Shown here: piece by piece, positions 1-64,000 of the stretch | Layout: the number at the start of each line of letters is the position of its first letter | Numbering within the stretch: the first letter of the stretch is position 1 | From: a virus | Virus record (IMG/VR): IMGVR_UViG_3300028416_000501 | Coordinates: 1 to 64,000 of that record | DNA: 64,000 nt | Direction: 5' to 3' (one strand) | The notes under the pieces: generated by a model | What the model was told of the DNA's origin: nothing | Databases searched by the model: none | Seen by the model: the letters and a program-made list of their open reading frames with translations, nothing else | Position numbers and translations under genes: made by a program

Positions 1-8
1 TCAATTCA

Positions 9-461
9 ATGGCAGACGCAGAAGCAGAGTACGACGAAGAATTAGAACACATGGATGTGTCTGTAGACAAGGGCGGCATAGTTCCTACTGATAAACTGAA
101 AAAAGAAACAAGACAAAATCGTATTGAATCAACAGGTGTGCTAGAATTTGTTCTACCTATATTTGCAGAACAGCAAGGACTTGATGGTGTTTGGTGGCAA
201 GACAAACTAGACGTAAACAGATATTCAGCACCACGTGGTGTTATTGTTCCTAGCAAGATTAAATCTTGGAAGTTTGCTGTTAACGAAAACTTCGCAGACG
301 GTAAAGTAAAAGGCAAAAGCAGACCAGGCAGAGTAAAGAAGTCAGGTGCTAGTTGTAACGGTAGCGTAACAGAACTAAGAGCAAAAGCAAAAAAAGCCAG
401 CGGTGAAAAAGCAAAAATGTATCACTGGTGTGCTAACATGAAAGGTGGCAAAAAGAAATGA
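9..461 (+). CDS. Conserved phage hypothetical protein, possibly 5'-partial
   Basis: A 150-aa reading frame with no stop before the left edge, so the true start may lie outside the window. The acidic N-terminus is followed by a basic C-terminal third containing GKSRPGRVKKSGASCNGS and ending in a YHWCANMK-type motif. I recall this tail as recurring at the ends of unrelated proteins in T4-like marine phages. The ATGA overlap with the next small gene supports expression. No enzymatic motif is visible, and a virion or head-associated role is only an inference from the neighbourhood. Confidence 0.75.
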   Translation: MADAEAEYDEELEHMDVSVDKGGIVPTDKLKKETRQNRIESTGVLEFVLPIFAEQQGLDGVWWQDKLDVNRYSAPRGVIVPSKIKSWKFAVNENFADGKVKGKSRPGRVKKSGASCNGSVTELRAKAKKASGEKAKMYHWCANMKGGKKK

Positions 462-619
462 GCAAACAAAATTTAACAAAAGAAGAACTTAAACATTATA
501 TTAAAAAACACAAAGAACACGAAGCAAACAAAACAAGTACAAACAAAAGAAATAAATACTGGAAAGAATACTTTATACCTACTAGAACAGAAACTAGTTT
601 TAATATGAATAACTTTTGA
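458..619 (+). CDS. Small basic protein, 53 aa
   Basis: This frame begins at the ATG that overlaps the preceding stop codon (ATGA) and runs 53 codons to TGA. The product is Lys/Asn-rich with a predicted N-terminal helix (NLTKEELKHYIKKHKEH) and an aromatic middle (KYWKEYFIP). The family is not recognised. Stop-start overlap is the usual gene spacing in this genome, which argues that it is real. Confidence 0.6.
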   Translation: MSKQNLTKEELKHYIKKHKEHEANKTSTNKRNKYWKEYFIPTRTETSFNMNNF

Positions 620-640
620 TATAAAATTAGGAAATAAAAA

Positions 641-1537
641 ATGAAAATAGATGATATCATAAATGAAAGAATAACAAGACCTGGCGATGATACAGATCCA
701 TCATTGTGGCAAAGAATTAAAGGATTATTTAAATCTAATCCACTAGGTACTGATGATAGAAAATCTAGACGAAATAAACTAGATGATATTGAAACACGTA
801 GAGCTCAAAAAATTCGAAAACGTAATAAACAAGATACAGATATTAGACAACAGAATAAAATTAAAGGCTTAGAAGTTGATCAATTACAACGTGATAGGTA
901 CAGAGAAAGAGATGCAATTGAAGACAATATCGCTGATATAATTGCACAAAAGAAATTTGGAAAAGATCATCATGAACTTGATGACCTGGATCGTAGAAAT
1001 GTTATTATGACTGCTAGATATCTAGCAAACGATCTAGAAGCATATCCTGATTTACTTGATGATCCAGATTATCAATCTGACTTTAAGAAAAAATATCCAC
1101 AAGGGTTAGTACCGCATTGGGGGAAAAATTTAGATGGAACAGATGCGAAAGATTATTACCATTCCAGAAATGGTGGTTCAGGACCTCGCCCAGAATACAA
1201 GCATCCAGCATTTAAGACAATGTATCAATATGACGAACCTGGATATGATGAAAACTTACAAAAAAGAACTATGCAAGATCAGTATTATACTCGATCACAA
1301 GTAGCAAAAGATAATAATATACAATTCCAACCAAGACAAGACATTTATAATCTTAACACATCACAAGCAAATAAAGAAAGAGATGAAAGAATTGCCACTG
1401 GAAAATCTAATATCAAAAATATAGAAATAAAAAGAAAACTTAATAAAGCAACAACAGATACTCCTACTGATAGCACTCAGAAGAAATTTGCAAGGGATAT
1501 CATGCAGAATAACACAGGTAATAATCAAAAGAAATGA
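641..1537 (+). CDS. Hypothetical protein with capsid-targeting-like leader
   Basis: A 298-aa highly charged, Asp/Arg/Lys/Asn-rich protein with no recognised domain. It opens with MKIDDIINE, which fits the T4 rule for a capsid-targeting leader cleaved after (L/I)-x-E; cleavage after residue 9 is predicted. An AGGAAATAA Shine-Dalgarno region precedes the ATG. Charge-rich, low-complexity stretches (residues 40-100 and 200-298) suggest an elongated or disordered protein that could sit against packaged DNA. The role as an internal head protein is an inference from the leader shared with several neighbours. Confidence 0.7.
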   Translation: MKIDDIINERITRPGDDTDPSLWQRIKGLFKSNPLGTDDRKSRRNKLDDIETRRAQKIRKRNKQDTDIRQQNKIKGLEVDQLQRDRYRERDAIEDNIADIIAQKKFGKDHHELDDLDRRNVIMTARYLANDLEAYPDLLDDPDYQSDFKKKYPQGLVPHWGKNLDGTDAKDYYHSRNGGSGPRPEYKHPAFKTMYQYDEPGYDENLQKRTMQDQYYTRSQVAKDNNIQFQPRQDIYNLNTSQANKERDERIATGKSNIKNIEIKRKLNKATTDTPTDSTQKKFARDIMQNNTGNNQKK

Positions 1538-1797
1538 ATGTAAGCAAAGAAAACATTTGGCATTTTACTTGTGATTACTGTCAAGGTTTTTGGAGTATAG
1601 CGACTATGGATGAGTGGAACCCAAAAGAGTTATACTGTACACATTGTGGAAAACTAAATAAAAATGATAATGGAAAGTTTAGTGAGGCAAAGTTTAAAAA
1701 AGAGGAATGGTGTTCATGTGGACATAGAATTATAGATTGCGATTGCAAGCCAGGATGCGAATGTGGATGCAATAGTAAATTTTTAGGAGCATACTAA
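1534..1797 (+). CDS. Double zinc-ribbon-like small protein
   Basis: An 87-aa protein starting in an ATGA overlap with the upstream stop. The N-terminal half has CDYC (residues 13-16) and CTHC (35-38), a rubredoxin/zinc-ribbon pair. The C-terminal half is a dense cysteine cluster (CSCG, CDC, CECGC). This half resembles the Cys-rich end of the protein at 12614-13660. Metal binding is very likely, but the partner is unknown. Confidence 0.75.
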   Translation: MNVSKENIWHFTCDYCQGFWSIATMDEWNPKELYCTHCGKLNKNDNGKFSEAKFKKEEWCSCGHRIIDCDCKPGCECGCNSKFLGAY

Positions 1798-2306
1798 TGA
1801 GAGCAAATGAATTTGTAAAATTATTAAAAGAAGAATATGATATAGGTCAAGATGAATTCCAGGATGCATATTATGATGAGATAGTTACAGTGGTAACCAA
1901 TGTCTGGAAAAGAAAATACCCAGATGTTGAATTACATAACCCAGAAGATGAGTTCGGGTCTGGCCATACATTTGAAACAAAAACACCGTCACCTGAAGAG
2001 GGAGGTTTTACATTAAATTTTGGTTCTCAATTATATCACACCAAAGATGAACAAGGATCGCCTGAGAACCTGTTTTATATAGTTGTCTCAAATGCGTATT
2101 CAGGCAACTTCAAAGGTGTTGTACTAGATATGTTAGCGAGTGTATATACACTTATGGAAAGCAAACTACAAGAGTATGCACCTGGATCTAATAGAGCTGA
2201 ATTTAAAAGAATGCTTGGCGTTCATCATAATAGAAACAATGAAGCATGGTCAAATATTGCAAGAAAACTAGGTGCAGTTGAAGAACCAAGGGGACGTGAC
2301 CAATGA
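1797..2306 (+). CDS. Hypothetical phage protein, 169 aa
   Basis: The ATG overlaps the upstream TAA by one base (TAATG). The first residues, MRANEFVKLLKEEYD, form an amphipathic helix resembling the short N-terminal leaders of neighbouring proteins, with a possible (L/I)-x-E site. The middle has a beta-rich segment. The C-terminus (HHNRNNEAWSNIARKLGA) looks like the end of an acetyltransferase-type fold, although no CoA-binding loop is visible. The function is unknown. Confidence 0.7.
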   Translation: MRANEFVKLLKEEYDIGQDEFQDAYYDEIVTVVTNVWKRKYPDVELHNPEDEFGSGHTFETKTPSPEEGGFTLNFGSQLYHTKDEQGSPENLFYIVVSNAYSGNFKGVVLDMLASVYTLMESKLQEYAPGSNRAEFKRMLGVHHNRNNEAWSNIARKLGAVEEPRGRDQ

Positions 2307-2524
2307 AAATGGACGACATATACAAATTAAAATATCTAGCAGGTATAACTGATAGAGATGGTAATAAAGTGAAAGAAGATAACGGCGGTAGTAATATAAG
2401 TATTACAGGCTCCGAAAAGGGACGCATTCAGCGTGAAAAGAACATACAGCCTGGAACAGATGAGTGGTTTAAACATTGGTTTTCAAAACCTCATCTAACT
2501 GGCGAAAAATCAACAGGAAAATAA
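2303..2524 (+). CDS. Small hypothetical protein with KYLAGI motif
   Basis: A 73-aa protein overlapping the previous stop by ATGA. It begins MKMDDIYKLKYLAGI, another short amphipathic N-terminal helix of the type repeated in this block. The rest is polar and Gly/Lys-rich. No known domain is recognised; a packaged or head-associated protein is possible by context. Confidence 0.6.
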   Translation: MKMDDIYKLKYLAGITDRDGNKVKEDNGGSNISITGSEKGRIQREKNIQPGTDEWFKHWFSKPHLTGEKSTGK

Positions 2525-2525
2525 C

Positions 2526-2888
2526 ATGGAATTAGAAACAATCATATTGTTTGCTTTAATGTGCAAACATGCAGTAGCCGATCTAGCTATACAATCATTT
2601 AGAGTACCATCTAAAAAGAGGCTTTGGTTAAACAGAGGATTACATTTACATGCAATGGATCACGCAGTACTAACATTTATAGTATTGTTATTCTGGGTTA
2701 ATCCTTGGTTAGCATTGGGATATGCATTAATTGACTATATTGCACACTGGCATATTGATTGGTTTAAATCAAACATATTATGGGTATTTGGAATATCCAG
2801 AGAAGGTAAGGGGTTTTGGCGTCTACAGACAGTAGACCAGATACTACATTATGCTACATATATGTTTATTGTGTGGTTAATGGTATAA
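2526..2888 (+). CDS. DUF3307-like membrane protein
   Basis: A 120-aa protein with four hydrophobic segments (about residues 1-20, 45-62, 63-80 and 105-120). His/Asp residues stand at the membrane edges: KHAVADLAIQ, HLHAMDH, IDYIAHWHIDWFK and VDQILHY. This H...D...Q, H, H..iD, DQ..H arrangement matches the DUF3307 family of small membrane proteins found in bacteria and phages. The biochemical role is not established. It lies in the inner host membrane by prediction. Confidence 0.75.
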   Translation: MELETIILFALMCKHAVADLAIQSFRVPSKKRLWLNRGLHLHAMDHAVLTFIVLLFWVNPWLALGYALIDYIAHWHIDWFKSNILWVFGISREGKGFWRLQTVDQILHYATYMFIVWLMV

Positions 2889-2892
2889 GAAG

Positions 2893-2901
2893 GATAAATA
2901 G
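2893..2901 (+). promoter_or_regulatory. Candidate T4-type late promoter box (GATAAATAG)
   Basis: GATAAATA matches the TATAAATA-type late -10 element of T4-like phages. It ends 5 bases before the ATG at 2906, so a transcript from it would be nearly leaderless. The same box-to-ATG spacing (GATAAATA, 5 nt, ATGAAGAT) recurs at 12097-12110. Confidence 0.45.
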
Positions 2902-2905
2902 TTGT

Positions 2906-3367
2906 ATGAAGATAAATGAAATAGATTGTTGGGATGGTTACAAAAAAGATGGAACCAAGCCCGGCACAGGTAAAAACAAAGGTAAACGTGTAAACAATTG
3001 CGTCAAAGAAGACGAAGTTACACTAGATGAATCACAAGATTTCCATGAAGAGTTTGGATATCTAGGATACAGTATTGACGAAAGTGATCTTTTTGAAGCG
3101 GAATATCAAGGACGTACTGTTAAACTTAACAAGCCAACAAGAGGTGATGTTAAAAAGTTTAAAGTATATGTTAAGGACCCAAAAACTGGAAACGTTAAAA
3201 AAGTAAACTTTGGACATGGCGGAAGCAGTGCTAAATCAAAAGGTGAGAAGACTATGAAAATTCGTAAGTCTAATCCTAAAGCACGTAAGAGTTTCCGTGC
3301 AAGACATAACTGTGATAATCCTGGACCTAAAACAAAAGCTCGTTACTGGTCATGCAGGAAGTGGTGA
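2906..3367 (+). CDS. Phage protein with RHNCDNPGPK...YWSC motif
   Basis: A 153-aa protein. I chose the ATG at 2906 (MKINEIDCWDGY) over an in-frame ATG at 2816 because the latter lies inside the membrane-protein gene, and the leader MKIxEI matches its neighbours. It contains CWDGYKKDGTKPGTGKNKG, acidic candidate cleavage sites (DLFE/AE), and a basic tail FRARHNCDNPGPK...YWSC. I recall such a tail in many T4-like marine phage head or structural proteins. It is probably virion-associated (inference). Confidence 0.7.
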   Translation: MKINEIDCWDGYKKDGTKPGTGKNKGKRVNNCVKEDEVTLDESQDFHEEFGYLGYSIDESDLFEAEYQGRTVKLNKPTRGDVKKFKVYVKDPKTGNVKKVNFGHGGSSAKSKGEKTMKIRKSNPKARKSFRARHNCDNPGPKTKARYWSCRKW

Positions 3368-3373
3368 TTCTAG

Positions 3374-6337
3374 ATGAGAATAACTGAAGTAGACAAAGGT
3401 TTAACACAAAGTGAACTGGATCAATTAGAAGTCTTTGCAGATAGATTATTTGCGAAGGTAGGCATTGATGTAGAGTTTACCCGTCACTTCTTAGATCGTG
3501 TAAATGACGAACGTAATGTAAAACAAATTACAGCAAGTGAACTTACAAGATTATTTAAACAAGAATATAAACGTTGGGGTAAACCTATTGCACAAATGGG
3601 CCCAGACTCAGAAGCAGTACTAAAAGATTTAGCAACAGACGTAAACATACCATTTGCTTTACGTTGGGACAAAGAAAACAACGAATTAGATCTCATTGCT
3701 AAAACAGTGATGCGTAAAAAGAATTTTAAAACATCTAACAAAGAGTTTGAAGTACAATCAGTTGATTACTCGTTAGATAATATACAACACAAAAAAGTAT
3801 TTGAATCAATACAACAACTCAACGAAGCAGGCCCGGCAGCATTAGCAGTACCAGTTGGTATTGCGGCATGGAATGCCTATGTATATTCCAGATATGCTCA
3901 AGCAGCTTGGTTTACTGCAAAATTTACTGCAACTACAGCCGCAGCATATATTGTTGCTAATGCAGATGACTTTGGCTGGCTTGAAAGAAAAATGGCTTCA
4001 TCGGCTATTCTTGCATATCAACTATGGGACAAAGTTAGAGGCGTACAAGATATGAGCAGTGTTCAGTGGAGAGACACTAATGCATCAGCAATGGCAGCCG
4101 GACAACAAGGAGCTGAAAATCCATTAGGTCCTAGGCCAACTGCAGATATTGACGGTGATCCATATGGTATTATAAATGCTAGGCAACAAGTAGCCGCAGG
4201 ACAGTTAGGCGCACAAGCACGTTTAGATTTAGCGTTAGCAGATTTGGCCGCTGATCAAAAAGCATGGGATATTGAATCTAATAGAAATAAAGACAAGGAT
4301 GCAAGTGCTGGCGCAATGGCATCAGGTCAAACAGGCGCTACTTTAACACAATTAACATTAGATGCTAGTCAACAATTAAATGGAGAACTAGCCGCAGGTG
4401 TAAGTGAATTAACTGCAAATGCAAATATAGAAACTGAAATAGATAACGAAGAATTAGATAAAATAGCAATAGCAACTGCTAATGCTCAAAATTTAGTAAG
4501 TGATAACAATCTTATAAAACTAGCAACTACAGTAACACAAGCAAGACAAAACGATGATAGTGATGCACAACTTATTTCATTAGCAACTAAAATTGCAACA
4601 GCTCAACAGGCAGCAGCCAAAGTAACTGCACAAAATACAGCCAGTGATGCTAAATTAATTGCACTTGGACAACAAGTAGCACAACAACAAGCAGATAAAT
4701 TAGCAACAGAATTAAGTGATAAAAAACTAATTGCACTTGGACAACAAGTAGCACAACAACAATCAGATGCTAAAGCAACAGAATTAAGTGATAAAAAACT
4801 AATTGCACTTGGACAACAAGTAGCACAACAAAAAGCAATTGCGGCTGCAAATGCTACCAGTGATGCTAACTTAATAGCACTTGGACAACAAGTAGCACAA
4901 CAACAAGCAACTGCACAAAATACAGCCAGTGATGCTAAATTAATTGCACTTGGACAACAAGTAGCACAACAAGAAATAGATACACAAAATGCAACAAGTG
5001 ATGCAAAACTTATTGGACTAGCACAACAACTAGCAGGACAACAAGCAAATGATGTATCTGATGCAAAACTAATTGCACTTGGTCAAGCATATAAGGATGC
5101 TAAAACAAATGCAGCCAGTGATGCAAAACTAATTGCATTAGCAAATGCAGTAAATGATGTTAACATTGAACTTGATCTTCCAATTGATGGTACTAAAGAT
5201 AATGATGTTAAAATTGATATTCCGGCTGAGATTCCATCCGATGTGACAACTACATATCCTGGAGATGCTGGTGCAATAGACGGAGTAGATAATCCAAAAA
5301 TTGCTTATCCAATTCCACACGCCACTGATATTGATATAGCTGGCCCAAGTGCAATTGCAACAACACTAATTACTCCAAACAATAATAACAATAAGAAAAA
5401 TAACAAAAAAACTAGAAAAAAATATAAAACAGGTGGAGATGATTCTGCATATTGGGATACAGATTTAAGAGGCTGGGTTAAAAAGTATGGAACATTTGAA
5501 AGCAAAGAATTTTTTAAAAAATATTTCACATTAAATGAAGGTGGAGCAATGCCAGGTGTTGGTGCTATTCATATTGATGAGATTACTCCAACACTACAAG
5601 CATTAGAAAAATCAATAGGTGTTGACTTAATGAACAACACATTAGGTAGTGTAGGTAAAAGACAATTCAGTGGAGACATTGATGTAGCACTACAAATACA
5701 ACCAGAAGAATTACCAGCATTCATAGAAGAACTTAAAAAGAATCCACTAGTACTAGACATTGCTAAGACTAGTGTTATTATGACAAAAGTTAAAATTATG
5801 GACTTTGATGAATCTAAGTCAGATGGCAGACCACGTACAGGATTTGTACAAGTAGACTTTATGCCAGGCGACCCAGGTTGGATGAAAACTTATTATCACT
5901 CACCAAGTGAAACAGAATCAAAATACAAAGGCGTATATCGTAACATTATGATTGCTACATTAGCCGCAGTACACAACAGAGATAAAAGTGATGCTAAATT
6001 AGATGACGGTAGAGCTATGGAAGAAAGACGCTTTATGTGGAGTCCAACTGAGGGATTGTTGCGTGTACAACGCACACCAGTTCCTAAGAAAAGTGGCGAT
6101 GGATATACTAAAAAGAATAAAAATGAAACAATAGACGGTCCTTGGAAACAACCAGATGAGATTGCAACACAACTAGGTTTAGACAGTGGAAAAGATTTAA
6201 ACAGTTTTGAATCATTACTAGCCGCAGTTAAAAAGAATTGGACCAAAGAAAAATTACAGTATGTTATAGATGGATTCAAGCAAAACAATGTTGTACAAGA
6301 CATTGGCGTGCCTGAGGAATTAGACGATGTTAATTAA
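3374..6337 (+). CDS. Large repeat protein with C-terminal nucleotidyltransferase-like domain; probable processed internal protein
   Basis: 987 aa in three parts. Residues 1-151 form a globular N-domain ending at LNE/AG. Residues 152-722 are Ala/Gln/Asp-rich, with a hydrophobic segment near 153-200 and SDAKLIALGQQVAQQ-type repeats at about 376-592. This part ends at a second LNE/GG site. Residues 723-987 contain GS-x8-DID (G758-S759, D768, D770) and a later acidic D828 (QVDFM), which is the nucleotidyltransferase (Pol beta-like) pattern. Both LNE sites fit prohead-protease cleavage, which would release three pieces. A NTP-transfer activity is inferred, not shown. Confidence 0.7.
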   Translation: MRITEVDKGLTQSELDQLEVFADRLFAKVGIDVEFTRHFLDRVNDERNVKQITASELTRLFKQEYKRWGKPIAQMGPDSEAVLKDLATDVNIPFALRWDKENNELDLIAKTVMRKKNFKTSNKEFEVQSVDYSLDNIQHKKVFESIQQLNEAGPAALAVPVGIAAWNAYVYSRYAQAAWFTAKFTATTAAAYIVANADDFGWLERKMASSAILAYQLWDKVRGVQDMSSVQWRDTNASAMAAGQQGAENPLGPRPTADIDGDPYGIINARQQVAAGQLGAQARLDLALADLAADQKAWDIESNRNKDKDASAGAMASGQTGATLTQLTLDASQQLNGELAAGVSELTANANIETEIDNEELDKIAIATANAQNLVSDNNLIKLATTVTQARQNDDSDAQLISLATKIATAQQAAAKVTAQNTASDAKLIALGQQVAQQQADKLATELSDKKLIALGQQVAQQQSDAKATELSDKKLIALGQQVAQQKAIAAANATSDANLIALGQQVAQQQATAQNTASDAKLIALGQQVAQQEIDTQNATSDAKLIGLAQQLAGQQANDVSDAKLIALGQAYKDAKTNAASDAKLIALANAVNDVNIELDLPIDGTKDNDVKIDIPAEIPSDVTTTYPGDAGAIDGVDNPKIAYPIPHATDIDIAGPSAIATTLITPNNNNNKKNNKKTRKKYKTGGDDSAYWDTDLRGWVKKYGTFESKEFFKKYFTLNEGGAMPGVGAIHIDEITPTLQALEKSIGVDLMNNTLGSVGKRQFSGDIDVALQIQPEELPAFIEELKKNPLVLDIAKTSVIMTKVKIMDFDESKSDGRPRTGFVQVDFMPGDPGWMKTYYHSPSETESKYKGVYRNIMIATLAAVHNRDKSDAKLDDGRAMEERRFMWSPTEGLLRVQRTPVPKKSGDGYTKKNKNETIDGPWKQPDEIATQLGLDSGKDLNSFESLLAAVKKNWTKEKLQYVIDGFKQNNVVQDIGVPEELDDVN
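4499..5150 (+). repeat. In-frame tandem repeats (24-aa units)
   Basis: About ten copies of a unit starting with codons for S-D-(A/K)-(K/N/Q)-L-I-(A/G)-L. Clear starts are at 4643, 4715, 4787, 4859, 4928, 4997, 5057 and 5117; 4499 and 4558 start more divergent copies. The central copies are spaced exactly 72 bases and are nearly identical over their first 45 bases. Later copies shorten to 69 and 60 bases. The coding phase is kept throughout, so this is a protein repeat (probably a helical rod) rather than a non-coding array. Confidence 0.9.
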
Positions 6338-7055
6338 CGAAATAACAAAAGCGAATCTAAATGAAAGTAATGTTATTAGAGATGTTGCTAAAGAACTTAA
6401 TATACCATTTGCAATAGCTATGGAACTTTCTAATAAAGAAAGTTCTCAAGGTCAGTTTGATAAAGATGGTAATACTATTGTAGGTGATAAAAACTTAAAA
6501 AATAAAGCATATGGAATGTCTCAGGTTAGATTGCCTGCATTAAAAGATGTCAATAGGTTATATGGAACAAACTATTCATTAGATGATATAAAAAATGATG
6601 CAAATATAAATGCTAAGGTAGGATTATTGTATTTTAAAGCACAAGGTGATTTTTATGGTGCAACAGATTATATAGAACAACTTAGAGGATATAACGGCGG
6701 TCCTAACGCAATTAAAGGTGATGTAGCATCAGCAAATAGTTATGCAAATGATATTTTTGATAAAGCAGTGATGAATTACAATGGCGCAGATGCGTTAGAA
6801 AACTTTGGGCTAAACGAAGCTAGTCCTTGGGAATTACTTAAAAGAAAAGTAACACCAGTAGTACAAAAAGACAAATACCAACGTGTTGCAGAAAAACTAC
6901 ATGCAATGTTATTACGCAAACAAAAAGAAAACGGTGGTGTATTTAGACATGCATTAGGTTGGTACACATATAATATTGGTACTTCATACAAAGGCATTGA
7001 TCATAAAGTTCTTCATCAATATTACTTAGATAATTTTGATGTAGTTGTTGATTAA
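6327..7055 (+). CDS. SLT-type lytic transglycosylase
   Basis: A 242-aa protein overlapping the previous gene by 11 bases. Residues 17-145 match the lytic transglycosylase (goose-lysozyme-like) fold. The catalytic-type Glu is in NKESSQG (E38), followed by AYGMSQVRLPAL (61-72), a helix with the conserved Asn (DANINAKVGL), and YNGGPNAI (122-129). The family cleaves peptidoglycan between MurNAc and GlcNAc. An LNE/AS site at 162-165 separates this domain from a C-terminal unit (165-242). With the leader MLINEI it suggests a virion-packaged enzyme that helps DNA pass the cell wall. Confidence 0.8.
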   Translation: MLINEITKANLNESNVIRDVAKELNIPFAIAMELSNKESSQGQFDKDGNTIVGDKNLKNKAYGMSQVRLPALKDVNRLYGTNYSLDDIKNDANINAKVGLLYFKAQGDFYGATDYIEQLRGYNGGPNAIKGDVASANSYANDIFDKAVMNYNGADALENFGLNEASPWELLKRKVTPVVQKDKYQRVAEKLHAMLLRKQKENGGVFRHALGWYTYNIGTSYKGIDHKVLHQYYLDNFDVVVD

Positions 7056-7060
7056 TACAC

Positions 7061-7090
7061 TTGACAACTATATACATTATAATGTATAAT
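7061..7090 (+). promoter_or_regulatory. Sigma70-type promoter for radical SAM pair
   Basis: TTGACA (7061-7066), an 18-base spacer and TATAAT (7085-7090): a consensus host-type promoter. It sits in the only gap before the radical SAM gene at 7109. A GAGGA Shine-Dalgarno follows. Confidence 0.8.
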
Positions 7091-7108
7091 GTAGGCTAAG
7101 AGGAACCT

Positions 7109-8287
7109 ATGACAGACAAATATTGCATATACACAAACAACTTTACATTCGTTGACAACGACGGCTATGTAGCGTTATGTTGTAAAAATCTAAAAAACAA
7201 ATTATCCAATTATCACATAAAAGATTATAAACTTAGTGAAATATGGAATAGTCCCGAAATGCACGCCGTCAGAGCAGAAATAGCCTCCGGTGGTGAACCT
7301 AATGGTTGTTTTAAATGTTACGATCCCGAAAGAGATGGAATACGTAGTTTTAGACAAAAAGCATTAGGAATGATTAATAGAGGAATTCCATTTGAAGATG
7401 AAAAAATACATGCACTTGATTTAAGATTAGGTAACGTATGTAACTTGTCATGTGTTATGTGTTTTGCTGGTAATAGTAATAAAATATTACATCAACACAA
7501 ATCAATGGCTGAACATTTTGATTGGAAAGAAGGCAGACTAGAAAAAGAAGCAGTTAAGTATCACAAAAGCAATTACGACTGGAGTGATGATCCGCAAGCA
7601 TGGGATAACATTATTAGCAGTGTAGATAAAAATCTAAAGCATGTTTATCTAGCAGGTGGTGAACCTTTTTATCTTAAAAACTTTCCAACAACAGTACAAC
7701 GTCTAGGCAGCTTGGCTCCTGGTGCTAGATTTGTTATTAATACAAATGGCACAAGACTGTTAAGAGAAAAAGATTTAAAACAACTAAAAACAGTGGAAAA
7801 TGTATTCCTAAGATTTAGTGTAGACGGTTGGGGCGCCGCAGATGAGTGGACTAGGCAAGATACAGTGTGGGAAGAAAAACTACAAGTAATGGATCAGTAC
7901 TATAATCACTTTAAATTAAAAGTGTGGGACATTACAGCTAATAGTTTAAGTGTAAGGCACATACCTACACTTATCAAACATTTATGGGAAAAATACCCAA
8001 ATGCAAAAGTACAAATTCGTCCAGTTGTTAATAAAACCGAAGTTCTTATGGAAAACATTCCAGATAGATTTAAAGCAGAATCATTGCGTTTCTTTGAAGA
8101 AAATAAACTAAGACTCGAAGGAGTTGATCATGTTATAAATGAAATGCGTAAACCATTTAATAATGATATGAAACGTAAACATACAGTAAGACATTTTGTA
8201 AACTATTACGATACACATGGAGTAGTTACTCTAGATAGTTTTGATCCTGAGTTAGCAGAATGGATCAATAGCGATGCAGAAGAATAG
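7109..8287 (+). CDS. Radical SAM enzyme, N-terminal twitch type
   Basis: 392 aa. The radical SAM cluster motif CNLSCVMC (C111, C115, C118) would bind the 4Fe-4S cluster that cleaves S-adenosylmethionine, and YLAGGEPF supplies the SAM-binding GGEP. In front of the core lies a second cysteine set: C6, C24-C25 and C67-x2-C70, followed by D-G-x-R-S-F-R. This matches the twitch-type auxiliary-cluster domain placed at the N-terminus. The substrate is unknown. The gene follows its own strong promoter and overlaps the next radical SAM gene by 14 bases. Confidence 0.9.
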   Translation: MTDKYCIYTNNFTFVDNDGYVALCCKNLKNKLSNYHIKDYKLSEIWNSPEMHAVRAEIASGGEPNGCFKCYDPERDGIRSFRQKALGMINRGIPFEDEKIHALDLRLGNVCNLSCVMCFAGNSNKILHQHKSMAEHFDWKEGRLEKEAVKYHKSNYDWSDDPQAWDNIISSVDKNLKHVYLAGGEPFYLKNFPTTVQRLGSLAPGARFVINTNGTRLLREKDLKQLKTVENVFLRFSVDGWGAADEWTRQDTVWEEKLQVMDQYYNHFKLKVWDITANSLSVRHIPTLIKHLWEKYPNAKVQIRPVVNKTEVLMENIPDRFKAESLRFFEENKLRLEGVDHVINEMRKPFNNDMKRKHTVRHFVNYYDTHGVVTLDSFDPELAEWINSDAEE

Positions 8288-9500
8288 TTTTTGTTCCATT
8301 CCTTGGATACACGCCGCAACTAAGACAAACGGAACTAGTCGAGTTTGCTGTTTAATGAGTAATCACGATAGTGGCAACGGCGGGCTTACTGGACAAAGTT
8401 TTAAAACTCATACAATAGAAGAAATACATAACAGTGAATTTACACGTAAGATTCGTAAACAATTTTTAGCAGGTGAAAAGCCAGCAGAGTGTAATACATG
8501 TTGGGTTAAGGAAGATAATGGTGGTCAAAGCAGGCGTACATTTACTAATAGGATGTATAAAGAATTTGATTACGATAAAGCAGTACAAGTAACAGATGTA
8601 GACGGCACTACAACACAGATGCCCATATATTGGGATTTAAGGTTTGGTAACTTATGCAATTTAAAATGTGTAATGTGCGGACCTCAAAGCAGCAGTATGT
8701 GGTACAAAGACTGGGCAAAAGTTCACTCCACTGATCATTTTTACGACAGCGGTACAAAAATCAACATTTCGGACGTATCCAAACAAAACAGGAAAGATCG
8801 TGAATCGGATTATGATTGGTGGGAAAGTGAACACTTTTGGGAACAGTTAGATACACACAAGGAACAACTACAACACGTTTACTTAGTAGGTGGTGAGCCT
8901 ATGTTAGTAGAACCTCATTATAAATTTTTACAAAAGCTAATAGACAGTAATATAAGTAAAAATGTAGTACTGGAGTACGATACAAATATCACAAATGTAC
9001 ATCAACGTGCAATTGATCAATGGAAACATTTTAAAAAGTTAATGCTTAGGGTAAGCATAGATGATTTTGGTGAGCAGAATGATTATATACGTTTTCCTAG
9101 TAAATGGTATAAACTAAATGAAAATATACAACGTATCAAAGAGCTTATACCAAATACACAAATAGAAATAAGTGTTACTTGGCAAATGCTTAATGCATTC
9201 ACAATATTAAACTTATTAGATCATTTTAATAATTATCATATTAATATAAGAATACTATCACATCCTGCACATATGGATGTAAAGCACTTACCAAAACAAG
9301 CAAAATTAGATATTATAAATATGTATAATAGTTCTGTACATAAAGATAAACTAAAACATTTAATAAATTATCTGAATAATACATTAGACTACGATGGTAA
9401 TCCATATGATTGTATGATTTTCTTAGAAAAGTTAGATGAAATACGAGGCACAGATTGGAAAAAAACGTTTATTGAATTACATAAATCGATAAATACTTAA
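8274..9500 (+). CDS. Radical SAM enzyme, N-terminal twitch type
   Basis: 408 aa. N-terminal cysteines C7, C25-C26 and C73-x2-C76 (CNTCWVKEDNGGQSRR) precede the core CNLKCVMC (C128, C132, C135), and YLVGGEPM is the SAM-binding motif. Translation is probably coupled to the gene upstream, which it overlaps by 14 bases. The last ~30 residues (FLEKLDEIRGTDW) resemble the LD..RG tail shared by the paralogues at 43.7-64 kb, so this pair belongs to the same expansion although it lies 35 kb away on the other strand. Confidence 0.9.
   Translation: MQKNSFCSIPWIHAATKTNGTSRVCCLMSNHDSGNGGLTGQSFKTHTIEEIHNSEFTRKIRKQFLAGEKPAECNTCWVKEDNGGQSRRTFTNRMYKEFDYDKAVQVTDVDGTTTQMPIYWDLRFGNLCNLKCVMCGPQSSSMWYKDWAKVHSTDHFYDSGTKINISDVSKQNRKDRESDYDWWESEHFWEQLDTHKEQLQHVYLVGGEPMLVEPHYKFLQKLIDSNISKNVVLEYDTNITNVHQRAIDQWKHFKKLMLRVSIDDFGEQNDYIRFPSKWYKLNENIQRIKELIPNTQIEISVTWQMLNAFTILNLLDHFNNYHINIRILSHPAHMDVKHLPKQAKLDIINMYNSSVHKDKLKHLINYLNNTLDYDGNPYDCMIFLEKLDEIRGTDWKKTFIELHKSINT
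9488..9496 (+). promoter_or_regulatory. Candidate late promoter box (GATAAATAC)
   Basis: GATAAATAC lies 22 bases upstream of the ATG at 9518 and inside the end of the radical SAM gene. It fits the T4-like late -10 consensus and would drive the head-type gene that follows. Confidence 0.5.
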
Positions 9501-9517
9501 AACAAAGGCATACTATT

Positions 9518-10177
9518 ATGAAAATACATGATATCATAACTGAAAATAACGGTGTTAAGAGAGTTAACACTGGTATTGACATGAAGGCAGCACTGGCTAA
9601 ACGAGCTGCACAGATATCATCACCAGGAACTAATCCAACCTTAAATACTAGAACAAACGTTACTAGAAATAGCAATTCAGCTACAGGTACTACACATAAA
9701 ACATTTAGCAAGTATATATCTAAAACAGGCGATCTGGGTGGAACATCATTAAGTAAAGTAAACAATATAAAAAAATCAGCAGATGGAGCCACAGGCACTA
9801 GCACAAAACGATTTGTTAGACCAGGTGGAGCAGGAACACAAAGCGTAACAGACGTTGGTACTGGGCAAACAACTAATACTAAGTTCCAATTAAAAGGTCC
9901 ACAAAGTTGGGCATACGATAAACCAAAAACAACTAATAAGGTAGCTAACCTAAATGCTTCTAAGAAAATAAAAGAAGATGGTGTAATTGTTCCAGGTGTT
10001 AACACTACAGTAGATGTTAAGCCAGGGCAAACTGAAAAAGAAGCGGCCAAGTTTTTTGGAAAAGGCAAACCAGCAGAATTACACAAAAAAGCACGTAAGA
10101 ATAGTAATGCCCATAATTTATATAATTTAGGTTTAACAGAAGATAAAGACATACCTAAAGAGGGAAAAAGAAAATAA
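9518..10177 (+). CDS. Putative packaged protein with capsid-targeting-like leader
   Basis: 219 aa, Thr/Asn/Gly/Lys-rich and basic, with no recognised enzyme motif. It starts MKIHDIITE, predicted to be removed after Glu9. Imperfect internal repeats of a TGTxTK motif (for example SATGTTHKTFSKYIS, ATGTSTKRFVRPGG) suggest a repetitive, DNA-contacting or extended protein. A late-promoter-like box lies just upstream. The internal head protein role is inferred. Confidence 0.65.
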   Translation: MKIHDIITENNGVKRVNTGIDMKAALAKRAAQISSPGTNPTLNTRTNVTRNSNSATGTTHKTFSKYISKTGDLGGTSLSKVNNIKKSADGATGTSTKRFVRPGGAGTQSVTDVGTGQTTNTKFQLKGPQSWAYDKPKTTNKVANLNASKKIKEDGVIVPGVNTTVDVKPGQTEKEAAKFFGKGKPAELHKKARKNSNAHNLYNLGLTEDKDIPKEGKRK

Positions 10178-10180
10178 GTC

Positions 10181-10489
10181 ATGATAGTTTATATTGTACA
10201 AATGGAAAAGTCAAAAACAGCAGGTTGTCATTCCGTTGATTACAGAGATGTAGATGAGCCTCACAGATATGTAGCAGGAGTATTCACTAATTATAAGCAA
10301 GCACACAAGGCAGGCGAAACAGAAGTTAAATGGCGCCATGGAAGATACAATTATCATATACATGATTGTGTCTTAGATCATATTAACAAGAGTAAAATAA
10401 AATATGAAATATGTGAAGAAAATACATATGGTGAGCTTGCACCAGCATACAAAATCATAGATGTAAGAAATAAACTAAATAAGAAATAA
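10181..10489 (+). CDS. Hypothetical protein, 102 aa
   Basis: Starts 4 bases after the preceding stop. The sequence opens MIVYIVQMEKSKTAGCHSVDYRDV and continues with a His/Tyr-rich middle (WRHGRYNYHIHDCVLDHI). The family is not recognised. It reads like a small single-domain alpha/beta protein and has no signal peptide or membrane segment. Its place among head-type genes is the only functional clue. Confidence 0.65.
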   Translation: MIVYIVQMEKSKTAGCHSVDYRDVDEPHRYVAGVFTNYKQAHKAGETEVKWRHGRYNYHIHDCVLDHINKSKIKYEICEENTYGELAPAYKIIDVRNKLNKK

Positions 10490-10498
10490 ACTAAACAA

Positions 10499-10690
10499 AT
10501 GAAAATAAATGACATATTAAAATTACCTAATATAGAAATAGGCGACGAGATACTTGTGGGTAAATTTAAAAACCGTAAAGCAACTGTAACTGGTTTTGCA
10601 GTAGATGACAACAATCAACCTGTGTTAAAAACAACTAAAGGCGATCAAAAACTATTCAAACCTAGAATAGTTAAACTAATGGATAAGTAA
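10499..10690 (+). CDS. Small conserved phage protein, SH3-like
   Basis: 63 aa. MKINDILKLPN is a leader-type start, followed by a compact beta-rich segment: IEIGDEILVGKFKNRKATV, then DDNNQPVLKTTKGDQKLFK. I recall this V-G-K-F-K-N-R-K plus L-K-T-T-K-G pattern in several T4-like marine phage proteins. The fold is plausibly SH3-like. The role is unknown. Confidence 0.7.
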   Translation: MKINDILKLPNIEIGDEILVGKFKNRKATVTGFAVDDNNQPVLKTTKGDQKLFKPRIVKLMDK

Positions 10691-10691
10691 A

Positions 10692-11072
10692 ATGAATATA
10701 GAACTGAGACGTTTTCAGTCAACTCACCTTTTCCAATTAAGAAGTATACTAACAAAAGAAACTGCAGAACAATGTAACTTAGAGTGGCCATTCACAAAAG
10801 AGGTTGCAGAATCTTTCATTTCAAGTTATAATACATGGGGTATATGGATTAATAATGGAATACTAGCAGGTGCGGTAGAAGTCAAAGAAGACTTTGAAAC
10901 TGCATACTTTGTTAGCGAAAAGTATAGAAATGTAGGAATAGCAACAGAAGCCGTTAGGTTATGTAAAGAAGAATTTCCTGGCAAGCAACTTTGGTGTGTT
11001 ATTAATCCAAAAAACACATACAGTTTAAAAGTAGCCAATAATGCAAATTTAAGAATAAATTTTATTAGTTAG
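10692..11072 (+). CDS. GNAT-family acetyltransferase-like protein
   Basis: 126 aa, shorter than usual for the family. The central segment YFVSEKYRNVGIATEAVRL resembles the GNAT acetyl-CoA loop (R/Q-x-x-G-x-G/A), and VINPKNTYSLKVANNANL matches the N...S...a.. end of the fold. It would acetylate an amine, but the substrate is unknown. The glycine loop is weakened (RNVGIA), so activity is uncertain. Spacing to the neighbours is 1 and 7 bases. Confidence 0.65.
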   Translation: MNIELRRFQSTHLFQLRSILTKETAEQCNLEWPFTKEVAESFISSYNTWGIWINNGILAGAVEVKEDFETAYFVSEKYRNVGIATEAVRLCKEEFPGKQLWCVINPKNTYSLKVANNANLRINFIS

Positions 11073-11079
11073 AAGAAAC

Positions 11080-11313
11080 ATGTCAAATAAAAAATTTAAT
11101 AAAGAAGAACTAAAGGACACACACGGTCCTATGAACAGTGTAGCAAAAGACGATGCATTAGTATGGGCTGGAGCACCAGACGTAAAGCATTTAAGTAAAC
11201 TAGAACCTCATAAACGTAGAGAGGTTATTGCTAAAAAACAAAAAGCAAAAAACAGTAGTAAAAAACATGATAGAAATTTAGGTAAGCAAATACTTAAAAA
11301 TATAGAGGAGTAA
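11080..11313 (+). CDS. Small basic hypothetical protein
   Basis: 77 aa, Lys-rich (a run of Lys/Arg/His in residues 45-70), with a predicted long basic C-terminal helix. No known domain is recognised. It is preceded by a weak AGAAGAAA ribosome site and followed closely by the oxygenase gene. Confidence 0.6.
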   Translation: MSNKKFNKEELKDTHGPMNSVAKDDALVWAGAPDVKHLSKLEPHKRREVIAKKQKAKNSSKKHDRNLGKQILKNIEE

Positions 11314-11316
11314 CAT

Positions 11317-12078
11317 ATGGATTTTTCAACACATGATAAAGACGGAAACAAATTAAAATCAATAGTGCCGGCAGCTAACAGAAGTTTTCAGGCCAGTTGG
11401 TATGAGAATTGGAAAACCGATCCAGCATTAGTAGAACCAAGTGCAGAAGATATTAAATGTGAATTACAACTTCAAGCACTTAGTACAGTAGAACCATTGA
11501 AATGGGAAATTGACTTAGGCTGGTTCAAAAAAGAAATCAAAGCCTATGATGATAAGTGGGTTCCATATTTACGTAGAGAAGGTGTAGTAAACAACAGAGA
11601 AGGCCTATGTTTAGTAGGACTACCGGGCGATGATCCTTGGGATAGTTTAAGTATGCCTGAAGCCATAAGACGTGCAGGTAGGGAATTATCCGAATTAGAT
11701 TTTAATACTCCTACACAGTTATATCACGATTTAAAAAGTTTACAACCATTATTAGACTATTGGAGTCCTATTGGTAGAACTATAATTGTTAACAGTGGTG
11801 CAGGCGGATGGTTTCCACCACACAAAGACCAACCACTATTAAACAGAGAGTGTTTTAGAGTAGCGGCATTTGTATCAAATAATACAACACATGATGCATA
11901 TGAATGGCAAATGGATGGGCGTATTTGGCCTATTAAAGCAGGTGGTGTATACTACATAGACACACGCAAAACACATAGAACACACAGTTGGAAGCCAGAT
12001 AGCATGCATGTAATAATGAATATACCCAAAACATGGGAAAATGTTATGAAACTAATGAGTGCTACACTCAATTACTAA
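11317..12078 (+). CDS. 2-Oxoglutarate/Fe(II) oxygenase, aspartyl/asparaginyl hydroxylase type
   Basis: 253 aa. The C-terminal half has WFPPHKDQ (H-x-D iron ligands near residue 168) and, later, IDTRKTHRTHSW, whose His supplies the third iron ligand. The spacing fits the aspartyl/asparaginyl beta-hydroxylase family, which hydroxylates side chains using O2 and 2-oxoglutarate. A second family member lies in the radical SAM operon (55359-56114). The substrate is unknown. Confidence 0.75.
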   Translation: MDFSTHDKDGNKLKSIVPAANRSFQASWYENWKTDPALVEPSAEDIKCELQLQALSTVEPLKWEIDLGWFKKEIKAYDDKWVPYLRREGVVNNREGLCLVGLPGDDPWDSLSMPEAIRRAGRELSELDFNTPTQLYHDLKSLQPLLDYWSPIGRTIIVNSGAGGWFPPHKDQPLLNRECFRVAAFVSNNTTHDAYEWQMDGRIWPIKAGGVYYIDTRKTHRTHSWKPDSMHVIMNIPKTWENVMKLMSATLNY

Positions 12079-12096
12079 GGGTTTCTAATCGAATTA

Positions 12097-12105
12097 GATA
12101 AATAC
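12097..12105 (+). promoter_or_regulatory. Candidate late promoter box (GATAAATAC)
   Basis: GATAAATAC ends 4 bases before the ATG at 12110. As at 2893, a transcript would start at or near the initiation codon. Either the mRNA is leaderless or the box belongs to an alternative start. Confidence 0.45.
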
Positions 12106-12109
12106 TTGT

Positions 12110-12316
12110 ATGAAGATTACGGACATAATAACCGAAGATGCTGACGCAGGAAGTACAATGGCAGGTAATATTGCTAGTGTTTCTTTTCCTATGACGCCCG
12201 GAACCAAGAAAAAAGACGCTCGTAAGGCAGTTGATCCTAACGGATACTTAGGTAATGGTAAACGTAAAAAGCAAAGCGTAGGTTATACCGAAGAAGTAAA
12301 GGTTATCAGACGATGA
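12110..12316 (+). CDS. Small protein with capsid-targeting-like leader
   Basis: 68 aa. It begins MKITDIITE, almost identical to the leaders at 641 and 9518, followed by a Gly/Ala/Ser/Lys-rich, very basic body (KKKDARKA, GKRKKQS). After predicted cleavage at Glu9 it would be a short basic peptide, like the T4 internal proteins. It overlaps the next gene by ATGA. Confidence 0.65.
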   Translation: MKITDIITEDADAGSTMAGNIASVSFPMTPGTKKKDARKAVDPNGYLGNGKRKKQSVGYTEEVKVIRR

Positions 12317-12609
12317 GAGCAGACCAATTAGAAAGCATTTATGCAAAAAACAGAGACGAGCCTATGAATCCTGAAGTATTAATACAAGGATATGGTAGAC
12401 TTAATCTTAAACAAGTAGAGGCTAAAGTAGTATCTATGTTTAAAGAGATTGCACAAATGGGTGAAAACGGAGATTGGGAAAATGTTGAATACAATCTAAA
12501 CAAAGGTTTAGTACAAACATTTATAAAAGCCATCAATGAAACCTATGAAGAATTAGAAACAATTAGAAAACGCGGCGGTAAGAACAGTCGTGGCATTAAT
12601 AAGAGGTAA
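12313..12609 (+). CDS. Hypothetical phage protein, helical
   Basis: 98 aa, predicted almost entirely helical (residues 25-85), starting MRADQLESIYAKN. No catalytic motif is seen. The ATGA overlap with the preceding gene indicates translational coupling. Similar small proteins occur beside head genes in T4-like marine phages as far as I recall; the function is unknown. Confidence 0.65.
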   Translation: MRADQLESIYAKNRDEPMNPEVLIQGYGRLNLKQVEAKVVSMFKEIAQMGENGDWENVEYNLNKGLVQTFIKAINETYEELETIRKRGGKNSRGINKR

Positions 12610-12613
12610 CGAC

Positions 12614-13660
12614 ATGGATAATAACCACCCAACATATAAGAAAATTGATAATACTTTCAATCGTGTTATGGACGAAATTAGCAAATTTGAAAAAGTATTT
12701 CAGCCAGGAGGCAAATTAGAACAAGCTATAATGGAAATTGAAGGTGACCCGTCATCTTTATCAAGTATAGTACTTGCATTATCAGAGGCGTTTGATGCCT
12801 TAAGAGAAGGTAGTCAAGGAGCATTAGATCACATAGACTATCCTAATGAACAATTAAGTAAGAAGAAAAAAATTACACCAGGCACACCAGTTGATATGGT
12901 AGCAGAAGGCGTATTAGACGGCGGAGACGAAGATGGATTTATGGCTCGTAGCCAATTATACTTCCTAGCCAGAGATGCAATTAAATTACACGGTATTGTA
13001 AAAGACCAAGATGATTTAGCACCATGGGTTTCGAGTAAGATTGCACAAGCTTCAAAGGATATGGATTCAGTTCGTCGTTACACTGAATACAATGCCATGA
13101 AAGCTGAAATCGAACCAGAAGCACATGCACACGAAATGCCACAAGAGATGCCACAAGAGATGAATGAAGGTACTATGATTGGCGGACTAATGAAATATGA
13201 TGGTCAACCAGAAGGCGAATATGCAGACGCAGTAGCAAGATATAAAGAATTTATGTCTCAACCTCGTCCACCAAGTGAAGCAACAACTGATATGGTACAA
13301 GGCTTTATATTTGACGATGAGTTATTAGATAGCCTAAGCGAAGCTGAAGATGGCGGAGATGTACTTGATGTTAGATATATTGTTCAAAGCAGACTAGAAG
13401 ATTTCTTTGGTCCAGACTTTGAACTAGGTGAAAGTGTTGTTTACGAAGCAAAACAAGATATGTGCCCAGAAGCATGTTGTGGAAAGCCTATAACAGAATG
13501 CAAATGTGGACCAGATTGCGAACACTGTGATTGCCATTCAAAGAACTCAGCAATGAACGAAGGCATGGATTTTGATGAAAAACGCAATGACGATTTACAA
13601 GTTATAGCAAAAGACATGTTTAAAAATGCATTAGCAAACGCTAAGAAGAAGGTGAAGTAA
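12614..13660 (+). CDS. Conserved phage protein with Cys-rich C-terminus and multiple LxE-type sites
   Basis: 348 aa from the ATG at 12614, chosen over 12590 because AGAGG lies 8 bases upstream. A conserved-looking helical domain (EGVLDGGDEDGFMARSQLYF onward, about residues 96-160) is followed by acidic linkers carrying repeated MNE/G, LSE/A and VYE/A sequences. A cysteine cluster (CPEACCG...CKCG..C..C.C) sits near 283-308, resembling the end of the protein at 1534. The repeated E/(A,G) sites suggest prohead-protease processing. Confidence 0.7.
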   Translation: MDNNHPTYKKIDNTFNRVMDEISKFEKVFQPGGKLEQAIMEIEGDPSSLSSIVLALSEAFDALREGSQGALDHIDYPNEQLSKKKKITPGTPVDMVAEGVLDGGDEDGFMARSQLYFLARDAIKLHGIVKDQDDLAPWVSSKIAQASKDMDSVRRYTEYNAMKAEIEPEAHAHEMPQEMPQEMNEGTMIGGLMKYDGQPEGEYADAVARYKEFMSQPRPPSEATTDMVQGFIFDDELLDSLSEAEDGGDVLDVRYIVQSRLEDFFGPDFELGESVVYEAKQDMCPEACCGKPITECKCGPDCEHCDCHSKNSAMNEGMDFDEKRNDDLQVIAKDMFKNALANAKKKVK

Positions 13661-13662
13661 TT

Positions 13663-14235
13663 ATGTTTACTATGGCCCAATTTGAAAAGAACGAAGATAA
13701 TAATTATCATACAGAAAATGGTATTGAAATGGCAAAACATTTTGGTACTGAAGATGAACAAAAGTTAATGTTACAAATTCAAAAAGATCATTATGCTCGT
13801 GGGCATATTAACCCAGATGAAATTGAAGCACGTAATGGTATCGTTAAAAAATATTGGCACATGCTAGAAAGCATTTGTGAAGGTGTTAGCGATGATGAAA
13901 TTGCAAAACATTACAGAATGTTAAAACTTCCAAGTATGAAGTCATGGGAAAAACTAGTTAAAATGGGCCTTCCTAAACAAAAGGCTAATGAAGACTCAGG
14001 ACATGATAGACAATATTATAGAGATCTAGACAAAGGCCAACTTAACCACACTAAATCAATGTTAATGAAAACTGCATCTCAATTAGAAGTAGCAATTAAT
14101 CAAAGATCAAAATTCAGTAGAGAATTAATGGGAAATGGCGATAAAGCCGGTACAGGCGATCTGTATAATATGTTAGACAAACTCAACAAATTAATTGAAG
14201 AGTGGGACAACGAAACAGAATTATACGGAATGTAA
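13663..14235 (+). CDS. Hypothetical phage protein, 190 aa
   Basis: Follows the previous gene after 2 bases. It is a charged, mainly helical protein with a possible coiled coil at the C-terminus (residues 120-185, LNHTKSMLMKTASQLEVAI). No known domain is recognised. Its position between two proteins with candidate protease sites suggests a head-related role, without direct evidence. Confidence 0.65.
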   Translation: MFTMAQFEKNEDNNYHTENGIEMAKHFGTEDEQKLMLQIQKDHYARGHINPDEIEARNGIVKKYWHMLESICEGVSDDEIAKHYRMLKLPSMKSWEKLVKMGLPKQKANEDSGHDRQYYRDLDKGQLNHTKSMLMKTASQLEVAINQRSKFSRELMGNGDKAGTGDLYNMLDKLNKLIEEWDNETELYGM

Positions 14236-14246
14236 GGAGAGCTATT

Positions 14247-15608
14247 ATGAGATTAAGTAATTTAGAAGAAGGTAGTTATAATAACGCACCAGAGCCAAAG
14301 AAAATGCAAGTAACAGTTGCTGATAAAAAAAGTAACACTGAAGCATGGAAACGTTATCAAGCAGGCGACTCAAGATACGAATTTAAAAATCCAACAACTG
14401 AAGCAGAAAAACAATCAGACATTAGAGAAGATTCTAAAGGCAGAGCTGAAAGTATAAAAAACATTGACGAGATTCTAGTAAAGATGGGTGCTGATGCTCC
14501 AAGCGATATCATTGCTGATATTATGCATTGGATTGATGCACACCCAGGAGAAAACTTAGAAGACTTAATAAGACAAGCTAATGGTTATTACAACGATGAA
14601 TTAGAAGAATCAACAACAGTAACTGAAGCAGGCGGATATTACACACAACCAATATACGACATGATTAAACAACATGGTTATCCAAAAGTAATGCATGAAC
14701 TACTAACAAGTTTAGATGCAGATGTAATACAGGATTTTATAAACCGTGCAGAGTTAGATGAAAATACATATGATACTAAAGACTTTGAATTTAATCCAAG
14801 AGCTGGACATAGAGACCAAATGTCACATCCAGAAAATCGTGGATTAGATGCAAATCCAAATAAATCATATAGTCCACGTCCAAAAGCTCGTCCAAAGAAT
14901 CTTAAAGCACCTATGACAAGCCCACGTCCAAAAGCTCGTCCAAAAGATTTAGAAATGAAGTTCAATATTAATAAAGCAGTACAGCAGGCAGTAGCAAGTG
15001 AAGGCAAAAGCCCACACAAAAAAGGTACTGCAAAGTACAAAAAGCATATGGCGGCAATGCATGCAGAATCAAAGATTAATGAGTTTGGTCCTGATGAACG
15101 TTATATGAAGATTGGCAATAATACAATGATTGCAAATAAGAAAACAGGTAGTGTAAGCAGTACCTTAAATTTAGGTGGTGATAAATCAGCAACTGTTAAT
15201 AATCATCTTAACAAAGATGGTTCAGTTGGTAAAGTTAGTGCAAGAGGAACAGTAAATGGTGTAAAGTTTAAAGCCAGTAACAATGTAACCGGTACTGCAC
15301 CTAAGGCATCAGCAAGTATGCGAGGCATAACTATTAACGCATCTGAAGAACCAAAAGTTAGAGAAGCAGGTTCACCGTGGACTACTACAGGCAAGCATCC
15401 AGAAAAGATGACAACTGATGAGCTATGGAGCGAAATTGCAGTATTTGATCATATACAAGACAGAGGTGAACGTTTAACACCAAAAGATATGATGAGATTG
15501 GATTCATTGTTTAGTTACATGGATACCGCAGAAATGAACGAAGCTATAAAACGCAAAGCAGATTCTATGATGGAATCAGCTAAGTTGAAGAAAAATAAAA
15601 ACAAATAG
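14247..15608 (+). CDS. Putative multi-site processed internal protein
   Basis: 453 aa from the ATG at 14247 (AAGGAGA six bases upstream; an in-frame start at 14202 lies inside the previous gene). It starts MRLSNLEE/GS. Residues 207-250 hold two copies of SPRPKARPK, and residues 255-290 are Lys/His-rich (SPHKKGTAKYKKHMAAMHAE). A beta-repeat segment (GSVSSTLNLGG...) follows. Several (T/N)E/(A,F)G sites divide the chain. The basic, modular make-up suggests a DNA-contacting head protein (inference). Confidence 0.65.
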   Translation: MRLSNLEEGSYNNAPEPKKMQVTVADKKSNTEAWKRYQAGDSRYEFKNPTTEAEKQSDIREDSKGRAESIKNIDEILVKMGADAPSDIIADIMHWIDAHPGENLEDLIRQANGYYNDELEESTTVTEAGGYYTQPIYDMIKQHGYPKVMHELLTSLDADVIQDFINRAELDENTYDTKDFEFNPRAGHRDQMSHPENRGLDANPNKSYSPRPKARPKNLKAPMTSPRPKARPKDLEMKFNINKAVQQAVASEGKSPHKKGTAKYKKHMAAMHAESKINEFGPDERYMKIGNNTMIANKKTGSVSSTLNLGGDKSATVNNHLNKDGSVGKVSARGTVNGVKFKASNNVTGTAPKASASMRGITINASEEPKVREAGSPWTTTGKHPEKMTTDELWSEIAVFDHIQDRGERLTPKDMMRLDSLFSYMDTAEMNEAIKRKADSMMESAKLKKNKNK

Positions 15609-15617
15609 GAGTATATT

Positions 15618-15872
15618 ATGTTTAATTGGATAAAAAAGATGTTTGGCGCAGGCGCTAAAGAACAAGTATGGGTATCTAAGCCCAAAGTGGAAGTAAAGAA
15701 AACTGTTACTAAACCTATTGTTATTAAGCCAGCATTTAAAAACAAAAAAGAATTAGCAAAACTAACCAAAGGCAAGATGGAAGAAATCGGCAGAACGTAC
15801 GGTGTAGAACTTGATAAAAGAAAAAAGAAAGATGCACTAGTTAACGAACTTTGGAAAGCAATTAAGAAATAA
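15618..15872 (+). CDS. Small basic protein with SAP-like helix-turn motif
   Basis: 84 aa. A basic N-terminus with a hydrophobic start (MFNWIKKMFGAG) is followed by residues 45-84, NKKELAKLTKGKMEEIGRTYG...ALVNEL. This has the two-helix pattern of SAP/HeH-type DNA-binding domains. A good GGAG ribosome site lies upstream. DNA binding is inferred. Confidence 0.6.
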   Translation: MFNWIKKMFGAGAKEQVWVSKPKVEVKKTVTKPIVIKPAFKNKKELAKLTKGKMEEIGRTYGVELDKRKKKDALVNELWKAIKK

Positions 15873-15884
15873 GGAATTAATAAC

Positions 15885-17012
15885 ATGCGTTTAACAAAAC
15901 TATTTGAAGCAGGCGATATTGATAGAATAAAGAATTTATTAATTGACAAAATTACTTCGTCAGACGAAGAAGCATTATTAAAAAAACTACTAAATGCTAT
16001 GGAATCATCAGGAATAGATGAAAGACTTGTCCAAGCTCTTGCACAAGACCCAGATGCTAAAAGTTTTGGCGTTGACAAAATTGTTGCAGATGTAATGAAC
16101 GTTCCAGGAACAGTAGCGGAAAAGACTCACTTTGCTGATTCGTACTCAAAAGGTTTTATTAATATAAGTGAATTACTCAAAGGTAGTAAAACTACATTAG
16201 AAGCATTGTTACAAAACCAAGCAAAGATTGATCCTGCAAATGAGGAAGAACAAGCAGTTCCGTTTGTTAATAGAGTATTTAAAAGAATGCTATTAGCAGA
16301 CTACAAAGCTCAAGGCGAAGGCACAGGGGAAGTTGCTCTTGCAGTTCTTTCACCTATAATATTTAAAACAAGTGGCGGTAAAGCAGCTGTAGGTGATATA
16401 ATTGTTAAGGGTGACATAAACCATAGAGTTGAAGTTAAAGCACGAGTACCAAGTAAAGACGGTAAGGGTGCAGGTAGCCCAGGTAAATTTGCAGATGCAA
16501 AAATTTATGCAGGTTGGAGGCCAGGAAAAATGTCTGATGTAATTAAAAAATATTATCCAGAATTAGCAAATAGAGTAGCATTAGTTGAGAAGCCTAAAAT
16601 GGGAAAAACAACACACTGTATTACAGGTTCAGGACCAAACACTATTGTATCACTAATAGACCCAGAAAAGTTGCCACAATTTGCAGAAGATTTTGCTACC
16701 GTTGTGTCATTTTTAGGACCTTCATTTAAGCAAAATATAAAAAATGCTATAATAAGCAATAACTCACAAGCATTACAAGATAATGTTGTTAAAATGGTTC
16801 ACGATAAGTATTATGAAGTTAAATCTAAAAGCGAAGATGAGAAATTAGACGGTATTTTAATACTAGATATACCTAGTAACACAGTATTTTATTCACAAGG
16901 ATTTGACCAGATTCAAAAAGCAGGCGGTCAAGTACCTGGATTTTATGTAACAGATCCAAATGGCGGACCAATGGGTGAAGCCAGAGACTTTGCGCCAGGC
17001 ATTCGATTTTAA
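15885..17012 (+). CDS. Putative nuclease-like protein with capsid-targeting-like leader
   Basis: 375 aa. The leader MRLTKLFE/AG fits (L/I)-x-E cleavage. The body is helical to about residue 150. Residues 165-195 (VGDIIVKGDINHRVEVKARV) show a D...E-x-K pattern typical of PD-(D/E)xK nucleases, followed by a Gly/Lys loop. If real, this would be an injected or packaged nuclease acting on DNA, but the fold assignment rests on one motif. Confidence 0.55.
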   Translation: MRLTKLFEAGDIDRIKNLLIDKITSSDEEALLKKLLNAMESSGIDERLVQALAQDPDAKSFGVDKIVADVMNVPGTVAEKTHFADSYSKGFINISELLKGSKTTLEALLQNQAKIDPANEEEQAVPFVNRVFKRMLLADYKAQGEGTGEVALAVLSPIIFKTSGGKAAVGDIIVKGDINHRVEVKARVPSKDGKGAGSPGKFADAKIYAGWRPGKMSDVIKKYYPELANRVALVEKPKMGKTTHCITGSGPNTIVSLIDPEKLPQFAEDFATVVSFLGPSFKQNIKNAIISNNSQALQDNVVKMVHDKYYEVKSKSEDEKLDGILILDIPSNTVFYSQGFDQIQKAGGQVPGFYVTDPNGGPMGEARDFAPGIRF

Positions 17013-17016
17013 AAAT

Positions 17017-17313
17017 ATGTGGGAAATAATTGAAAGAATGGCAACAGACCGTCTATGGGTATACACTGCTCTAGTAGGAAGTATATTCGGTGCGTTGTTT
17101 GTAGCATATTTACGTGGAACTAGAATTAGTGCATGGGCTTTCAGCAAATGGTCAGCATTGCTAAACTTCTTTGTTACACGCTATGGTTGGACATGGTTCC
17201 AACAAGATCCAAATGCTTGGAAAAAATTACACCCAGAACTTACTAAACGCATAGAAGATTTAGAAAAGCGTTTAGCCTGGATAGAAAAAACTACCACACG
17301 AAAAGTAAAATAA
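17017..17313 (+). CDS. Small membrane protein with C-terminal coiled coil
   Basis: 98 aa from the ATG at 17017; an upstream in-frame ATG lies inside the previous gene. One clear membrane helix (residues 13-33, LWVYTALVGSIFGALFVAYL), possibly a second amphipathic helix near 40-55, and a charged C-terminal helix (LTKRIEDLEKRLAWIEKT). Holin or spanin-like roles are conceivable, but no signature decides. Confidence 0.6.
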   Translation: MWEIIERMATDRLWVYTALVGSIFGALFVAYLRGTRISAWAFSKWSALLNFFVTRYGWTWFQQDPNAWKKLHPELTKRIEDLEKRLAWIEKTTTRKVK

Positions 17314-17363
17314 CAACGCTGTAAGTTGTTATATCTCAACCTATCAAAAACCTCAAAAAACAA

Positions 17364-17392
17364 TTGACTTTATCATAATTATCGTATATAAT
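17364..17392 (+). promoter_or_regulatory. Sigma70-type promoter
   Basis: TTGACT (17364-17369), 17-base spacer, TATAAT (17387-17392), 28 bases before the gene at 17420, which also has a CAGGAG ribosome site. It marks the switch from the head-type block to the DNA-metabolism block. Confidence 0.75.
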
Positions 17393-17419
17393 TATAACTA
17401 ATAAACCAGGAGAACATCT

Positions 17420-17677
17420 ATGAGCATCACATTTAATCAAGCAGATATTGAGAAACTAAAAACACTAATAAAAGAAGGTATCCAAGTAAGCCAAGAAGTG
17501 GAAACACTTAATGAAGGACTAAGAGATACTGTAAAGCATATTGCAGAAGAAATGGGTATCAAGCCTGCAATTATTAACAAAGCTATTAAGGTAGCATACA
17601 AAGGCGAACTACACAAGCATAGAGATGACTTTGATACACTTGAAACTATACTCGAAAGTGTTGGGCGTCCTGATTAA
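17420..17677 (+). CDS. dsbA: DsbA-like double-stranded DNA-binding protein
   Basis: 85 aa, close to the 89-residue T4 DsbA. An N-terminal helix is followed by LNEGLRDTVKHIAEEMGIKPA, I-N-K-A-I-K-V-A-Y and a C-terminal acidic helix, resembling the D-I-R...A-K-E-E-L-G-V-..K..N pattern of DsbA-type proteins in T4-like phages. T4 DsbA binds DNA at late-promoter regions, so this may link to the late-type boxes in this window. Assignment is by pattern and size only. Confidence 0.6.
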   Translation: MSITFNQADIEKLKTLIKEGIQVSQEVETLNEGLRDTVKHIAEEMGIKPAIINKAIKVAYKGELHKHRDDFDTLETILESVGRPD

Positions 17678-17985
17678 TGGAACAACGCAAAAAACTCAAT
17701 GACAAAATAAAAGAACTTGACAGTACTAGGGTATTTAAAAAGATAACACCCAAGGGTGATTTATCCTGGTATGTCAAGTGGGTATCAGTGATACTGATAC
17801 TAATAGCAACAACGGCTAGAGCTACAGGAACAATACCACAAGTTGACTTATGGTTTGGATTGTTTGGAACTATGGGTTGGCTATGGGTTGGTATGTTATG
17901 GCATGATAGAGCATTGGTATTTCTAAATGGTGTATTAGTTACAATCATAGTAATGGGCCTTATGAACTATTATTTTGGGGCATAG
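17677..17985 (+). CDS. Phage membrane protein, three helices
   Basis: 102 aa, sharing one base with the stop of the DsbA-like gene. A soluble N-terminus (residues 1-30) precedes three membrane helices (about 32-50, 57-76, 80-100). KWVSVILILIATTARATG and GTMGWLWVGMLWHDRAL resemble a family I recall from T4-like cyanophages and pelagiphages. The function is unknown. Confidence 0.7.
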   Translation: MEQRKKLNDKIKELDSTRVFKKITPKGDLSWYVKWVSVILILIATTARATGTIPQVDLWFGLFGTMGWLWVGMLWHDRALVFLNGVLVTIIVMGLMNYYFGA

Positions 17986-17987
17986 TT

Positions 17988-19109
17988 TTGATTGATAAGA
18001 TAAATGCAATATGGGGCATAGATAATAATACAAGTAACTTAGATAAGTTTACAGGTTACGAACATCTATACGATAAGTTTGACACTTATACAAAAGAAGT
18101 ATATTATGCAAACCCAGAACAAACCATACAAGAAGTGTATGATTTATATCGTAGTGTAAACCTTGTTCCAATTACATACTTTACAGAGCAAGGAATGATT
18201 GATGAACTCAAGCATTTCAAAAGCAGAGGCTATAATCACGTAACAGATAATGTTCAAGGACTAGGCAATAACGCAGGTTCCTCTATTGGAAGATTTTTGT
18301 TTCCTAATATGATGACTGCTGAACCAAAAGGCAGAGGCTCAAACAGTTTACGAGATAGGTTCTTAGATGAGAAAAAACTTAAAAGAGCAATACGCATTTG
18401 TTTTGAATTCAGAGACAGTAACAAACTTGTGTACCCAATGTCGTTGAGAACTGCATTAGAATTAGTTACTGGAGAGAATGTTACTAACTTTAAAGCCCAA
18501 CACGCCAGAAGTATTGTAGAACATTTGTGTCCTGTTATGTGGGGCAGAGTATATGACTACAGTATGGGTTTTGGTGGCAGACTGTTAGGAGTAAGTGCAA
18601 GTAATATGAACTACACTTATATTGGAACAGATCCTAACACAGAAACATTTGCTTATTTAGAATACTTAAATGAACTATTGGGTGGACCTGGAAAAGACAA
18701 TGAACTATATTGTAGTACAAGTCAAGATTATCAATGCGAAGATATTGATTTAGCATTTAGTAGCCCACCTTATTTTAACTTAGAAAAATACAGTGATGAA
18801 CCTACACAGTGTATGGTAGAGTTTGACAACCTTGATCAATGGTTTGAAGGATACGCAGTACCAACAATGCAAAACATATACAATGGATTAAACAGTGATG
18901 GTATCTTTGCAACAAACATTGCAGACTATAAAACATATGGACAAAAAGAACCTATCTTAGTTGTAGACCGTTGGATCGAAACTGCTGAAAAGATTGGATT
19001 CAAACATACTAACACAATTAAAATGTTACTAAGCACACGACCTGGTGTTGGTAACGATCGTAAAGAAGGTAGACAAAAGTGGGAAGGAGTATACGTTTTT
19101 GGAAAATAA
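17988..19109 (+). CDS. DNA methyltransferase-like protein (SPPY type)
   Basis: 373 aa starting at TTG (17988); no ATG lies nearby and the gap to the previous gene is only 2 bases. The N-terminal half is unassigned. In the C-terminal half, a glycine-containing SAM-binding region (GFGGRLLGVSAS...YIGTDPN) is followed by the catalytic motif SSPPYF (about residues 257-262). This indicates an amino-methyltransferase of adenine N6 or cytosine N4. Possible roles are protection of phage DNA or modification control. It overlaps the next gene. Confidence 0.75.
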   Translation: MIDKINAIWGIDNNTSNLDKFTGYEHLYDKFDTYTKEVYYANPEQTIQEVYDLYRSVNLVPITYFTEQGMIDELKHFKSRGYNHVTDNVQGLGNNAGSSIGRFLFPNMMTAEPKGRGSNSLRDRFLDEKKLKRAIRICFEFRDSNKLVYPMSLRTALELVTGENVTNFKAQHARSIVEHLCPVMWGRVYDYSMGFGGRLLGVSASNMNYTYIGTDPNTETFAYLEYLNELLGGPGKDNELYCSTSQDYQCEDIDLAFSSPPYFNLEKYSDEPTQCMVEFDNLDQWFEGYAVPTMQNIYNGLNSDGIFATNIADYKTYGQKEPILVVDRWIETAEKIGFKHTNTIKMLLSTRPGVGNDRKEGRQKWEGVYVFGK

Positions 19110-20343
19110 AGTACTAGTACAAAACAAACTGTTAAAACGTGCAACTCCTGAAAATACTTATTGCACAAGTCCATGGAACGAAATTCATATTCATGCTACA
19201 GGTAAAGTTAGAATGTGTTGCCAACATCATGGAATAGATAAAAATATCAATGATGTAACATTATCAGAAGCATTTAATAGCGACGAATATCGGACTGCAA
19301 GAAAAGAAGTTATGTCTAATATATGGCCTAAAGGATGCGGCCAATGTGTTAAAGCAGAATCACATTCCGGATTTAGTATGCGTTATATGAATACAGAATT
19401 AGTAAATGATGCTAAACGCTGGCACCAAACATTTGGTTTACCCAACACAATTCAAAAAATAGGAATAGATTTTAGTAATGCATGTAATTTAAGATGTACA
19501 ATTTGTGACCCTAACAAAAGCACAGGCTGGTACAAAGATGCCAAAATGCTACATAATGCATTAGGAGAAAAAGAATCCTGGAGAGCATATAATCATGCAT
19601 CAGACAAACCTTATGGGATATCGGTAGATTTTGTTGATAAGAATTTAACAACTTTATTAAATGCAAAACATATAGAGTGTGGCGGCGGCGAGCCTTTTTA
19701 TATGCCACAGTTTCTTTATCTAGTAGATAAGCTAATTGAACATGATTATAAAGGTCGTTTAAAAATTATAACAAACGCAACATTGCTCAAAGAAGAAATG
19801 TTAGAAAAACTAAAAAATATTAATGCTTCTTTTGTAGTAAGCATGGACGGAACAGGACATGTATATCCGTATATGAGACCAAGTACACCATTTGGGAAAT
19901 ACAGTTGGGAAGAAATTGAACAGAAATTGTTCAATATATTTGATAACTATCATTTAAATATATCTTATACTCCAAACATTCTTAATATTTATAATATACC
20001 AGATTATTTAGAATGGCTAAAACATAAACTTATACCAAGAAAAGTTAATAATGTTTATACTAAAGATAGATTTTTTAATGAATGTGTTACTTCACCAAAT
20101 TATTTGCGTATTGCAGTACACCCAGATGAAGATTACAAACATAGATTAGCAGACATGTTAGAAGCAAGAAGTGACGGGGATCACTTTAGTGATATCATAA
20201 TGCAATGTAGAAAAACAAGAACAGATAAAGAAATAGATGATTGGAAATTCTTTTGTAAGACTACTGATCTTCTTGACAAACATAGAAAAACAAGTATAAT
20301 TAAGTATGTACCCAAATTAGAGAAATATTGGATTAAAGAATGA
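19099..20343 (+). CDS. Radical SAM enzyme, N-terminal twitch type
   Basis: 414 aa. I place the start at TTG 19099: AAGGAG lies 9 bases upstream, and the longer frame from 19045 runs deep into the methylase gene. Cysteines C22, C40-C41 and C80-x2-C83 form the N-terminal auxiliary set. CNLRCTIC (C129, C133, C136) is the radical SAM site and GGGEPF the SAM motif. The C-terminus (WKFFCKTTDLLDKHR...PKLEKYW) matches the tail of the minus-strand paralogues. It overlaps the DNA polymerase gene by ATGA. Confidence 0.85.
   Translation: MENKVLVQNKLLKRATPENTYCTSPWNEIHIHATGKVRMCCQHHGIDKNINDVTLSEAFNSDEYRTARKEVMSNIWPKGCGQCVKAESHSGFSMRYMNTELVNDAKRWHQTFGLPNTIQKIGIDFSNACNLRCTICDPNKSTGWYKDAKMLHNALGEKESWRAYNHASDKPYGISVDFVDKNLTTLLNAKHIECGGGEPFYMPQFLYLVDKLIEHDYKGRLKIITNATLLKEEMLEKLKNINASFVVSMDGTGHVYPYMRPSTPFGKYSWEEIEQKLFNIFDNYHLNISYTPNILNIYNIPDYLEWLKHKLIPRKVNNVYTKDRFFNECVTSPNYLRIAVHPDEDYKHRLADMLEARSDGDHFSDIIMQCRKTRTDKEIDDWKFFCKTTDLLDKHRKTSIIKYVPKLEKYWIKE
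20273..20300 (+). promoter_or_regulatory. Sigma70-type promoter before DNA polymerase
   Basis: TTGACA (20273-20278), 16-base spacer, TATAAT (20295-20300) inside the 3' end of the radical SAM gene, 39 bases upstream of the polymerase ATG. It would allow the polymerase to be made independently of the methylase and radical SAM genes. Confidence 0.65.
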
Positions 20344-23033
20344 GCTACGTAGACGCACACCACGATAAGAACAAAGACATTGTACAAGTTGTAGAACGAA
20401 TCAACGGCAAAAGAGAATTTAAAGAAATTCCTGCCAAGTACACATTTTATTACAAAGACCCCAAAGGTAAATTTACAAGTATCTTTGGTGAGAAGCTAGA
20501 ACGCATTGTGTGTAACACAAGCAAAAAGTTTAACACTGAGAAAAAGATACATGGACACAAAGGCTTGTATGAAAGTGATGTAAATGTTATTTTTAAAACA
20601 TTCGCAGAGAATTATGATCCACAATCAGTTCCAGAGCTAAATGTTTGTTTCTTTGATATTGAGACAGACTTTAATAAAGAAGTAGGGTTTGCTCCACCTG
20701 AAGATCCTTTTAATGCTGTAACGGCAATTAGTTTACACAACAGTTGGATGAATGCAACAATTTGTCTTGCTATTGGTCCTAAAACTATGACGTTTGAAGA
20801 AGCAGAAACTGTTACTAATAAGTTTGAGAATACTATTCTGTTTAACACAGAACGAGAAATGCTTGAAGCGTTTTTAGACTTAATTGACGATGCAGATATT
20901 TTAACAGGTTGGAACAGTGAAGGCTTTGATATTCCGTATCTTGTAAACAGAGTATCTAGGGTAATGAGTAAAAGTCACACACGCAAGTTCTGTTTATGGG
21001 ATATGCTTCCCAAAGAACGAAAGTTTGAACGTTTTGGTGCAGAGCAACAAACATATGATTTACATGGTCGTGTACACATGGATTATATGCAATTGTATAG
21101 AAAGTATACATATCACGAGATGCACAGTTATTCGCTAGATGCAATTGGTGAATATGAATTAGGTGATCGCAAAGTAGATTATGAAGGCACATTAGATCAA
21201 CTATATAACAATGACTTTGAAAAGTTTATTGCTTATTCAAGACAAGATGTTGACTTGCTTGTAAACTTAGACAAGAAGCTACAGTTTATTGACTTAGCAA
21301 ATGTGTTAGCACATTCTAACACAGTGTTGCTACAAACAACAATGGGTGCGGTTGCACAAACAGACCAAGCTATTATTAACGAAGCACATACTAAAGGCTT
21401 AATTGTTCCTGACAAGCGTTACGACAGAGATTCAACACAAGCCGCAGGTGCCTATGTTGCAACACCTAAAAAAGGTATGCATAAATGGGTTGGAAGTATT
21501 GACTTGAACTCACTGTATCCTAGTATTATTCGTAGTTGTAATATGAGTACTGAAACTATCATTGGGCAGGTGCGACATTCTTACACAAAAGAAATGATTC
21601 AAAAGGCTCGTACAGTTGCTGAAGCATGGGAAGGAAAGTTTGCTTGTCATGAGTATGAACTTGTAATGGATAAGAACATTGACGAATTGCTACACTTAGA
21701 CTTTGAAGATGGAACTAGTTTTGAAGCCACTGGCGCAGAGATATATGAAATTGTGTTTAACAGTGGACAACCTTGGATTATTAGTGCTAACGGAACTATC
21801 TTTACATACGAGAAAAAAGGTATTATTCCTGGATTACTAGAGCGTTGGTATGCAGAGCGTAAAGAACTACAAGCAAAGGCTCGTGATGCTAGAGCAGAAG
21901 GCGGAGACAAGTTTGCGTTTTGGGACAAGCGACAGTTGGTTAAAAAGATTAACTTGAACAGTTTGTACGGTGCGTTACTTAATCCTGGCAGTAGATTCTT
22001 TGATAGTAGGCTAGGACAATCAACTACATTAACAGGTCGTTGTATTGCAAAACATATGGCCGCAGAACTTAATAAGATTATTGCAGGCGAATATGATCAT
22101 CAAGGTAAAGCAATTGTATACGGTGATACGGATTCTACATACTTTAGTTCATATCCTATGCTCAAAGATCAAATTAAAAACAAAGAAATTAATTGGGATG
22201 TTGATACTATCATTAGTTATTATGATGCAATTTGCGAAGAAGTAAACAAAACATTTCCTGGATTTATGAGTAGGACATTTCATACTACACTAGACTTGGG
22301 TACAATTATTGCCGCTGGTAGAGAAATGGTAGGTAGTGCAGGTTTGTTTATTACAAAAAAGCGTTATGCAATGTTAGTAATTGATAACGAAGGTAAACGA
22401 GAAGATGTAGATGGTAAAGCAGGTTATATTAAAGCAATGGGACTGGACCTAAAGCGTAGTGATACACCACCCTGGATGCAAGACTTTTTAAAAGATGTAT
22501 TACTTGAAGTACTAACAGATGCTGAAGAACAAGCTATACTTGATAAGATTATTGAATTCCGTAAAGAATACAGAGAAAAGCCTAGTTGGCAAAAAGGTTC
22601 TCCAAAGCGTGTTAACAACCTTACTGCATACAAAGGTAAAATGAAGAAGTTTGAAAGAGAACGTAAAGTAGCACACAACAATAACAAAACAACAGGCGAG
22701 CTTAAAAAGCCAGCAATGCCAGGACATGTTACTGCCGCACTTAACTGGAATAAGCTAAGAGAGATTAACAGTGATAATTATGCTAATGAAATTGTTGACG
22801 GTATGAAAACTATTGTTTGCAGACTAAAAGACAATCCACTTGGAATGACAAGTGTGGGTTATCCTACAGATGAAACAAGACTTCCACAGTGGTTTTTAGA
22901 CTTGCCGTTTGATGATGATCATATGGAATACACAGTTGTAACTAAAAAACTAGAAAATCTTTTAGGTGTGTTAAAATGGGATTTAGATAAGGCGGCAGCT
23001 AAAAGTAATTTTAACAGTTTGTTTGAGTTTTGA
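20340..23033 (+). CDS. 43: T4-like family B DNA polymerase (gp43)
   Basis: 897 aa, full length for T4 gp43-type enzymes. The proofreading exonuclease motif FDIETDF is at about residues 103-109. The polymerase motifs are DLNSLYPSI (about 388), KKINLNSLYGALLNPG (about 537) and YGDTDSTYF (about 594), whose Asp residues bind the catalytic metals. This is the replicative polymerase and works with the clamp loader encoded at 39249. A promoter lies inside the upstream gene. Confidence 0.97.
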   Translation: MSYVDAHHDKNKDIVQVVERINGKREFKEIPAKYTFYYKDPKGKFTSIFGEKLERIVCNTSKKFNTEKKIHGHKGLYESDVNVIFKTFAENYDPQSVPELNVCFFDIETDFNKEVGFAPPEDPFNAVTAISLHNSWMNATICLAIGPKTMTFEEAETVTNKFENTILFNTEREMLEAFLDLIDDADILTGWNSEGFDIPYLVNRVSRVMSKSHTRKFCLWDMLPKERKFERFGAEQQTYDLHGRVHMDYMQLYRKYTYHEMHSYSLDAIGEYELGDRKVDYEGTLDQLYNNDFEKFIAYSRQDVDLLVNLDKKLQFIDLANVLAHSNTVLLQTTMGAVAQTDQAIINEAHTKGLIVPDKRYDRDSTQAAGAYVATPKKGMHKWVGSIDLNSLYPSIIRSCNMSTETIIGQVRHSYTKEMIQKARTVAEAWEGKFACHEYELVMDKNIDELLHLDFEDGTSFEATGAEIYEIVFNSGQPWIISANGTIFTYEKKGIIPGLLERWYAERKELQAKARDARAEGGDKFAFWDKRQLVKKINLNSLYGALLNPGSRFFDSRLGQSTTLTGRCIAKHMAAELNKIIAGEYDHQGKAIVYGDTDSTYFSSYPMLKDQIKNKEINWDVDTIISYYDAICEEVNKTFPGFMSRTFHTTLDLGTIIAAGREMVGSAGLFITKKRYAMLVIDNEGKREDVDGKAGYIKAMGLDLKRSDTPPWMQDFLKDVLLEVLTDAEEQAILDKIIEFRKEYREKPSWQKGSPKRVNNLTAYKGKMKKFERERKVAHNNNKTTGELKKPAMPGHVTAALNWNKLREINSDNYANEIVDGMKTIVCRLKDNPLGMTSVGYPTDETRLPQWFLDLPFDDDHMEYTVVTKKLENLLGVLKWDLDKAAAKSNFNSLFEF

Positions 23034-23034
23034 T

Positions 23035-23289
23035 ATGGTAGCACTAGGACACGATATACAAACAAAGTTAGATAAACTAACTGAATGGAATAAGCGACAC
23101 GGTGGTCCTTATGACAGAGGTGGAGCTGACAGTTATTATGGGCGAGGTTGTAGACCTCATTATTATACAGGCGATACACACAATAGTAACAGAATTGAAG
23201 AATGTGATATGACAGATGAAGAGATTAGAGCATACAAAGCCGGTTATTTTGACAATGAAAACGACGGTGATTTCAAAGATTGGGGCTAA
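23035..23289 (+). CDS. Small conserved phage protein (AYxxGYxxNE...GDFKxW)
   Basis: 84 aa from the ATG at 23035; an in-frame TTG at 23023 is the alternative. The N-terminal half contains EWNKRHGGPYDRGGADSYYG, rich in Gly, Tyr and Arg. The C-terminal half has EEIRAYKAGYFDNENDGDFK, a motif I recall from many T4-like marine phage proteins and reminiscent of ribosome-modulation-factor-like repeats. The function is unknown. It directly follows the polymerase. Confidence 0.7.
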   Translation: MVALGHDIQTKLDKLTEWNKRHGGPYDRGGADSYYGRGCRPHYYTGDTHNSNRIEECDMTDEEIRAYKAGYFDNENDGDFKDWG

Positions 23290-23330
23290 AATAGCCTAAA
23301 AAAACCAAAATAAATTAAAATAAATTTAAG

Positions 23331-23353
23331 ACCCTTGCTACATAAGGGTTTTC
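23331..23353 (+). terminator. Rho-independent-type terminator
   Basis: Inverted repeat ACCCTT (23331-23336) / AAGGGT (23344-23349) with a 7-base loop and a short T tract. It closes the polymerase transcription unit directly upstream of the next promoter. Confidence 0.6.
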
Positions 23354-23368
23354 GTGCTGGCTAAAAGG

Positions 23369-23397
23369 TTGACAATACCAAGAACTCTTGTTATAAT
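23369..23397 (+). promoter_or_regulatory. Sigma70-type promoter with internal palindrome
   Basis: TTGACA (23369-23374), 17-base spacer, TATAAT (23392-23397). The spacer holds CAAGA-AC-TCTTG (23379-23390), a perfect inverted repeat shared with three other promoters here. It is preceded by AAAAGG. Confidence 0.8.
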
Positions 23398-23426
23398 ATA
23401 TACATATTAAACAATAAAGGAAGGAT

Positions 23427-23714
23427 ATGAAAAACTCTAAAGCATTTTTAAACAGTTTTAAAACAAAATATATGGTTACAATACGTCCTATTGATGCAGA
23501 TTGTTCACATGTTGATAATGTTTATGTAAACGCATTTGGCTTACAAGACGCTATGAACAGAGTAGATGCGGCAGTTGATCATTTAGAGTATGCAGTACAA
23601 GATATTATACCAGCAGGACATGATTTGTTTGGAATTGAAGAAAAATGCTGTGATAGAGTATCAGTAAAAGATATTGGTATTGCTAATGAGTTTTTTGGTA
23701 TTACATTTAACTAA
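23427..23714 (+). CDS. Small hypothetical protein, 95 aa
   Basis: Behind a strong promoter and an AAAGGAAGG ribosome site. It has an N-terminal basic helix, then a ferredoxin-like alternation (YMVTIRPIDADCSHVDNVYV, then a long helix from DAMNRVDAAVDHLEYAV). The fold guess is speculative and the family is not recognised. Probably early expressed. Confidence 0.65.
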   Translation: MKNSKAFLNSFKTKYMVTIRPIDADCSHVDNVYVNAFGLQDAMNRVDAAVDHLEYAVQDIIPAGHDLFGIEEKCCDRVSVKDIGIANEFFGITFN

Positions 23715-23715
23715 T

Positions 23716-23898
23716 ATGAAAAACATAATAATAGCAGTAGCGATAACATTTGCAATTATATTTGCATTCATTAGTAGTGTTGAAGCAAAGCGAGTAGGTG
23801 TACTACAAGAACAAATTGAAGCACATAAACTAGCAATGACATTTGCCAACGATGCAATACACACATTTTATAATCAAGTGAAAGTAGTAAGTAAATGA
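23716..23898 (+). CDS. Small exported or membrane-anchored protein
   Basis: 60 aa from the ATG at 23716, one base after the preceding stop. Residues 4-20 (IIIAVAITFAIIFAFIS) form a membrane helix or signal sequence, followed by SSVEAKR, which could be a signal-peptidase site. The remainder is a helix. The function is unknown. Confidence 0.6.
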   Translation: MKNIIIAVAITFAIIFAFISSVEAKRVGVLQEQIEAHKLAMTFANDAIHTFYNQVKVVSK

Positions 23899-23990
23899 TT
23901 GAATTTATCTTTGAAGTACTAGTAAAGTTTGTTAAATGGTATTTCATAATTTGGTTTATGTTTTGGGTTATTTCAAAAATAGCCGGGTAA
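23895..23990 (+). CDS. Tiny membrane protein, 31 aa
   Basis: ATGA overlap with the upstream stop. The 31-residue product is nearly all hydrophobic and aromatic (KFVKWYFIIWFMFWVISK), a single membrane helix. It is too short for family assignment. Stop-start overlap and an intact frame ending just before the next promoter support it. Confidence 0.5.
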   Translation: MIEFIFEVLVKFVKWYFIIWFMFWVISKIAG

Positions 23991-23995
23991 AAAGG

Positions 23996-24023
23996 TTGAC
24001 AACAGTATTGACTTATGTATAAT
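23996..24023 (+). promoter_or_regulatory. Sigma70-type promoter
   Basis: AAAAGG-TTGACA (23996-24001), 16-base spacer, TATAAT (24018-24023). Unlike its neighbours it lacks the CAAGA/TCTTG palindrome. An ATG at 24015 overlaps the -10 region, so the downstream gene must start at 24045. Confidence 0.75.
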
Positions 24024-24044
24024 ATTAAATATACGGAGAGTAGA

Positions 24045-24236
24045 ATGGTAACAGATACAACAAAATTAGTTGCATATATTAACTGGCTTAATGCTAAAGG
24101 GCAAGCAATGATGGAAGACGATCCTCATTTGTGGGTTGGAATGTTAACTACTGATTTAGACCATTGGGCAAGTTATGGAATTACTACTCCAGATCAACTA
24201 GGTGAATACCTAGATGCACAGTCGGGAGACTTTTAG
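24045..24236 (+). CDS. Small conserved phage protein, 63 aa
   Basis: Starts at ATG 24045, after CGGAGAG, since the upstream in-frame ATG lies in the promoter. The sequence contains KLVAYINWLNAKGQAMMEDD and HLWVGMLTTDLDHWASYGI, a compact helical protein. I recall similar small proteins in T4-like marine phages. The role is unknown; early expression is suggested by the promoter. Confidence 0.7.
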   Translation: MVTDTTKLVAYINWLNAKGQAMMEDDPHLWVGMLTTDLDHWASYGITTPDQLGEYLDAQSGDF

Positions 24237-24325
24237 ATAGAATTTTATTAACAGTAAACTTAACTGTTAAAAAGGGGAAAAAATCACTTAAATACACTAG
24301 TGGTTAAGAAATTAATTGCTCTGAT

Positions 24326-24363
24326 GTGATCGCAGAAGCAATGACGAAGAATTGGTCGGTCAC
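24326..24363 (+). ncRNA. Structured leader or small RNA candidate
   Basis: In the 153-base gap before the gene at 24390, GTGATCG (24326-24332) pairs with CGGTCAC (24357-24363; one G-U pair). An inner helix CAAT (24339-24342) / ATTG (24351-24354) caps it. An upstream AACAGT/ACTGTT hairpin also lies in the gap (from about 24250). There is no T tract after the main hairpin, so it is not a simple terminator. It may be a regulatory 5' leader. Confidence 0.35.
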
Positions 24364-24389
24364 GTAAAAATAAAATATAGGAGAAAACT

Positions 24390-24611
24390 ATGTTAGATAA
24401 AATCAAAGGTGCCGTTTCAGGTGCTATGGATATTGGCGTAATGCTAATTGGCCTTGCTATCGTTCTACAAATCGTATTCGGTGGTTCTGTTCCTTTCTTA
24501 GGTGGCGATGTAATCGGTACTGTAATCGGAATAGTTGGTCAACTAGGTGCAGCTGGTCTTACTGGTCTAATCGCTGCAGCAGTGTTGTGGAAGTTATTTG
24601 ATCGTGACTAA
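24390..24611 (+). CDS. Small two-helix membrane protein, probably highly expressed
   Basis: 73 aa with two Gly/Ala-rich membrane helices (about 13-33 and 42-68) around FGGSVPFLGGD, and a charged C-terminus KLFDRD. Codon choice differs from its neighbours: many ATC, GGT, GCT and CTA codons and few ATA codons, as expected for a strongly translated gene. A strong AGGAG site lies upstream. A holin-like or membrane-remodelling role is possible; no homologue is recognised. Confidence 0.65.
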   Translation: MLDKIKGAVSGAMDIGVMLIGLAIVLQIVFGGSVPFLGGDVIGTVIGIVGQLGAAGLTGLIAAAVLWKLFDRD

Positions 24612-24640
24612 AAGTAAAGTTTTTTCAATTTACTAACTAA

Positions 24641-24676
24641 ACCCTTGTATTACAACAGTTTTACAAGGGTTTTTTC
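24641..24676 (+). terminator. Rho-independent terminator
   Basis: Perfect 9-bp inverted repeat ACCCTTGTA (24641-24649) / TACAAGGGT (24662-24670), followed by a T tract. It ends the unit of the two-helix membrane protein and sits just before the next promoter. Confidence 0.85.
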
Positions 24677-24688
24677 TTAAATAAAAGG

Positions 24689-24717
24689 TTGACAAAAGCA
24701 AGAGTTCTTGCTATAAT
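24689..24717 (+). promoter_or_regulatory. Sigma70-type promoter with internal palindrome
   Basis: TTGACA (24689-24694), 17-base spacer, TATAAT (24712-24717). The spacer contains the perfect inverted repeat GCAAGA-GT-TCTTGC (24698-24711). Confidence 0.85.
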
Positions 24718-24751
24718 ATAACTATATTAACAATAAAACGAAAGGTACTAA

Positions 24752-24964
24752 ATGTCAAAAACAATGCAGTGGGCGTGGGATAAAGCAGAAGAAAAATTAG
24801 AAACCACAATCGACAGAGTAAGACTTGGACAGTTAACTCAAAGTCAAGCAGTAAAAGAACTTGAAGATGCACATGAGGCCTGGGAATTAATGGGCTTTGA
24901 AACTATCACAGATGTTATCGACTATATGGTTGATGAAGTAAAAGTAGAAACTACAGGAGCTTAA
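24752..24964 (+). CDS. Small helical protein, 70 aa
   Basis: Acidic, predicted all-helical protein (KTMQWAWDKAEEKLETTI, then LGQLTQSQAVKELEDAHEAW). It is the first gene after a palindrome-containing promoter and lies 1 base before the cell-wall hydrolase gene. The family is not recognised. Confidence 0.65.
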   Translation: MSKTMQWAWDKAEEKLETTIDRVRLGQLTQSQAVKELEDAHEAWELMGFETITDVIDYMVDEVKVETTGA

Positions 24965-24965
24965 T

Positions 24966-25634
24966 ATGAACTCGATTAAATCAATTCTAAACTTTACAAT
25001 GAACGGCTTAACAATACTAGGCATTACACTTGTTGTATTTGCATCAACAATTTGGCCATCAACGCCAATAGCAGCAGATACTACCGGAGAGTTTCCAAAT
25101 ACAGAAGTAGTTAACTCGCAAACATTTTTACAACACGAACGAATTGATCTTGGACTTTTTTCACAAGACGATTTTGATTGTTTAGTTACTAATGCGTACT
25201 TTGAAGCACGAAGTGATGGGTATGCAGGCATGTATGCTACAAGCCTAGTTGTTATGAATCGTGTATTAGATTCACGTTATCCTAATACAGTTTGTGAAGT
25301 TGTTAAACAAGGACCAGTTCGCGAAAGTTGGAAAACACGAGACAATCCAAATGTTGCTACAGAAGATCGTATTTTTTATCCTGTACGAAACAAGTGTCAG
25401 TTTAGCTGGTACTGTGATGGGAAAGCAGACGATATGTATAACGAACAGTCGCTAAATACTGCTGAAGCAGTTGCAACGATTGTATTAACAGATTTTGCTA
25501 ACAACGGCACAGTTGATATCACAGAGGGATCAACTCATTATCATACTATTGCAATTAATCCTTATTGGGCAAATAGTCGTGGAATGATGAAAATAACACA
25601 AGTAGGAACACACGTATTTTATAAATGGAATTAA
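24966..25634 (+). CDS. SleB/CwlJ-type cell-wall hydrolase
   Basis: 222 aa with an N-terminal membrane or signal segment (about residues 10-30). The Hydrolase_2 (SleB) domain spans about 72-222: CLVTNAYFEARSDGYAGM with the catalytic-type Glu (FEAR), VVMNRVLDSRYP, CQFSWYCDG, GSTHYH and a final HVFYKWN. The family cleaves peptidoglycan as a lytic transglycosylase. Export signal plus early-type promoter suggest an endolysin acting from the periplasm. Confidence 0.85.
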   Translation: MNSIKSILNFTMNGLTILGITLVVFASTIWPSTPIAADTTGEFPNTEVVNSQTFLQHERIDLGLFSQDDFDCLVTNAYFEARSDGYAGMYATSLVVMNRVLDSRYPNTVCEVVKQGPVRESWKTRDNPNVATEDRIFYPVRNKCQFSWYCDGKADDMYNEQSLNTAEAVATIVLTDFANNGTVDITEGSTHYHTIAINPYWANSRGMMKITQVGTHVFYKWN

Positions 25635-25635
25635 T

Positions 25636-26340
25636 ATGAACTCAGGGGATTTCAAAGAAGCAAGGTATACTGAATCAGATTGGTTCAGTACCTTCACATT
25701 GGGACATGATGACCCTGGTAAACGAAATTGGATAGACGAGGGCGAAGAAAAACTAGGTTGTGCAGGCGGCTATACCAAAGACAGTGTAGAATACTTTATT
25801 AACAATTGGAGATACAGAGGTCAGAGAGTCCCCCAAGAAGGCGCAGATGCAGCCTTTGGGTGTAGTTACACATTTGGATATGGTGTTAACTTTACTTGGC
25901 CGAGTATGTTAAGTGTTGTAAATCTTGGACAAAATGGTGCAAGTAACGATCAGATAGCAAGACTGGCAATTACATATTGTAAAACATTTAAGCCTGAACA
26001 AATATATGTGTTGTGGACTTTTAAGGAACGCAGAGAACATATTAACGCTGATGGTGGACTAGATAAATTTAGAAGTCTGTCCGAAACTGCTATCAAAGAA
26101 GAACTTAAAAACCCAACTTGGAATAGCAATTATGCAATGCTATCAAATAGCAGTGCAGACGAATATAATTTTAAAAAGAACAAGATGTTATTAACTTCGT
26201 ATTGCGTAGTTAATAACATTAAACTAAATCAATTAAGTATTTTTGATTTGCCAAAATCAGAATTTCCACCAGCAAGGGACAACGACCATCCTGGTGAAGA
26301 TTGGCATACTAATATAGCAGGTATCATATGCGAGGCATAA
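25636..26340 (+). CDS. SGNH-hydrolase-like phage protein
   Basis: 234 aa. GCSYTFGYGVNFTW (about residue 75) corresponds to the nucleophile loop of SGNH hydrolases, with Ser in G-C-S-Y. NLGQNGASNDQIARL matches the Gly/Asn block, and the C-terminal DNDHPGEDWHTN supplies an Asp/His pair. The family includes esterases and acetyl transferases acting on glycans. The substrate is unknown. Two further SGNH-like proteins occur at 37457 and 44889. Confidence 0.65.
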   Translation: MNSGDFKEARYTESDWFSTFTLGHDDPGKRNWIDEGEEKLGCAGGYTKDSVEYFINNWRYRGQRVPQEGADAAFGCSYTFGYGVNFTWPSMLSVVNLGQNGASNDQIARLAITYCKTFKPEQIYVLWTFKERREHINADGGLDKFRSLSETAIKEELKNPTWNSNYAMLSNSSADEYNFKKNKMLLTSYCVVNNIKLNQLSIFDLPKSEFPPARDNDHPGEDWHTNIAGIICEA

Positions 26341-26341
26341 G

Positions 26342-27163
26342 ATGTCCCCATACTTAAAACAATACGTAGGAGAATATATGTTTGACCACTGGCTAAAGAA
26401 TCACCAAAAATTGGGTGGTTTTCTTGCGTCTAGTTATGTCGATTGGAACATATTACATTCACCTTTGCATGATATAGTACATAAGCTAGAACAGTTTAGA
26501 CAAGTTCCATTTGACGCAGTGCTAGAATTTAGTGATGCAGGTATTACAGACAATTCAATGGAATACAGAGATATTGTAGAAGATGTAAGTAAAATATTTT
26601 ACTTGTGTGAAATGATCAACTACAATGAACTTATATTTCATCCACAAATACTACACGAGCCTTGGAAAAAACGATATAGAGTACACCCAGGCAGTGGCAG
26701 ACTTATGGCGTTATGGTTATGTGGATGTGAAAAGATAAAAACAATTTATATTCATTTTGATGAGCCAGGATTTCAGCCACCAGGTGATTGTTTTATTATC
26801 AAAGACAGAGCAACTGCTCAAAAAGAATTTCATGTTACACCATTAGCAAGAAAACTAGAAGTAGAAACATATGCGGCATTTCCTAAAACAGAAAACGATC
26901 GTATAAGAACACACGCACAAGATCACGAATGGGATTGGAGTCATATACACACTGATAAGTTCTGGCAGTTTATGAGATTTAGTGAAGGCAGTACATTCTT
27001 AGAACATAAAAATATGTGGAGATCATATGCCATTGATGCTTGGCAAGATTTACAACATGATCACATACAAATTGGTACTACTACTTTTGACTTTGACCAC
27101 ACTGGCAAAATTATAGAAGTTCATCGTAATACCGGAACAGGTACAACTGACATTTTACTCTAG
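26342..27163 (+). CDS. Hypothetical phage protein, 273 aa
   Basis: One base after the previous stop. The middle segment YRVHPGSGRLMALWLCG resembles the loop of ParB/sulfiredoxin-like domains (G-x-H/G-R plus a helix), but other ParB signatures are weak. The C-terminus is rich in His and Trp (HAQDHEWDWSHIHTDKFW). The function is unknown. It converges on the minus-strand gene downstream, overlapping by 9 bases. Confidence 0.6.
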   Translation: MSPYLKQYVGEYMFDHWLKNHQKLGGFLASSYVDWNILHSPLHDIVHKLEQFRQVPFDAVLEFSDAGITDNSMEYRDIVEDVSKIFYLCEMINYNELIFHPQILHEPWKKRYRVHPGSGRLMALWLCGCEKIKTIYIHFDEPGFQPPGDCFIIKDRATAQKEFHVTPLARKLEVETYAAFPKTENDRIRTHAQDHEWDWSHIHTDKFWQFMRFSEGSTFLEHKNMWRSYAIDAWQDLQHDHIQIGTTTFDFDHTGKIIEVHRNTGTGTTDILL

Positions 27164-27886
27164 TTCTAAACTATCTAACCAGTCTTTTATTTCTTTAGGC
27201 TTAAATCTTGACGTAGTGTTAAACACTCTTTGGTGCTTATAGGTTCTACGGAATATACTGTTAGAAAATACTTTAGCATATACTTCTTTTTGTAATTTAT
27301 CTTCCAGTTTAGGCTCGAAGAATTTCTTCTTTCTTTCAAATGCCCACACATCTGCTTTCGATAGTCCTTCTTTTCTATTATTTAAAATTTCTAAAAACTT
27401 TAAATATTCATTATCTGTTGGAATCATACTAGGCGCCGAATATGCAGGAGTATCTATCATTTCCTGTATGTAATTATTAGTAGTGTCATTTGGTTCGTGA
27501 ACAATATTAAAAATTACACTATTGGGAAAATATTCTAATATCTTAGCAGGCATACTATGAGTACAATATATTACTCGTTTACCGCTATTAATAATATCAG
27601 CACCGCCATTCTTTTCAAATAATTCATCAAACAATTTATAATATTGTTTTTCATTGGGCATATACTTTTCTACTTCGTCGTGTGTAGGAGGAAGTTCGCC
27701 ATGTGGAGTTATTCTACTAAATTTATGTTTGTTAACTGAATTAGTCACATTCCATGGAGCTTTACCGTTTTGTTCACAACTGTACCAATGCATGCAAGGT
27801 AACGATGCTAGAACTCTTCCTAGTTTGTATCCATTTGTTCCTGGTTCAAAGCTAACAAATATATGTTTATCTTTTAATTTACGCAT
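27155..27886 (-). CDS. Hypothetical protein, sulfotransferase-like beginning
   Basis: 243 aa, a lone minus-strand gene inside a plus-strand block. The start KHIFVSFEPGTNGYKLGR resembles the first strand-loop-helix of sulfotransferase-like P-loop proteins in cyanophages, and RVIYCTHSMPA with FNIVHEPND fit later strands. A strict PAPS-binding loop is not obvious. A late-promoter box (27913-27921) precedes it. The function remains open. Confidence 0.55.
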   Translation of the reverse strand: MRKLKDKHIFVSFEPGTNGYKLGRVLASLPCMHWYSCEQNGKAPWNVTNSVNKHKFSRITPHGELPPTHDEVEKYMPNEKQYYKLFDELFEKNGGADIINSGKRVIYCTHSMPAKILEYFPNSVIFNIVHEPNDTTNNYIQEMIDTPAYSAPSMIPTDNEYLKFLEILNNRKEGLSKADVWAFERKKKFFEPKLEDKLQKEVYAKVFSNSIFRRTYKHQRVFNTTSRFKPKEIKDWLDSLELE

Positions 27887-27912
27887 TTTTATACCTTTAA
27901 TTAATTATAGTA

Positions 27913-27921
27913 GTATTTATC
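27913..27921 (-). promoter_or_regulatory. Candidate late promoter box, minus strand
   Basis: On the minus strand this reads GATAAATAC, 27 bases before the ATG of the gene ending at 27155. It is divergent from the plus-strand box at 27938, the two being 16 bases apart. Confidence 0.55.
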
Positions 27922-27937
27922 TATTAATTCTTTATTG

Positions 27938-27945
27938 GATAAATA
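27938..27945 (+). promoter_or_regulatory. Candidate late promoter box, plus strand
   Basis: GATAAATA 41 bases upstream of the ATG at 27987, followed by an AAGGAG ribosome site. Together with 27913-27921 it forms a compact divergent late-promoter pair. Confidence 0.55.
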
Positions 27946-27986
27946 ATAGAGTATAACAGAGTATATATACCTTAAGGAGAAATACA

Positions 27987-28262
27987 ATGGCTTATAGATC
28001 AACTATTGATTTAGTATCATCAAATGGTACTACATACGCATCAGCTGACGAGTTTGTTACAACTCACGGTCCATGTGGAACGGCAAACGAAGCATTTGTA
28101 ACTGACAGTTCAATTACATTGCTAGAAGACGGCAGTGGAGTACGTGTCGTAATGACTTACGAAGACGAAGCTACAGCAACTGCTCACAGAGCATCATCAG
28201 AAAATGCATATGATTCATTAGCAAACCTTACTAATACAGTAGTTTCAAACGAAACTGTATAA
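27987..28262 (+). CDS. Small protein under a late-type promoter
   Basis: 91 aa, acidic, Thr/Ser/Ala-rich with alternating strands (TIDLVSSNGTTYASADEF, SGVRVVMTYEDEATATAHR). A strong TAAGGAG site and a late-type box precede it. It could be a small virion or decoration protein by context, but no family is recognised. Confidence 0.6.
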   Translation: MAYRSTIDLVSSNGTTYASADEFVTTHGPCGTANEAFVTDSSITLLEDGSGVRVVMTYEDEATATAHRASSENAYDSLANLTNTVVSNETV

Positions 28263-28310
28263 GTTAATTTAGCATTGAAAAATGCACCCAACCGGTGGGA
28301 AAACAATATA

Positions 28311-28342
28311 GATACCACTTATTTTAACCAATAAGTGGTATC
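28311..28342 (+). terminator. Long perfect hairpin, possible bidirectional terminator
   Basis: A perfect 13-bp inverted repeat, GATACCACTTATT (28311-28323) / AATAAGTGGTATC (28330-28342), with a 6-base loop. It is not followed by a strong T run, so it may be a terminator, a processing site or an mRNA-stabilising end. It lies 19 bases upstream of the next promoter. Confidence 0.55.
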
Positions 28343-28361
28343 AATTTACCAAATATTTATA

Positions 28362-28390
28362 TTGACAAAACATCAAATCTCATTTATAAT
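28362..28390 (+). promoter_or_regulatory. Sigma70-type promoter
   Basis: TTGACA (28362-28367), 17-base spacer, TATAAT (28385-28390), followed by AAGGAG and the aminopeptidase ATG at 28422. It likely drives the aminopeptidase and the Fe-S gene group. Confidence 0.85.
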
Positions 28391-28421
28391 ATACAAAGTA
28401 ATTAAATAATAAGGAGATACT

Positions 28422-29771
28422 ATGGCTAAGGCACTTATAGTACTTGCAGGCAGTAAGCATGCAAACAAGCTAGGCAAAAATATTAAAGAAGCAACAAAGG
28501 ATATGACTGAAAAGTCTATTACTGTATCATTTGCACATGACGAATACGATTATATTACAGTAATCAAAGACGCACCAACAACACCACAAGAAGCACGTGA
28601 TTTGGGCGGAAATATGGTAAAGAAATACAAGTCAACAGTTGATGAAATTGTATTTGATGTTACTAGATTAAATGATGTTAAAGAAGGCGCAGCATTGGCG
28701 GCATACGAATTTAACAAATATAAAACAAAACCAAAAGAAAACAAACTACAAGTAGAACCTGCAGGCATTAGTACAAGTATTAATTTTGCTCGTGATTTAA
28801 TTACAGAGCCAGGTAACGCATTATATCCTGAGAAATATGCAGACCGTATTAATGAAACACTTACACCGCTTGGTGTTAAAGTGCGTGTAATTTATCAGCG
28901 TGAACTAGAACGCATCGGCATGGACATGTTGTTAAGCGTAGGACAAGGTAGTGAGAACAACAGTGCCGTTGTTATAATGGAACACTTGCATGGACCAGAA
29001 GGCGAACAACCAATTGCACTAGTAGGTAAAGGTGTTACATTTGACACAGGCGGTATTAGTTTAAAGCCAGGTCGTAACATGGGCGATATGAAATATGACA
29101 TGGGTGGCAGTGCCGCAGTTGTAGGAGCCATGCATGCTATTGCTGATAAAAAACTAAAGAAAAATGTTATTGGTATTGTAGGACTAGTAGAGAACATGCC
29201 AGACGGTAAAGCAATCAAGCCAGGCGATGTTGTTAGATCGCTAAGTGGACAATATGTTGAAAACTTAAACACAGATGCAGAAGGCAGACTTGTGCTAGGT
29301 GATATTTTAACATATGTACAAAGTGAATACAACCCAGGTGCTATTATTGATCTTGCTACACTAACAGGCGCCATTGTTGCAACACTAGGCAACGAAATGG
29401 CAGGACTGTTTACTAACAGTGATGGATTAGAAAAAGCAATTATTGAAAATGGTGAGCTAGGTGGAGAAGGTTTCTTCCGTATGCCAATGGGTAAGAACTG
29501 GGCTAAAATGATTGACAGTGAAATTGCAGACTTTCAAAACATTGGTGGACCATATGGCGGTTCAACTACTGCCGCAGAATTTCTATACAAATTTGTAAAT
29601 AAGAAAACAGCATGGGCACACTTAGACATCGCAGGTATGTGTTGGTCTAAAGGTGGGAATGCAACAACACCAAAAGGTGCAGTTGGATTTGGTGTTAAAA
29701 CACTGTTCAATATTGTAGACAACACAGATAGTTATCAGTGGTTTGCAGTTGAGGAAAAAATGTCTTACTAA
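28422..29771 (+). CDS. pepA: Leucyl aminopeptidase (M17 family)
   Basis: 449 aa. The catalytic domain carries the metal and active-site motifs of M17 peptidases: GKGVTFDTGGISLKPG (Lys and Asp, about residue 203), MKYDMGGSAAV (Asp) and NTDAEGRL (about 283-290; Asp, Glu and catalytic Arg), followed by DLATLTGA. The N-terminal domain is shorter than in E. coli PepA. The enzyme removes N-terminal residues from peptides using two metal ions. PepA-type proteins can also bind DNA, but no evidence for that is visible here. Confidence 0.92.
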   Translation: MAKALIVLAGSKHANKLGKNIKEATKDMTEKSITVSFAHDEYDYITVIKDAPTTPQEARDLGGNMVKKYKSTVDEIVFDVTRLNDVKEGAALAAYEFNKYKTKPKENKLQVEPAGISTSINFARDLITEPGNALYPEKYADRINETLTPLGVKVRVIYQRELERIGMDMLLSVGQGSENNSAVVIMEHLHGPEGEQPIALVGKGVTFDTGGISLKPGRNMGDMKYDMGGSAAVVGAMHAIADKKLKKNVIGIVGLVENMPDGKAIKPGDVVRSLSGQYVENLNTDAEGRLVLGDILTYVQSEYNPGAIIDLATLTGAIVATLGNEMAGLFTNSDGLEKAIIENGELGGEGFFRMPMGKNWAKMIDSEIADFQNIGGPYGGSTTAAEFLYKFVNKKTAWAHLDIAGMCWSKGGNATTPKGAVGFGVKTLFNIVDNTDSYQWFAVEEKMSY

Positions 29772-29772
29772 T

Positions 29773-30075
29773 ATGACAAAAGAAATTAAACAATCAATTA
29801 TTGATAATTTAAAAAACGTATATGATCCAGAAATCAGTATTAACGTATATGACTTAGGTTTAATATATGAAATAAATATAGTAAGTTCAAACGTTGTTAT
29901 TGTAATGACGTTAACAAGTGCGTTTTGCCCAATGGCAGACCAAATCAAACAAGACGTTCATGATGCAGTATGTAGTGTAAATGGAATAGATACATGTGAT
30001 ATTAATATTACATTTGAACCTCCATTTGGACCAGACATGATGAGCGAAGACGCAAAATTAATTTTAGGAGTATAA
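29773..30075 (+). CDS. MIP18/SufT-like (DUF59) iron-sulfur assembly factor
   Basis: 100 aa from ATG 29773; an in-frame start at 29743 lies inside the aminopeptidase gene. Conserved blocks are [33 protein letters not shown] with the family's single Cys, and [15 protein letters not shown]. The family helps mature Fe-S proteins or deliver clusters. It starts a run of four Fe-S-related genes. Confidence 0.85.
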
Positions 30076-30076
30076 A

Positions 30077-30430
30077 GTGACATATTTAGTTAAAGACGAG
30101 TGTATCAAATGTAAACATATGGATTGCGTAGAAGTATGTCCTGTAGATTGTTTTTACGAAGGTGAAAATTTTCTAGTTATTAATCCAGACGAATGTATTG
30201 ACTGTGGCGTATGTGAACCAGAATGTCCAGTAGATGCTATTGTACCAGATAGTGCATTAGAGGGCGAGGAATACAATTTCTGGTATAAGTTTAATGCAGA
30301 CATGTCTGAGGAGTGGCCTAATATTACGCTCGCTCGGCCAGAAGATGTTCCGCCTGATGCGGAAGAATGGGCAAAAGTTAAAGATAAACGAGAACATTTA
30401 TCTTATAAGCCAGGAAAGGGCGATGAATAA
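30077..30430 (+). CDS. fdxA: FdxA-type seven-iron ferredoxin
   Basis: 117 aa starting at GTG (30077). Cysteines fall at 9, 12, 17, 21, 25, 40, 43, 46 and 50, which is the spacing of Azotobacter ferredoxin I shifted by one. That predicts one 3Fe-4S cluster (C9, C17, C50) and one 4Fe-4S cluster (C21, C40, C43, C46). It carries electrons at low potential, and radical SAM enzymes need such a donor to reduce their cluster. The host FdxA is the obvious evolutionary source. Confidence 0.92.
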
Positions 30431-30599
30431 TATGTACGATATAATTTATACACCAAGAATCCACGATGAGTTTTCTGTTGCACGTTTCCATGCTGAAACA
30501 GACGCACAGGAATATTTAGAAAAAATCAAAGAGGTACGCCCGAAGGCATATCCATATCACCGTATTGAACTGGTGATAAACAAAGGAGAAACAGTATGA
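30423..30599 (+). CDS. Small hypothetical protein, 58 aa
   Basis: Starts at ATG 30423, overlapping the ferredoxin gene by 8 bases; a second ATG at 30432 is possible. The product ([18 protein letters not shown], then a helix and a final strand) looks like a small alpha/beta unit. The family is not recognised. Confidence 0.6.
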
Positions 30600-30748
30600 C
30601 ATTTTTAGTATGGCATTTACTAGCTATTGGAACAGTAATGGCATTGTCTTTTTTTGCTGGTTATAAGTTTGCTAAACGCAAAGAAGATAAAATTGAGCCT
30701 AGTATTCATATGATGGGTATTAAAAAAACGAGGTACAAATATGAGTAG
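30596..30748 (+). CDS. Small membrane protein, 50 aa
   Basis: ATGA overlap with the gene before and an 8-base overlap with the NifU-like gene after. One membrane helix (residues 3-22) is followed by a basic cytoplasmic tail (KFAKRKEDK, IKKTRYKYE). The function is unknown; the tight coupling supports its reality. Confidence 0.55.
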   Translation: MTFLVWHLLAIGTVMALSFFAGYKFAKRKEDKIEPSIHMMGIKKTRYKYE

Positions 30749-31058
30749 AACAAAAGAAGAAATACTTAAACAAGTAGATGAAGTAATGGAAGAATACATT
30801 GCACCTAACGTAGCAATGCATGGCGGACAAATAAACATTTTAAGCTTCGCCGAAGACACTGGTATACTACATACACAAATGAGTGGAAGTTGTAGCGGAT
30901 GTGCTAGTAGTACAGAAACACTTAAAATGGGTGTTGAAAGCACACTGATGCATTTTATTGAAGAAATTAAAGGTGTAACAAGTGAAGACGATCCAATGTT
31001 CAGCGATCCATATTATATGAGTGATCCAGGAATGATGGATTTTCCACCAGATGAGTGA
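30741..31058 (+). CDS. NifU C-terminal-domain-like Fe-S scaffold
   Basis: 105 aa. ILKQVDEVMEEYIAPNVAMHGG, then MSGSCSGCASSTETLKMGVE with the CxxC at C51 and C54, is the Nfu domain that binds and transfers a 4Fe-4S cluster. A Met/Pro/Asp-rich tail follows. It lies between the ferredoxin and the A-type carrier genes and probably works with them. Confidence 0.88.
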   Translation: MSRTKEEILKQVDEVMEEYIAPNVAMHGGQINILSFAEDTGILHTQMSGSCSGCASSTETLKMGVESTLMHFIEEIKGVTSEDDPMFSDPYYMSDPGMMDFPPDE

Positions 31059-31965
31059 TAAACCTAGAATAGCAATATGTGTTAGTGGACAGACTAGACA
31101 CTTTAATGAAAACCCACAATACATAGATGATCTTAATTCTATATTAGAATTATTTGATGAGTTTGAGTATGACTTATATGGACATACTTGGGCAGATCAA
31201 GAAGATCCAAAACAAGAAGTGTTAGATAGATTTACTGCATATGAAAGCGAAGATCAGAGAATAATATGGGATGAAATTATAAATCTAATGTATGTTGATT
31301 CTAGTCAAACACCTGCAAAGTATCATCAGTTTTTTCAAATAGATGATGATTGGAAACATAAAAAAGAGTTTATGGATATGTTACATGGTAAATCAGATCA
31401 AAACTACTTAGAATTTTGCAAGGAAAGAATTAACGGAACAATCGGACAAGTATGGTCAGCACATAGATCTTTTCAACTTATGATTCCTCATATGAAGACA
31501 AAAAGTTACCAAGCAGTTGTGAGATTAAGATGGGATTTAATGATTAAAAATTATCATGGTGAAGAATTCATGTCAAAACAAAGACAACGTTTTAAAGATA
31601 TAATACACGATTGGTATAACAACCAACATGATTTTGAACATGCACATATAAAGCCTGATATTTTGTGTGCAGATGATTGTATCTTTGAATTGAGACAAGA
31701 TCCATATGCAAATGACCAAGTATTTGTTGTTAACTTTCTTTCTTTTTTAAATTCAAAAATACTTACAACTAAACCAATTAAGTATTTAGAAGACATGATA
31801 AAATATTATTCAGATGGAATGGCCGCATATTGTCTACCTTCTGCTCATACATTATGGATGCAATGGTGGTTAGAATCTGAGATGAAAATATCACCTAAAT
31901 TGCCAAACATGTTTCAAGCAAATGGAAGAGACGTATACAAAGTTAACAAGGATTGGAATATATGA
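31051..31965 (+). CDS. Glycosyltransferase-like phage protein
   Basis: 304 aa, overlapping the Nfu gene by 8 bases. The start PRIAICVSGQTRHF and the segment YDLYGHTWAD resemble a phage and bacterial family annotated as putative glycosyltransferases (I-x-x-x-x-SGQ-x-R). VVRLRWDLMI and CADDCIF may supply acidic ligands. The sugar and acceptor are unknown. The assignment is tentative. Confidence 0.5.
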   Translation: MSDKPRIAICVSGQTRHFNENPQYIDDLNSILELFDEFEYDLYGHTWADQEDPKQEVLDRFTAYESEDQRIIWDEIINLMYVDSSQTPAKYHQFFQIDDDWKHKKEFMDMLHGKSDQNYLEFCKERINGTIGQVWSAHRSFQLMIPHMKTKSYQAVVRLRWDLMIKNYHGEEFMSKQRQRFKDIIHDWYNNQHDFEHAHIKPDILCADDCIFELRQDPYANDQVFVVNFLSFLNSKILTTKPIKYLEDMIKYYSDGMAAYCLPSAHTLWMQWWLESEMKISPKLPNMFQANGRDVYKVNKDWNI

Positions 31966-32477
31966 ATATAAAAGAATATATTAGAACTGTACCAGATTAT
32001 CCTATAGAAGGTGTAAATTTCTATGACGTAAACAGTTTGTTTGCTAGTGACTTATGGACAAGCGAAGTAGAGGATATAGGAAAACGAATACAAGACAGTG
32101 TTGAGTTTATGCCAACACATATTGTTGGTATTGAAAGCAGAGGGTTTGTACTAGGTGCAGCACTATCACAAGAATTAGATATACCCTTTGTTATGATACG
32201 GAAAAAAGGGGCTAAATACCCAGGTAAGTTGTTAGAAGAAAGTTATGAACTAGAGTATGGAACAGATACACTCACACTACAAGAGGGTATATTAGGTCAT
32301 ACAAGCAGAGTTCTTATAGCAGACGACTTAGTAGCAACAGGTGGTAGTATGAACGCTAGTAAACGTTTATGTGAACAAGCTGGTGCGTTAGTATTGGGTG
32401 GTGTTACTATAGTAAACCTAAAATACTTGAACGATGGAGAGCTTGAGCTCTTATCCTCAGTGGAGATAGAAGAATGA
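31962..32477 (+). CDS. apt: Adenine phosphoribosyltransferase
   Basis: 171 aa from ATG 31962, which overlaps the upstream stop by ATGA (an ATG 9 bases earlier is less likely). Typical start IKEYIRTVPDYPIEGVNFYD, then GIESRGFVLGAAL and the PRPP-binding loop VLIADDLVATGGS (about 116-128). It converts adenine plus PRPP to AMP. A PRPP synthetase is encoded at 36027, so the phage can supply this reaction's cosubstrate. Confidence 0.93.
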   Translation: MNIKEYIRTVPDYPIEGVNFYDVNSLFASDLWTSEVEDIGKRIQDSVEFMPTHIVGIESRGFVLGAALSQELDIPFVMIRKKGAKYPGKLLEESYELEYGTDTLTLQEGILGHTSRVLIADDLVATGGSMNASKRLCEQAGALVLGGVTIVNLKYLNDGELELLSSVEIEE

Positions 32478-32872
32478 TTAAAGTAACCGAAAAAGCGGCA
32501 AATCATTTAAAAGGAATTAGTGACTCTAACGATAACAAAATTCCTGTACTAGGATTGCGTGGCGGCGGCTGTGCAGGTTTTAGTTACGAATGGAAATTAA
32601 AAGAAGAATCAGAACTTGACAATAAGGCAGATCATGTTATACTTATGGATAACGGATGCAAAATGGCAGTAGACAGTTCAAGTATTATGTTCCTAGTAGG
32701 AACAACATTAGAGTTGAAACAAGATCTAATGGGAACAATGTTAGAAGTTGTTAATCCGTCAGCTGCAAGTAGTTGTGGATGTGGAGAAAGCATTAACTTC
32801 GACATGGAAAAAGTAGAAGCAAATCAAAACGCATTCAAGTTACCAGAAGTAACTGATGCAACTAAAAATTAA
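32474..32872 (+). CDS. HesB/IscA-type A-type Fe-S carrier
   Basis: 132 aa. The three conserved cysteines of the family are present: C33 in RGGGCAGFSY, and C101 and C103 in SCGCGES. These proteins carry clusters from scaffolds to apo-enzymes. It overlaps apt by ATGA and has an extra ~20-residue C-terminal extension. With the DUF59, Nfu and ferredoxin genes it forms an Fe-S delivery set. Confidence 0.92.
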   Translation: MIKVTEKAANHLKGISDSNDNKIPVLGLRGGGCAGFSYEWKLKEESELDNKADHVILMDNGCKMAVDSSSIMFLVGTTLELKQDLMGTMLEVVNPSAASSCGCGESINFDMEKVEANQNAFKLPEVTDATKN

Positions 32873-32885
32873 TTAAGGAAATAAA

Positions 32886-33308
32886 ATGACCAAGCAGATC
32901 GATCTAAACAAATACAAAGATTTCGTACGAGAAGTAACCAGTGGTGAATCATTATCAAGTATGCAGATGTATAATCGCATTGTTGACATTGAAACAACTG
33001 AAAGCAAAATGGGTGTAAATATGTCATTGCTAATGACTGGTGCTATTGGCATTAGTGCAGAAGGTGGCGAGTTTATGGAAATCGTAAAGAAGTGTGTATT
33101 CCAAGGTAAACCAATGGACGAAGCAACACAGTTTCATGCAATGCGTGAGCTTGGTGATATTATGTGGTACTGGATGAATAGTTGTACTGCATTGGGCATT
33201 GACCCTAACGATGTAATTGCAGAAAATGTAAACAAATTAGAAAAGCGTTATCCAGGTGGATCGTTTGATGCATTTTATAGTGAAAATAGGCAAGATGGCG
33301 ATTTATGA
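32886..33308 (+). CDS. mazG: MazG-like nucleotide pyrophosphohydrolase
   Basis: 140 aa. The family pattern is visible: EGGEFMEIVKKCVFQG (E-x-x-E metal ligands), ELGDIMWYWMNSCTALGI (E-x-x-D), and NKLEKRYPGGSFDA at the C-terminus. MazG enzymes cleave NTPs or (p)ppGpp-like nucleotides. Marine T4-like phages often carry one. An AAGGAAA site precedes the ATG. Confidence 0.85.
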   Translation: MTKQIDLNKYKDFVREVTSGESLSSMQMYNRIVDIETTESKMGVNMSLLMTGAIGISAEGGEFMEIVKKCVFQGKPMDEATQFHAMRELGDIMWYWMNSCTALGIDPNDVIAENVNKLEKRYPGGSFDAFYSENRQDGDL

Positions 33309-33604
33309 TTGACTATCAAGGTAAGCCATTAGAAGAGTTAAACATGGGCGAAACAATTGAATTTGAAAAGCAAATGCTTAAAAAATTGTTAGCGGCAAGT
33401 AAAGCTCAAATGGGTGAGGGCCTTGTAGATCAAATTAACTTGTTTGTTGAATTAATAAGAGATCATAAGAGACAAATCTCACAAACAGCAATAGCCAAGC
33501 AAGGCGAAAAGGAAGATGGAACAGTACTAGAAATAGGAGAAATTCCACTTCCACCAAAAACAGAATCAATTGAAGAATTACTTGACTTTTACAAGAAAAA
33601 GTAA
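33305..33604 (+). CDS. Hypothetical protein, 99 aa
   Basis: ATGA overlap with mazG. Largely helical and acidic, with a Pro-rich stretch near the C-terminus (EIPLPPKTES). The final bases carry the -35 element of the next promoter. The function is unknown. Confidence 0.65.
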   Translation: MIDYQGKPLEELNMGETIEFEKQMLKKLLAASKAQMGEGLVDQINLFVELIRDHKRQISQTAIAKQGEKEDGTVLEIGEIPLPPKTESIEELLDFYKKK

Positions 33605-33610
33605 TATAAT
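33582..33610 (+). promoter_or_regulatory. Sigma70-type promoter
   Basis: TTGACT (33582-33587), 17-base spacer, TATAAT (33605-33610), overlapping the end of the gene at 33305. The transcript would start within a few bases of the first ATG (33617), giving a very short leader. Confidence 0.75.
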
Positions 33611-33616
33611 AGTGGG

Positions 33617-34123
33617 ATGTATATGAATAAAAATAAGCAATACGTTGTTTCTGAGCAAGATATCGTCAATGGTTGGTTAAGTGGTAATACATTTGATTCA
33701 GTAATCATGGACGATACAAAACCCATAAATATATATAACGAATGGTGTCAAACATTTGACTTAGATAAGTTTATTGATGCTAAAACGGAAAACACAACTG
33801 ATACATATGTAGAAGATTGTTTACGTAAATGGAATATGCCAGACGAGTATATGAATATAAATATACAAGAATGGTTAATGGAGCGTTGCACAAATGCACA
33901 ACAACGTGACAGAGTATATACTGAACTTCTCGAATACGAAAAGCGTGGTATGATAATTGTGCTTAAATTTTTACTACACTTGGTACACACATGTGAACAA
34001 CATGATATTGTGTTAGGGGTAGGCAGAGGCAGTAGTGTAGCTAGTTACTGTCTGTATTTACTGGGTATACATCATATAGACAGTATTAAATACGAACTTG
34101 ATATCAAGGAGTTTTTAAAATGA
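33617..34123 (+). CDS. DnaE-derived fragment protein
   Basis: 168 aa from ATG 33617 (33623 is the alternative). The C-terminal third, VLGVGRGSSVASYCLYLLGI followed by HIDSIKYELDIKEFL, matches the palm-entry region of bacterial DNA polymerase III alpha (V-G-x-GRGS-x-x-S-x-x-x-Y-x-L-x-I-T...D-P). The chain stops just before the catalytic Asp motif (P-D-[IF]-D-x-D-F), and no PHP domain is present. It cannot be a polymerase, so a regulatory or binding role is likely. Confidence 0.75.
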   Translation: MYMNKNKQYVVSEQDIVNGWLSGNTFDSVIMDDTKPINIYNEWCQTFDLDKFIDAKTENTTDTYVEDCLRKWNMPDEYMNINIQEWLMERCTNAQQRDRVYTELLEYEKRGMIIVLKFLLHLVHTCEQHDIVLGVGRGSSVASYCLYLLGIHHIDSIKYELDIKEFLK

Positions 34124-34509
34124 AAACAGTTAAAACAGCTAGAGGCCGCACAATAGACATGGGTGCTTTAGCGGAAAAAAATGAAAAGACTAGAGCCGTA
34201 AGTAATCTAAATATGAACGGTAGAGGTGACATCATTGACAATAGAGGAAATGTAGAAATTCCAAGAGAAGAAATACAGAAAAAATTCTATAAAAATAATG
34301 TACCTGGTGCAGATACTGAAACAGTTAGTATTAAAGCAGAAGAAACAAAAACAGAAGAGAAAACTGTTGTTGAAGAACCTAAAGCACCTACTAAAAAACA
34401 AAAAGATGAAGTAACAGAAGTAAACAAAACTGCTAGAACTAGAGACGATGGAACACAATATTTTGAAGTCGAGTATAGTGATGGTAGTATGCAAGATATA
34501 GATATCTAA
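34120..34509 (+). CDS. Conserved phage hypothetical protein
   Basis: 129 aa, ATGA overlap with the DnaE-like gene. The N-terminus (MKTVKTARGRTIDMGALAEK) and NMNGRGDIIDNRGNV are patterns I recall from T4-like marine phages. The middle (residues 65-105) is Glu/Lys/Thr-rich low complexity, and the C-terminus is a short beta unit (TQYFEVEYSDGSMQDI). The function is unknown. Confidence 0.7.
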   Translation: MKTVKTARGRTIDMGALAEKNEKTRAVSNLNMNGRGDIIDNRGNVEIPREEIQKKFYKNNVPGADTETVSIKAEETKTEEKTVVEEPKAPTKKQKDEVTEVNKTARTRDDGTQYFEVEYSDGSMQDIDI

Positions 34510-34521
34510 CACGGAGGTAAC

Positions 34522-34902
34522 ATGGCTAGAAAAATAAAAGCAATGCGAGATAAAATCTTAGCAGAGATGATTGAAAAAATCGGCGAAGAAAAAACAACTG
34601 CTGGTGGAATTATTCTCACTGAAAAAGATGGAACAGAAGATGCAATTAAGCCACGCTGGTTTAAGGTGTATAGCATCGGAGAAGGCATTGAATGGATTGA
34701 GGAAGGCGCATATGTGCTAGTCGCACATGGACGTTGGAGCAGAGGTATGAAGGTTGACGAAGATCTTACAGTTCATTTGCTAGACAATAAAGATTGTTTA
34801 ATGGTTACTGATAAAGATCCAACAAACGATCCAAACTTTAGGGCATTACCTAAAGCAATACCAAAGCGTCCGTCTAACGATATGACTAGACACACATTAT
34901 AA
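34522..34902 (+). CDS. GroES-like co-chaperonin
   Basis: 126 aa. The GroES pattern is visible: KAMRDKILAEMIEKIGEEKT, the mobile-loop region TAGGIILTEKDGTED, RWFKVYSIGEG and GAYVLVAHGRW, then DNKDCLMV. T4 replaces host GroES with gp31 for capsid-protein folding; this protein likely plays that part with host GroEL. The C-terminal 25 residues are an extension. GGAGG precedes the start. Confidence 0.8.
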   Translation: MARKIKAMRDKILAEMIEKIGEEKTTAGGIILTEKDGTEDAIKPRWFKVYSIGEGIEWIEEGAYVLVAHGRWSRGMKVDEDLTVHLLDNKDCLMVTDKDPTNDPNFRALPKAIPKRPSNDMTRHTL

Positions 34903-34923
34903 TTTAAAAGGAAATTCAAAATA

Positions 34924-35562
34924 ATGAATATTGAGAAACTACAACAAGCCATTGGTGCAATGGGCCAGGCTTTAGAAGAAAAAGGTGCAGCAAGTCCACA
35001 ACCAACCGGACCATCCAAACCACCAGGACAAGTATTATATGAATCAGGTATTTATTATTTCGCTGATGGCTTTACATATGAATCAACAAAGCCAGTAGTA
35101 AACTGGATTATTGAGAAAAACTTACTGCCAGACAGTGAGCGTCCTAAGGAACTTACACTTATTATTAATAGCCCAGGTGGTAGCGTACACGCCGCATTTG
35201 GTCTTATTGATGTAATGAAAGGTTCTGCATTGCCTATTAAAACTGTAGGCTTAGGAATGATTGCATCATGTGGTGTACTTACATTTATGGCAGGTACTAA
35301 AGGCAAGCGTGTGTTAACAAACAATACAAGTATTTTGTCACATCAATATTCATGGGGTTCAGGCGGTAAAGAACACGAACTATTTGCTCGTGTTAAAGAG
35401 TTTGAATTATCATCAGCTCGTATGCTAGAACATTATAAAAAATGTACTGGATTATCTGAAAAGAAGATCCGTGAAATATTACTACCAGCAGAAGATGTTT
35501 GGCTAACTGCCGAAGAAGCCGTCAAGCACGGAATTGCGGATGCTATTGTAGACACTTACTAA
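34924..35562 (+). CDS. ClpP-like serine protease
   Basis: 212 aa. The ClpP fold motifs are INSPGGSVHAAFGLID, GMIASCGVL with catalytic Ser115, SHQYSW with His140, and the E-D-V-W segment with Asp191. The triad spacing closely follows E. coli ClpP. It may degrade host or phage proteins, alone or with a host Clp ATPase. A role in head maturation is possible, since prohead proteases share this fold class, but its neighbours are not head genes. Confidence 0.88.
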   Translation: MNIEKLQQAIGAMGQALEEKGAASPQPTGPSKPPGQVLYESGIYYFADGFTYESTKPVVNWIIEKNLLPDSERPKELTLIINSPGGSVHAAFGLIDVMKGSALPIKTVGLGMIASCGVLTFMAGTKGKRVLTNNTSILSHQYSWGSGGKEHELFARVKEFELSSARMLEHYKKCTGLSEKKIREILLPAEDVWLTAEEAVKHGIADAIVDTY

Positions 35563-35954
35563 TGTACGAAGGTCTAATACAGCAAATGCCTGTACAACTT
35601 TTAGACCAATGGAAAAATCCTACACCTAGTCCAAACAATGATTTGGAACTTATAGAAGATATAATGCAAAATGGCATACAAGATCCTATAATACTAGGTG
35701 TAGGAGTTTACAGTAGACAAGTAAGACTAGACACAGGCAACCACAGAATATACTTATTACCTAAATTAGGTATGACCCACTTACCCGTAGTAGCAAGAGT
35801 ATGGAACTATTGTACATTTAGCAATGGCAACGGTGATCATAGTTTTATCTGCCCAGATATTTCAGTCAAAAAACAATGGTTAGAAGAAGAATACTATGCT
35901 AAACCTAGTGATGTATTAGATATAATGTCATTGCTAATGAAGGTAAAACTATAG
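35562..35954 (+). CDS. ParB/sulfiredoxin-like domain protein
   Basis: 130 aa from ATG 35562, sharing one base with the clpP stop. DIMQNGIQDPIILGV followed by LDTGNHRIYLLPKLGMTHLP is the ParB N-terminal (nucleotide-binding) pattern, with G-N-H-R in place of G-x-x-R. The rest of ParB is absent. It may act as a small nuclease or CTP-binding switch; the function is unknown. Confidence 0.7.
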   Translation: MYEGLIQQMPVQLLDQWKNPTPSPNNDLELIEDIMQNGIQDPIILGVGVYSRQVRLDTGNHRIYLLPKLGMTHLPVVARVWNYCTFSNGNGDHSFICPDISVKKQWLEEEYYAKPSDVLDIMSLLMKVKL

Positions 35955-35963
35955 ACATTTCTA

Positions 35964-35992
35964 TTGACAAATTAATCAAAATATAGTATTAT
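35964..35992 (+). promoter_or_regulatory. Sigma70-type promoter for prs
   Basis: TTGACA (35964-35969), 17-base spacer, TATTAT (35987-35992), with a second TATAAT at 35992-35997. The PRPP synthetase gene starts 35 bases downstream. Confidence 0.7.
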
Positions 35993-36026
35993 ATAATAAT
36001 AAACTTTAACTGAGAATGGACTCTGA

Positions 36027-36992
36027 ATGCATATGAAAATTATAGCTGGAAATAGTAACACTGAAATGGCCGAGAAAATCGCCGCTCATTGTTTTGCTAC
36101 TCTAGTGCCTGCCGAGATTAAGACTTTTGCGGATGGTGAGAGTAGTGTAGAATTTTTAGAAAATATCCGTGGTGAAGATGTTTTTATTATACAAAGTACA
36201 AGTACACCAGTAAACGATAACCTAATGGAATTAATGATTATGATTGATGCGGCTAAGCGTAGCAGTGCCAAACGTATTACAGCAGTTATTCCTTATTTTG
36301 GTTATGCACGGCAAGATCGTAAAAGTGCAAGCCGTACACCAATTACTGCTAAATTAGTGGCAAACTTAATTACAGAAGCTGGTGCTGATAGAATCCTTAC
36401 AATGGATTTACATGCAGGACAAATACAGGGCTTCTTTGATATTCCGGTAGATGACTTAACAAGCAGAATTGCATTTGCAAAAGATATTAAAAAACAATTC
36501 TACAAAGAAGGACAAGATGTACATGATGTAGAAACTGTTTTTGTATCACCAGATGCAGGTGGTACTGTAAGAGCAAGGCGTTTTGCTGATATGTTTGGCG
36601 GAGACATTGCTATTGTAGACAAGCGTAGACCTAAAGCAGGTGTAAGTGAAGTAATGAATATAATTGGTGAAGTTAAAGGTTGTCATGCTATTTTAGTTGA
36701 CGATATTGTTGACAGTGGCGGAACATTGTGTAATGCCGCAAAAGCAATTATGGATGCTGGTGCATTAAGTGTTAGAGCATATATTACACATGGAGTATTA
36801 ACTGGCAAGGCATGTCAGAAAGTTGAAGACAGTGTATTAGAAGAACTAGTGATCACAGACAGTATTAAATTTAATTGTCCAGCAGGTCATAAAAAGACTC
36901 GTGCAGTAAGTGTATCAACTATGTTTGGTGAAGCTATTAGGCGTGTATCAAACGAAGAAAGTGTAAGCAGTTTGTTTGCACATAAGATTTAA
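36027..36992 (+). CDS. prs: Ribose-phosphate pyrophosphokinase (PRPP synthetase)
   Basis: 321 aa, full length. [14 protein letters not shown] (about 84-97) is the ATP/ribose-5-phosphate region, [18 protein letters not shown] is the PRPP-synthase signature, and [14 protein letters not shown] (about 220-233) is the PRPP loop. It makes PRPP from ribose 5-phosphate and ATP, feeding nucleotide synthesis and the phage-encoded apt. Starts at 36027 and 36033 are both possible. Confidence 0.95.
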
Positions 36993-37003
36993 GGGGAAGT
37001 TAT

Positions 37004-37225
37004 ATGGAATTATTATTTAGCGTATTATGTATTTTAAGTATGATGCTATTATGGTTTATTATCGTAATGCTAGTTGCTAAAAAGACAGTAGGTAAGGATG
37101 CTAAAACATGGCAAATATTCTTATTTTTATTTATTGCAGGACCGATAGGTTGGTCAGTAGTTGTAATTATGGCTATGATGGAACTTATAGATAGAGTATT
37201 TCCAAATTTATTTAGAGGAAAATAA
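37004..37225 (+). CDS. Small membrane protein, 73 aa
   Basis: Two membrane helices (about 2-24 and 37-60) joined by a basic loop (AKKTVGKDAKTW). It follows prs by 11 bases and precedes the next gene by one base. No family is recognised. Confidence 0.6.
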   Translation: MELLFSVLCILSMMLLWFIIVMLVAKKTVGKDAKTWQIFLFLFIAGPIGWSVVVIMAMMELIDRVFPNLFRGK

Positions 37226-37226
37226 A

Positions 37227-37457
37227 ATGGCAACTGGACGTAAAGGTAAACAAGCTAACAAACTACAAGCAGTGTTTAACAAACAAGAAAAAGTAAGTTT
37301 TAAAAAAGAAAATCGTCGTAGTGAAATTGTAGAAGAAATTCACTACGTAGTTAAGATGTACATAGGCGACGAGCTGGCTGAGGAAAGACCGATGTATGGT
37401 AAAAGCAAACGCTATGCAGAAGATTGTGCTGAGAATTGGGATAGTGGCATTATTTAA
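37227..37457 (+). CDS. Small basic conserved phage protein
   Basis: 76 aa. Lys-rich N-terminus (GRKGKQANKLQAVF), a strand pair (HYVVKMYIGDELAEERPMYG) and a Cys/Trp-containing helix (RYAEDCAENWDSGII). I recall similar proteins in marine T4-like phages. The function is unknown. Its stop overlaps the next ATG by one base. Confidence 0.65.
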   Translation: MATGRKGKQANKLQAVFNKQEKVSFKKENRRSEIVEEIHYVVKMYIGDELAEERPMYGKSKRYAEDCAENWDSGII

Positions 37458-38248
37458 TGTCTAACATTTTAGTAATCGGAACAAGTCACGCAACAGACAG
37501 ACATGCGTATCAAGAAGAAAATTTAGTAAAGCAATATTATTGTAAGTTTGAAGACGGTGAGCAAACATGGCCGGAATATCTCGCTAGTAAATTGAATATG
37601 AATCTAATTGATATTGCAATAGAAGGAATTGGAATAGAAACATATGCTTCTAGAATATTATCAATAAAGGATACATATTCAATTGCATTATTAGAAATGC
37701 CCGATCACTATAGACATGAGATGTATGTGGAACAACATACAGATTACAAAAGCAATTATTTGTTTAATTATAATTTTTGGAAAGAACAACACTTTAAAGA
37801 TGAAATAATCAGATATAATCCAAGCGATTATGATTGTGATAAAACTACTATGAAGAAGATCAATAGAGCAAACAAAAATGCTACACAACCATTGACTTTG
37901 AACGATTTTCAGGCAAGTATTAGAAACATAGTTAGGCACAATGAGCATTTACAAAATGATAAAATCTATGCTACAATGTCAATGATAAACGGTTATTTAA
38001 AAAGTCAAAAAGTATTGCCTGTATGGTTCTCATATAATTTTGAAATAAGTGATTATGAATTTAAAGACTTTACATCAATAAACGAACAAATAGGCAAAAG
38101 CATTAAAGACTATGTGCAGGAAGACCTTAACTATAATCTAAATGATAAAAACTATGCAGGCGATGGAATTCATCTAAATAGTAATTATTGGAGACAACTG
38201 GTAGACAACTTGTTTGTAGAGTTTATTAAAGAGAAGACTAATGCCTAA
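37457..38248 (+). CDS. SGNH-hydrolase-like protein
   Basis: 263 aa. The start NILVIGTSHATD is the G-x-S nucleophile loop (G-T-S-H), LIDIAIEGIGIETYASR matches the Gly block, and the C-terminal GDGIHLNSNYW provides the D-x-x-H catalytic pair. It is a glycan- or lipid-esterase-like protein; the substrate is unknown. It is coupled with the kinase-like gene by an 8-base overlap. Confidence 0.7.
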   Translation: MSNILVIGTSHATDRHAYQEENLVKQYYCKFEDGEQTWPEYLASKLNMNLIDIAIEGIGIETYASRILSIKDTYSIALLEMPDHYRHEMYVEQHTDYKSNYLFNYNFWKEQHFKDEIIRYNPSDYDCDKTTMKKINRANKNATQPLTLNDFQASIRNIVRHNEHLQNDKIYATMSMINGYLKSQKVLPVWFSYNFEISDYEFKDFTSINEQIGKSIKDYVQEDLNYNLNDKNYAGDGIHLNSNYWRQLVDNLFVEFIKEKTNA

Positions 38249-38786
38249 CGAATTAATTGATAAAATTAGATCTCATCATAACAACAATCCTATAGAAATT
38301 ATAAAAGTTATATTAGACAATGGGTTTGATGTATCTAAAGGACTAGTATACTTACTAGACAATAATACAGTACTAAAAAGAATACCTTTAACATGTAATC
38401 AAGTAGAAGCAGTAGAACGAGTTAACAGTGTTGTTCCTGGATTTATTAAAGATTATAAAGTAAATGATACAAACACACACATAGATCTTTATCTTAAAAA
38501 GTACGAAGGCATACATCCAAGACCAAACAGTGTAAAAGATAAAAAACAGGCTCTAAGAATATTAAATGCTTGTGTTGATTTTTTTAAAAAGTCTAGTCCA
38601 TATGCAATGTATGATTTTAGTTCAGGTAATATTTTACTTGATGGTGATAATATTCATATTATAGATCTAGATTCAATATTCAATAATGACGAATATAAAA
38701 CATCAGCAAAAGACTGTTATAGATCAATGAATTGGTTACACAACCATATAGAATTTACAGAATTTAAAAAAATATGGACAAGTTAA
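38241..38786 (+). CDS. Small kinase-fold protein (aminoglycoside-phosphotransferase-like)
   Basis: 181 aa. A short N-lobe (GLVYLLDNNTVLKRIP with a candidate ATP-binding Lys) and a C-lobe with YDFSSGNILLDGDNIHIIDLDS, matching the catalytic and metal motifs (D..x..N, D-x-D) of kinase-like phosphotransferases. It is much shorter than typical members. Pairing with the SGNH gene suggests joint work on a carbohydrate, which is speculative. Confidence 0.65.
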   Translation: MPNELIDKIRSHHNNNPIEIIKVILDNGFDVSKGLVYLLDNNTVLKRIPLTCNQVEAVERVNSVVPGFIKDYKVNDTNTHIDLYLKKYEGIHPRPNSVKDKKQALRILNACVDFFKKSSPYAMYDFSSGNILLDGDNIHIIDLDSIFNNDEYKTSAKDCYRSMNWLHNHIEFTEFKKIWTS

Positions 38787-39256
38787 TTTTAAAAGGAGAT
38801 ATGATATTTCGAAAAGATGATCTATCAATCTTTATGTCTGAAATAGTTAATGAACGTATACAAGAAACAATAGATGCAGTAACTAGTGCATATCCAGTAC
38901 TTGACTATGTTGTAAAAGGTAATTTTATTTATGTAGCAACTAAAAATGCACATGTTATTAACGAAGCGTTTGATTTATGTACTGCATATTCATCTTGTAT
39001 AAAGGTATTTAATGATAGCCAGCCGTATTTTGAAACTGAAATTAGTTATGAAAATACAATAGTTAATAAAGATACATTTACTATTTTACCAATGGGAACT
39101 GATGTTTTTGATTTACAACCAAAAACAAACAAAGAATTTAAAGAAAATGTACTTGACCATATAGAAGAATGGACAGGTAAACGAGATGAAAAATTGTTTG
39201 ACAAATTGTTCAAACAACTGTATAATACTAACAAAAGCGGAGAAAATAATGGCTAA
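38774..39256 (+). CDS. Hypothetical protein upstream of clamp loader
   Basis: 160 aa, overlapping genes on both sides (13 and 8 bases). It has mixed alpha/beta character with an aromatic strand (YVVKGNFIYVATKN) and a C-terminal charged helix pair. Position next to gene 44 recalls the T4 clamp-loader small subunit gp62, but I see no convincing gp62 motif and the order is reversed. Left unassigned. Confidence 0.6.
   Translation: MDKLILKGDMIFRKDDLSIFMSEIVNERIQETIDAVTSAYPVLDYVVKGNFIYVATKNAHVINEAFDLCTAYSSCIKVFNDSQPYFETEISYENTIVNKDTFTILPMGTDVFDLQPKTNKEFKENVLDHIEEWTGKRDEKLFDKLFKQLYNTNKSGENNG
39198..39226 (+). promoter_or_regulatory. Sigma70-type promoter for clamp loader
   Basis: TTGACA (39198-39203), 17-base spacer, TATAAT (39221-39226), inside the 3' end of the preceding gene, 22 bases before the clamp-loader ATG. 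Confidence 0.75.
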
Positions 39257-40181
39257 AGATTTATGGGTAGAAAAGTACAGACCTACTAATGTAGGAGAGT
39301 ATGTATTTAGAGATGAAGCACAACGTAAGCAGGTGCAAAACTGGATAGACGATGGTGGTATTCCACACTTGTTATTCAGCGGTAGTCCTGGTACAGGTAA
39401 AACTACTCTTGCTAAAGTTCTCATTGAAGAACTAAGTGTAGAAAAAGCAGATGTACTATACATTAACGCTAGTAGAGATAACGGCGTTGAAATGATTCGT
39501 AAGAAAATTAGTGCATTTAGTGAAACTATGCCTTGGGGTGAATTTAAGGTAATTCTACTTGATGAGGCTGACCATATATCTCCAGAAGGGCAAGCGGCAT
39601 TGCGTGGAGTAATGGAACAGTATCATGCAAGCGTAAGATTTATTTTAACTTGTAATTATCCTAATATGATTATTCCTGCACTACACAGTAGATGTCAAGG
39701 CTTTCATATTGAACAACTAGACCAAACAGATTTTACAGTGCGTGTTGCAGAGATACTTGCAGAAAATAAAGTTGAATTTGATATCGATACACTAGATGCT
39801 ATGGTTCGTGCTAACTATCCTGACTTGCGTAAAACTATTAATACAGTGCAAATGACTATTGTAGACAACAAACTATTATTGCCAGAACAAGGCGGTAGTA
39901 CTGCTGAATGGCGTGTTAAAATGGTAGAGTTGTTTAAGGAAGGCAAGATACAAGATGCACGAAAACTTATTGTAGGCGCTGCAAGGGCAGATGAATACAA
40001 TGAGATCTTTACTTGGTTATATAGAAACTTGGACTTGTATACTAATGATGACTTTACATATGACAGTTGTGTACTAGCAATCAGAGAAGGCATGATCAAG
40101 CATACTCAGGTAGCAGACCCCGAAATCAATCTAAGTGCCACTATGGTAGAAATTGCGAGAACATTAAACACAAATTCTTAA
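39249..40181 (+). CDS. 44: Sliding-clamp loader large subunit (gp44-like)
   Basis: 310 aa from ATG 39249; a longer frame from 39186 runs into the promoter. AAA+ motifs are WVEKYRPTNVGEYV, Walker A GSPGTGKTT (about 44-52), Walker B LLDEAD (about 104-109), and FILTCNYPN with sensor 1. Then comes HSRCQGF, the SRC arginine-finger motif of clamp loaders. It loads the clamp for the gp43-like polymerase at 20340. Gene 45 (clamp) is not in the window. Confidence 0.95.
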   Translation: MAKDLWVEKYRPTNVGEYVFRDEAQRKQVQNWIDDGGIPHLLFSGSPGTGKTTLAKVLIEELSVEKADVLYINASRDNGVEMIRKKISAFSETMPWGEFKVILLDEADHISPEGQAALRGVMEQYHASVRFILTCNYPNMIIPALHSRCQGFHIEQLDQTDFTVRVAEILAENKVEFDIDTLDAMVRANYPDLRKTINTVQMTIVDNKLLLPEQGGSTAEWRVKMVELFKEGKIQDARKLIVGAARADEYNEIFTWLYRNLDLYTNDDFTYDSCVLAIREGMIKHTQVADPEINLSATMVEIARTLNTNS

Positions 40182-40359
40182 CCTACCAATTTCATAACAT
40201 TATCAGTAATTCATACTGAATATTTCTATAATATTCAATTAACTGACAATAGAAGTACCATCCAATAAATCCATAAATATAAGTGTAGCAGTAATATTGT
40301 TACAAACGATAGATTGAAAACAATTACTAGAAGCGATTTTTTAACGAATATATTGTGTA
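40182..40359. other. Intergenic gap, no clear feature
   Basis: A 178-base AT-rich gap with stop codons in all frames and no good promoter pair, tRNA shape or strong terminator that I can see. It holds only short weak inverted repeats. It may carry a transcript end for the clamp-loader unit. Confidence 0.5.
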
Positions 40360-40614
40360 ATGAGACAGATACAAATTGATAAAAGTTTAGATTATTATGG
40401 GGAACAAATATCATATAAAGTCTCAGGAACTGTAGAAGGGGTTCAGCAATTAGTAAAAGAATATCAACCTAAAAAAGTAATATTTACTGAAACAAGTAGA
40501 TATAAAGACTTTGACTCTTGCCTTGATTTTGTTGCTGGCACATGGGTTCAGGTTTATTTTTTGTTCGATGAAGAACAAGCGATGCTTTTTCGTTTATCTA
40601 AAAAAATTAGATAA
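40360..40614 (+). CDS. Small hypothetical protein, 84 aa
   Basis: Starts with ATG after a weak ribosome site. An alpha/beta pattern is seen (QISYKVSGTVEGVQQLV, KKVIFTETSRYKDFD, WVQVYFLFDEEQAMLFRL). No family is recognised. Its stop overlaps the late-type box at 40610, marking a change of transcription unit. Confidence 0.55.
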   Translation: MRQIQIDKSLDYYGEQISYKVSGTVEGVQQLVKEYQPKKVIFTETSRYKDFDSCLDFVAGTWVQVYFLFDEEQAMLFRLSKKIR

Positions 40615-40617
40615 ATA
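40610..40617 (+). promoter_or_regulatory. Candidate late promoter box (GATAAATA)
   Basis: GATAAATA 30 bases before the ATG at 40648, with an AAAGGAAAGAG ribosome site between. It suggests that the MotA/TolQ-like cassette is transcribed late. Confidence 0.5.
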
Positions 40618-40647
40618 TTAATTAGTGATAAAAGGAAAGAGAACGTT

Positions 40648-41088
40648 ATGAATAAGAGATTTTTAGTATGGTGGTTGATTGTTGTTGTACAATTTATTGG
40701 ATTAGGGACAGCAGTATATTACAATGCTATTCCATTCTTGTTAGAAAATGACTCAACTAAATTGAGCTTTGCAATTATAACTATGTGGTTTGCTGCAACA
40801 GCAAGCATTGGTTATAGAAGTTTAAAAGAAAGAACAGATTTTGAGACACCGTGGTTTATAGGCGAGGCCTGTATGACAGTAGGTATGGTAGGAACCGTTA
40901 TTGGATTTATGCTTATGCTAGGAAGTAGCTTTGCAGAAATTGATCCATCAAACGTTGATAGCATGAAGCGTGTTATTACTGACATGGCTTCTGGTATGAG
41001 TACAGCATTACTTACAACACTATGTGGTTTGGTTGCTAGTTTGTTTGTTAAAGTGCAAGTAATTATACAAGAGCAAGAGTATGTCTAA
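40648..41088 (+). CDS. MotA/TolQ/ExbB-like proton-channel membrane protein
   Basis: 146 aa with four predicted membrane helices (about 7-27, 40-60, 77-97, 113-135). The last two carry GMVGTVIGFMLML and GMSTALLTTLCGLVASL, the conserved pore helices of the MotA/TolQ/ExbB family (G-x-x-GTV-x-G; L-x-T-T-x-x-G-L). It is shorter than cellular members. It overlaps the TolR-like gene by 8 bases. Partners of this kind use ion flow to do mechanical work. Confidence 0.8.
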   Translation: MNKRFLVWWLIVVVQFIGLGTAVYYNAIPFLLENDSTKLSFAIITMWFAATASIGYRSLKERTDFETPWFIGEACMTVGMVGTVIGFMLMLGSSFAEIDPSNVDSMKRVITDMASGMSTALLTTLCGLVASLFVKVQVIIQEQEYV

Positions 41089-41686
41089 TAGACGTCAAGG
41101 TTCAAATTTAGCATTTAACGATTTATTATTTAATGTCCTTATTGGATTTGTTATGCTGTTTGTTATTGCATTTCTTCTCATAAATCCTATTGCCAAAAAA
41201 GCAGATATTCCAGTTAAAGCAGAATTTATAATTGTTCTAGAATGGGACGAAGATGCCAGTGACGACTTAGATTTATGGATGCAGTTAGATAAAAATAAAC
41301 CTGTTGGATTTACTAACAGAGAAGATACTCCATTACATTTAGATAGAGACGATTTAGGTACAACTAATGATCGTATTGTTGTTGATGGGAAAGTTATCTT
41401 TATAAAAACAAACAGAGAAACAATAACAATACGAGGTATTGTTCCAGGAGAGTATTTTGTTACGGTACATGCTTATTCTAAAAAAGCAGCAAATGTTCCA
41501 TATACTGTTACTGTTATGAAAGTTAACCCATTTAGACAACTTTACAGTTTAACAGGAGAGTTTTTAGTGAACAGAGAAATACAAAGATTGCCAGCATTTA
41601 CAGTAGATGCTAACGGCAGAGTAACAAGTGTATTCCAACACTTTAAAGATATAGTACCATCAAGAAGCGGAGTAGCACCACAATGA
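41081..41686 (+). CDS. TolR/MotB-like single-span protein with beta domain
   Basis: 201 aa. The N-terminus LAFNDLLFNVLIGFVMLFVI has the short cytoplasmic segment, an Asp just before the helix and a single span, like TolR, ExbD and MotB. The periplasmic part is beta-rich (VVDGKVIFIKTNRETITIRGI, GEYFVTVHAYSKKAANVPYT) and resembles an immunoglobulin-like or YfaP-type domain rather than OmpA. It would pair with the channel protein upstream. Confidence 0.7.
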   Translation: MSNRRQGSNLAFNDLLFNVLIGFVMLFVIAFLLINPIAKKADIPVKAEFIIVLEWDEDASDDLDLWMQLDKNKPVGFTNREDTPLHLDRDDLGTTNDRIVVDGKVIFIKTNRETITIRGIVPGEYFVTVHAYSKKAANVPYTVTVMKVNPFRQLYSLTGEFLVNREIQRLPAFTVDANGRVTSVFQHFKDIVPSRSGVAPQ

Positions 41687-42300
41687 TAATTTATATTTCA
41701 ATAGGACTAATTTTTGCACTATCAGTACTTACAGTGTATTCACTAATACAACTAGGTAAAAACAACATATTAACTTTTTTCTTAATTCCGTTGGCCCTTG
41801 TTGCAAGTATATTCACAGGTTATACACTTTTTGCATTACAAGGAACACCAATTGACGACATGCCAGAAGGTCAAGTAGAAGTTATTTGGGTAGAGATACA
41901 GAAGCCTAATATATACTTTTTAGTTAGACCAGCAGGTGAAACACAACCAGTTTATCACCGTATTCCATACACTAACAAAAATGCAGATAAAATGGCAGAA
42001 CTTCAGAAAAAAGCAGATGGCGGCAGACCAGTAACTGGTGAGTTTAAAGAAATGGAAACCGGCAAAACTGATTTAAGTAGAAACGAAGATATACGCTTTG
42101 ATGAAATAGAAAGAAGTCCATTGCCTACAAAGAAACCAGTACTCAGAGATATGGGAGTTGATGAGAACTTAATTAACGAAATACACAATCAAGATGTAGG
42201 TGATAATACTGCTAGAGATTACAGTCCAATAGGCAGTAATATTATTGATCCCGAAGAAAGTATGAAATCTTGTGATACACATTTTGGTTGCGGACCATAA
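41683..42300 (+). CDS. Third gene of the channel cassette, membrane-anchored protein
   Basis: 205 aa, ATGA overlap with the TolR-like gene. Two membrane helices (about 2-22 and 30-52) are followed by a soluble region with a strand pair (VEVIWVEIQKPNIYFLVRP) and a long charged disordered tail ending in CDTHFGCGP. No homologue is recognised. Gene coupling makes it a likely part of the same membrane complex. Confidence 0.65.
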   Translation: MIIYISIGLIFALSVLTVYSLIQLGKNNILTFFLIPLALVASIFTGYTLFALQGTPIDDMPEGQVEVIWVEIQKPNIYFLVRPAGETQPVYHRIPYTNKNADKMAELQKKADGGRPVTGEFKEMETGKTDLSRNEDIRFDEIERSPLPTKKPVLRDMGVDENLINEIHNQDVGDNTARDYSPIGSNIIDPEESMKSCDTHFGCGP

Positions 42301-42306
42301 TAATTA

Positions 42307-42405
42307 ATGGAATACTGGCGTATATATAGAAATATGCGTAGAAATGGATATACAAAAGAAGCGGCTAGGGCCTGGATTTATGTATTAAAAGAACAATTAA
42401 TTTAA
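42307..42405 (+). CDS. Tiny basic protein, 32 aa
   Basis: ATG 6 bases after the previous stop. The 32 residues (start MEYWRIYRNMRRNGYTKEAA) form one basic amphipathic helix. The frame is intact and ends just before the terminator. No ribosome site is strong, so the call is moderate. Confidence 0.45.
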   Translation: MEYWRIYRNMRRNGYTKEAARAWIYVLKEQLI

Positions 42406-42416
42406 ATTATTTTACA

Positions 42417-42441
42417 AACCCTTGTTTTGCAAGGGTTTTTT
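42417..42441 (+). terminator. Rho-independent terminator
   Basis: Stem AACCCTTG (42417-42424) / CAAGGGTT (42430-42437), 5-base loop, then a T tract. It is very similar to the terminator at 24641 and is likewise followed within 20 bases by a palindrome-containing promoter. Confidence 0.85.
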
Positions 42442-42455
42442 CTTGAACAAAAAGG

Positions 42456-42484
42456 TTGACAACCAAGACATCTTGTCGTATAGT
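42456..42484 (+). promoter_or_regulatory. Sigma70-type promoter with internal palindrome
   Basis: AAAAGG-TTGACA (42456-42461), 17-base spacer, TATAGT (42479-42484). CAAGA-CA-TCTTG (42464-42475) lies in the spacer. Confidence 0.8.
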
Positions 42485-42518
42485 ATTAGTATAAGTTAGT
42501 TAAACAGAAAGATACAAT

Positions 42519-42761
42519 ATGTCAAATTATGCAACATTACAAGAATCAATTAACACTGCAACTTTTAACTCAGAAAACTGGAATGCTGATGGTAGCATTA
42601 ACTGGAGTTTTGTTGACGCAGATGCGTTTGATGAGTGTAATAAATTGTTTGACGGAACAGCATTGTTTTACGAAGCATTTGATGAAATCGTAACAAATAT
42701 GCGTAATGAAATGCGTGAAGAAGCGGTATCAGAAGCACGTTTTGAAATGGCAATATCTTAA
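42519..42761 (+). CDS. Small acidic protein, paralogue of next gene
   Basis: 80 aa, first gene after a palindrome-type promoter. WNADGSINWSFVDADAFDECN corresponds to NENNEVNWNYVDADMHLDG in the gene at 42829, so the two are diverged copies. Acidic and helical. The function is unknown; early expression is likely. Confidence 0.7.
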   Translation: MSNYATLQESINTATFNSENWNADGSINWSFVDADAFDECNKLFDGTALFYEAFDEIVTNMRNEMREEAVSEARFEMAIS

Positions 42762-42769
42762 TAAAAAGG

Positions 42770-42798
42770 TTGACAACAGCAAGAAGTCTTGCTATAAT
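42770..42798 (+). promoter_or_regulatory. Sigma70-type promoter with internal palindrome
   Basis: TTGACA (42770-42775), 17-base spacer, TATAAT (42793-42798). The spacer holds GCAAGA-AG-TCTTGC (42779-42792). No terminator separates it from the previous gene. Confidence 0.85.
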
Positions 42799-42828
42799 AG
42801 TAGTATAAATTAACAAGGAGAACCAAAT

Positions 42829-43065
42829 ATGTTAGACACAAAATTTATCCAAGCATTTGAAAAAGCTGCAACAAACCCAGAAAACATTGATGAGAACAAT
42901 GAAGTTAATTGGAACTACGTTGATGCAGATATGCACTTAGATGGTTTTGCTGATAAGATTGGTGAAAACTACTTGAGCTGGTTTAATGACATGGCTGATC
43001 AGTTTGAATTAAATCAAGCTGCAGATCGTTTGGAAGTTTTGAAAACAGATTATTTGGGACAATAA
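42829..43065 (+). CDS. Small acidic protein, paralogue of previous gene
   Basis: 78 aa, strongly acidic, sharing the N-x-V/I-N-W-x-(Y/F)-V-D-A-D block with the gene at 42519. An AAGGAG site precedes it. Tandem duplication together with its promoter is suggested by the similar upstream regions. The function is unknown. Confidence 0.7.
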   Translation: MLDTKFIQAFEKAATNPENIDENNEVNWNYVDADMHLDGFADKIGENYLSWFNDMADQFELNQAADRLEVLKTDYLGQ

Positions 43066-43068
43066 TTG

Positions 43069-43518
43069 ATGAACTATATTGAGATAACAGGCGGCAAAAA
43101 AAGCCAACAAGACAAGATACGCACAATGGTAGAGTTTTGTATTAAAAAACTTATGCCTCGTATGAAAACTCTTAATATTGAAGTTAAAGTTACTCGCATC
43201 AAAGGTGATGCTGAAGGCTATTGTTTGCGTGAGTCAGACAGAGATTTTGAAATTGAAGTAGATAGCAGATTACCATTGCGTAAGATGTTAGAAACAGTTG
43301 CACACGAAATGGTACATGTCAAACAGTATGCTAGGCGTGAAATGAATGACTGGCAGTACAAAGAAGTGTACTATAAATGGAAAGGAACATATGTTCCTGA
43401 TTCAACCGACTATTGGGATTTGCCTTGGGAGATTGAAGCTAACGGTAGAGAAGTTGGATTGTTTATTCGTTGGGCTCAACAGTATGGATGGGCAGGCAAA
43501 GAGTGGACACAAATTTAA
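43069..43518 (+). CDS. Zinc metalloprotease-like protein (HExxH)
   Basis: 149 aa from ATG 43069; an in-frame TTG at 43066 is the alternative. VAHEMVHVKQYARRE carries the HExxH zinc motif, and PWEIEANGREVG supplies a likely third ligand (Glu) in the E-x-x-A arrangement. It resembles SprT-like or other small phage zincins. The substrate is unknown. Confidence 0.75.
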   Translation: MNYIEITGGKKSQQDKIRTMVEFCIKKLMPRMKTLNIEVKVTRIKGDAEGYCLRESDRDFEIEVDSRLPLRKMLETVAHEMVHVKQYARREMNDWQYKEVYYKWKGTYVPDSTDYWDLPWEIEANGREVGLFIRWAQQYGWAGKEWTQI

Positions 43519-43733
43519 TTTAGTGTAACTTCTTTAACACCTTGTAGTTTTAATAAGAAATACTCCTTCTGGGAGTATTTTTTTTGAATCCAAATTGCAT
43601 GTCTTGGATCAGCACCATATTTAAATATAGTCATTTCGTAGTAATATCCAACAATTAGATTACCACTAGTCATACGTTTTGGCCACCAAGCAAACACTCT
43701 GTTAACTGTATCGGGTCTTCGTATTATTCCCAT
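43515..43733 (-). CDS. Small protein at 3' end of the minus-strand operon
   Basis: 72 aa. Its ATG shares one base with the stop of the radical SAM gene upstream (TAATG), so it is translationally coupled. Trp/Tyr-rich (RVFAWWPKRMTSGNLIVGYYYEM), predicted beta strands. A hairpin with a T tract lies within its 3' part, and it converges with the metalloprotease gene by a few bases. No family is recognised. Confidence 0.6.
   Translation of the reverse strand: MGIIRRPDTVNRVFAWWPKRMTSGNLIVGYYYEMTIFKYGADPRHAIWIQKKYSQKEYFLLKLQGVKEVTLN
43558..43585 (+). terminator. Rho-independent terminator for the plus strand
   Basis: Stem AAATACTCC (43558-43566) / GGAGTATTT (43572-43580), 5-base loop, then five T. 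It ends plus-strand transcription from the metalloprotease unit inside the coding region of the converging minus gene. Confidence 0.8.
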
Positions 43734-44899
43734 TATTTAAAAGTTTCGTCGCCTGGAAATAGAGGCATTTTTGTTCCTGCTCTACGCTTAGGAATTTTAC
43801 TATCAGCACTACTTACACATGCACCTGTTGTACATAATGCAGGACCATCAAACAACTTAAATCCTGTTTCAATGTTGCCCAAAGGTTGATCCATACAACT
43901 GTAAGAACGCTTAACACTACCATCAGGTTCACGTATAATTATGCTACGGTATCCGCTACTACATTCCCATCCTTTAAACTTATTAAAGTCAAATGCGTTG
44001 AATCGTTCTGCTTGGTCCATGTACCACGGCTCGCCATCTTCATCTCTGAATTCTACTTGCATGTGCCAAGGAACTTTTGCAGTTTGCTTTCTATATTCAT
44101 CTTCTTGATCAATTTTAAATGTAGGCTTAGGTCTTGTTACTAATTGTTTTTGTTTAGCCTTAGCTTCTGTATATCCACGTTGCGGCATTCCATTATGCAA
44201 TTTAGCTCGCATCTCATCTGTATAACCGTCTACTACTCTACTTGCAGTTGGATCACTTTGAGGCTTTAGTGTTACATTGATTCCTTGATTGTGAAAGAAC
44301 AATGCGTTTTCATAATATTCATCAAATAATTCTGGAACCATAACCATATTAATAGTTACCTGCACATCATGTTCTTGACATAGTATAAGTTTGTCTGCAA
44401 GATCTTGCATCTTCTCAACTGTGTCAACATGCTCAACATGTAAACTACATGTGATACTAGCACGGTGAAAATGGCTTGCATAATCTACATAGGTTTTAAA
44501 CCATTTCATATTACGACTACAGTTACTTGTCATGTGTACACTTGTATAGTTTGTGTTATGCACATCATCGCTTAGATGTTTCAGCATATCCAAGTACCCA
44601 GGATGAAACGTTGGTTCGCCTCCACTTAAACTAAAATGGAAACTGTTAAATCCACGTTCACGTGCTTGACGTTTAATCTCATCAATAGTTTTTAAATTTA
44701 GCTCTGTAGGTCTATGGTCTTTTCTACTGCTTCTAGCATAAGGCCAACAGTAACTACAGTTGTAGTTACAAAAGCGGCCTAGTAGCCAACTCACAGTGAA
44801 CATGTCTCTGTACAACATATTGCGTTGTCCTACACGAACTAGTTTATCGTACGGTGTTTTAGTGAAGTCGTACTCGCTCCATTTTAAATCATTTGTCAT
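43733..44899 (-). CDS. Radical SAM enzyme with C-terminal SPASM-like domain
   Basis: 388 aa, of a different subfamily from most neighbours. The core motif CNYNCSYC (C44, C48, C51) is near the start with no N-terminal twitch. SLSGGEPTFHP gives the SAM motif. A C-terminal unit (FKGWECSSGYRSI ... YSCMDQPLGNI ... CTTGACVSSAD) has five or more cysteines spaced like an auxiliary-cluster domain, and the same unit occurs alone at 47043. The substrate is unknown. Confidence 0.9.
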   Translation of the reverse strand: MTNDLKWSEYDFTKTPYDKLVRVGQRNMLYRDMFTVSWLLGRFCNYNCSYCWPYARSSRKDHRPTELNLKTIDEIKRQARERGFNSFHFSLSGGEPTFHPGYLDMLKHLSDDVHNTNYTSVHMTSNCSRNMKWFKTYVDYASHFHRASITCSLHVEHVDTVEKMQDLADKLILCQEHDVQVTINMVMVPELFDEYYENALFFHNQGINVTLKPQSDPTASRVVDGYTDEMRAKLHNGMPQRGYTEAKAKQKQLVTRPKPTFKIDQEDEYRKQTAKVPWHMQVEFRDEDGEPWYMDQAERFNAFDFNKFKGWECSSGYRSIIIREPDGSVKRSYSCMDQPLGNIETGFKLFDGPALCTTGACVSSADSKIPKRRAGTKMPLFPGDETFK

Positions 44900-45752
44900 T
44901 ATTGTAATTCTTCGTTATATAGTTTACCCATGTATTTATACCTTGCTTAGTGCTGTACATTTTCTCGTCAGGCTTAATGTTTTTAAAATCTTCTAAATTA
45001 AAATAAAAGAATGTTGTTTTTGTTTCTAACCATTTCTCAATTAAACCTGCTAATATGGAGTGTGTTTCATTTGTAAAATGTGCAGGCCTAACATCGTAAG
45101 ATGGGAACAGATCTTTATCCCATCCTAATATTGTATTTTCAAATTTAACAAGATCAAGCAATGAATGTACTTCTGGTCTTAGTATATTTTCATTTGTATT
45201 AGGATCATACCAATGAAATCCTTTTATAATCTTAGCGTCTGGTCTTAGTCTTGTAACCTTATCCAATATTAGTTTGGCAAATGTATTTTCTCTTTCTGTA
45301 AATCCATTATGCACATGAAGTTCATGCCAGTTTGCTATTTTTGAATACATATGATGTTTGTACATTGAATTGTCATCTTTGAGTTTTGCATATTTATTAG
45401 CCTCATTATTTGCCATTTCTATACTAGTCGAATGAGCATTATCATCATTTGGCCCACGATTATCTTCTTCCCAATAATCATGCATAAAGGTTAATCTATT
45501 GTTTGAATTTGTTAATACAAAGATAACTTGCTCATACTGTTGATGATACTTTTCAAACTGCATAAAACTGTAATATAAATCAGTTCCACCAAGTCCATAC
45601 GAATCCGCATCTAGTAGATCTATCCATGTTTTAAAAATACTATTATTAAATAAATTAATTTGCCTCTGAGTTTCCATGATTGATTGGTGCGGTACTATGA
45701 CTTTGCTTTCTGCAAAACTATCTCCAAATACACCTATTTTTTTACTGAACAT
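44889..45752 (-). CDS. SGNH-hydrolase-like protein
   Basis: 287 aa. KIGVFGDSFAES is the classic GDS nucleophile motif. YGLGGTDLYYSF matches the Gly block, FVLTNSNNRLTF the Asn block, and HFTNETH near the C-terminus may provide the catalytic His. It lies between radical SAM genes with 1- and 11-base junctions. Esterase or acyl transferase activity on a modified product is possible. Confidence 0.75.
   Translation of the reverse strand: MFSKKIGVFGDSFAESKVIVPHQSIMETQRQINLFNNSIFKTWIDLLDADSYGLGGTDLYYSFMQFEKYHQQYEQVIFVLTNSNNRLTFMHDYWEEDNRGPNDDNAHSTSIEMANNEANKYAKLKDDNSMYKHHMYSKIANWHELHVHNGFTERENTFAKLILDKVTRLRPDAKIIKGFHWYDPNTNENILRPEVHSLLDLVKFENTILGWDKDLFPSYDVRPAHFTNETHSILAGLIEKWLETKTTFFYFNLEDFKNIKPDEKMYSTKQGINTWVNYITKNYNNDK
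44932..44940 (-). promoter_or_regulatory. Candidate late promoter box, minus strand (TATAAATAC)
   Basis: Reads TATAAATAC on the minus strand, an exact T4 late -10 match, inside the 3' end of the SGNH gene and 32 bases before the radical SAM ATG at 44899. Confidence 0.45.
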
Positions 45753-47053
45753 TATTTTTTCTTATCCATATCTGTTATAGTTTCATTAAATTTAGTAAAT
45801 GCCTCATATTTTTTATCATGCTTGTTATTATCAATACAAGACTGTAACCAACTAATTGCACCATTGATATGTGTTTCAAACATAAACCTTCGTTTAGTTT
45901 CACGTCTTTCGGGGGTCTTTAAGCTATCAAATACCCGTTTTAAGCCGTCTATTCCAGTTTGTAGTTGTTCAGGGCTTAGTACATTAGCATGCAAGAAATC
46001 AGGCCATTGTACGCGGCTTGTATGCCAATTTACCCCTAATTCATATACAATAGCTTCAGCTGTAGCACCTAATTCCATAGCATTCATGCCACTTATACAG
46101 GTAGTTCCTTTAATAACATCTAAGTTATCAAGCTCTCGTTTAACTAATTCAATATTGCTTTTTAATAAATCCCAATCAGATCCTCTACGAATCATATGAT
46201 TAAGATCTTTGTGTCCATCAATACTAATAGTTAATTTAATACTTTTAAATTTTTTCCATAAGTCTATTACATTAGTTTTACCTAGTTTCATAATACTTAA
46301 ATTTGTACTATATTTTAATGTAACATTTTCTGGATGTTTAACACTTTCCAATACACGATAATGTATTGGATCCATTAATGGCTCACCGCCAGCAAATTCT
46401 AATTCATCAACATGTTCCATGAGTTCAACTAGGTGCCCAACAAATTTCTCATCTTTTTCATACAAGTTCATTACTCGAGACGTACGAAGGTTGTTACTAT
46501 CTACAATCTGATCAATATATTTTTGATCTCCTGCACTATAAAATTTAGAAACATTATCCCAATCTGTTACCCACTTTGAACTGTCTTTTGGCCAACACAT
46601 TCTACATTTAAAATTACATACATTACTAAGTTTTAATTCTAGTAAAGGTATTTTAAATTCTACTTCTCTGTTAATTAAATAATGCTTTACATTTTCTCTG
46701 TAAATTTCTTTATCCATTAAATCAGTAAGTCTGTTTAAACGTAAACTAACGATTTCATTATCTTCCATCTTCCAACAATTATTACATTGTGTTGGTTTTT
46801 CTCCAACAATAAGAGCATCACGTATTTCGTTCATGTATTCACTATGCCAGTAATCTTTTAAATCAAAGTCTGTATTCTTTACATTAGGATTTCCATCTTC
46901 GGGTGGTTGTGCTCTACAACAAAGTTTTATCTCACCATGTGGCATTGTACTAATATGTGAAAATGGTAATGGACAAAATGTATCCTTTGTTACAGGTAAT
47001 CCTGCTAATTTAGATTCAGCTCTATCTTTAAATGTATTGTAATTATTCTTCAT
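45752..47053 (-). CDS. Radical SAM enzyme, N-terminal twitch type
   Basis: 433 aa. N-terminal cysteines C27, C45-C46 and C90-x2-C93, then core CNFKCRMC (C146, C150, C153) and EFAGGEPLMDP. The C-terminal tail YEAFTKFNETITDMD aligns with the tails of its paralogues. It overlaps the SPASM-like gene upstream by 11 bases. The enzyme would generate a 5'-deoxyadenosyl radical; the substrate is unknown. Confidence 0.9.
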   Translation of the reverse strand: MKNNYNTFKDRAESKLAGLPVTKDTFCPLPFSHISTMPHGEIKLCCRAQPPEDGNPNVKNTDFDLKDYWHSEYMNEIRDALIVGEKPTQCNNCWKMEDNEIVSLRLNRLTDLMDKEIYRENVKHYLINREVEFKIPLLELKLSNVCNFKCRMCWPKDSSKWVTDWDNVSKFYSAGDQKYIDQIVDSNNLRTSRVMNLYEKDEKFVGHLVELMEHVDELEFAGGEPLMDPIHYRVLESVKHPENVTLKYSTNLSIMKLGKTNVIDLWKKFKSIKLTISIDGHKDLNHMIRRGSDWDLLKSNIELVKRELDNLDVIKGTTCISGMNAMELGATAEAIVYELGVNWHTSRVQWPDFLHANVLSPEQLQTGIDGLKRVFDSLKTPERRETKRRFMFETHINGAISWLQSCIDNNKHDKKYEAFTKFNETITDMDKKK

Positions 47054-47375
47054 CTTTGCCTATCCGTAATCTGTGTACGTGTTCTGGTAATGCCTTTGAT
47101 AATTGTACATCTGCAGAACAAATACATCTGGGCTTATTACATATAATAGTTTCTTTAGGCATTTCAAATCCATCATAAATATTTCCCAACTTACCGCCTA
47201 CTTTACATATAGCTCTATATACATCACCTGTATTGCTTATAGTAATATTTTGCACGCCTGCCCAACATTCCCAACCACGGAAATCATTCTCATCGCGAGC
47301 CATAACACTATTTGCATTATCTTCTTCGCTTGTACCATCCTTGTAGTGTACAATAATATTTTTAAAATTGCTCAT
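47043..47375 (-). CDS. Stand-alone SPASM-like auxiliary-cluster domain
   Basis: 110 aa with no radical SAM core. FRGWECWAGVQNITI...YRAICKVGGKLGNI...CNKPRCICSAD parallels the C-terminal unit of the enzyme at 43733 (FKGWEC...YSCMDQPLGNI...CTTGACVSSAD). It probably binds an Fe-S cluster in trans. A natural partner would be the core-only enzyme at 49528. Overlaps on both sides (14 and 11 bases) indicate coupled expression. Confidence 0.75.
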   Translation of the reverse strand: MSNFKNIIVHYKDGTSEEDNANSVMARDENDFRGWECWAGVQNITISNTGDVYRAICKVGGKLGNIYDGFEMPKETIICNKPRCICSADVQLSKALPEHVHRLRIGKDEE

Positions 47376-48597
47376 AAAATTCCTTAAATGTCTGATGGAA
47401 TTTTTCTTTTCTTATTGAATCTAATTCAAAATTTTGTTGTGTAAAATTATTCCATTCTTTTGGATCTGGTCGTCGACTATACATGTACTCCACTGCATTA
47501 GCAATCCATTTAGATTTAGTATCTCTATACTTTGTGCTGATAATATTTTTTATATGTTGAGGCATTATGTGTATAGCATGCTGGCCTACATTTACATAAT
47601 GATTGGGCGGTATGTTAGTGTTTCCTTCTATAAAATCTGCAAATTCTAAATTAGAAAATTCTTTATAAATTTCTTCTAAATAGAATATATTAAATACGCT
47701 TATAGCAGGGTCTAAAGTAGAAAAATATTTCTCAACATTGTTTAATTTTTGAAATTTAACTAGATTATTTCTTACTTCTTCCCAATTAGCTAATTTACGC
47801 TGGTAGTTAAATCTCTCATCAATATCATCTATACTTAATGCAAAGTTTACTTTCTTAAAATTATTATATAGGTCAAAGTTTTCTTCAGTAGGAAAGTATG
47901 TTCCGTTTGTATTGTATCCTATTGTTATTTTACTTGTATCTATGTTTGGATGATCAACTAATGCCTGTATTAGTTGAAAATGCTCGGGAACCATAAAAGG
48001 TTCGCCTCCCATAAAATGTAAAAACTCTATCGATTCCATTTCATTAATGTCGTTCCAAATTTTAGGATCATCTATCCAATTACAAGATTGTGTATATTTA
48101 AATGCATTTGAATCTTTAAATTTTACTCCAGGCTGATCTAATTCTGCCGTGTCTTTTGTCCAACTACTACTACCATGCACACCGCATATTCTACATTTTA
48201 AGTTACATCTATTTCCTGGTTTTATTTCTAACCATTTTAATTTCATATCTGGATATTTTCCAGTTTGCATAAATTCTTCAGTTGTGCCTCTGCTCCATGC
48301 ACTCGTTGAGAATTTTGCTCTAATTTCTGGATCTTCCCAACATTGGTGACATGCAGGGTGCTTTTCGTTACGTTTAAAACTCTCCATAAATTCAAATCTT
48401 ACTGGATCGTTGTATACTTCTTGTATTGTTTTATTACTAATATTTAAATCAAAAGGATCTCCCATGCAGCAAGGTCTTATTGATCCATTAGTTTCAACTG
48501 CCATATGCATAAATGGCAAAGCACAAAAGTTATTACCTGGTTTCTTCAGCCATGTTTTTAAATTATCTGCCACTGTCAAATCCTTTGCTAGTTTCAT
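47362..48597 (-). CDS. Radical SAM enzyme, N-terminal twitch type
   Basis: 411 aa. C25, C43-C44 and C83-x2-C86 form the auxiliary set, CNLKCRIC (C131, C135, C138) the core, and HFMGGEPFM the SAM motif. The C-terminus (WNNFTQQNFELDSIRK...FKEFYEQF) is a version of the shared tail. The start overlaps the upstream SPASM gene by 35 bases. Confidence 0.9.
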   Translation of the reverse strand: MKLAKDLTVADNLKTWLKKPGNNFCALPFMHMAVETNGSIRPCCMGDPFDLNISNKTIQEVYNDPVRFEFMESFKRNEKHPACHQCWEDPEIRAKFSTSAWSRGTTEEFMQTGKYPDMKLKWLEIKPGNRCNLKCRICGVHGSSSWTKDTAELDQPGVKFKDSNAFKYTQSCNWIDDPKIWNDINEMESIEFLHFMGGEPFMVPEHFQLIQALVDHPNIDTSKITIGYNTNGTYFPTEENFDLYNNFKKVNFALSIDDIDERFNYQRKLANWEEVRNNLVKFQKLNNVEKYFSTLDPAISVFNIFYLEEIYKEFSNLEFADFIEGNTNIPPNHYVNVGQHAIHIMPQHIKNIISTKYRDTKSKWIANAVEYMYSRRPDPKEWNNFTQQNFELDSIRKEKFHQTFKEFYEQF

Positions 48598-48919
48598 TAT
48601 AACCTATACCTGGATGATCTTGATTTTTCTTTAGACATAATCGTAAACATGGTTCTGGCAAATCTAATGTTTCATGTCCCTTTAGTATTGCGTTGAATAC
48701 ATCTGATTCATATATTTCTGCCATTGTACTAGTTCTTATATTTAACTTTGACATATCTAAATTATTTTCTTCAGCCCATGCTTCTAAATATTTCCAGTTG
48801 CAACGGGATCCATACAAATTGCAAGGCCTAACATTACCTGAGGATCCTAATTGAATAGGAAATTTCCCACTGTCATCCTTTCTGCATTTAGGGTCTATTA
48901 ATGGGTTAATTTTATACAT
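48563..48919 (-). CDS. SPASM domain encoded separately from its radical SAM core
   Basis: 118 aa from ATG 48919 (a longer frame to 48964 is inside the upstream gene). Cysteines occur in PLIDPKCRKDD, SGNVRPCNLYGSRC and PCLRLCLKK, the layout of a C-terminal SPASM domain (C...G-x-V-R-P-C...C-x-x-x-C). It overlaps the radical SAM core gene by 8 bases in another frame. The two would make one ordinary SPASM enzyme if fused. Confidence 0.8.
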   Translation of the reverse strand: MYKINPLIDPKCRKDDSGKFPIQLGSSGNVRPCNLYGSRCNWKYLEAWAEENNLDMSKLNIRTSTMAEIYESDVFNAILKGHETLDLPEPCLRLCLKKNQDHPGIGYNETSKGFDSGR

Positions 48920-49535
48920 ATGGATTATTCTCCCCTGGTAGCATTCCATAATTATCTTCACCACGCAAACTTACTACAGGATTAAATTTATCAAATCCCA
49001 AATCCATTGCCATTTTCCTAGCAGTATCAACTTGATGTTCGTTGTATTTAAAAATTAAGAATTTCCATTCTAGTTTGGGTCTTCTTTCTTTTGGTATACT
49101 AGTCATCCATTTTACTCCAGTCATTATTTGTTTCCATTTTGAATTTATTCTGTATATATGATTAGTATCTTCTAGACCATCTATACTAAAAGTAAACATA
49201 GAACCTTTCCAATCTTGCTCTGCAGCCGCTTGCCAAAACTTTTCTGGCTTTGCACTGCCATTTGTATGGACTTCTAAGTATTTTCCTGCTTTAATAAAAT
49301 AGTCACAAATTTCTAAAAAATCTGGGTGGTATATTGCATCACCGTAACAACCAACTATCATATACTTGCGGAAGGCTGTAGTATCTGCTATCTTAAATAA
49401 TAACTCTTTATCTAAGTGTCCTGCATCCCATATTTGCTTGCCTTCTGGGTCATGCATTCTCGAACAAGCTGGACATTGTAACACACATTTACTAGTTATT
49501 TCGATTTCTAATTCATCTTTATGTTGATTAAGCAT
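48912..49535 (-). CDS. Radical SAM core protein lacking its SPASM domain
   Basis: 207 aa. CVLQCPAC (C17, C21, C24) binds the SAM cluster. The usual GGEP is replaced by GCYGDAIYHPDF, a form seen in some SPASM-type enzymes. FTFSIDGLEDTNHIYR matches the later strands. The chain ends where an auxiliary domain should begin, and the next gene supplies it in a different frame. Confidence 0.8.
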   Translation of the reverse strand: MLNQHKDELEIEITSKCVLQCPACSRMHDPEGKQIWDAGHLDKELLFKIADTTAFRKYMIVGCYGDAIYHPDFLEICDYFIKAGKYLEVHTNGSAKPEKFWQAAAEQDWKGSMFTFSIDGLEDTNHIYRINSKWKQIMTGVKWMTSIPKERRPKLEWKFLIFKYNEHQVDTARKMAMDLGFDKFNPVVSLRGEDNYGMLPGENNPYV

Positions 49536-50244
49536 TTTCTCTCAGCCAACTTTCTTCTTCTACACTATAGTATTGTCCTGCAAACTTTTCAGTTTCACTA
49601 TGTGTGGGATGAATTCCTAACATGCCGTCGGCATATGGTTTATTCCAACCTGTACGATCCATGTTAACACGTGGTCGAATTTTTCTTATAGTGTATTCAA
49701 CACCACATTCTTTTAGTTCGTCTATGATTTCTTTCCACTGTACTAAGTGTCCTGGCAATGCCATAATATGAACATGCATACCTTTATATTCATCTTTAGC
49801 TCTATATTCTTGTATTTCTTTCCACATACCTGTGATGTTATTAATAACTTTCTCATGATATGCAAATTCAAAGTGATAACTTATAATAACATAATGTAAG
49901 TATGGCAATGCTTTTTTATATATCTTAGGCGGTGGACTTCCATTAGTTGTTACACTACATCTGTATACGCCATTTTCTTTGGCATATTTTAACATGTCAA
50001 TAAACTGTGGATGTACAAACGGCTCTCCGCCTGTAAAACTAATTTTAATCTTTTTGCCATTTGATGCTTCTACTATTTTATCTATTGTATTTGTATACAC
50101 TTCCCAACTCATATGTTCGCTAGTTTTATTGTGTAGTTCATTACCACAATAACTACAGTTGTAATTGCAACGTTTGCCTAAGTTCCATTCAACTCTAAGC
50201 AGTTCGTCTTTTGGTGCGTGATTATCTTCTAAGGCTACTAGCAT
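49528..50244 (-). CDS. Radical SAM enzyme, core only
   Basis: 238 aa. CNYNCSYC (C26, C30, C33) and SFTGGEPFVHPQF (72-75). It aligns with the first ~240 residues of the enzyme at 43733 but ends before the C-terminal cysteine domain, and it has no N-terminal twitch. It may use the stand-alone domain at 47043. The substrate is unknown. Confidence 0.85.
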   Translation of the reverse strand: MLVALEDNHAPKDELLRVEWNLGKRCNYNCSYCGNELHNKTSEHMSWEVYTNTIDKIVEASNGKKIKISFTGGEPFVHPQFIDMLKYAKENGVYRCSVTTNGSPPPKIYKKALPYLHYVIISYHFEFAYHEKVINNITGMWKEIQEYRAKDEYKGMHVHIMALPGHLVQWKEIIDELKECGVEYTIRKIRPRVNMDRTGWNKPYADGMLGIHPTHSETEKFAGQYYSVEEESWLRENA

Positions 50245-51416
50245 TAAAAATATTCCTTTAGTTGAGGCACTGCGTTTAATACACTGTCTCCTCGCATTTT
50301 ATCTAAGTCGTTTGTAAAGTTGATAAATGTTTCCCATAGCTCTGGGTTAAATGTTCTGGTCTTCATACTCTCTACTAGCTTGTCAAAATCATCAAATAGA
50401 GATAAGTTTTTAATTGCTTGATCTCGTAAATCATCTGGTAAGTTCATTGGACTTAAATATGCTGGTTTATTACAAATAGTGGTGAAACTACTGTTTGCAC
50501 TTACTTTACTATATTTATCTTCCATTTCGTGAAGGAAAAAATGTAAGTCTGGTAAGTTAAAAACATTATAATTCTGTAGTGTTACATTAAACATAATCTG
50601 TACATTGTCTAATTCGTTATACATTGCTAATGTTTTCTCAAAATCTTCTAATTGATATTTGCCACCTCTGATGTATCTATATAGCTCTCCTGTGCCTTCT
50701 ATACTAAAACATATACTAACACGTTTAAACTGTTTTAGCAAGTTTAATATTTTAGGATTAACTACTGTACCATTTGTTGTATAAAATAATTCTACATCAG
50801 TCATATCTTCTTCAATAAGCCATTGTAGGAATTGATTGTGATGTTTTGCCATCATGGGCTCACCACCTTTAAAGTCTATGCGTTTTACATCTTTTAGATG
50901 CGGTAGCATATTGCGTAAATCTTCTAATCCATATTGTTGTAATGGAACTGGATTACTATTTTTCTCATATCGTTTGTCTATTTTAGCAAGTGCTAGTTCT
51001 TCTTCAAACCAACTGTTACTTGCCCAACTTCCACACATACGACATTTTAAGTTACACACATTTGATAAGTTAATGTCTGCTTGATAGAACTTAGGGTTAG
51101 GAACTTTATATGTGTCTGGTGTATTGCCATTTATAAAGTCTGCATCAGATTTCATAAACTTCTTATTAAACCATAAGCGTCTACTTTGACCTACCAAATC
51201 TTCTCTTTCCCAACAACTATTACAAGCACTAGGTTGTATACCTTTTAAAAAATCTTTACGTAATTCTCGCATACGCTCACTGTCAAAGTTTTCCATGATA
51301 GTATCATGTTCAGTGTTTGGCCTGCGTCCTTTGTTGCTGAACTGACAACAAGGTTTTATATCACCATTTGCACTTAGTGTAATTGCATGCCAGGGCATGT
51401 AACAAAATTTATTCAT
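50244..51416 (-). CDS. Radical SAM enzyme, N-terminal twitch type
   Basis: 390 aa from ATG 51416. I chose this over 51455 because it gives the recurrent 8-base overlap and starts directly at MNKFCYMPWH, as in paralogues. C5, C23-C24 and C65-x2-C68 form the auxiliary set, CNLKCRMC (C121, C125, C128) the core, and DFKGGEPMM the SAM motif. The tail FTNDLDKMRGDSVLNAVPQL is the clearest form of the shared C-terminal motif. Confidence 0.9.
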   Translation of the reverse strand: MNKFCYMPWHAITLSANGDIKPCCQFSNKGRRPNTEHDTIMENFDSERMRELRKDFLKGIQPSACNSCWEREDLVGQSRRLWFNKKFMKSDADFINGNTPDTYKVPNPKFYQADINLSNVCNLKCRMCGSWASNSWFEEELALAKIDKRYEKNSNPVPLQQYGLEDLRNMLPHLKDVKRIDFKGGEPMMAKHHNQFLQWLIEEDMTDVELFYTTNGTVVNPKILNLLKQFKRVSICFSIEGTGELYRYIRGGKYQLEDFEKTLAMYNELDNVQIMFNVTLQNYNVFNLPDLHFFLHEMEDKYSKVSANSSFTTICNKPAYLSPMNLPDDLRDQAIKNLSLFDDFDKLVESMKTRTFNPELWETFINFTNDLDKMRGDSVLNAVPQLKEYF

Positions 51417-51972
51417 TTGGCCAATCCGTTTGTATGGGGTCAATGCTAAGTTCATTTACATTTAAATGATATGGCATATTAATTACATATTCAATCATAT
51501 CAACTGCATCATTAAGTTGCATTACTGCTCTACCTGGATGCTTGTGTGCATTGTTCTCTAATGTGCCAAATGTAACATAACTTACTTTAGGTCCACCTGC
51601 CCAAATGCTTTTTAACCCTAATGCGTTGCTTGTGCTACGCAAAGCCTTCTTTTCTTGTTGATAATGCCAATCGCTACCTTTCGTAGCTCTGTCTGTTGTA
51701 CTGCCTAACGACACTATATGCAGTCGTTTAAGGTTCTTTAAGGCGTTCTTATAGACTACATCTAGTAGCAAAGTTTGATGGTACTGCCATAATGCACTAC
51801 AGTTAATAAAGACGTCATAATTAAGAGCCTTATTTGCTAACTTGTCTTTGTACCCGTTTTGCGTTAAATCATAGTTCCAGTCAGTTCTACTAACAAATTG
51901 CGTATCTGGCCAGCGTTCTGCTATAGCACTTGCTACACCAAACTCTGGGTTTCCTGTACATAAAATCTTCAT
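51409..51972 (-). CDS. SDR-like NAD(P)-dependent oxidoreductase or epimerase
   Basis: 187 aa, short for the family. The N-terminal ILCTGNPEFGVASAIAERWP is a Rossmann G-x-x-x-G-x-A start, YDVFINCSALW the N-x-(S/A)-(A/G) block, LHIVSLGST and WHYQQEKKAL the S...Y-x-x-x-K catalytic set. It would oxidise, reduce or epimerise a small molecule, and may tailor the product of the radical SAM operon. Confidence 0.75.
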   Translation of the reverse strand: MKILCTGNPEFGVASAIAERWPDTQFVSRTDWNYDLTQNGYKDKLANKALNYDVFINCSALWQYHQTLLLDVVYKNALKNLKRLHIVSLGSTTDRATKGSDWHYQQEKKALRSTSNALGLKSIWAGGPKVSYVTFGTLENNAHKHPGRAVMQLNDAVDMIEYVINMPYHLNVNELSIDPIQTDWPNE

Positions 51973-53123
51973 TTAATTCTCCATGGTAGATAACTTTGGT
52001 AATCTAATTTCTTAGCAGGTCCAAATATGTCTACAAATTTTTTAAAATTCTCTTCGTCTTCTTTTGATTTATTATTCATACTATGCACTAAATGGTCTAT
52101 AATGTTATTAACATTTGTTATTTCACGATTTGTAAAATTGTAATCATCAAGCATAAGCATATACTTTAGTTCTACTATTGCGTGTTCTATTATATCGTTG
52201 GGTGCAACATGTGTACTTAAATATGGTCTTGTTACAATTGTTGTAAAGTGAAACCTTGCATCTGAATTAGAATTATTTTCAATAAAATACTTAATCATTT
52301 CAGGCAATTGGTGTACATTAAAACAATGCACTACTGCAAGATAAGTATGAGTTAAGTTAGTTTGTTCCTTCATTAGGTTATGTTGTTTTTCCCACCAAGA
52401 CCAATCATGTGGGCTTCTTACTAAACTATATAATTCTTTTATTCCATCAATGCTTATACCAAAGTCCACGTGTTTAAATTGTTTTAATAATTTATAGTGT
52501 TCTTTGTTTGCACTTCCGTTAGTTGAGAACTTTATCTTTTTATCAGTGGATCCTTTTTTAATAAGAGTTTCTAATATAGTTGTACATTGCTTTGTAAAGA
52601 ATGGCTCACCACCGTCTAAATTTATTTCATGTGCTGAATCTAATGCATCTATATAATTTTCCCAATTGTCTAAATATATACCACTGAATGCTTTTTGTGA
52701 TATTTCAGGATCTTTGTCTATGGAATATATCTCATGGTTACTGCCTAATTTTTTATATTCTTTTGCTATTATGCTACTTCTGGCAGGCCTACATATGTTA
52801 CAATTTTTATTACATATGTTTCCAAAACTTAACCAAACTCTTTTTATATCTGTTTCAGTTAACATGCCATCTTTTCTATTTTGTTGTAAACGCTGACTGT
52901 CTTCACCTTTGTCTTCTTTAATCCAACAGTTATGGCAACCTTTATCTCTTTCGCCATTGAGCATTTTACGTTTTAGTTCTTTTAACCAATCACTGTCTAA
53001 ATAATCTTGTACGCTTTCTAAACCTTTATCTCTTTTACCTCTATATGTACAACAAGGGCCCAAGTCACCAACATTATCATAGTGAATTGTTTTCCATGGT
53101 TCGTTACAATAGGTACTAGACAT
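51969..53123 (-). CDS. Radical SAM enzyme, N-terminal twitch type
   Basis: 384 aa from ATG 53123, which gives the usual 8-base overlap (an ATG at 53147 is possible). C6, C24-C25 and C63-x2-C66 precede the core CNKNCNIC (C104, C108, C111), and NLDGGEPFF is the SAM motif. The C-terminal tail is more diverged (FVDIFGPAKKLDYQSYLPWR). The substrate is unknown. Confidence 0.9.
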   Translation of the reverse strand: MSSTYCNEPWKTIHYDNVGDLGPCCTYRGKRDKGLESVQDYLDSDWLKELKRKMLNGERDKGCHNCWIKEDKGEDSQRLQQNRKDGMLTETDIKRVWLSFGNICNKNCNICRPARSSIIAKEYKKLGSNHEIYSIDKDPEISQKAFSGIYLDNWENYIDALDSAHEINLDGGEPFFTKQCTTILETLIKKGSTDKKIKFSTNGSANKEHYKLLKQFKHVDFGISIDGIKELYSLVRSPHDWSWWEKQHNLMKEQTNLTHTYLAVVHCFNVHQLPEMIKYFIENNSNSDARFHFTTIVTRPYLSTHVAPNDIIEHAIVELKYMLMLDDYNFTNREITNVNNIIDHLVHSMNNKSKEDEENFKKFVDIFGPAKKLDYQSYLPWRIK

Positions 53124-54333
53124 ATGGCTTGAACTCCGGTGCAACATCTAACAAGTTACCTTTTTGTAAATCATCTGTTTTTGTATTAAAGTCTACAAAC
53201 TCTTTCCAACGCTTTTCATACCAATCTTCAGACCACATATACTTGATACAGTCTGCTACTTTTGGTATGTCTAAATAAGGTTGTAAGTTTTGCTCGGCGA
53301 GCTGTTTTAGTTCTTTTGGTAGAGAACGTATGTTATACATTTCTGGGTGATTAAGAATATTTAAATATATGTCTTTGTCAGGAATACCTTTGCTTCGTGT
53401 CCAGTCAAACAGTTCACTCATAGCACACATGTTTAGTACTTGTACTGTACAATGCACTTGAATGTACACATTTGGTAGTGCTAATAGTTTATCAAATGTT
53501 TCTACTATTTTACCCCAACTGCTTGGATACCTAACATATCTATCTCTATCGCCAGTTGCATCAATACTACAATTAAGTTGCACACCTTTAAAATGACTCC
53601 AATAGTCAATCATTTTTTGTGGAATGTTTGTAAGGTTAGTGTTGTACTTTAGTTTAATATTACTTGCCAGATCGTTTTCAATACAATAATCAAATAATGC
53701 ATATTGACTAGTTGCAAGTGTAGGCTCACCGCCTGTTAAATAAATTTCTTCAATTGTATGTGCTATCTCTACAAAGTTTAATCCTGTTTGTTTACGGTCT
53801 GGCCATACTTTCATAACTTCCATGTAGTCTAGTTCGTCACTGTTTAGTGGCTCATTGGGTGTAAGCTCTGCAAGTCCAGTTACTTTATTCCAGTCTTTAA
53901 CCCACATGCTACTACTCCATGGGTTACACATTCTACATTTTAAGTTACACAGGTTACCTAAACGCAAGTCTACATAACGAATGTCTAATGGTATTTCTTC
54001 TGCTACTTTTACATTGTCTTTGTACCACTTCTCATTGTAACCTATGCGTGGACTACGTATACCTGCATCTTCTTCACGGAAACATCTTTGACATGTTTCT
54101 GGACGCTCTCCGTCTATAAACTCTTTGCGAATGTTTTTATACCATTCACTGTTCCATACATCATTAATATCATCTTTGAATATTCTATATGCTTTGCCAC
54201 TGCCATCGTCTTTTAATACTTTGTTGTTAGCAGGGTTACTGTTACAACAAACACGAAAGCCACCGCCAGGGTTAACTGCGGCGTGCATAAATGGTAATAC
54301 ACAAAATGTATCGCTTGGTAATTTTTTACTCAT
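53116..54333 (-). CDS. Radical SAM enzyme, N-terminal twitch type
   Basis: 405 aa from ATG 54333 (the frame extends to a TTG at 54339). C11, C29-C30 and C81-x2-C84, core CNLKCRMC (C129, C133, C136), YLTGGEPTL. The tail EFVDFNTKTDDLQKGNLLDVAPEF is the shared C-terminal motif. Closest in layout to the enzyme at 8274. Confidence 0.9.
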   Translation of the reverse strand: MSKKLPSDTFCVLPFMHAAVNPGGGFRVCCNSNPANNKVLKDDGSGKAYRIFKDDINDVWNSEWYKNIRKEFIDGERPETCQRCFREEDAGIRSPRIGYNEKWYKDNVKVAEEIPLDIRYVDLRLGNLCNLKCRMCNPWSSSMWVKDWNKVTGLAELTPNEPLNSDELDYMEVMKVWPDRKQTGLNFVEIAHTIEEIYLTGGEPTLATSQYALFDYCIENDLASNIKLKYNTNLTNIPQKMIDYWSHFKGVQLNCSIDATGDRDRYVRYPSSWGKIVETFDKLLALPNVYIQVHCTVQVLNMCAMSELFDWTRSKGIPDKDIYLNILNHPEMYNIRSLPKELKQLAEQNLQPYLDIPKVADCIKYMWSEDWYEKRWKEFVDFNTKTDDLQKGNLLDVAPEFKPYV

Positions 54334-55381
54334 CTTCAAAAAACTCCGGACAAACTTTTCTAAAATTTGTACCCATTAATCTATCTTTTATTTCCATATG
54401 TTTAAGCAACTCCTTAAATGCATTCTCATCATATTTGTATTGAGAAGTTATATTATATCTTTTTCTTAATTTGTCATTTAGACTTGCATAAGTTAAATAT
54501 GCTGGTCTATATATTTCTACACTTTTACTAAACGATATTTTTAAATCTTTTGCCCACTGTGCCGCTGATTCATTTTGTGATGCATTAACCGACATAGGCA
54601 GATAATTTATATTTAAATGAAACTTATCTGGATAATGATTTTCTATTTGCTTAAACTTTATTAAATTAGCCTCTACTTCTTTCCAATTAGCTCCTGCTCT
54701 AATATATTCAAACTTATCTTCTATTCCATCTATACTTACTAAGAATACAACATCCTTAAATGTTAGTAACATTTCTAATAGCTCTGAATCAAGTGGTATA
54801 GTACCGTTTGTAATAATGCTTAGTCTAACAGAAGGAGATACTTCATCATCTACTAAACGTTTAATAATCTTTCTTACATGTGGAATCATTAAAGGCTCGC
54901 CACCTGTAAATTTTAAATACTTTGTATCATATAATGATGATAATATATCTGGTAAGATATCCTTATGCCAGCCTGTTTTCATCTTTGCTTCGACTTTGAC
55001 TAACCTATGCCAATCTTCGTCTGGATTTGCATTTACCATTGTATGCCATTTACTACTACTTAATGGGTTACACATTACGCAAGTCAAGTTGCATGTATTA
55101 TGTAATTTTAAATCCCAATACTGTATTCCTTGTGCTTCATTAAACCACTCGTTTGATTCCTGTCTTAAACTTTTCTTGCCTCTGTCTTCTTCTGCTTTAC
55201 ATTCATAACAGTTAGGTAGCCATTTTGTTAAACTTTCTTCATATAGTTCGTTAAACTTTTCTCTCCAACCTGGCTCATTATATCGCTGTTCGATATCAGA
55301 ATTCATATACATACAACAAGGTCTGACTTGTCCGCCAGGTCCTATTGTAACTCCATTTTTAAACATCAAACATTTTGGCAT
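54326..55381 (-). CDS. Radical SAM enzyme, N-terminal twitch type (short N-terminus)
   Basis: 351 aa. The first cysteine is C4 (MPKCLMFKNG), then C22-C23 and C58-x2-C61, with a shortened leader. Core CNLTCVMC (C97, C101, C104) and KFTGGEPLM. The tail KDRLMGTNFRKVCPEF fits the shared motif. It overlaps the oxygenase gene upstream by 23 bases. Confidence 0.9.
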   Translation of the reverse strand: MPKCLMFKNGVTIGPGGQVRPCCMYMNSDIEQRYNEPGWREKFNELYEESLTKWLPNCYECKAEEDRGKKSLRQESNEWFNEAQGIQYWDLKLHNTCNLTCVMCNPLSSSKWHTMVNANPDEDWHRLVKVEAKMKTGWHKDILPDILSSLYDTKYLKFTGGEPLMIPHVRKIIKRLVDDEVSPSVRLSIITNGTIPLDSELLEMLLTFKDVVFLVSIDGIEDKFEYIRAGANWKEVEANLIKFKQIENHYPDKFHLNINYLPMSVNASQNESAAQWAKDLKISFSKSVEIYRPAYLTYASLNDKLRKRYNITSQYKYDENAFKELLKHMEIKDRLMGTNFRKVCPEFFEDE

Positions 55382-56114
55382 AATTCTCGTTCACTTTATT
55401 TTTAAATTGATCACTTGGACCACCATCGAATATCATATGTATTCGAGGCTCATCGCTGCGGTTCCATACTGCATGATTGTGTCCTGTATTAATCTTTACT
55501 ACAAGACCGTTTTCATATGGCAATTTACCATATTCTTCTATTACTAAGTTGCAGTCTGTTGGATTGTTAATAGCAACATTAGTTGCGCCAAGTCCTGCTA
55601 ATTTATCTGTATCCTTGTGTGGCATAATCCAACCACCTGGCAATACTGCCATAAATCTAACACGGGTAAATTTATTATACAGCATTTCGTCTTGCATCCA
55701 TTGTTTCGTTTTAGGACAAAACTTTGCAATATCTGTCCAATCTGATAACTCATCTTCGGCACTATCTGGCAATCCATAATCTTCTGGGCAATTAGTATGT
55801 ACACTGCTCATACCATGAATACATGCACTTAACCAGCCGCCACTTCCTACTGCTCTATGAACTGTAAAACATTCTGCTTCTAATAGTGCAATTGCTTCTT
55901 TATGTATATCTTGCCACGGTACTGATATGTCTGGAACAGTAACCCACGGAACACATGTATTGTCCATTATATTATTAATGTCATTACATGTAAGTTGCAC
56001 GTTATCTGCAAGAGCAGGGTTTGTGTTAAAATTCTCCCATACTTCAAAGTATTCCTTTGTTTCGTTGTTAGCTTCTTCCCACCATGCTAAATTATTATAA
56101 TGTATCATATCCAT
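55359..56114 (-). CDS. 2-Oxoglutarate/Fe(II) oxygenase, aspartyl/asparaginyl hydroxylase type
   Basis: 251 aa. GGWIMPHKDTDK carries the H-x-D iron ligands, and NTGHNHAVWNRSDEPRIHMIF carries the distal His and an Arg for 2-oxoglutarate. The spacing matches the beta-hydroxylase family, as in the gene at 11317. Placement inside the radical SAM operon suggests that it acts on the same substrate. Confidence 0.8.
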   Translation of the reverse strand: MDMIHYNNLAWWEEANNETKEYFEVWENFNTNPALADNVQLTCNDINNIMDNTCVPWVTVPDISVPWQDIHKEAIALLEAECFTVHRAVGSGGWLSACIHGMSSVHTNCPEDYGLPDSAEDELSDWTDIAKFCPKTKQWMQDEMLYNKFTRVRFMAVLPGGWIMPHKDTDKLAGLGATNVAINNPTDCNLVIEEYGKLPYENGLVVKINTGHNHAVWNRSDEPRIHMIFDGGPSDQFKNKVNENYAKMFDV

Positions 56115-57475
56115 TTTAGCCTTCCAATATTAGTCATATCGTAGTAGCTTCCATTCATGTTGCCATTTAGATAAACTTTATCTGAGATACTTTGTACCTT
56201 TGTTATGTATTTAATACCGTTAACTGTAGTACTAAGTCCTTTACTAAAATAGTTTGATTCATAGTTCCAAATGTTAGTACACTGTAGTAAAACTGTTTTA
56301 TTATGTGGTAACATGTTTACAATGGAATCATAATCTTCTACAATATTAACTACTTCAAACTGATGTTCTAAATTTTGTATCTTGCGCCAAAGTGTTAACC
56401 ATTGCTCTTTGCTATCAAAACTGTCTAAAAACTTTTCCCATGTTCCATATCCATTTATAAATTGTCCATTAAAGTTTAACCTATGTTTATTTGTTTCAAA
56501 GAAGGTAGGAAAGTCTATTCCATCCCATTCGCTTACTAGTATCTCTAACCATTGCACTGCATGTGGATTGTAATCAGTCCATATAACCATTTCCATGTTA
56601 TCAATACTATTTTCTATATACTTAAATTGATGAAGTCCACTACATGGACATACGGCTACTTGCAAATCTGATACATCAGTATGCGGTACAGTTTCCGTGT
56701 TTGTTACATATAGATTAGTAAATTCTTGTATTTTAAATTCTAACAATGCTCTCTTATCTGGATAATTTTCTCTTATATCGTATACAACTTCAGGATCGGT
56801 ATATTTTTTAAATAATTCATTTTCAGTAAATTCAATATCATCTTCGGGATACGAACATTCTTTGTTGCTTCTTATATTATAATCTAAATTAAAAATTGTT
56901 AAGCCTTGATCGATGGATGTTCTTAGGAACTGATCAAATATAGATCTCTCTGGTTGAACATTTATAAGACTGCCATCTAACAATGGCTTTATCCACTTGG
57001 GTGTATAATCATCGTGCATATGTTCTGTACTAGTAGTATACTCATACAACTTAATTTTAGATAAAAACTTGTATGTGTCTAAATTAACTATGACGCACTG
57101 TGTATGAAAATGTGGATCACTTCTGCTAGGGCGATCTATTATATGTCCTGCACAGCCCCATTTTTCTTTATTCCATTCAGTTACTGATTTTAAAATTTCA
57201 TTATCAATTTCTGGGTCACTTGGCCAACTGCCTTCTGCCCATATTACTGCTACTTTGAAGTTTAACTGTTTTAAATCATTAAGTAAAAAGTCTAGATTAT
57301 CATTACTGCAATCTATAACAAAAGAACCATCAGTGTTTAAGTCTACATTAATATTTGTTATTGATTTTAACACTGATACATAATCATCTGAAGCATTTTC
57401 AAGTTCGCTCACAATTGAACGTTCCATAGTTATATGGCATATCTCTTTACCTCTAATTGTAAGTTTTGGTAACAT
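56105..57475 (-). CDS. Large unrecognised protein, paralogue of next gene
   Basis: 456 aa, no known domain seen. VAVIWAEGSWPSDPEIDNEI, VIWTDYNPHAVQWLEIL, WDGIDFPTFFE and a WEKFLDSF...WLTLWRKIQNLEHQFEVV stretch all have counterparts in the protein at 57475, so the two are diverged duplicates. The TDYNP segment recalls a nucleotide- or SAM-binding acidic loop, but this is not conclusive. It is coupled with the oxygenase gene by a 10-base overlap. Confidence 0.7.
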   Translation of the reverse strand: MLPKLTIRGKEICHITMERSIVSELENASDDYVSVLKSITNINVDLNTDGSFVIDCSNDNLDFLLNDLKQLNFKVAVIWAEGSWPSDPEIDNEILKSVTEWNKEKWGCAGHIIDRPSRSDPHFHTQCVIVNLDTYKFLSKIKLYEYTTSTEHMHDDYTPKWIKPLLDGSLINVQPERSIFDQFLRTSIDQGLTIFNLDYNIRSNKECSYPEDDIEFTENELFKKYTDPEVVYDIRENYPDKRALLEFKIQEFTNLYVTNTETVPHTDVSDLQVAVCPCSGLHQFKYIENSIDNMEMVIWTDYNPHAVQWLEILVSEWDGIDFPTFFETNKHRLNFNGQFINGYGTWEKFLDSFDSKEQWLTLWRKIQNLEHQFEVVNIVEDYDSIVNMLPHNKTVLLQCTNIWNYESNYFSKGLSTTVNGIKYITKVQSISDKVYLNGNMNGSYYDMTNIGRLKWI

Positions 57476-58761
57476 TAAATTCCTTGACCTATACTATCAT
57501 TTGTGCTGTATCCTAGTACCCATTTAACATCGCAAGTTAAATCATTATCATTCGGGTCTGTTCCTGAAAACCAGCACTTATCTATTTGTTGTAGTCTTAC
57601 CATTAATTCAGCAAAACTGCGTTCTAGTGTAAACGGTTCAACTATTACTTTGAGTAGCACATAACTGTATATGTTGCTTGCCCAAAAGAATGTACTTGAA
57701 TTGTTGTCTAGTTTGTCTGTAATTTCTTTATGATTGTTTACAAGGTCTACTTCTAAGAACTCGTGTTTACATAACTTTACTTGCATCCAAAAGTCTAGCC
57801 AATTGTCCATTCCACCGAACTGTTCTACTATATTTAACCAATCTTTATCTACCTGTTTTAGCAGTAACGAATTAGCGTCTGGATTGTCTTCGCACCATTG
57901 TTTAACAAACGCTGGATAGTCAAATCCGTCCCATTCTTCCACCATTAGACGCTTAAATTTAACGCTGTAAGCGTCAAAATCATACCATACGAACTTTGTA
58001 CTGTCTATATCAATACCGTACGTATATGCGTAGTATAGAAGCTTAAAACCAGCCGTTACACCCACATATTGCTCAAATACAGTGTGTTTTATAGCATCTG
58101 CTACTGTTGGACTACTAGGCTCTGTATTAACAAAATACACCGGGCTACTGGGTATATTCTTGCGTTTAATAATAACTCTAGCACCTCTGGCAATTGTGTG
58201 ATCTGTATACTTCTTATTCATTAACCCATTTAAAAAGTTAACTGGGTCTGTTTTTGGAGCACCTACTACAATGTTTCTTTCTATAGTTTTGCTTAATTCT
58301 ACTGTTGACTCACCTAGCCAATTTTCTGCCCAGAAATCGTAATCTCCAAAGTTTGGTGCTTTTGCAGGCCAGGCAATAAATTCGTCTATGTTTAGTAACA
58401 TTAAACTATCTACATATTTTGGGTGTACTGCTGTAATCCAATCTTTCTTTTCTAAACGATTTATATAAGTCAATATCTTCTTTTCAATTCCATCTGTTTT
58501 AGGCCAGCATCCATCAAACCAGAATGCAACATACTTGTGTCCCATCTTTCTAACATGTTCAATCCATTCGATGCTACTAGTATTATACAGGTTAACTATA
58601 CTAGATGTCAAGTGATTATCGCACTCTACTTGTTGCAATAACAGTAGCTTTTGTTTGAGTGTTTGATGTGATGCTAAATGTGTGTTTTTTGGTATAAACA
58701 CATTTACTATTTCACAGTCGCTTACAAACTGATAATCCCAATCTTTTTGCCCTTTAATCAT
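57475..58761 (-). CDS. Large unrecognised protein, paralogue of previous gene
   Basis: 428 aa. Counterpart blocks: VAFWFDGCWPKTDGIEKKIL, FVWYDFDAYSVKFKRLM, WDGFDYPAFVK and WLDFWMQVKLCKHEFLEVDL. An N-terminal alpha/beta part resembles a glycosyltransferase-like or substrate-recognition unit (MLLNIDEFIAWP), but I cannot assign a family. The two genes share a stop/start base. Confidence 0.7.
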   Translation of the reverse strand: MIKGQKDWDYQFVSDCEIVNVFIPKNTHLASHQTLKQKLLLLQQVECDNHLTSSIVNLYNTSSIEWIEHVRKMGHKYVAFWFDGCWPKTDGIEKKILTYINRLEKKDWITAVHPKYVDSLMLLNIDEFIAWPAKAPNFGDYDFWAENWLGESTVELSKTIERNIVVGAPKTDPVNFLNGLMNKKYTDHTIARGARVIIKRKNIPSSPVYFVNTEPSSPTVADAIKHTVFEQYVGVTAGFKLLYYAYTYGIDIDSTKFVWYDFDAYSVKFKRLMVEEWDGFDYPAFVKQWCEDNPDANSLLLKQVDKDWLNIVEQFGGMDNWLDFWMQVKLCKHEFLEVDLVNNHKEITDKLDNNSSTFFWASNIYSYVLLKVIVEPFTLERSFAELMVRLQQIDKCWFSGTDPNDNDLTCDVKWVLGYSTNDSIGQGI

Positions 58762-58897
58762 CGGATAACCTTTGTATTAATTCTGATAGTTTATCTCTTA
58801 GTCTATCTAATGCCTTAGGGCTTAGTTTTTCAGCTTCACAAATGTATATTGTTTCTTTCATTTTTTCTATTTGATAAATTAAGTCATTTTGTTTCAT
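58754..58897 (-). CDS. Small helical protein, 47 aa
   Basis: ATGA overlap with the gene upstream and an 8-base overlap with the gene downstream. The 47 residues form one or two charged helices (IYQIEKMKETIYICEAEKL, LDRLRDKLSELIQRL), probably a coiled coil. Its coupling and intact frame support it. Unknown function; it is one of very few short peptides in the operon. Confidence 0.6.
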   Translation of the reverse strand: MKQNDLIYQIEKMKETIYICEAEKLSPKALDRLRDKLSELIQRLSDD

Positions 58898-59073
58898 TGT
58901 AATTTTTTCCAGTGATGTGTATCATCTTCAGTAGGTAATTGACCAATATATTCTTCGCCAGTTTCCATGTCAACTAGTTTCCATTTGCCTGGGCACTTAG
59001 TCTTTACTTTTAATGTTATTGCTACATCATAAGCAGGCACTTCTGCGCCACTAATTCTTAACTTTCTATTCAT
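58894..59073 (-). CDS. Small beta-rich protein, 59 aa
   Basis: Starts at ATG 59073, 13 bases after the previous stop, the only gap in the operon. Sequence KLRISGAEVPAYDVAITLKV, then a turn and WKLVDMETGEEYIGQ, indicates a small beta barrel. A candidate peptide substrate or chaperone for the modification enzymes, though nothing proves it. Confidence 0.6.
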   Translation of the reverse strand: MNRKLRISGAEVPAYDVAITLKVKTKCPGKWKLVDMETGEEYIGQLPTEDDTHHWKKLQ

Positions 59074-59086
59074 TTACCTTCTTCTT

Positions 59087-59845
59087 TCATTTGTATTTGT
59101 ATTCATCAGCAATGGCGATAATAGTATCCCATGATAATTCAACTATGCTTTTAATCATAGGGTGTGCTATTTGATTAAGATGATTATATTGATCAATTAT
59201 AGGATCAAATAATAATTTATGATTTACTGTTACATGGTAGTCAAAAAATTGTAGTGATGTATAATTCTTTTGTAGTAGTTCGCCAGCATTAACCCATATT
59301 AAGTTATTATGTGTTTTCATATACTCTTGTTCCATGAGTGTTTTGACCCTTATACGATGACACATTCTTTCGAGACTAATTTTTGTGTTATAATCAACAT
59401 CTTCCGCAGCTTCGTCACTAAATTCCATCATTAAGAAATGAAACCTATTAGTAGGCTGATTTTTCATATCAAGATATGTACTATAAAAATTACCACTAAC
59501 ATCACAAATTACATTACTAATAACATCCGCTATGCAATTAACATAAAATCCAGAGCTTTTATAATCAATTACCATACTATTATCAGTACTGTATCTAATA
59601 TGCTCATTGTAGTATTTCAGTTCTTTGGTATTGTCAAAATGCTTATATGTGTCTCCGTGATGTGTGTAATAGTCATCACTGTGTCGTACATATAATCCAA
59701 AAATGCCTGGATAAAATTCCCAAAGATCCTTGCCATGATTCTCTGCTCTAAGTACTGTGAGTAATCTATTTGTAAGTTCATTCAAACTATGTCCTGGGCC
59801 AACTACAATATCTCTATCAGCTAGATTTTTGTTCCAAATAGTCAT
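59087..59845 (-). CDS. Hypothetical protein in radical SAM operon, 252 aa
   Basis: ATGA overlap with the radical SAM gene upstream. Segments VGPGHSLNELTNRLLTVLRA, DDYYTHHGDTYKHFD and FLMMEFSDEAAED show His/Asp-rich blocks but no recognised signature. The family is unknown. It may be a substrate-handling partner. Confidence 0.6.
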   Translation of the reverse strand: MTIWNKNLADRDIVVGPGHSLNELTNRLLTVLRAENHGKDLWEFYPGIFGLYVRHSDDYYTHHGDTYKHFDNTKELKYYNEHIRYSTDNSMVIDYKSSGFYVNCIADVISNVICDVSGNFYSTYLDMKNQPTNRFHFLMMEFSDEAAEDVDYNTKISLERMCHRIRVKTLMEQEYMKTHNNLIWVNAGELLQKNYTSLQFFDYHVTVNHKLLFDPIIDQYNHLNQIAHPMIKSIVELSWDTIIAIADEYKYK

Positions 59846-61080
59846 TTATTTTCTGCCTTCATTAATCTGTTGTGTACTGATTCCATATTTTCAATTTCCA
59901 GTCCTAGATGCTCTCTAACTAAAGATTTTAGAGAAATTGACATTGGGTATCTCATTTCTATATCTCTGTTATATTTTCTCATTTTTGCATAGTCTCGAAT
60001 ATTTGGTTGATTGCTTTCTATATAATTAATAAATCTCTGCATCTCAGGGTGCCTATCTAACGCACCTTTTAACTTATTAATAATTGCTTCTCTGTATTCT
60101 TCGGGCCAAACACTAGGTGTTAAGTATCTGGGTGTTTGTAGTACGTTTGCAGTAATAAATCTTAAATCTACTTCACTGTCTTTCCAAAAGTCATAAAACT
60201 CGGGCATATGAAATACGTTATGTGATTGTACTGTAATGCCTGCTGCAACATCAATAGTAGGATAACTATTTAATGCTAACATGTTTGCGTATACATTGTC
60301 CCAATCTCCATCCCTACGTATAAAATTATATACATCACCTACGCCGTCCATACTTATTTTAATATTAACACTTTTAAATTCATTCCAAATTTTAATTAAA
60401 TCATATTGTTTAAATTTTATATAACTTAGATTACTAGCATACCGTAGTTTTATTTTACTTTTTAGATGCAGTGGAATTGACTCTAACAAGTCATAATGTT
60501 CTTTATTAATAATTGGTTCACCACCAGTGAACTGTAATGTATGCACTGACTCCCATAATTCCGGCCATTCGTTTAAACTATTAAATAACGTTGTTGGCCT
60601 TAGTAGCTTAGTTTCGTGTCCATCTTTTTGATATTTTGTTATAATATCTAAATCTTTTACACGTTTATAACTACTGTGAGTACTACACATTATACATTTT
60701 AGATTACAAAAGTTACTGACTTTAAGTTCAATCCATTTAGGACTATTACTAACACTATAGTCATCATTAACTTCAATGACTTCTGAAAATTCATTCCAGT
60801 TGTCCTTTTCCCATTGTTGACGGTTGCTTACAATGCCACTATCTTCGTTATGCCAACACACTTCACAGCGTTCTGGTCTTTCGTCCTCTGCCAAAGCACG
60901 TCTTAGCTCTTTATAGTTTTCGTTGTTCCAGCTTTCAAGAGCAGTCTCACCTGGATTATTCAATGGGGTTTCTTGCGCCTCACAACAAGGCACCATGTCT
61001 CCACCGGCACTTCCGTAAATGTGCATAAATGGTAACATACAAAATGTTTTACTCTTTTTTAGTTTATCTTTATCTATCAT
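59842..61080 (-). CDS. Radical SAM enzyme, N-terminal twitch type
   Basis: 412 aa. C14, C32-C33 and C72-x2-C75 (CEVCWHNEDSGIVSNR), core CNLKCIMC (C125, C129, C132), QFTGGEPII. It overlaps the radical SAM gene upstream by 11 bases. The C-terminal tail is extended (SLKSLVREHLGLEIENM) relative to its paralogues. Confidence 0.9.
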   Translation of the reverse strand: MIDKDKLKKSKTFCMLPFMHIYGSAGGDMVPCCEAQETPLNNPGETALESWNNENYKELRRALAEDERPERCEVCWHNEDSGIVSNRQQWEKDNWNEFSEVIEVNDDYSVSNSPKWIELKVSNFCNLKCIMCSTHSSYKRVKDLDIITKYQKDGHETKLLRPTTLFNSLNEWPELWESVHTLQFTGGEPIINKEHYDLLESIPLHLKSKIKLRYASNLSYIKFKQYDLIKIWNEFKSVNIKISMDGVGDVYNFIRRDGDWDNVYANMLALNSYPTIDVAAGITVQSHNVFHMPEFYDFWKDSEVDLRFITANVLQTPRYLTPSVWPEEYREAIINKLKGALDRHPEMQRFINYIESNQPNIRDYAKMRKYNRDIEMRYPMSISLKSLVREHLGLEIENMESVHNRLMKAENK

Positions 61081-62206
61081 TGTATTTTAGTATATTCTCA
61101 AACTTAGGTGCAAGATTTATATCTTGTCCTCTATGTGTTAAAATTCTATTTAACTCTTTTATATACTGCTCACTATTATCTTGTTGATTATCTGTAGTTG
61201 CACACATATTTTTTAATAACTTATAGCTAGGTGTAAACTTACCAGCATTCTTATTAAATCCCATGTACTGTTGATCTATTGTTAATTCTAATGTACGCTT
61301 AAACCAATTTGGCCAATGCTCTACACTCATATAATGAGGCTCATATACTGTTTGTAGCATTACTCCAATGCCTTTATGCACTCTTGCCCAATGTATAAAC
61401 TCATGTAGCTGTGGAGCGTTAATAACGCTTACAGTGGTGGCTGTAGCTATTTTTAAGCGTCCTGTAGCGTCTTTTACTTCTATCCACTTGTCAAGTGTAG
61501 CCTCTATTGTTTCCCACTTACTAGGGTAACGTAGAAGGTCGTTTGTAGTGCCCACACCATCAATACTAGGACTTAGTTGTATACGCTTAAACTTTAATAA
61601 TGCATCAAGTTCTAATTTCTTTGGAAACCATGTACAGTTTGTAAATATCTCTAAGTCGATCTGTCCTGCTATTCCACTGTCCGCTAATCTAACGACTAGG
61701 TTTAAAAACTGCCTATGTAAGAACGGCTCGCCACCTGTTACTTTAATAAACTTAACATGCTTTAATTTGTCTAAATCTAAATTATCTAAATCATATTCTT
61801 GTACTTCTTTTAATTTTTTAATCTTCTCTGGAGAACTAATGCCTAATGCAAGTTCATCTTTGTCCCACGTATGACTAAACTCTGCTCCACAACTTAAACA
61901 TGCTAAGTTGCAAAGTCTACCTACTGTTATTTCTAAATACTCTAAACGTACTGTATCTGTAAAGTCATCAAAGAATTCATCAGCTTCAGTTCTCATACTG
62001 CTACCTTTCATTTCTTCGTCAGACTTACATTTATAACATCCAGGGTGCCATTCATTACGCATCATAGTTTTGCGTATCTCGTTAAAGCTATTATCTTCTG
62101 GTAAAAATCTTGTATGAAATCTACAACATGGTGTTGCAGGTTGTCCGTGCATAAGCATTTCTGCTTTGAACGGGTAAGCACATGCGTTAGCAGGTAACTT
62201 ATTCAT
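61070..62206 (-). CDS. Radical SAM enzyme, N-terminal twitch type
   Basis: 378 aa. C9, C27-C28 and C57-x2-C60, core CNLACLSC (C99, C103, C106), KVTGGEPFL. CNLACxxC is shared with the partial enzyme at 63097, so these two may be closest relatives. It overlaps the aminotransferase-like gene by 8 bases. Confidence 0.9.
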   Translation of the reverse strand: MNKLPANACAYPFKAEMLMHGQPATPCCRFHTRFLPEDNSFNEIRKTMMRNEWHPGCYKCKSDEEMKGSSMRTEADEFFDDFTDTVRLEYLEITVGRLCNLACLSCGAEFSHTWDKDELALGISSPEKIKKLKEVQEYDLDNLDLDKLKHVKFIKVTGGEPFLHRQFLNLVVRLADSGIAGQIDLEIFTNCTWFPKKLELDALLKFKRIQLSPSIDGVGTTNDLLRYPSKWETIEATLDKWIEVKDATGRLKIATATTVSVINAPQLHEFIHWARVHKGIGVMLQTVYEPHYMSVEHWPNWFKRTLELTIDQQYMGFNKNAGKFTPSYKLLKNMCATTDNQQDNSEQYIKELNRILTHRGQDINLAPKFENILKYNDR

Positions 62207-63104
62207 AAAAATTTCCTTTGTTTTTGTAACGCTTTAGTGCTTTTGCAATATTAATTCTGTTGTATATTCCATCTCTATGAAACTCATCATACTGTGGACC
62301 TTTAGGTGCTAATGCAATATGTATGGTGTTTGTCATTTCAAATCCATAATGATCGCATACTGCTACATGCGAGTCCATATACTTTTTAGGAATAGTATCT
62401 GGTCCAAACTTTTCCATAAGCCTATTAGCAATTGCAGTGTTGAGATGGTTTCCATGATTCCAATCTGTTTGTACTTCTAAACTACCTTCGTTGATGCGTG
62501 AGAATGTAATACCTGCACGCCAGTTACCACAACTTAATCCTTTAGTAGTACTAAATGCTACCATCTTAATACAAGGTTCATCTAAGTTTATATCTATGTC
62601 AAAGCAAGTACCAAACCATGCACAATCAACTAACACTGGAATGTCTAATTGATTACATATTTTAATCATATCGTCAAACCGCTCTGGAACTCTACCAGTG
62701 CCACTAAATGGTACACTTACTAATACTGCATCACCTTGTGTTAAGCCCTTGTCATCAATACTGTCACTCCATTCTAAATTTGTGTGTATCAATGCATCTC
62801 TGTTATATGGATACTCACCTCTAAATGTTTTGAGGTTGAGGTTGTTCACTGAACAATAGTAGTGCCACCAATCTAGTGTCTGTGTAGTGCCTACACTTGC
62901 AAACCTATAAGGAAATGCATCAAGTCCAGTAAAGTTGTTTAGTTTACTGCTTTCAATCCAGCCTTGATATCTATCTAACATAATGTTAGACTCGTCTGCC
63001 AGTGTTGATATATCTATGTTAGGAAAGAATGTTTCATTGAGGTGATCCATGTATGGTTGGTTCCATACACTGTTTCCTGTCTTTCCAAAATCTGGGTTAC
63101 TCAT
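62199..63104 (-). CDS. PLP-dependent aminotransferase-like protein (fold type I), short
   Basis: 301 aa, versus about 400 in typical members. PVLVDCAWFGTCFDI holds the Asp that would contact the PLP ring nitrogen, and VAFSTTKGLSCGNWRAG has the Schiff-base Lys followed by an Arg loop. The missing part is mostly at the C-terminal small domain. It could transaminate an intermediate made by the flanking radical SAM enzymes. Confidence 0.75.
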   Translation of the reverse strand: MSNPDFGKTGNSVWNQPYMDHLNETFFPNIDISTLADESNIMLDRYQGWIESSKLNNFTGLDAFPYRFASVGTTQTLDWWHYYCSVNNLNLKTFRGEYPYNRDALIHTNLEWSDSIDDKGLTQGDAVLVSVPFSGTGRVPERFDDMIKICNQLDIPVLVDCAWFGTCFDIDINLDEPCIKMVAFSTTKGLSCGNWRAGITFSRINEGSLEVQTDWNHGNHLNTAIANRLMEKFGPDTIPKKYMDSHVAVCDHYGFEMTNTIHIALAPKGPQYDEFHRDGIYNRINIAKALKRYKNKGNFYE

Positions 63105-64000
63105 TGTATAATTTTAACTCCTTTATTAGTGCAAAGGTATCTGTGCCACGTAATCTGTCTAAGTCTTTTGTATACTTAACAAACCACTTCCATTGCTTTT
63201 CTTGTTCTGCTTCATCTACTTCAACTTGCAATCCATCTCTGATAGCATGAATACCTGTTTGATAATGTATCTCGTCTGCATGATAGCTTCCCTTAGGCCA
63301 AATACTTTGATCTGGTATCTGTAGTAATTTATCATACATAATGTACTTTAACACCTCCGGCATGTATGCAATATTGAGGTATGTAGGATTTACTACTACG
63401 TTGCTCATGCTTATACTTGCTCTGTGCATATGTTTCTCTTTAAACCAATTCCACACTTTGTCTAAGCCAAATACATTTGTTAGCATAACTGTTACTGCAA
63501 ACACAACTTCAATGTTAGGATATGTGTAAAACTTTTCTATGTTTTCTTCTAACTGTTCAAATGTATACGAACCGCCTCGTACTACACTGTATAATTCATC
63601 TACTGCTTCAATACTAATAAGCAATTCAATATGTTTAAAGTGTTTAAATATCTCTTGGAAGTCATCATCAAACACTGTAGCATTTGTACTAATATCTAGC
63701 ATAATGTTTGATGCTAGTCCTTGGTCAATAAACCATTGTAATATTGCTTTACAACTTTCGTCATATAAGGGCTCTCCGCCTCTTAGTGCTACCCACTGTA
63801 GGTTGCGAAAGTATTCTGGATCAGCAAACAAGTTATCAAGGAATGACATGTCTTCAACTCCATGATATCCTATTTGTGCATTTTTCCAATAGTCCGGTTT
63901 TTCTTTGTTTAGTTTCTTTCCATCCTTCGTCCAACCGGTACTAACAAATGGATTACAATGAATACATGCTAGGTTACACTTGTTGCTGATTGTAAAGTCC
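63097..64000 (-). CDS. Radical SAM enzyme, 5' end beyond window
   Basis: The frame is open to the right edge. It reads CNLACIHC within the first coding bases (about 63937-63960) and ALRGGEPLYD near 63780. The C-terminal tail WFVKYTKDLDRLRGTDTFALI matches the shared motif. The N-terminal auxiliary cysteines would lie outside the window. It overlaps the aminotransferase-like gene by 8 bases. Confidence 0.9.
   Translation of the reverse strand, partial: DFTISNKCNLACIHCNPFVSTGWTKDGKKLNKEKPDYWKNAQIGYHGVEDMSFLDNLFADPEYFRNLQWVALRGGEPLYDESCKAILQWFIDQGLASNIMLDISTNATVFDDDFQEIFKHFKHIELLISIEAVDELYSVVRGGSYTFEQLEENIEKFYTYPNIEVVFAVTVMLTNVFGLDKVWNWFKEKHMHRASISMSNVVVNPTYLNIAYMPEVLKYIMYDKLLQIPDQSIWPKGSYHADEIHYQTGIHAIRDGLQVEVDEAEQEKQWKWFVKYTKDLDRLRGTDTFALIKELKLYNE

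Follow-up and report, generated by a model that had tools for sequence, protein, structure and literature searches.

Three partly overlapping phage genes, here called A, B and C, appear to encode a compact motor of the inner membrane, akin to the MotA/TolQ/ExbB systems. It is very probable that the products of A and B form a stator-type pair, as the initial annotation had suggested, since A belongs to the Pfam family PF01618, a profile of its relatives finds MotA, ZorA, ExbB and TolQ structures, and the Asp and Thr of the putative pore are conserved. A single motor built from all three proteins and carrying a TerD-like periplasmic head is also favoured, with less confidence. The reading as a whole, in which a stator-type motor common to cells and phages has an envelope role linked to PQQ and lanthanides in cells, a function that the phage copy would maintain or redirect, is about evenly poised between right and wrong.

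The trio lies in a window of 64,000 nucleotides (34% G+C), which is the whole stretch of DNA analysed here and forms part of a 79,053-base virus record. The source is a marine virus of bacteria. The window also codes for a DNA polymerase of family B and for an AAA+ ATPase that matches the T4 clamp-loader lid weakly, below the cut-off. All three genes are located on the + strand: A (40,648–41,088) encodes a 146-residue channel protein of the MotA/TolQ/ExbB family with a short cytoplasmic loop, B (41,081–41,686) a 201-residue single-span, axle-like protein with a predicted TerD-like domain, and C (41,683–42,300) a 205-residue two-helix protein. The 8-base overlap of A with B and the 4-base overlap of B with C, reported in the initial annotation, are borne out by the ORF coordinates. 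Codon comparison with near phages reveals purifying selection on A, B and C, strongest on A, with dN/dS values between the window and the phage locus L001 of about 0.06 for A, 0.14 for B and 0.27 for C. A box resembling T4-type late promoters (GATAAATA, 40,610–40,617, + strand) precedes the trio, with its ATAAATA core beginning 37 nt ahead of A. This core occurs 21 times in the window, four of them just upstream of ORFs against 1.1 expected. Since this enrichment is weak, the late-type promoter box that had been placed before the trio stands as a string and, as regards late expression, is no more than a candidate.

Protein A of the window matches PF01618 at an E-value of 6.6e-8 (32.8 bits; cut-off 22.9), two cellular A proteins reach 36.6 and 32.9 bits, and the family is matched at E ≤ 1 by all 16 members of an alignment of window A with 15 relatives (best 6.2e-8), where bit scores relative to the cut-off are known for window A alone. 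A profile of 16 A proteins compared with the PDB finds MotA (8gqy, 4.5e-5), ZorA (8qyy, 5e-5), ExbB (7ajq, 1.3e-3) and TolQ (8odt, 3.2e-3). Because window A scores far below the cut-offs of the NCBIfam models for TolQ, ExbB, MotA and ZorA, it falls, as judged from these models, outside the named branches of the family. Hydropathy scanning detects three strong helices and a weak fourth one in the window copy, and four helices in the A proteins of four relatives (L004, L006, L007 and L008), so that the four-helix architecture originally assigned to A holds for several relatives and is less clear in the window itself. Asp35, between helices 1 and 2 (codon 40,750–40,752, + strand), is kept in 57/57 viral groups and in 70 of 75 other loci. 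Thr124, in the last helix (codon 41,017–41,019, + strand), which we take to be the pore Thr with a TolQ/ExbB-type role, is kept in 56 of the 57 viral groups and in all 75 other loci.

The distance between Asp35 and Gly79 of A corresponds to helix 2 plus the cytoplasmic loop. It amounts to 37–68 residues in all 57 phage representatives, with medians of 37, 43.5 and 49 in the three phage groups, and has a median of 87 in 60 cellular rows, four of which are under 70; it is 61 in four small-genome cells and under 70 in seven of eight prophage-like rows. Such a shortened cytoplasmic loop makes output to a cytoplasmic rotor unlikely and renders the periplasm a plausible working side.

Protein B shows one membrane helix in the hydropathy scan, located at residues 8–34 (41,102–41,182, + strand) in the AlphaFold2 model m27677fb3890a, where residues 11–30 have a mean pLDDT of 94–97. 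The stator-type Asp14 (codon 41,120–41,122, + strand) lies near the start of this predicted helix, which agrees with the single-span protein with an Asp at the membrane edge described at the outset. Asp14 is kept in 57/57 viral groups and 73/78 other loci, so that both putative pore residues, this Asp and Thr124 of A, prove to be conserved. Among the five cellular B proteins without the aligned Asp, three (L130, L131 and L158) carry one a few positions closer to the N-terminus, one (L157) has none nearby, and one (L180) is divergent with several Asp residues nearby. Given its family membership, B is expected to have its N-terminus inside; the stretch ahead of Asp14 has a net charge of +1.5 in viral rows and −0.7 in cellular rows, and this opposite sign means that charge alone does not establish the orientation.

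The B model built from a 62-row alignment (pLDDT 88.8, compared with 62.7 for B folded alone) contains the single helix followed by a beta-sandwich at residues 47–194 (41,219–41,662, + strand), for which a TerD fold is predicted. In VIA-align, four TerD-type chains aligned over 131–140 residues obtain Z-scores of 11.3 (3ibz), 10.5 (2qng), 10.2 (2qz7) and 9.5 (2kxt), followed by a radial-spoke chain at 9.4 and the next entry at 6.2. The entry 2qng, counted here as a TerD-type chain, bears the title 'unknown function protein SAV2460'. Plain Foldseek matches of the model are weak (best E 1e-3), and a Foldseek search of viral models yields five matches at E ≤ 0.001 (best 2.5e-6), all of them predicted proteins of 175–1411 residues, one BACON domain-containing and four nameless. 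Moreover, five residues of B, namely W55, D62, D64, D90 and E113, are invariant in 135/135 sequences; four of them are acidic and would suit a metal site, so the domain may bind metal.

Homology between B and TerD at the sequence level was considered and found no support. A comparison by hhalign with five TerD sequences gave a probability of 0.3 and a score of 14.0, which lies within the range of its controls, since scores of up to 16.8 arose among 30 column shuffles and the reversed alignment scored 13.7. An HMM of B against the same five sequences, with filters off, reached a best E of 0.01, below the inclusion threshold. As this profile–profile comparison failed, the likeness is placed at the level of the fold, and descent from TerD is not claimed. 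The TerD Pfam family is found neither among the 10 families matched by 16 B members nor among the 25 listed of the 41 families matched by 62 B members, and the same holds for ExbD/TolR and for the OmpA-like family, which window B itself does not match in Pfam either. Thus, the TolR/MotB-like label first given to B is rejected, since the families listed for the protein include neither ExbD/TolR nor an OmpA-like one and its periplasmic domain is predicted to be TerD-like. A relation to DUF2135 was likewise set aside as weak, with two of the 62 members matching (best 0.026) and one cellular B at 0.017.

The hydropathy scan finds two helices in protein C, which confirms the third membrane protein of the cassette. 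Among 53 viral and 67 cellular sequences passing the helix filter, mean numbers of Lys and Arg are highest in the loop between the helices (1.7 viral, 2.0 cellular), intermediate over the 15 residues that follow the second helix (0.9 and 1.5) and low before the first helix (0.3 and 0.4), a pattern that is weak evidence for the C-terminal part being perhaps periplasmic. Window C matches no NCBIfam family and nothing above the cut-off in Pfam, where a weak DUF2244 match has an E of 0.38, and no TonB- or TolA-type third component is matched in either collection.

The trio recurs in other phages. A tblastn search with A retrieved no annotated phage, and one with B retrieved 29 phage records (25 Rhizobium, 2 Sinorhizobium and 2 weak Vibrio); A and C surround B in all 13 Rhizobium and Sinorhizobium phage records opened, and rhizobiophage 16-3 carries the trio as p038, p040 and p042. 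In those 13 records, the trio proteins are annotated as hypothetical or merely numbered. One rhizobial-phage record has a homing-endonuclease ORF between A and B. From IMG/VR, 80 of 84 B loci were retained, and the complete viral set comprises 95 loci (93 fetched by B and 2 by A), gathered into 57 groups at 85% B identity, whereby the duplicate loci L001/L018, L002/L017, L006/L083 and L007/L085 were collapsed. In the order A-B-C, genes A and B are present in all 95 loci and C in 93, the exceptions being L078 and L027, which meets a contig end. The distance between A and B is at most 60 nt in 43 of the 57 groups, and the same limit holds for B and C in 40 of the 56 groups with C, while other ORFs or gaps separate the genes in the remaining groups. 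Because the same gene order recurs in other phages, the linkage of A, B and C exceeds chance. As for the genes nearby, within about 5 kb of the trio a trypsin-like protease family occurs in 13/57 viral groups (Trypsin_2 in the member tested) and a ClpP family in 12/57. In 6/57 groups, C is followed on its own strand by a member of an SbmA/BacA family, at up to 0.3 kb in four of them and at about 1.1 kb in the other two. Both the trypsin-like and the SbmA neighbours would fit an envelope theme.

The trio is not confined to phages. B was found in 61 of 385 alphaproteobacterial genomes sampled (55 strong matches). Among the gammaproteobacterial genomes sampled, 32 of 274 have it, 30 of them at E<1e-30, and a sample from the whole phylum yields it in 19 of 299 genomes (13 at E<1e-30). 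Azospirillum chromids also carry the trio. Outside the viral and phage collections, 79 loci include 72 with A, B and C, four with A and B, one with B and C and two with B only; complete trios make up 78 of the 82 loci of a second set, which has longer flanks and overlaps the first in part. A scan of genome contigs with one protein found nothing, and a scan with an alignment found 10 loci. Hence, the phage-encoded pair that had been deemed unexpected is indeed present in this phage, but it is not peculiar to it, being carried by many phages and bacterial chromosomes.

In a quick tree of concatenated A and B with 130 rows, from which L178, L179, L180, L121, L146 and L175 are absent, one phage group consists of rhizobial temperate phages and prophage-like loci, another contains other Rhizobium phages, and a large third one contains the window. 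Eight rhizobial loci (L099–L106) are taken as prophages solely by their position among the temperate phages in this tree. Four cells with genomes of 0.8–1.1 Mb (L109–L112) fall inside the marine phage group of the window in the quick tree, yet a single pure phage clade is compatible with the data (p-AU 0.385, 66 rows), so that neither direction of transfer between cells and phages is favoured.

In cells, the trio is statistically associated with PQQ and lut-type genes. The PQQ dehydrogenase TIGR03075 scores over its cut-off in 30 of 55 alphaproteobacterial genomes with strong B matches and in 60 of 330 others, which include six with weak B matches (Fisher 4.7e-8, calculated on related genomes and without phylogenetic correction). 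By B clade, the dehydrogenase occurs in 21 of 30 genomes in one and, weakly, in 9 of 24 in an Azospirillum-like clade, the two clades following the 130-row tree except for G322, which is absent from it. The LutA-like family TIGR03863 is found at E<1e-35 in 36 of 80 genomes with B and in 3 of 80 without it (p 4e-10), and over the curated cut-off in 22 and 3, respectively, which leaves 44 of the 80 B-bearing genomes without a strong match. The prophage-bearing genome G001 was excluded from this test, the controls (54 alpha- and 26 gammaproteobacterial) were taken in listing order rather than at random, and kinship was left uncorrected. Of those 36 genomes, 12 have TIGR03863 within 21 kb of B (0.7 expected) and nine within 11 kb (0.4 expected), both limits having been chosen after the distances were seen and three of the 12 near cases being close relatives. 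Moreover, seven related genomes encode a PQQ dehydrogenase at a distance of about 1.1 kb from B.

At the cellular locus L201, A-B-C is divergent from a run encoding a TIGR03863 binding protein, a TIGR03866 propeller, a TIGR03864 ATPase and a TIGR03861 permease, together with one nameless ORF and a TonB-receptor-like ORF that is truncated by the end of the stretch examined. The matches to TIGR03861 and TIGR03866 exceed their cut-offs, those to TIGR03863 and TIGR03864 fall slightly short, and those to the receptor models stay far below. Locus L203 has, by eye, the same run up to the nameless ORF, and in L200 A-B-C follows TIGR04558 and TIGR03865, both over their cut-offs. The accessible text of PMC7391723 describes lutA, B, E, F, G and H for lanthanide uptake, and the L201 run resembles this set, the matching of names being our own. 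Cellular trios adjoin lut- or PQQ-associated genes in several lineages, whereas the Methylorubrum lut gene list in that part of PMC7391723 does not include the trio. In Pseudomonas putida, the route of lanthanides across the outer membrane is considered unresolved in the accessible text of PMC12997753. Among 50 viral records, many of them fragments, neither a TonB-receptor barrel nor a PQQ dehydrogenase was found. That the cellular system serves PQQ- or lanthanide-linked envelope work is put forward only tentatively.

Compared with known stators, the trio shares with ExbB-ExbD and TolQ-TolR a PF01618 channel subunit, a single-span partner with an Asp near the helix start, a third membrane protein in the gene cluster and an expected periplasmic output. 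However, B is predicted to be TerD-like and has no ExbD/TolR match among the families listed, the two-helix C lacks a TonB or TolA match, and window A remains below the NCBIfam tolQ and exbB cut-offs. With MotA-MotB, A shares the four-helix layout, the loop between helices 2 and 3 and a profile match, but its cytoplasmic loop is small, smallest in phages, and an OmpA-like domain is lacking by sequence. TerD, a calcium-binding family of tellurite resistance, resembles the predicted periplasmic fold of B and has acidic motifs that look alike by eye, although no sequence-level match exists and the B domain is membrane-anchored. No description of this trio or of a phage-encoded stator was found in the accessible open-licence literature, nor did TolQ and related words occur in the accessible text of PMC10460002, PMC10783043 and PMC12429752.

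In the proposed mechanism, a pair of B helices would probably be encircled by copies of A, and ions entering past Asp14 of B and Thr124 of A would drive their relative motion. B, in turn, would pass this motion into the periplasm through its TerD-like, probably metal-binding domain, while C would be a membrane-anchored partner or transducer. The most likely service of the alpha- and gammaproteobacterial module would be envelope work for PQQ-dependent (calcium or lanthanide) alcohol oxidation, for example, energising uptake by TonB-dependent receptors or moving metal or PQQ in the periplasm. The slimmed copy of proteobacterial phages, for its part, would most likely maintain or redirect this envelope function in the infected cell.

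Several other roles have to be weighed against this motor. A Zorya-like defence module, carried by phages against competitors, would account for the matches of window A to ZorA models (best 7.7e-7, in a library of defence proteins only) and for the place of ZorA among the best PDB profile matches. Nevertheless, only ZorA models match, and only over the channel part; B and C match no ZorB, ZorC, ZorD or ZorE model, and the 146 residues of A lack the long tail of ZorA, whose models have 420 residues and more, so that membership in Zorya was rejected and a Zorya-like role is hardly to be believed. It is also very unlikely that the trio is a late lysis aid by which envelope order would be energised or made to collapse when infection ends. 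The late-like box before A would suit this role, and so would an endolysin-like gene 3.0–5.0 kb upstream of B in 5/57 viral groups, four of them of rhizobial temperate type; the one gene tested matches GH19 below the Pfam cut-off. On the other hand, the statistics of the box are weak, the remaining 52 groups show no member of that endolysin-like family close to the trio, most trio neighbours in phages are not lysis genes, the PF07486 cell-wall hydrolase gene of the window lies about 15 kb away, and chromosomal copies persist in cells. That the proteins form a regulated ion leak or a scaffold and do no rotary work would be compatible with the shortened cytoplasmic loop but is rather improbable, because Asp14 of B and Thr124 of A, which we take to be the residues used for coupling in stators, are conserved along with a periplasmic domain of B that is invariant at several positions.

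Maintenance of a cellular envelope function and superinfection exclusion are the leading ideas as to what the phage may gain. In superinfection exclusion, the phage motor would act on or compete with the TonB/Tol energisers or outer-membrane receptors of the host and thereby block the entry of other phages. This suits the presence of the trio in temperate phages and prophage-like loci, and a precedent is provided by an E. coli phage protein with a TonB-C-terminal-like fold that has been proposed to inactivate the PQQ receptor PqqU, according to the accessible text of PMC12124388. However, the neighbours of chromosomal copies, where named, are mostly metabolic genes, the conserved residues of the ion path would be dispensable for a mere blocker, and C has no TonB-like family match; exclusion is unlikely. 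The motor reading, with its cellular envelope function maintained or redirected by phages, is thus preferred. Its most specific form, which is doubtful, envisages a minimal phage motor whose TerD-like axle head binds calcium or a lanthanide, derived from a cellular energiser of quinoprotein or lanthanide metabolism, and powering or hijacking, during infection, the uptake of metal or PQQ at the outer membrane.

If the proposed reading is true, A, B and C would represent a new branch of the small set of ion-driven stators, distinguished by its third subunit and TerD-like head, and a stator motor would be placed in phages, where the search of accessible open-licence literature found none. The presence of the trio in the laboratory rhizobiophage 16-3 makes its role in infection directly testable. 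Moreover, phage copies with the shortened loop could rank among the simplest stators to study, and in bacteria the trio is a candidate for the system that energises envelope functions linked to PQQ and lanthanides.

A phage-borne gene for an SbmA/BacA-family transporter lies downstream of C, the gene of the two-helix protein, and on the same strand in six viral loci (L021, L023, L025, L026, L028, and L038), at a distance of at most 0.3 kb in four of them and about 1.1 kb in two; its product in L025 matches PF05992 at 2.7e-139. Trypsin-like protease genes are found close to the trio in 13 of the 57 viral groups (L003, L006, L010, L068, L069, L081, L082, L084, L086, L087, L093, L094, and L096), with a PF13365 match in L093, and an endolysin-like gene family is located 3.0–5.0 kb upstream of B in L078, L087, L093, L094, and L096, the L087 member matching GH19 below the Pfam cut-off. 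The window itself also carries around a dozen radical SAM enzyme-like ORFs, many in tandem (7109–9500, 19045–20343, and, on the minus strand, 43733–63999). Both ORFs tested, 7109–8287 and 45752–47053, match PF04055, the former together with SPASM, while the others were assigned by eye.

Among the other, mostly cellular loci, an adenine-phosphoribosyltransferase-like gene flanks one side of the trio in four from 1.4 Mb genomes (L119, L120, L147, and L149). On the other side in L119 there is a DUF3108-like ORF (match below cut-off), followed on the opposite strand by an mreB–mreC–mreD–pbp2–rodA-like run, named by eye. L121 and L146 (genome G374) carry B genes without a recognized adjoining A; L121 has two such genes arranged in tandem, and a gene of the alcohol ABC permease family (TIGR03861) is located nearby.

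Divergent copies of A and B occur in L178, L179, and L180, where no C was found, and L180 contains two B-like genes; these loci are possibly a distant branch of the trio family. Moreover, since positions 423–515 of phrog_1735 (673 positions, labelled as of unknown function) match the domain of B (window 41081–41686) at 2.6e-4, larger phage proteins may hold a related domain.

Follow-up and report, generated by a model that had tools for sequence, protein, structure and literature searches.

A large uncultured phage, known from a full record of 79,053 b, carries eighteen different, conserved radical SAM (rSAM) enzymes together with much of what such enzymes need to run. The reading we favour, with a probability of about 0.55, is that the array encodes one transferable biosynthetic pathway of many steps, exchanged as a block between phages and Bdellovibrionota, and that a support kit of phage genes sustains rSAM turnover. 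Some 15-18 different rSAM enzymes, none of them replaceable by another, mostly of the N-terminal-twitch type together with one split enzyme, would act in series alongside an amidinotransferase-fold protein, a PLP enzyme, 2-oxoglutarate-oxygenase-like proteins and two GT-A-like proteins; block exchange between jumbo-type phages and Bdellovibrionota chromosomes may have run in either direction. The kit is the main new observation of this analysis, and we infer that it serves the array. Phage rSAM arrays have been on record since 2010 with no function assigned; now that Bdellovibrionota chromosomes offer a counterpart, and one that may be open to gene removal and metabolomics, the purpose of so many phage radical enzymes becomes testable.

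Radical SAM genes of the phage

The window, that is, the whole 64,000-nucleotide stretch analysed, contains 15 rSAM genes, three on the plus and twelve on the minus strand, each with a CxxxCxxC motif, in agreement with the preliminary description. The minus-strand operon runs on to record position 70737: its gene at 63097 extends past the window end to 64347, and three further rSAM genes follow at 64347-65459, 67525-68778 and 69313-70737. The whole record thus has 18 rSAM places, all with CxxxCxxC and all matching PF04055 at E<0.001 (17 over its cut-off in the genome search), and E-values down to 1e-125 exclude chance. The GGEP-type motif, also ascribed to all fifteen, is replaced by a GD-type motif in 48912, and likewise in 64347 outside the window.

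Most of these enzymes belong to the N-terminal twitch (N_Twi) family, NCBIfam NF033640, whose cut-off of 170 bits is passed by 14 of the 18 (195-413 bits). On the plus strand they are encoded at 7109..8287 (392 aa, 199 bits, CNLSCVMC), 8274..9500 (408 aa, 365 bits, reciprocal best hit G016 C1:756736 at 40% identity) and 19045..20343 (likely ATG start 19099, 240 bits). On the minus strand, with the identity of the reciprocal best hit where there is one, they lie at 45752..47053 (298 bits, 43%), 47362..48597 (272 bits, 33%), 50244..51455 (316 bits, 43%), 51969..53147 (231 bits), 53116..54339 (383 bits), 54326..55381 (195 bits), 59842..61080 (314 bits, 38%), 61070..62206 (223 bits, 36%) and 63097..64000 (253 bits, from the ORFs of the full record). 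The layout with C, CC and CxxC ahead of the core, previously counted in at least twelve genes, is shared by exactly 12 genes of the window and by 14 of the whole record, coinciding with the NF033640 members; among these twitch cysteines (C..CC..CxxC), C11, C81 and C84 are invariant and C29 and C30 nearly so in alignment A7. An AlphaFold model of 53116 (pLDDT 84.6) has a predicted partial TIM-barrel SAM fold, matching SkfB, anSME, SuiB, viperin and MoaA with probability 1.00 at TM scores of only 0.3-0.5. In the papers searched, no functional study of the NF033640 family was found, nor any description of an 18-gene array or support kit.

The remaining genes, 43733, 48912, 49528 and 64347, score 28-46 bits and are not classed as N_Twi. 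The first of them (43733..44899, minus) is a PF04055 enzyme of CNYNCSYC/GGEP type with a C-terminal Cys-rich domain (reciprocal best hit G016 C7:148736, 62%). Two others are short cores on the minus strand: 48912..49535 (CVLQCPAC, GD type, PF04055 35 bits) and 49528..50244 (CNYNCSYC, PF04055 57 bits), the latter aligning with residues 32-112 of 43733 and having its C-terminal part encoded separately. That part, a detached SPASM-like domain at 47043..47375 (minus), aligns with residues 282-371 of 43733 (E 4e-13; reciprocal best hit 57%) and is the probable partner of 49528 as judged from sequence, so that one enzyme appears to be split between core and C-terminal domain, an arrangement conserved in phage and bacterium alike. 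Another detached SPASM-like piece (48563..48964, minus; weak PF13186, E 0.005) adjoins 48912; a sequencing frameshift is unlikely here, because the same neighbouring ORF pair recurs in three relatives (G003, G005, G008).

Relatives in phages and Bdellovibrionota

The array was found on fifteen related viral contigs, with the same operon order and with 7-26 rSAM genes per contig in the eleven relatives read gene by gene. Their phage nature follows from DNA polymerase, clamp loader and endolysin families, together with terminase in G011 and G015; a search for the T4 Gp23 capsid protein found nothing, and its control likewise gave no match. The genes are under purifying selection (dN/dS 0.04-0.33 for the 17 rSAM genes tested), and orthologs are about 45-98% identical between phages. 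An alignment of the distant paralogs was nowhere sufficiently conserved for scanning collections; alignment A2 was used instead, and the cellular matches are therefore biased towards that query.

Phage-specific clades, proposed earlier as a check, emerged in part. Fifteen of the 18 genes form their own clade of phage orthologs and the remaining three fall together in one phage clade. For ten of these clades the immediate sister is a Bdellovibrionota gene, with local support of 0.72-1.0 in nine cases. Phage genes interleave with Bdellovibrionota orthologs, 10 of the 14 phage N_Twi genes lying in mixed clades of phage and bacterium. This bears directly on the earlier proposal of repeated duplication and retention, and on the idea that copies of one enzyme are kept for yield. 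The genes do form one homologous subfamily with many members, retained under selection in the relatives examined, but they were not multiplied inside the phage: the best within-genome paralog is only about 29% identical (median), orthology is stably one-to-one, bacterial orthologs are interleaved, and the AU test rejects a single phage clade (p=1.9e-37). In-phage duplication for quantity is therefore rejected as highly improbable, and the earlier conclusion of production in quantity is not warranted: paralogs that are non-redundant and each conserved in their own right suggest many distinct steps, in a pathway shared with bacteria.

A bacterial counterpart is seen in one Bdellovibrionia chromosome (a 916,837-b contig), where 21 array genes have their reciprocal best hits, 18 of them within a 29-kb cluster (745468-774898) and 3 at a second locus. 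These include the amidinotransferase relative (44%), the PLP protein (38%), the detached domain (57%), the Asp-hydroxylase and GT-like genes, and the gene order 50244-49528-47043-45752 is retained. Mis-binned phage or prophage DNA is an unlikely source, since rpoD and dnaG lie 5-7 kb downstream of the cluster and panB/panC about 16 kb upstream on the same contig; a non-systematic look noticed no virion gene nearby. Across the phylum, N_Twi proteins over cut-off occur in 45 of 144 Bdellovibrionota genomes, against 3 of 150 in a control phylum, and no report of such chromosomal clusters was found in the literature. The presence of most of the rSAM set in predatory Bdellovibrio-like chromosomes points to a shared multi-step pathway.

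Operon neighbours and the support kit

Several non-rSAM genes are embedded in the minus-strand operon. An aspartyl/asparaginyl hydroxylase-family protein (55359..56114; PF05118 2e-12, over cut-off) adjoins two GT-A-like paralogs at 56105..57475 (alignment A3) and 57475..58761. The latter is GT-A-like plus Rossmann-like; the first half of its AlphaFold model (pLDDT 81) matches glycosyltransferases in Foldseek with probability 0.99-1.0 and E about 1e-3, the GT-A label being a partial fold match at a model pTM of 0.63; at sequence level the protein matches nothing in Pfam or the PDB. A PLP aminotransferase-fold protein (62199..63104; PF00155 E 0.007, below cut-off; reciprocal best hit 38%) keeps an invariant candidate Schiff-base Lys188; sequence searches of the PDB gave no usable match for the PLP and GT-like families. 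By inspection, 44889..45752 is SGNH-hydrolase-like (motif GDSF only, no Pfam match; absent from some relatives), and 51409..51972 is SDR/epimerase-like (no Pfam match), conserved at 70-97% identity in nine relatives and at 36% in the G017 cluster. A further neighbour near the array was labelled JmjC-like, also by inspection. In the operon continuation, the amidinotransferase relative (record 65459-66544) matches AGAT, StrB1, SxtG and HsvA to 3e-30 and shares their active-site His and Cys. Unlike AGAT, all eight phage proteins have His164 in place of the catalytic Asp254, leaving the Asp-His-Cys triad incomplete, so membership of the catalytic family is not claimed; an amidinotransferase-like mode of working is possible.

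The same continuation holds a putative MTA/SAH-type nucleosidase (record 68780-69316), which lies within the operon in all 9 records containing the adjoining 474-aa rSAM gene. It matches MTAN structures in the PDB to 3e-16, with MTAN-type E130 and D153 invariant, and scores below the NCBIfam MTAN cut-offs. The other kit genes in the record lie on the plus strand. For iron-sulphur and electron supply there are a DUF59/SufT-like, SUF-associated Fe-S assembly protein (29743..30075, likely start 29773; PF01883 1e-17; TIGR02945 7e-33, below its cut-off), the ferredoxin FdxA as a possible electron donor (30077..30430; NF045490 150 bits, over cut-off), an NfuA-like carrier with a NifU C-terminal domain (30741..31058; PF01106 4e-20; 7 of 14 records) and an A-type carrier of ErpA/SufA/IscA-like type (32474..32872; TIGR00049 73 bits, over cut-off). 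Adenine phosphoribosyltransferase (APRT; 31953..32477; NF002636 159 bits) and ribose-phosphate diphosphokinase for PRPP supply (36027..36992; NF002320 453 bits) are both over cut-off. The SAM synthetase MetK occurs in 9 of 14 records, including all that reach far enough beyond the 474-aa rSAM gene.

Since rSAM enzymes are inhibited by 5'-deoxyadenosine (PMC8102628), the nucleosidase would destroy an inhibitory by-product, APRT and PRPP synthetase would recover the resulting adenine, and the Fe-S carriers and assembly factors, ferredoxin and, in relatives, SAM synthetase could sustain the turnover of many rSAM enzymes in the infected cell. From the operon-embedded nucleosidase and the nearby SAM synthetase, Fe-S and electron genes, heavy rSAM flux is predicted during infection. 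It is conceivable, though somewhat doubtful, that the kit consists of ordinary host-boosting genes that supply Fe-S, purines and SAM and have no tie to the array. In marine viromes, Fe-S assembly genes and ferredoxins have been reported as stress genes (PMC8940887), APRT and PRPP synthetase serve nucleotide salvage, MetK adjoins a QueE/QueD-like pair and, with 136 matches among phage records (some being bacterial contigs), is no rarity there, all kit genes except the nucleosidase are some 7-22 kb away from the array, and some are not seen in some relatives, whose contigs are fragments. Against this stand the constant position of the nucleosidase inside the operon, the occurrence of the entire combination together, and the scarcity, in 50,697 phage records, of relatives of the nucleosidase (7), FdxA (8) and the A-type carrier (11).

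Possible products and known systems

The GT-A-like proteins, the amidinotransferase relative and the PLP enzyme favour an unusual glycan, and we tentatively suggest that the product is a glycan or glycoconjugate of unusual chemistry on the surface of the infected cell. The main rival, peptide or protein modification, appears unlikely; here the enzymes would be RiPP-type or protein maturases whose target is a peptide, a virion protein or a host protein, as is the case for most SPASM/twitch enzymes characterised so far. The closest solved folds to the 53116 model (SkfB, anSME, SuiB) are such maturases, partial as these matches are, and protein could likewise be the target of the Asp/Asn-hydroxylase and JmjC-like neighbours; small-molecule or glycan chemistry, however, better suits the amidinotransferase, PLP and GT-like neighbours, and a look short of a systematic small-ORF search recognised no precursor-peptide gene near the array. 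Far less probable is viperin-like production of chain-terminating nucleotides against competing phages. All 18 enzymes give weak matches to PADLOC pVip models (best 1e-18) and viperin is among the fold matches, but most MoaA-like rSAM models score similarly, the viperin family NF038283 gives 36 of the 180 bits of its cut-off (for the one member shown, with 1.6e-17 as the best E among all members), and one viperin would be enough. Viperins are also not known to carry an N-terminal twitch. This defence reading is rejected, its matches being generic and weak. Returning to the multi-step pathway, a bolder and still speculative extension is that these phages are nearly self-sufficient rSAM factories, combining SAM synthesis, Fe-S delivery, an electron donor, by-product removal, adenine recovery and at least 15 radical steps, for a new class of radical-modified compounds also made by predatory Bdellovibrionota.

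A precedent for the present array is found in Campylobacter phages CP220 and CPt10, which carry 11-12 rSAM genes per genome, five of which are clustered with two nucleotide-sugar transferases and a relative of glycine amidinotransferase, a group thought to be exchanged as one block (PMC2853527). The likeness is a functional parallel only: they have fewer genes, their rSAM enzymes are not of N_Twi type (at most 57 bits on the models of this analysis), no nucleosidase relative was found in them, and no bacterial counterpart cluster has been described. Pelagimyophages, too, have rSAM cassettes accompanied by glycosyltransferases, mentioned in passing within a hypervariable host-recognition region (PMC7029224). 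The Bdellovibrionota N_Twi clusters differ from the phage array in that those examined lack the nucleosidase and carry GT2 glycosyltransferases and PP-loop (QueC-like) genes of their own, and they share with it the orthologous rSAM set, the amidinotransferase relative, the PLP protein, the Asp-hydroxylase, the detached domain and the GT-like genes.

Array composition and related phages

The IMG/VR record is linear and 79,053 b long, the window taking in bases 1-64000. The fifteen radical-SAM (rSAM) genes with CxxxCxxC motifs claimed for the window in the preliminary description are all present, with their motifs confirmed, and three further rSAM genes lie downstream, giving 18 in the record. 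Of the 18, 14 score above the NF033640 cut-off (twitch domain-containing radical SAM protein; N_Twi); the other four belong to two types, CNYNCSYC/GGEP (43733, 49528; genes are named by their lower coordinate) and GD-type (48912, 64347). Since 49528 and 47043 align to opposite ends of 43733, they look, from their sequences, like a single enzyme in two pieces, and their counterparts adjoin each other in the Bdellovibrionia genome G016.

With 53116 as query, fifteen related viral contigs were recovered, near-duplicates among them, all with N_Twi matches; in the eleven related contigs read gene by gene, the operon is syntenic and rSAM genes number 7-26 per contig. The DNA polymerase B of this phage group is ~48% identical to that of the jumbo phages Phosso and Atu_ph07, its polymerase, clamp loader and endolysin families have PHROGs matches, and a terminase is present in two members.

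Origin of the array and its bacterial counterpart

Judged by sequence comparison, the array did not arise by in-phage duplication, and the expansion proposed in the preliminary description is not borne out: best-paralog identity inside one genome has a median of 27-31%, against about 45-98% for orthologs across phages, bacterial sisters are found, and one single phage clade is rejected (p=1.9e-37), as is one single clade for the bacterial genome (p=5.9e-14). In the larger tree (253 sequences), 15 of the 18 rSAM genes each have their own clade of phage orthologs; the immediate sister is a Bdellovibrionota gene for ten such clades, one of the ten unsupported; for 69313, 53116 and 43733, the sister gene comes from marine-MAG contigs of possibly viral origin (L104, L124). 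A smaller tree, built with a mixture model, places 10 of the 14 N_Twi genes in starred clades with bacterial genes. Placement is unsure, with long branches, for 7109, 19045, 51969 and 54326. In the 17 rSAM genes tested, dN/dS is 0.04-0.33.

Most cellular relatives recovered are Bdellovibrionota, in which the N_Twi cut-off is exceeded in 45 of 144 genomes (up to 37 places in a single genome), versus 3 of 150 in a control phylum, the one to which a Sphingomonas genome belongs. In one cluster of G016 (C1:745468-774898), 18 genes are reciprocal best hits of phage array genes; downstream of it, rpoD and dnaG stand 5-7 kb away, and upstream, panB/panC are about 16 kb off. A second locus (C7:145017-149896) holds three more such hits. 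Reciprocity was assessed solely against the stretches compared, and the two GT-like pairs are weak (about 50 bits). The 474-aa rSAM (record 69313-70737) is 62% identical between phage and the second locus. In another Bdellovibrionota genome, an 876-aa gene (G019 C47:66447-69077, L188) carries two N_Twi matches in one reading frame.

Proposed support genes for rSAM enzymes

Inside the window are genes for a SufT-like DUF59 protein, FdxA, an NfuA-like protein, an A-type carrier, APRT and PRPP synthetase. Within the operon, an MTAN-type nucleosidase gene is flanked by two rSAM genes and recurs in 9 of 9 records containing the 474-aa rSAM. SAM synthetase (TIGR01034, 430 bits) lies 15-22 kb past the operon in every relative record reaching that far; the source record stops short of there. 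Such a kit would provide the rSAM enzymes with SAM, clusters and electrons and would remove their by-product; 5'-deoxyadenosine is both by-product and inhibitor of such enzymes (PMC8102628). Among 50,697 phage records, relatives occur in only 7 for the nucleosidase, 8 for FdxA and 11 for the A-type carrier.

Two of the nucleosidase matches are labelled Acinetobacter phage MD-2021a. Of the two records with this name, CAKLQH020000009.1 and CAKLQF020000013.1, the former was read and proved to be part of a bacterial chromosome, carrying ileS, lspA and 5S rRNA; records of this kind make host genes look commoner in phages than they are.

Adjoining the Fe-S genes is an M17 leucyl aminopeptidase (28422-29771; PF00883, 5e-113), found in only some relatives. 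Immediately before SAM synthetase, relatives carry genes that by inspection are QueD-like and QueE-like (in the related viral record G001, 38301-39647 and 39694-40791, L061), which suggests 7-deazaguanine DNA modification as an additional rSAM user; the G001 QueE-like gene has no QueE match in NCBIfam at 1e-20.

Proposed product and known systems

Because the enzymes are distinct, conserved, non-redundant and transferred as a block, the phage and bacterial rSAM set would form a serial pathway. Its product may be an unusual surface glycan (probability roughly 0.35), a tentative reading preferred over a modified peptide or protein, which we consider less likely. Two neighbours appear GT-A-like, their model resembling GT-A glycosyltransferases in its first half, and the bacterial clusters also hold GT2 glycosyltransferases and QueC-like proteins. 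Other array neighbours comprise an Asp/Asn hydroxylase family member (PF05118), a PLP aminotransferase-fold protein (weak PF00155 match, invariant lysine) and an amidinotransferase relative (of HsvA, SxtG, StrB1 and AGAT) with His in place of the catalytic Asp.

Three window proteins (25636-26340, 37457-38248, 44889-45752) are SGNH-hydrolase-like by inspection, have no Pfam match and are possible acyl or sugar esterases. A three-gene membrane protein block of ExbB/MotA-type likeness (40648-42300) is kept in relatives. Between array and SAM synthetase in the related viral record G005, a 481-aa protein (44007-45452) starting GGGTSGWWTA looks, by inspection, like a flavin-dependent tryptophan halogenase.

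A literature search, thin on subscription papers and preprints, found no published account of the array, of the kit that goes with it or of the clusters in bacteria. The Campylobacter phages CP220 and CPt10 have already been described with 11-12 rSAM genes, an amidinotransferase relative and nucleotide-sugar transferases (PMC2853527); their rSAM enzymes belong to other types than those of the present array.
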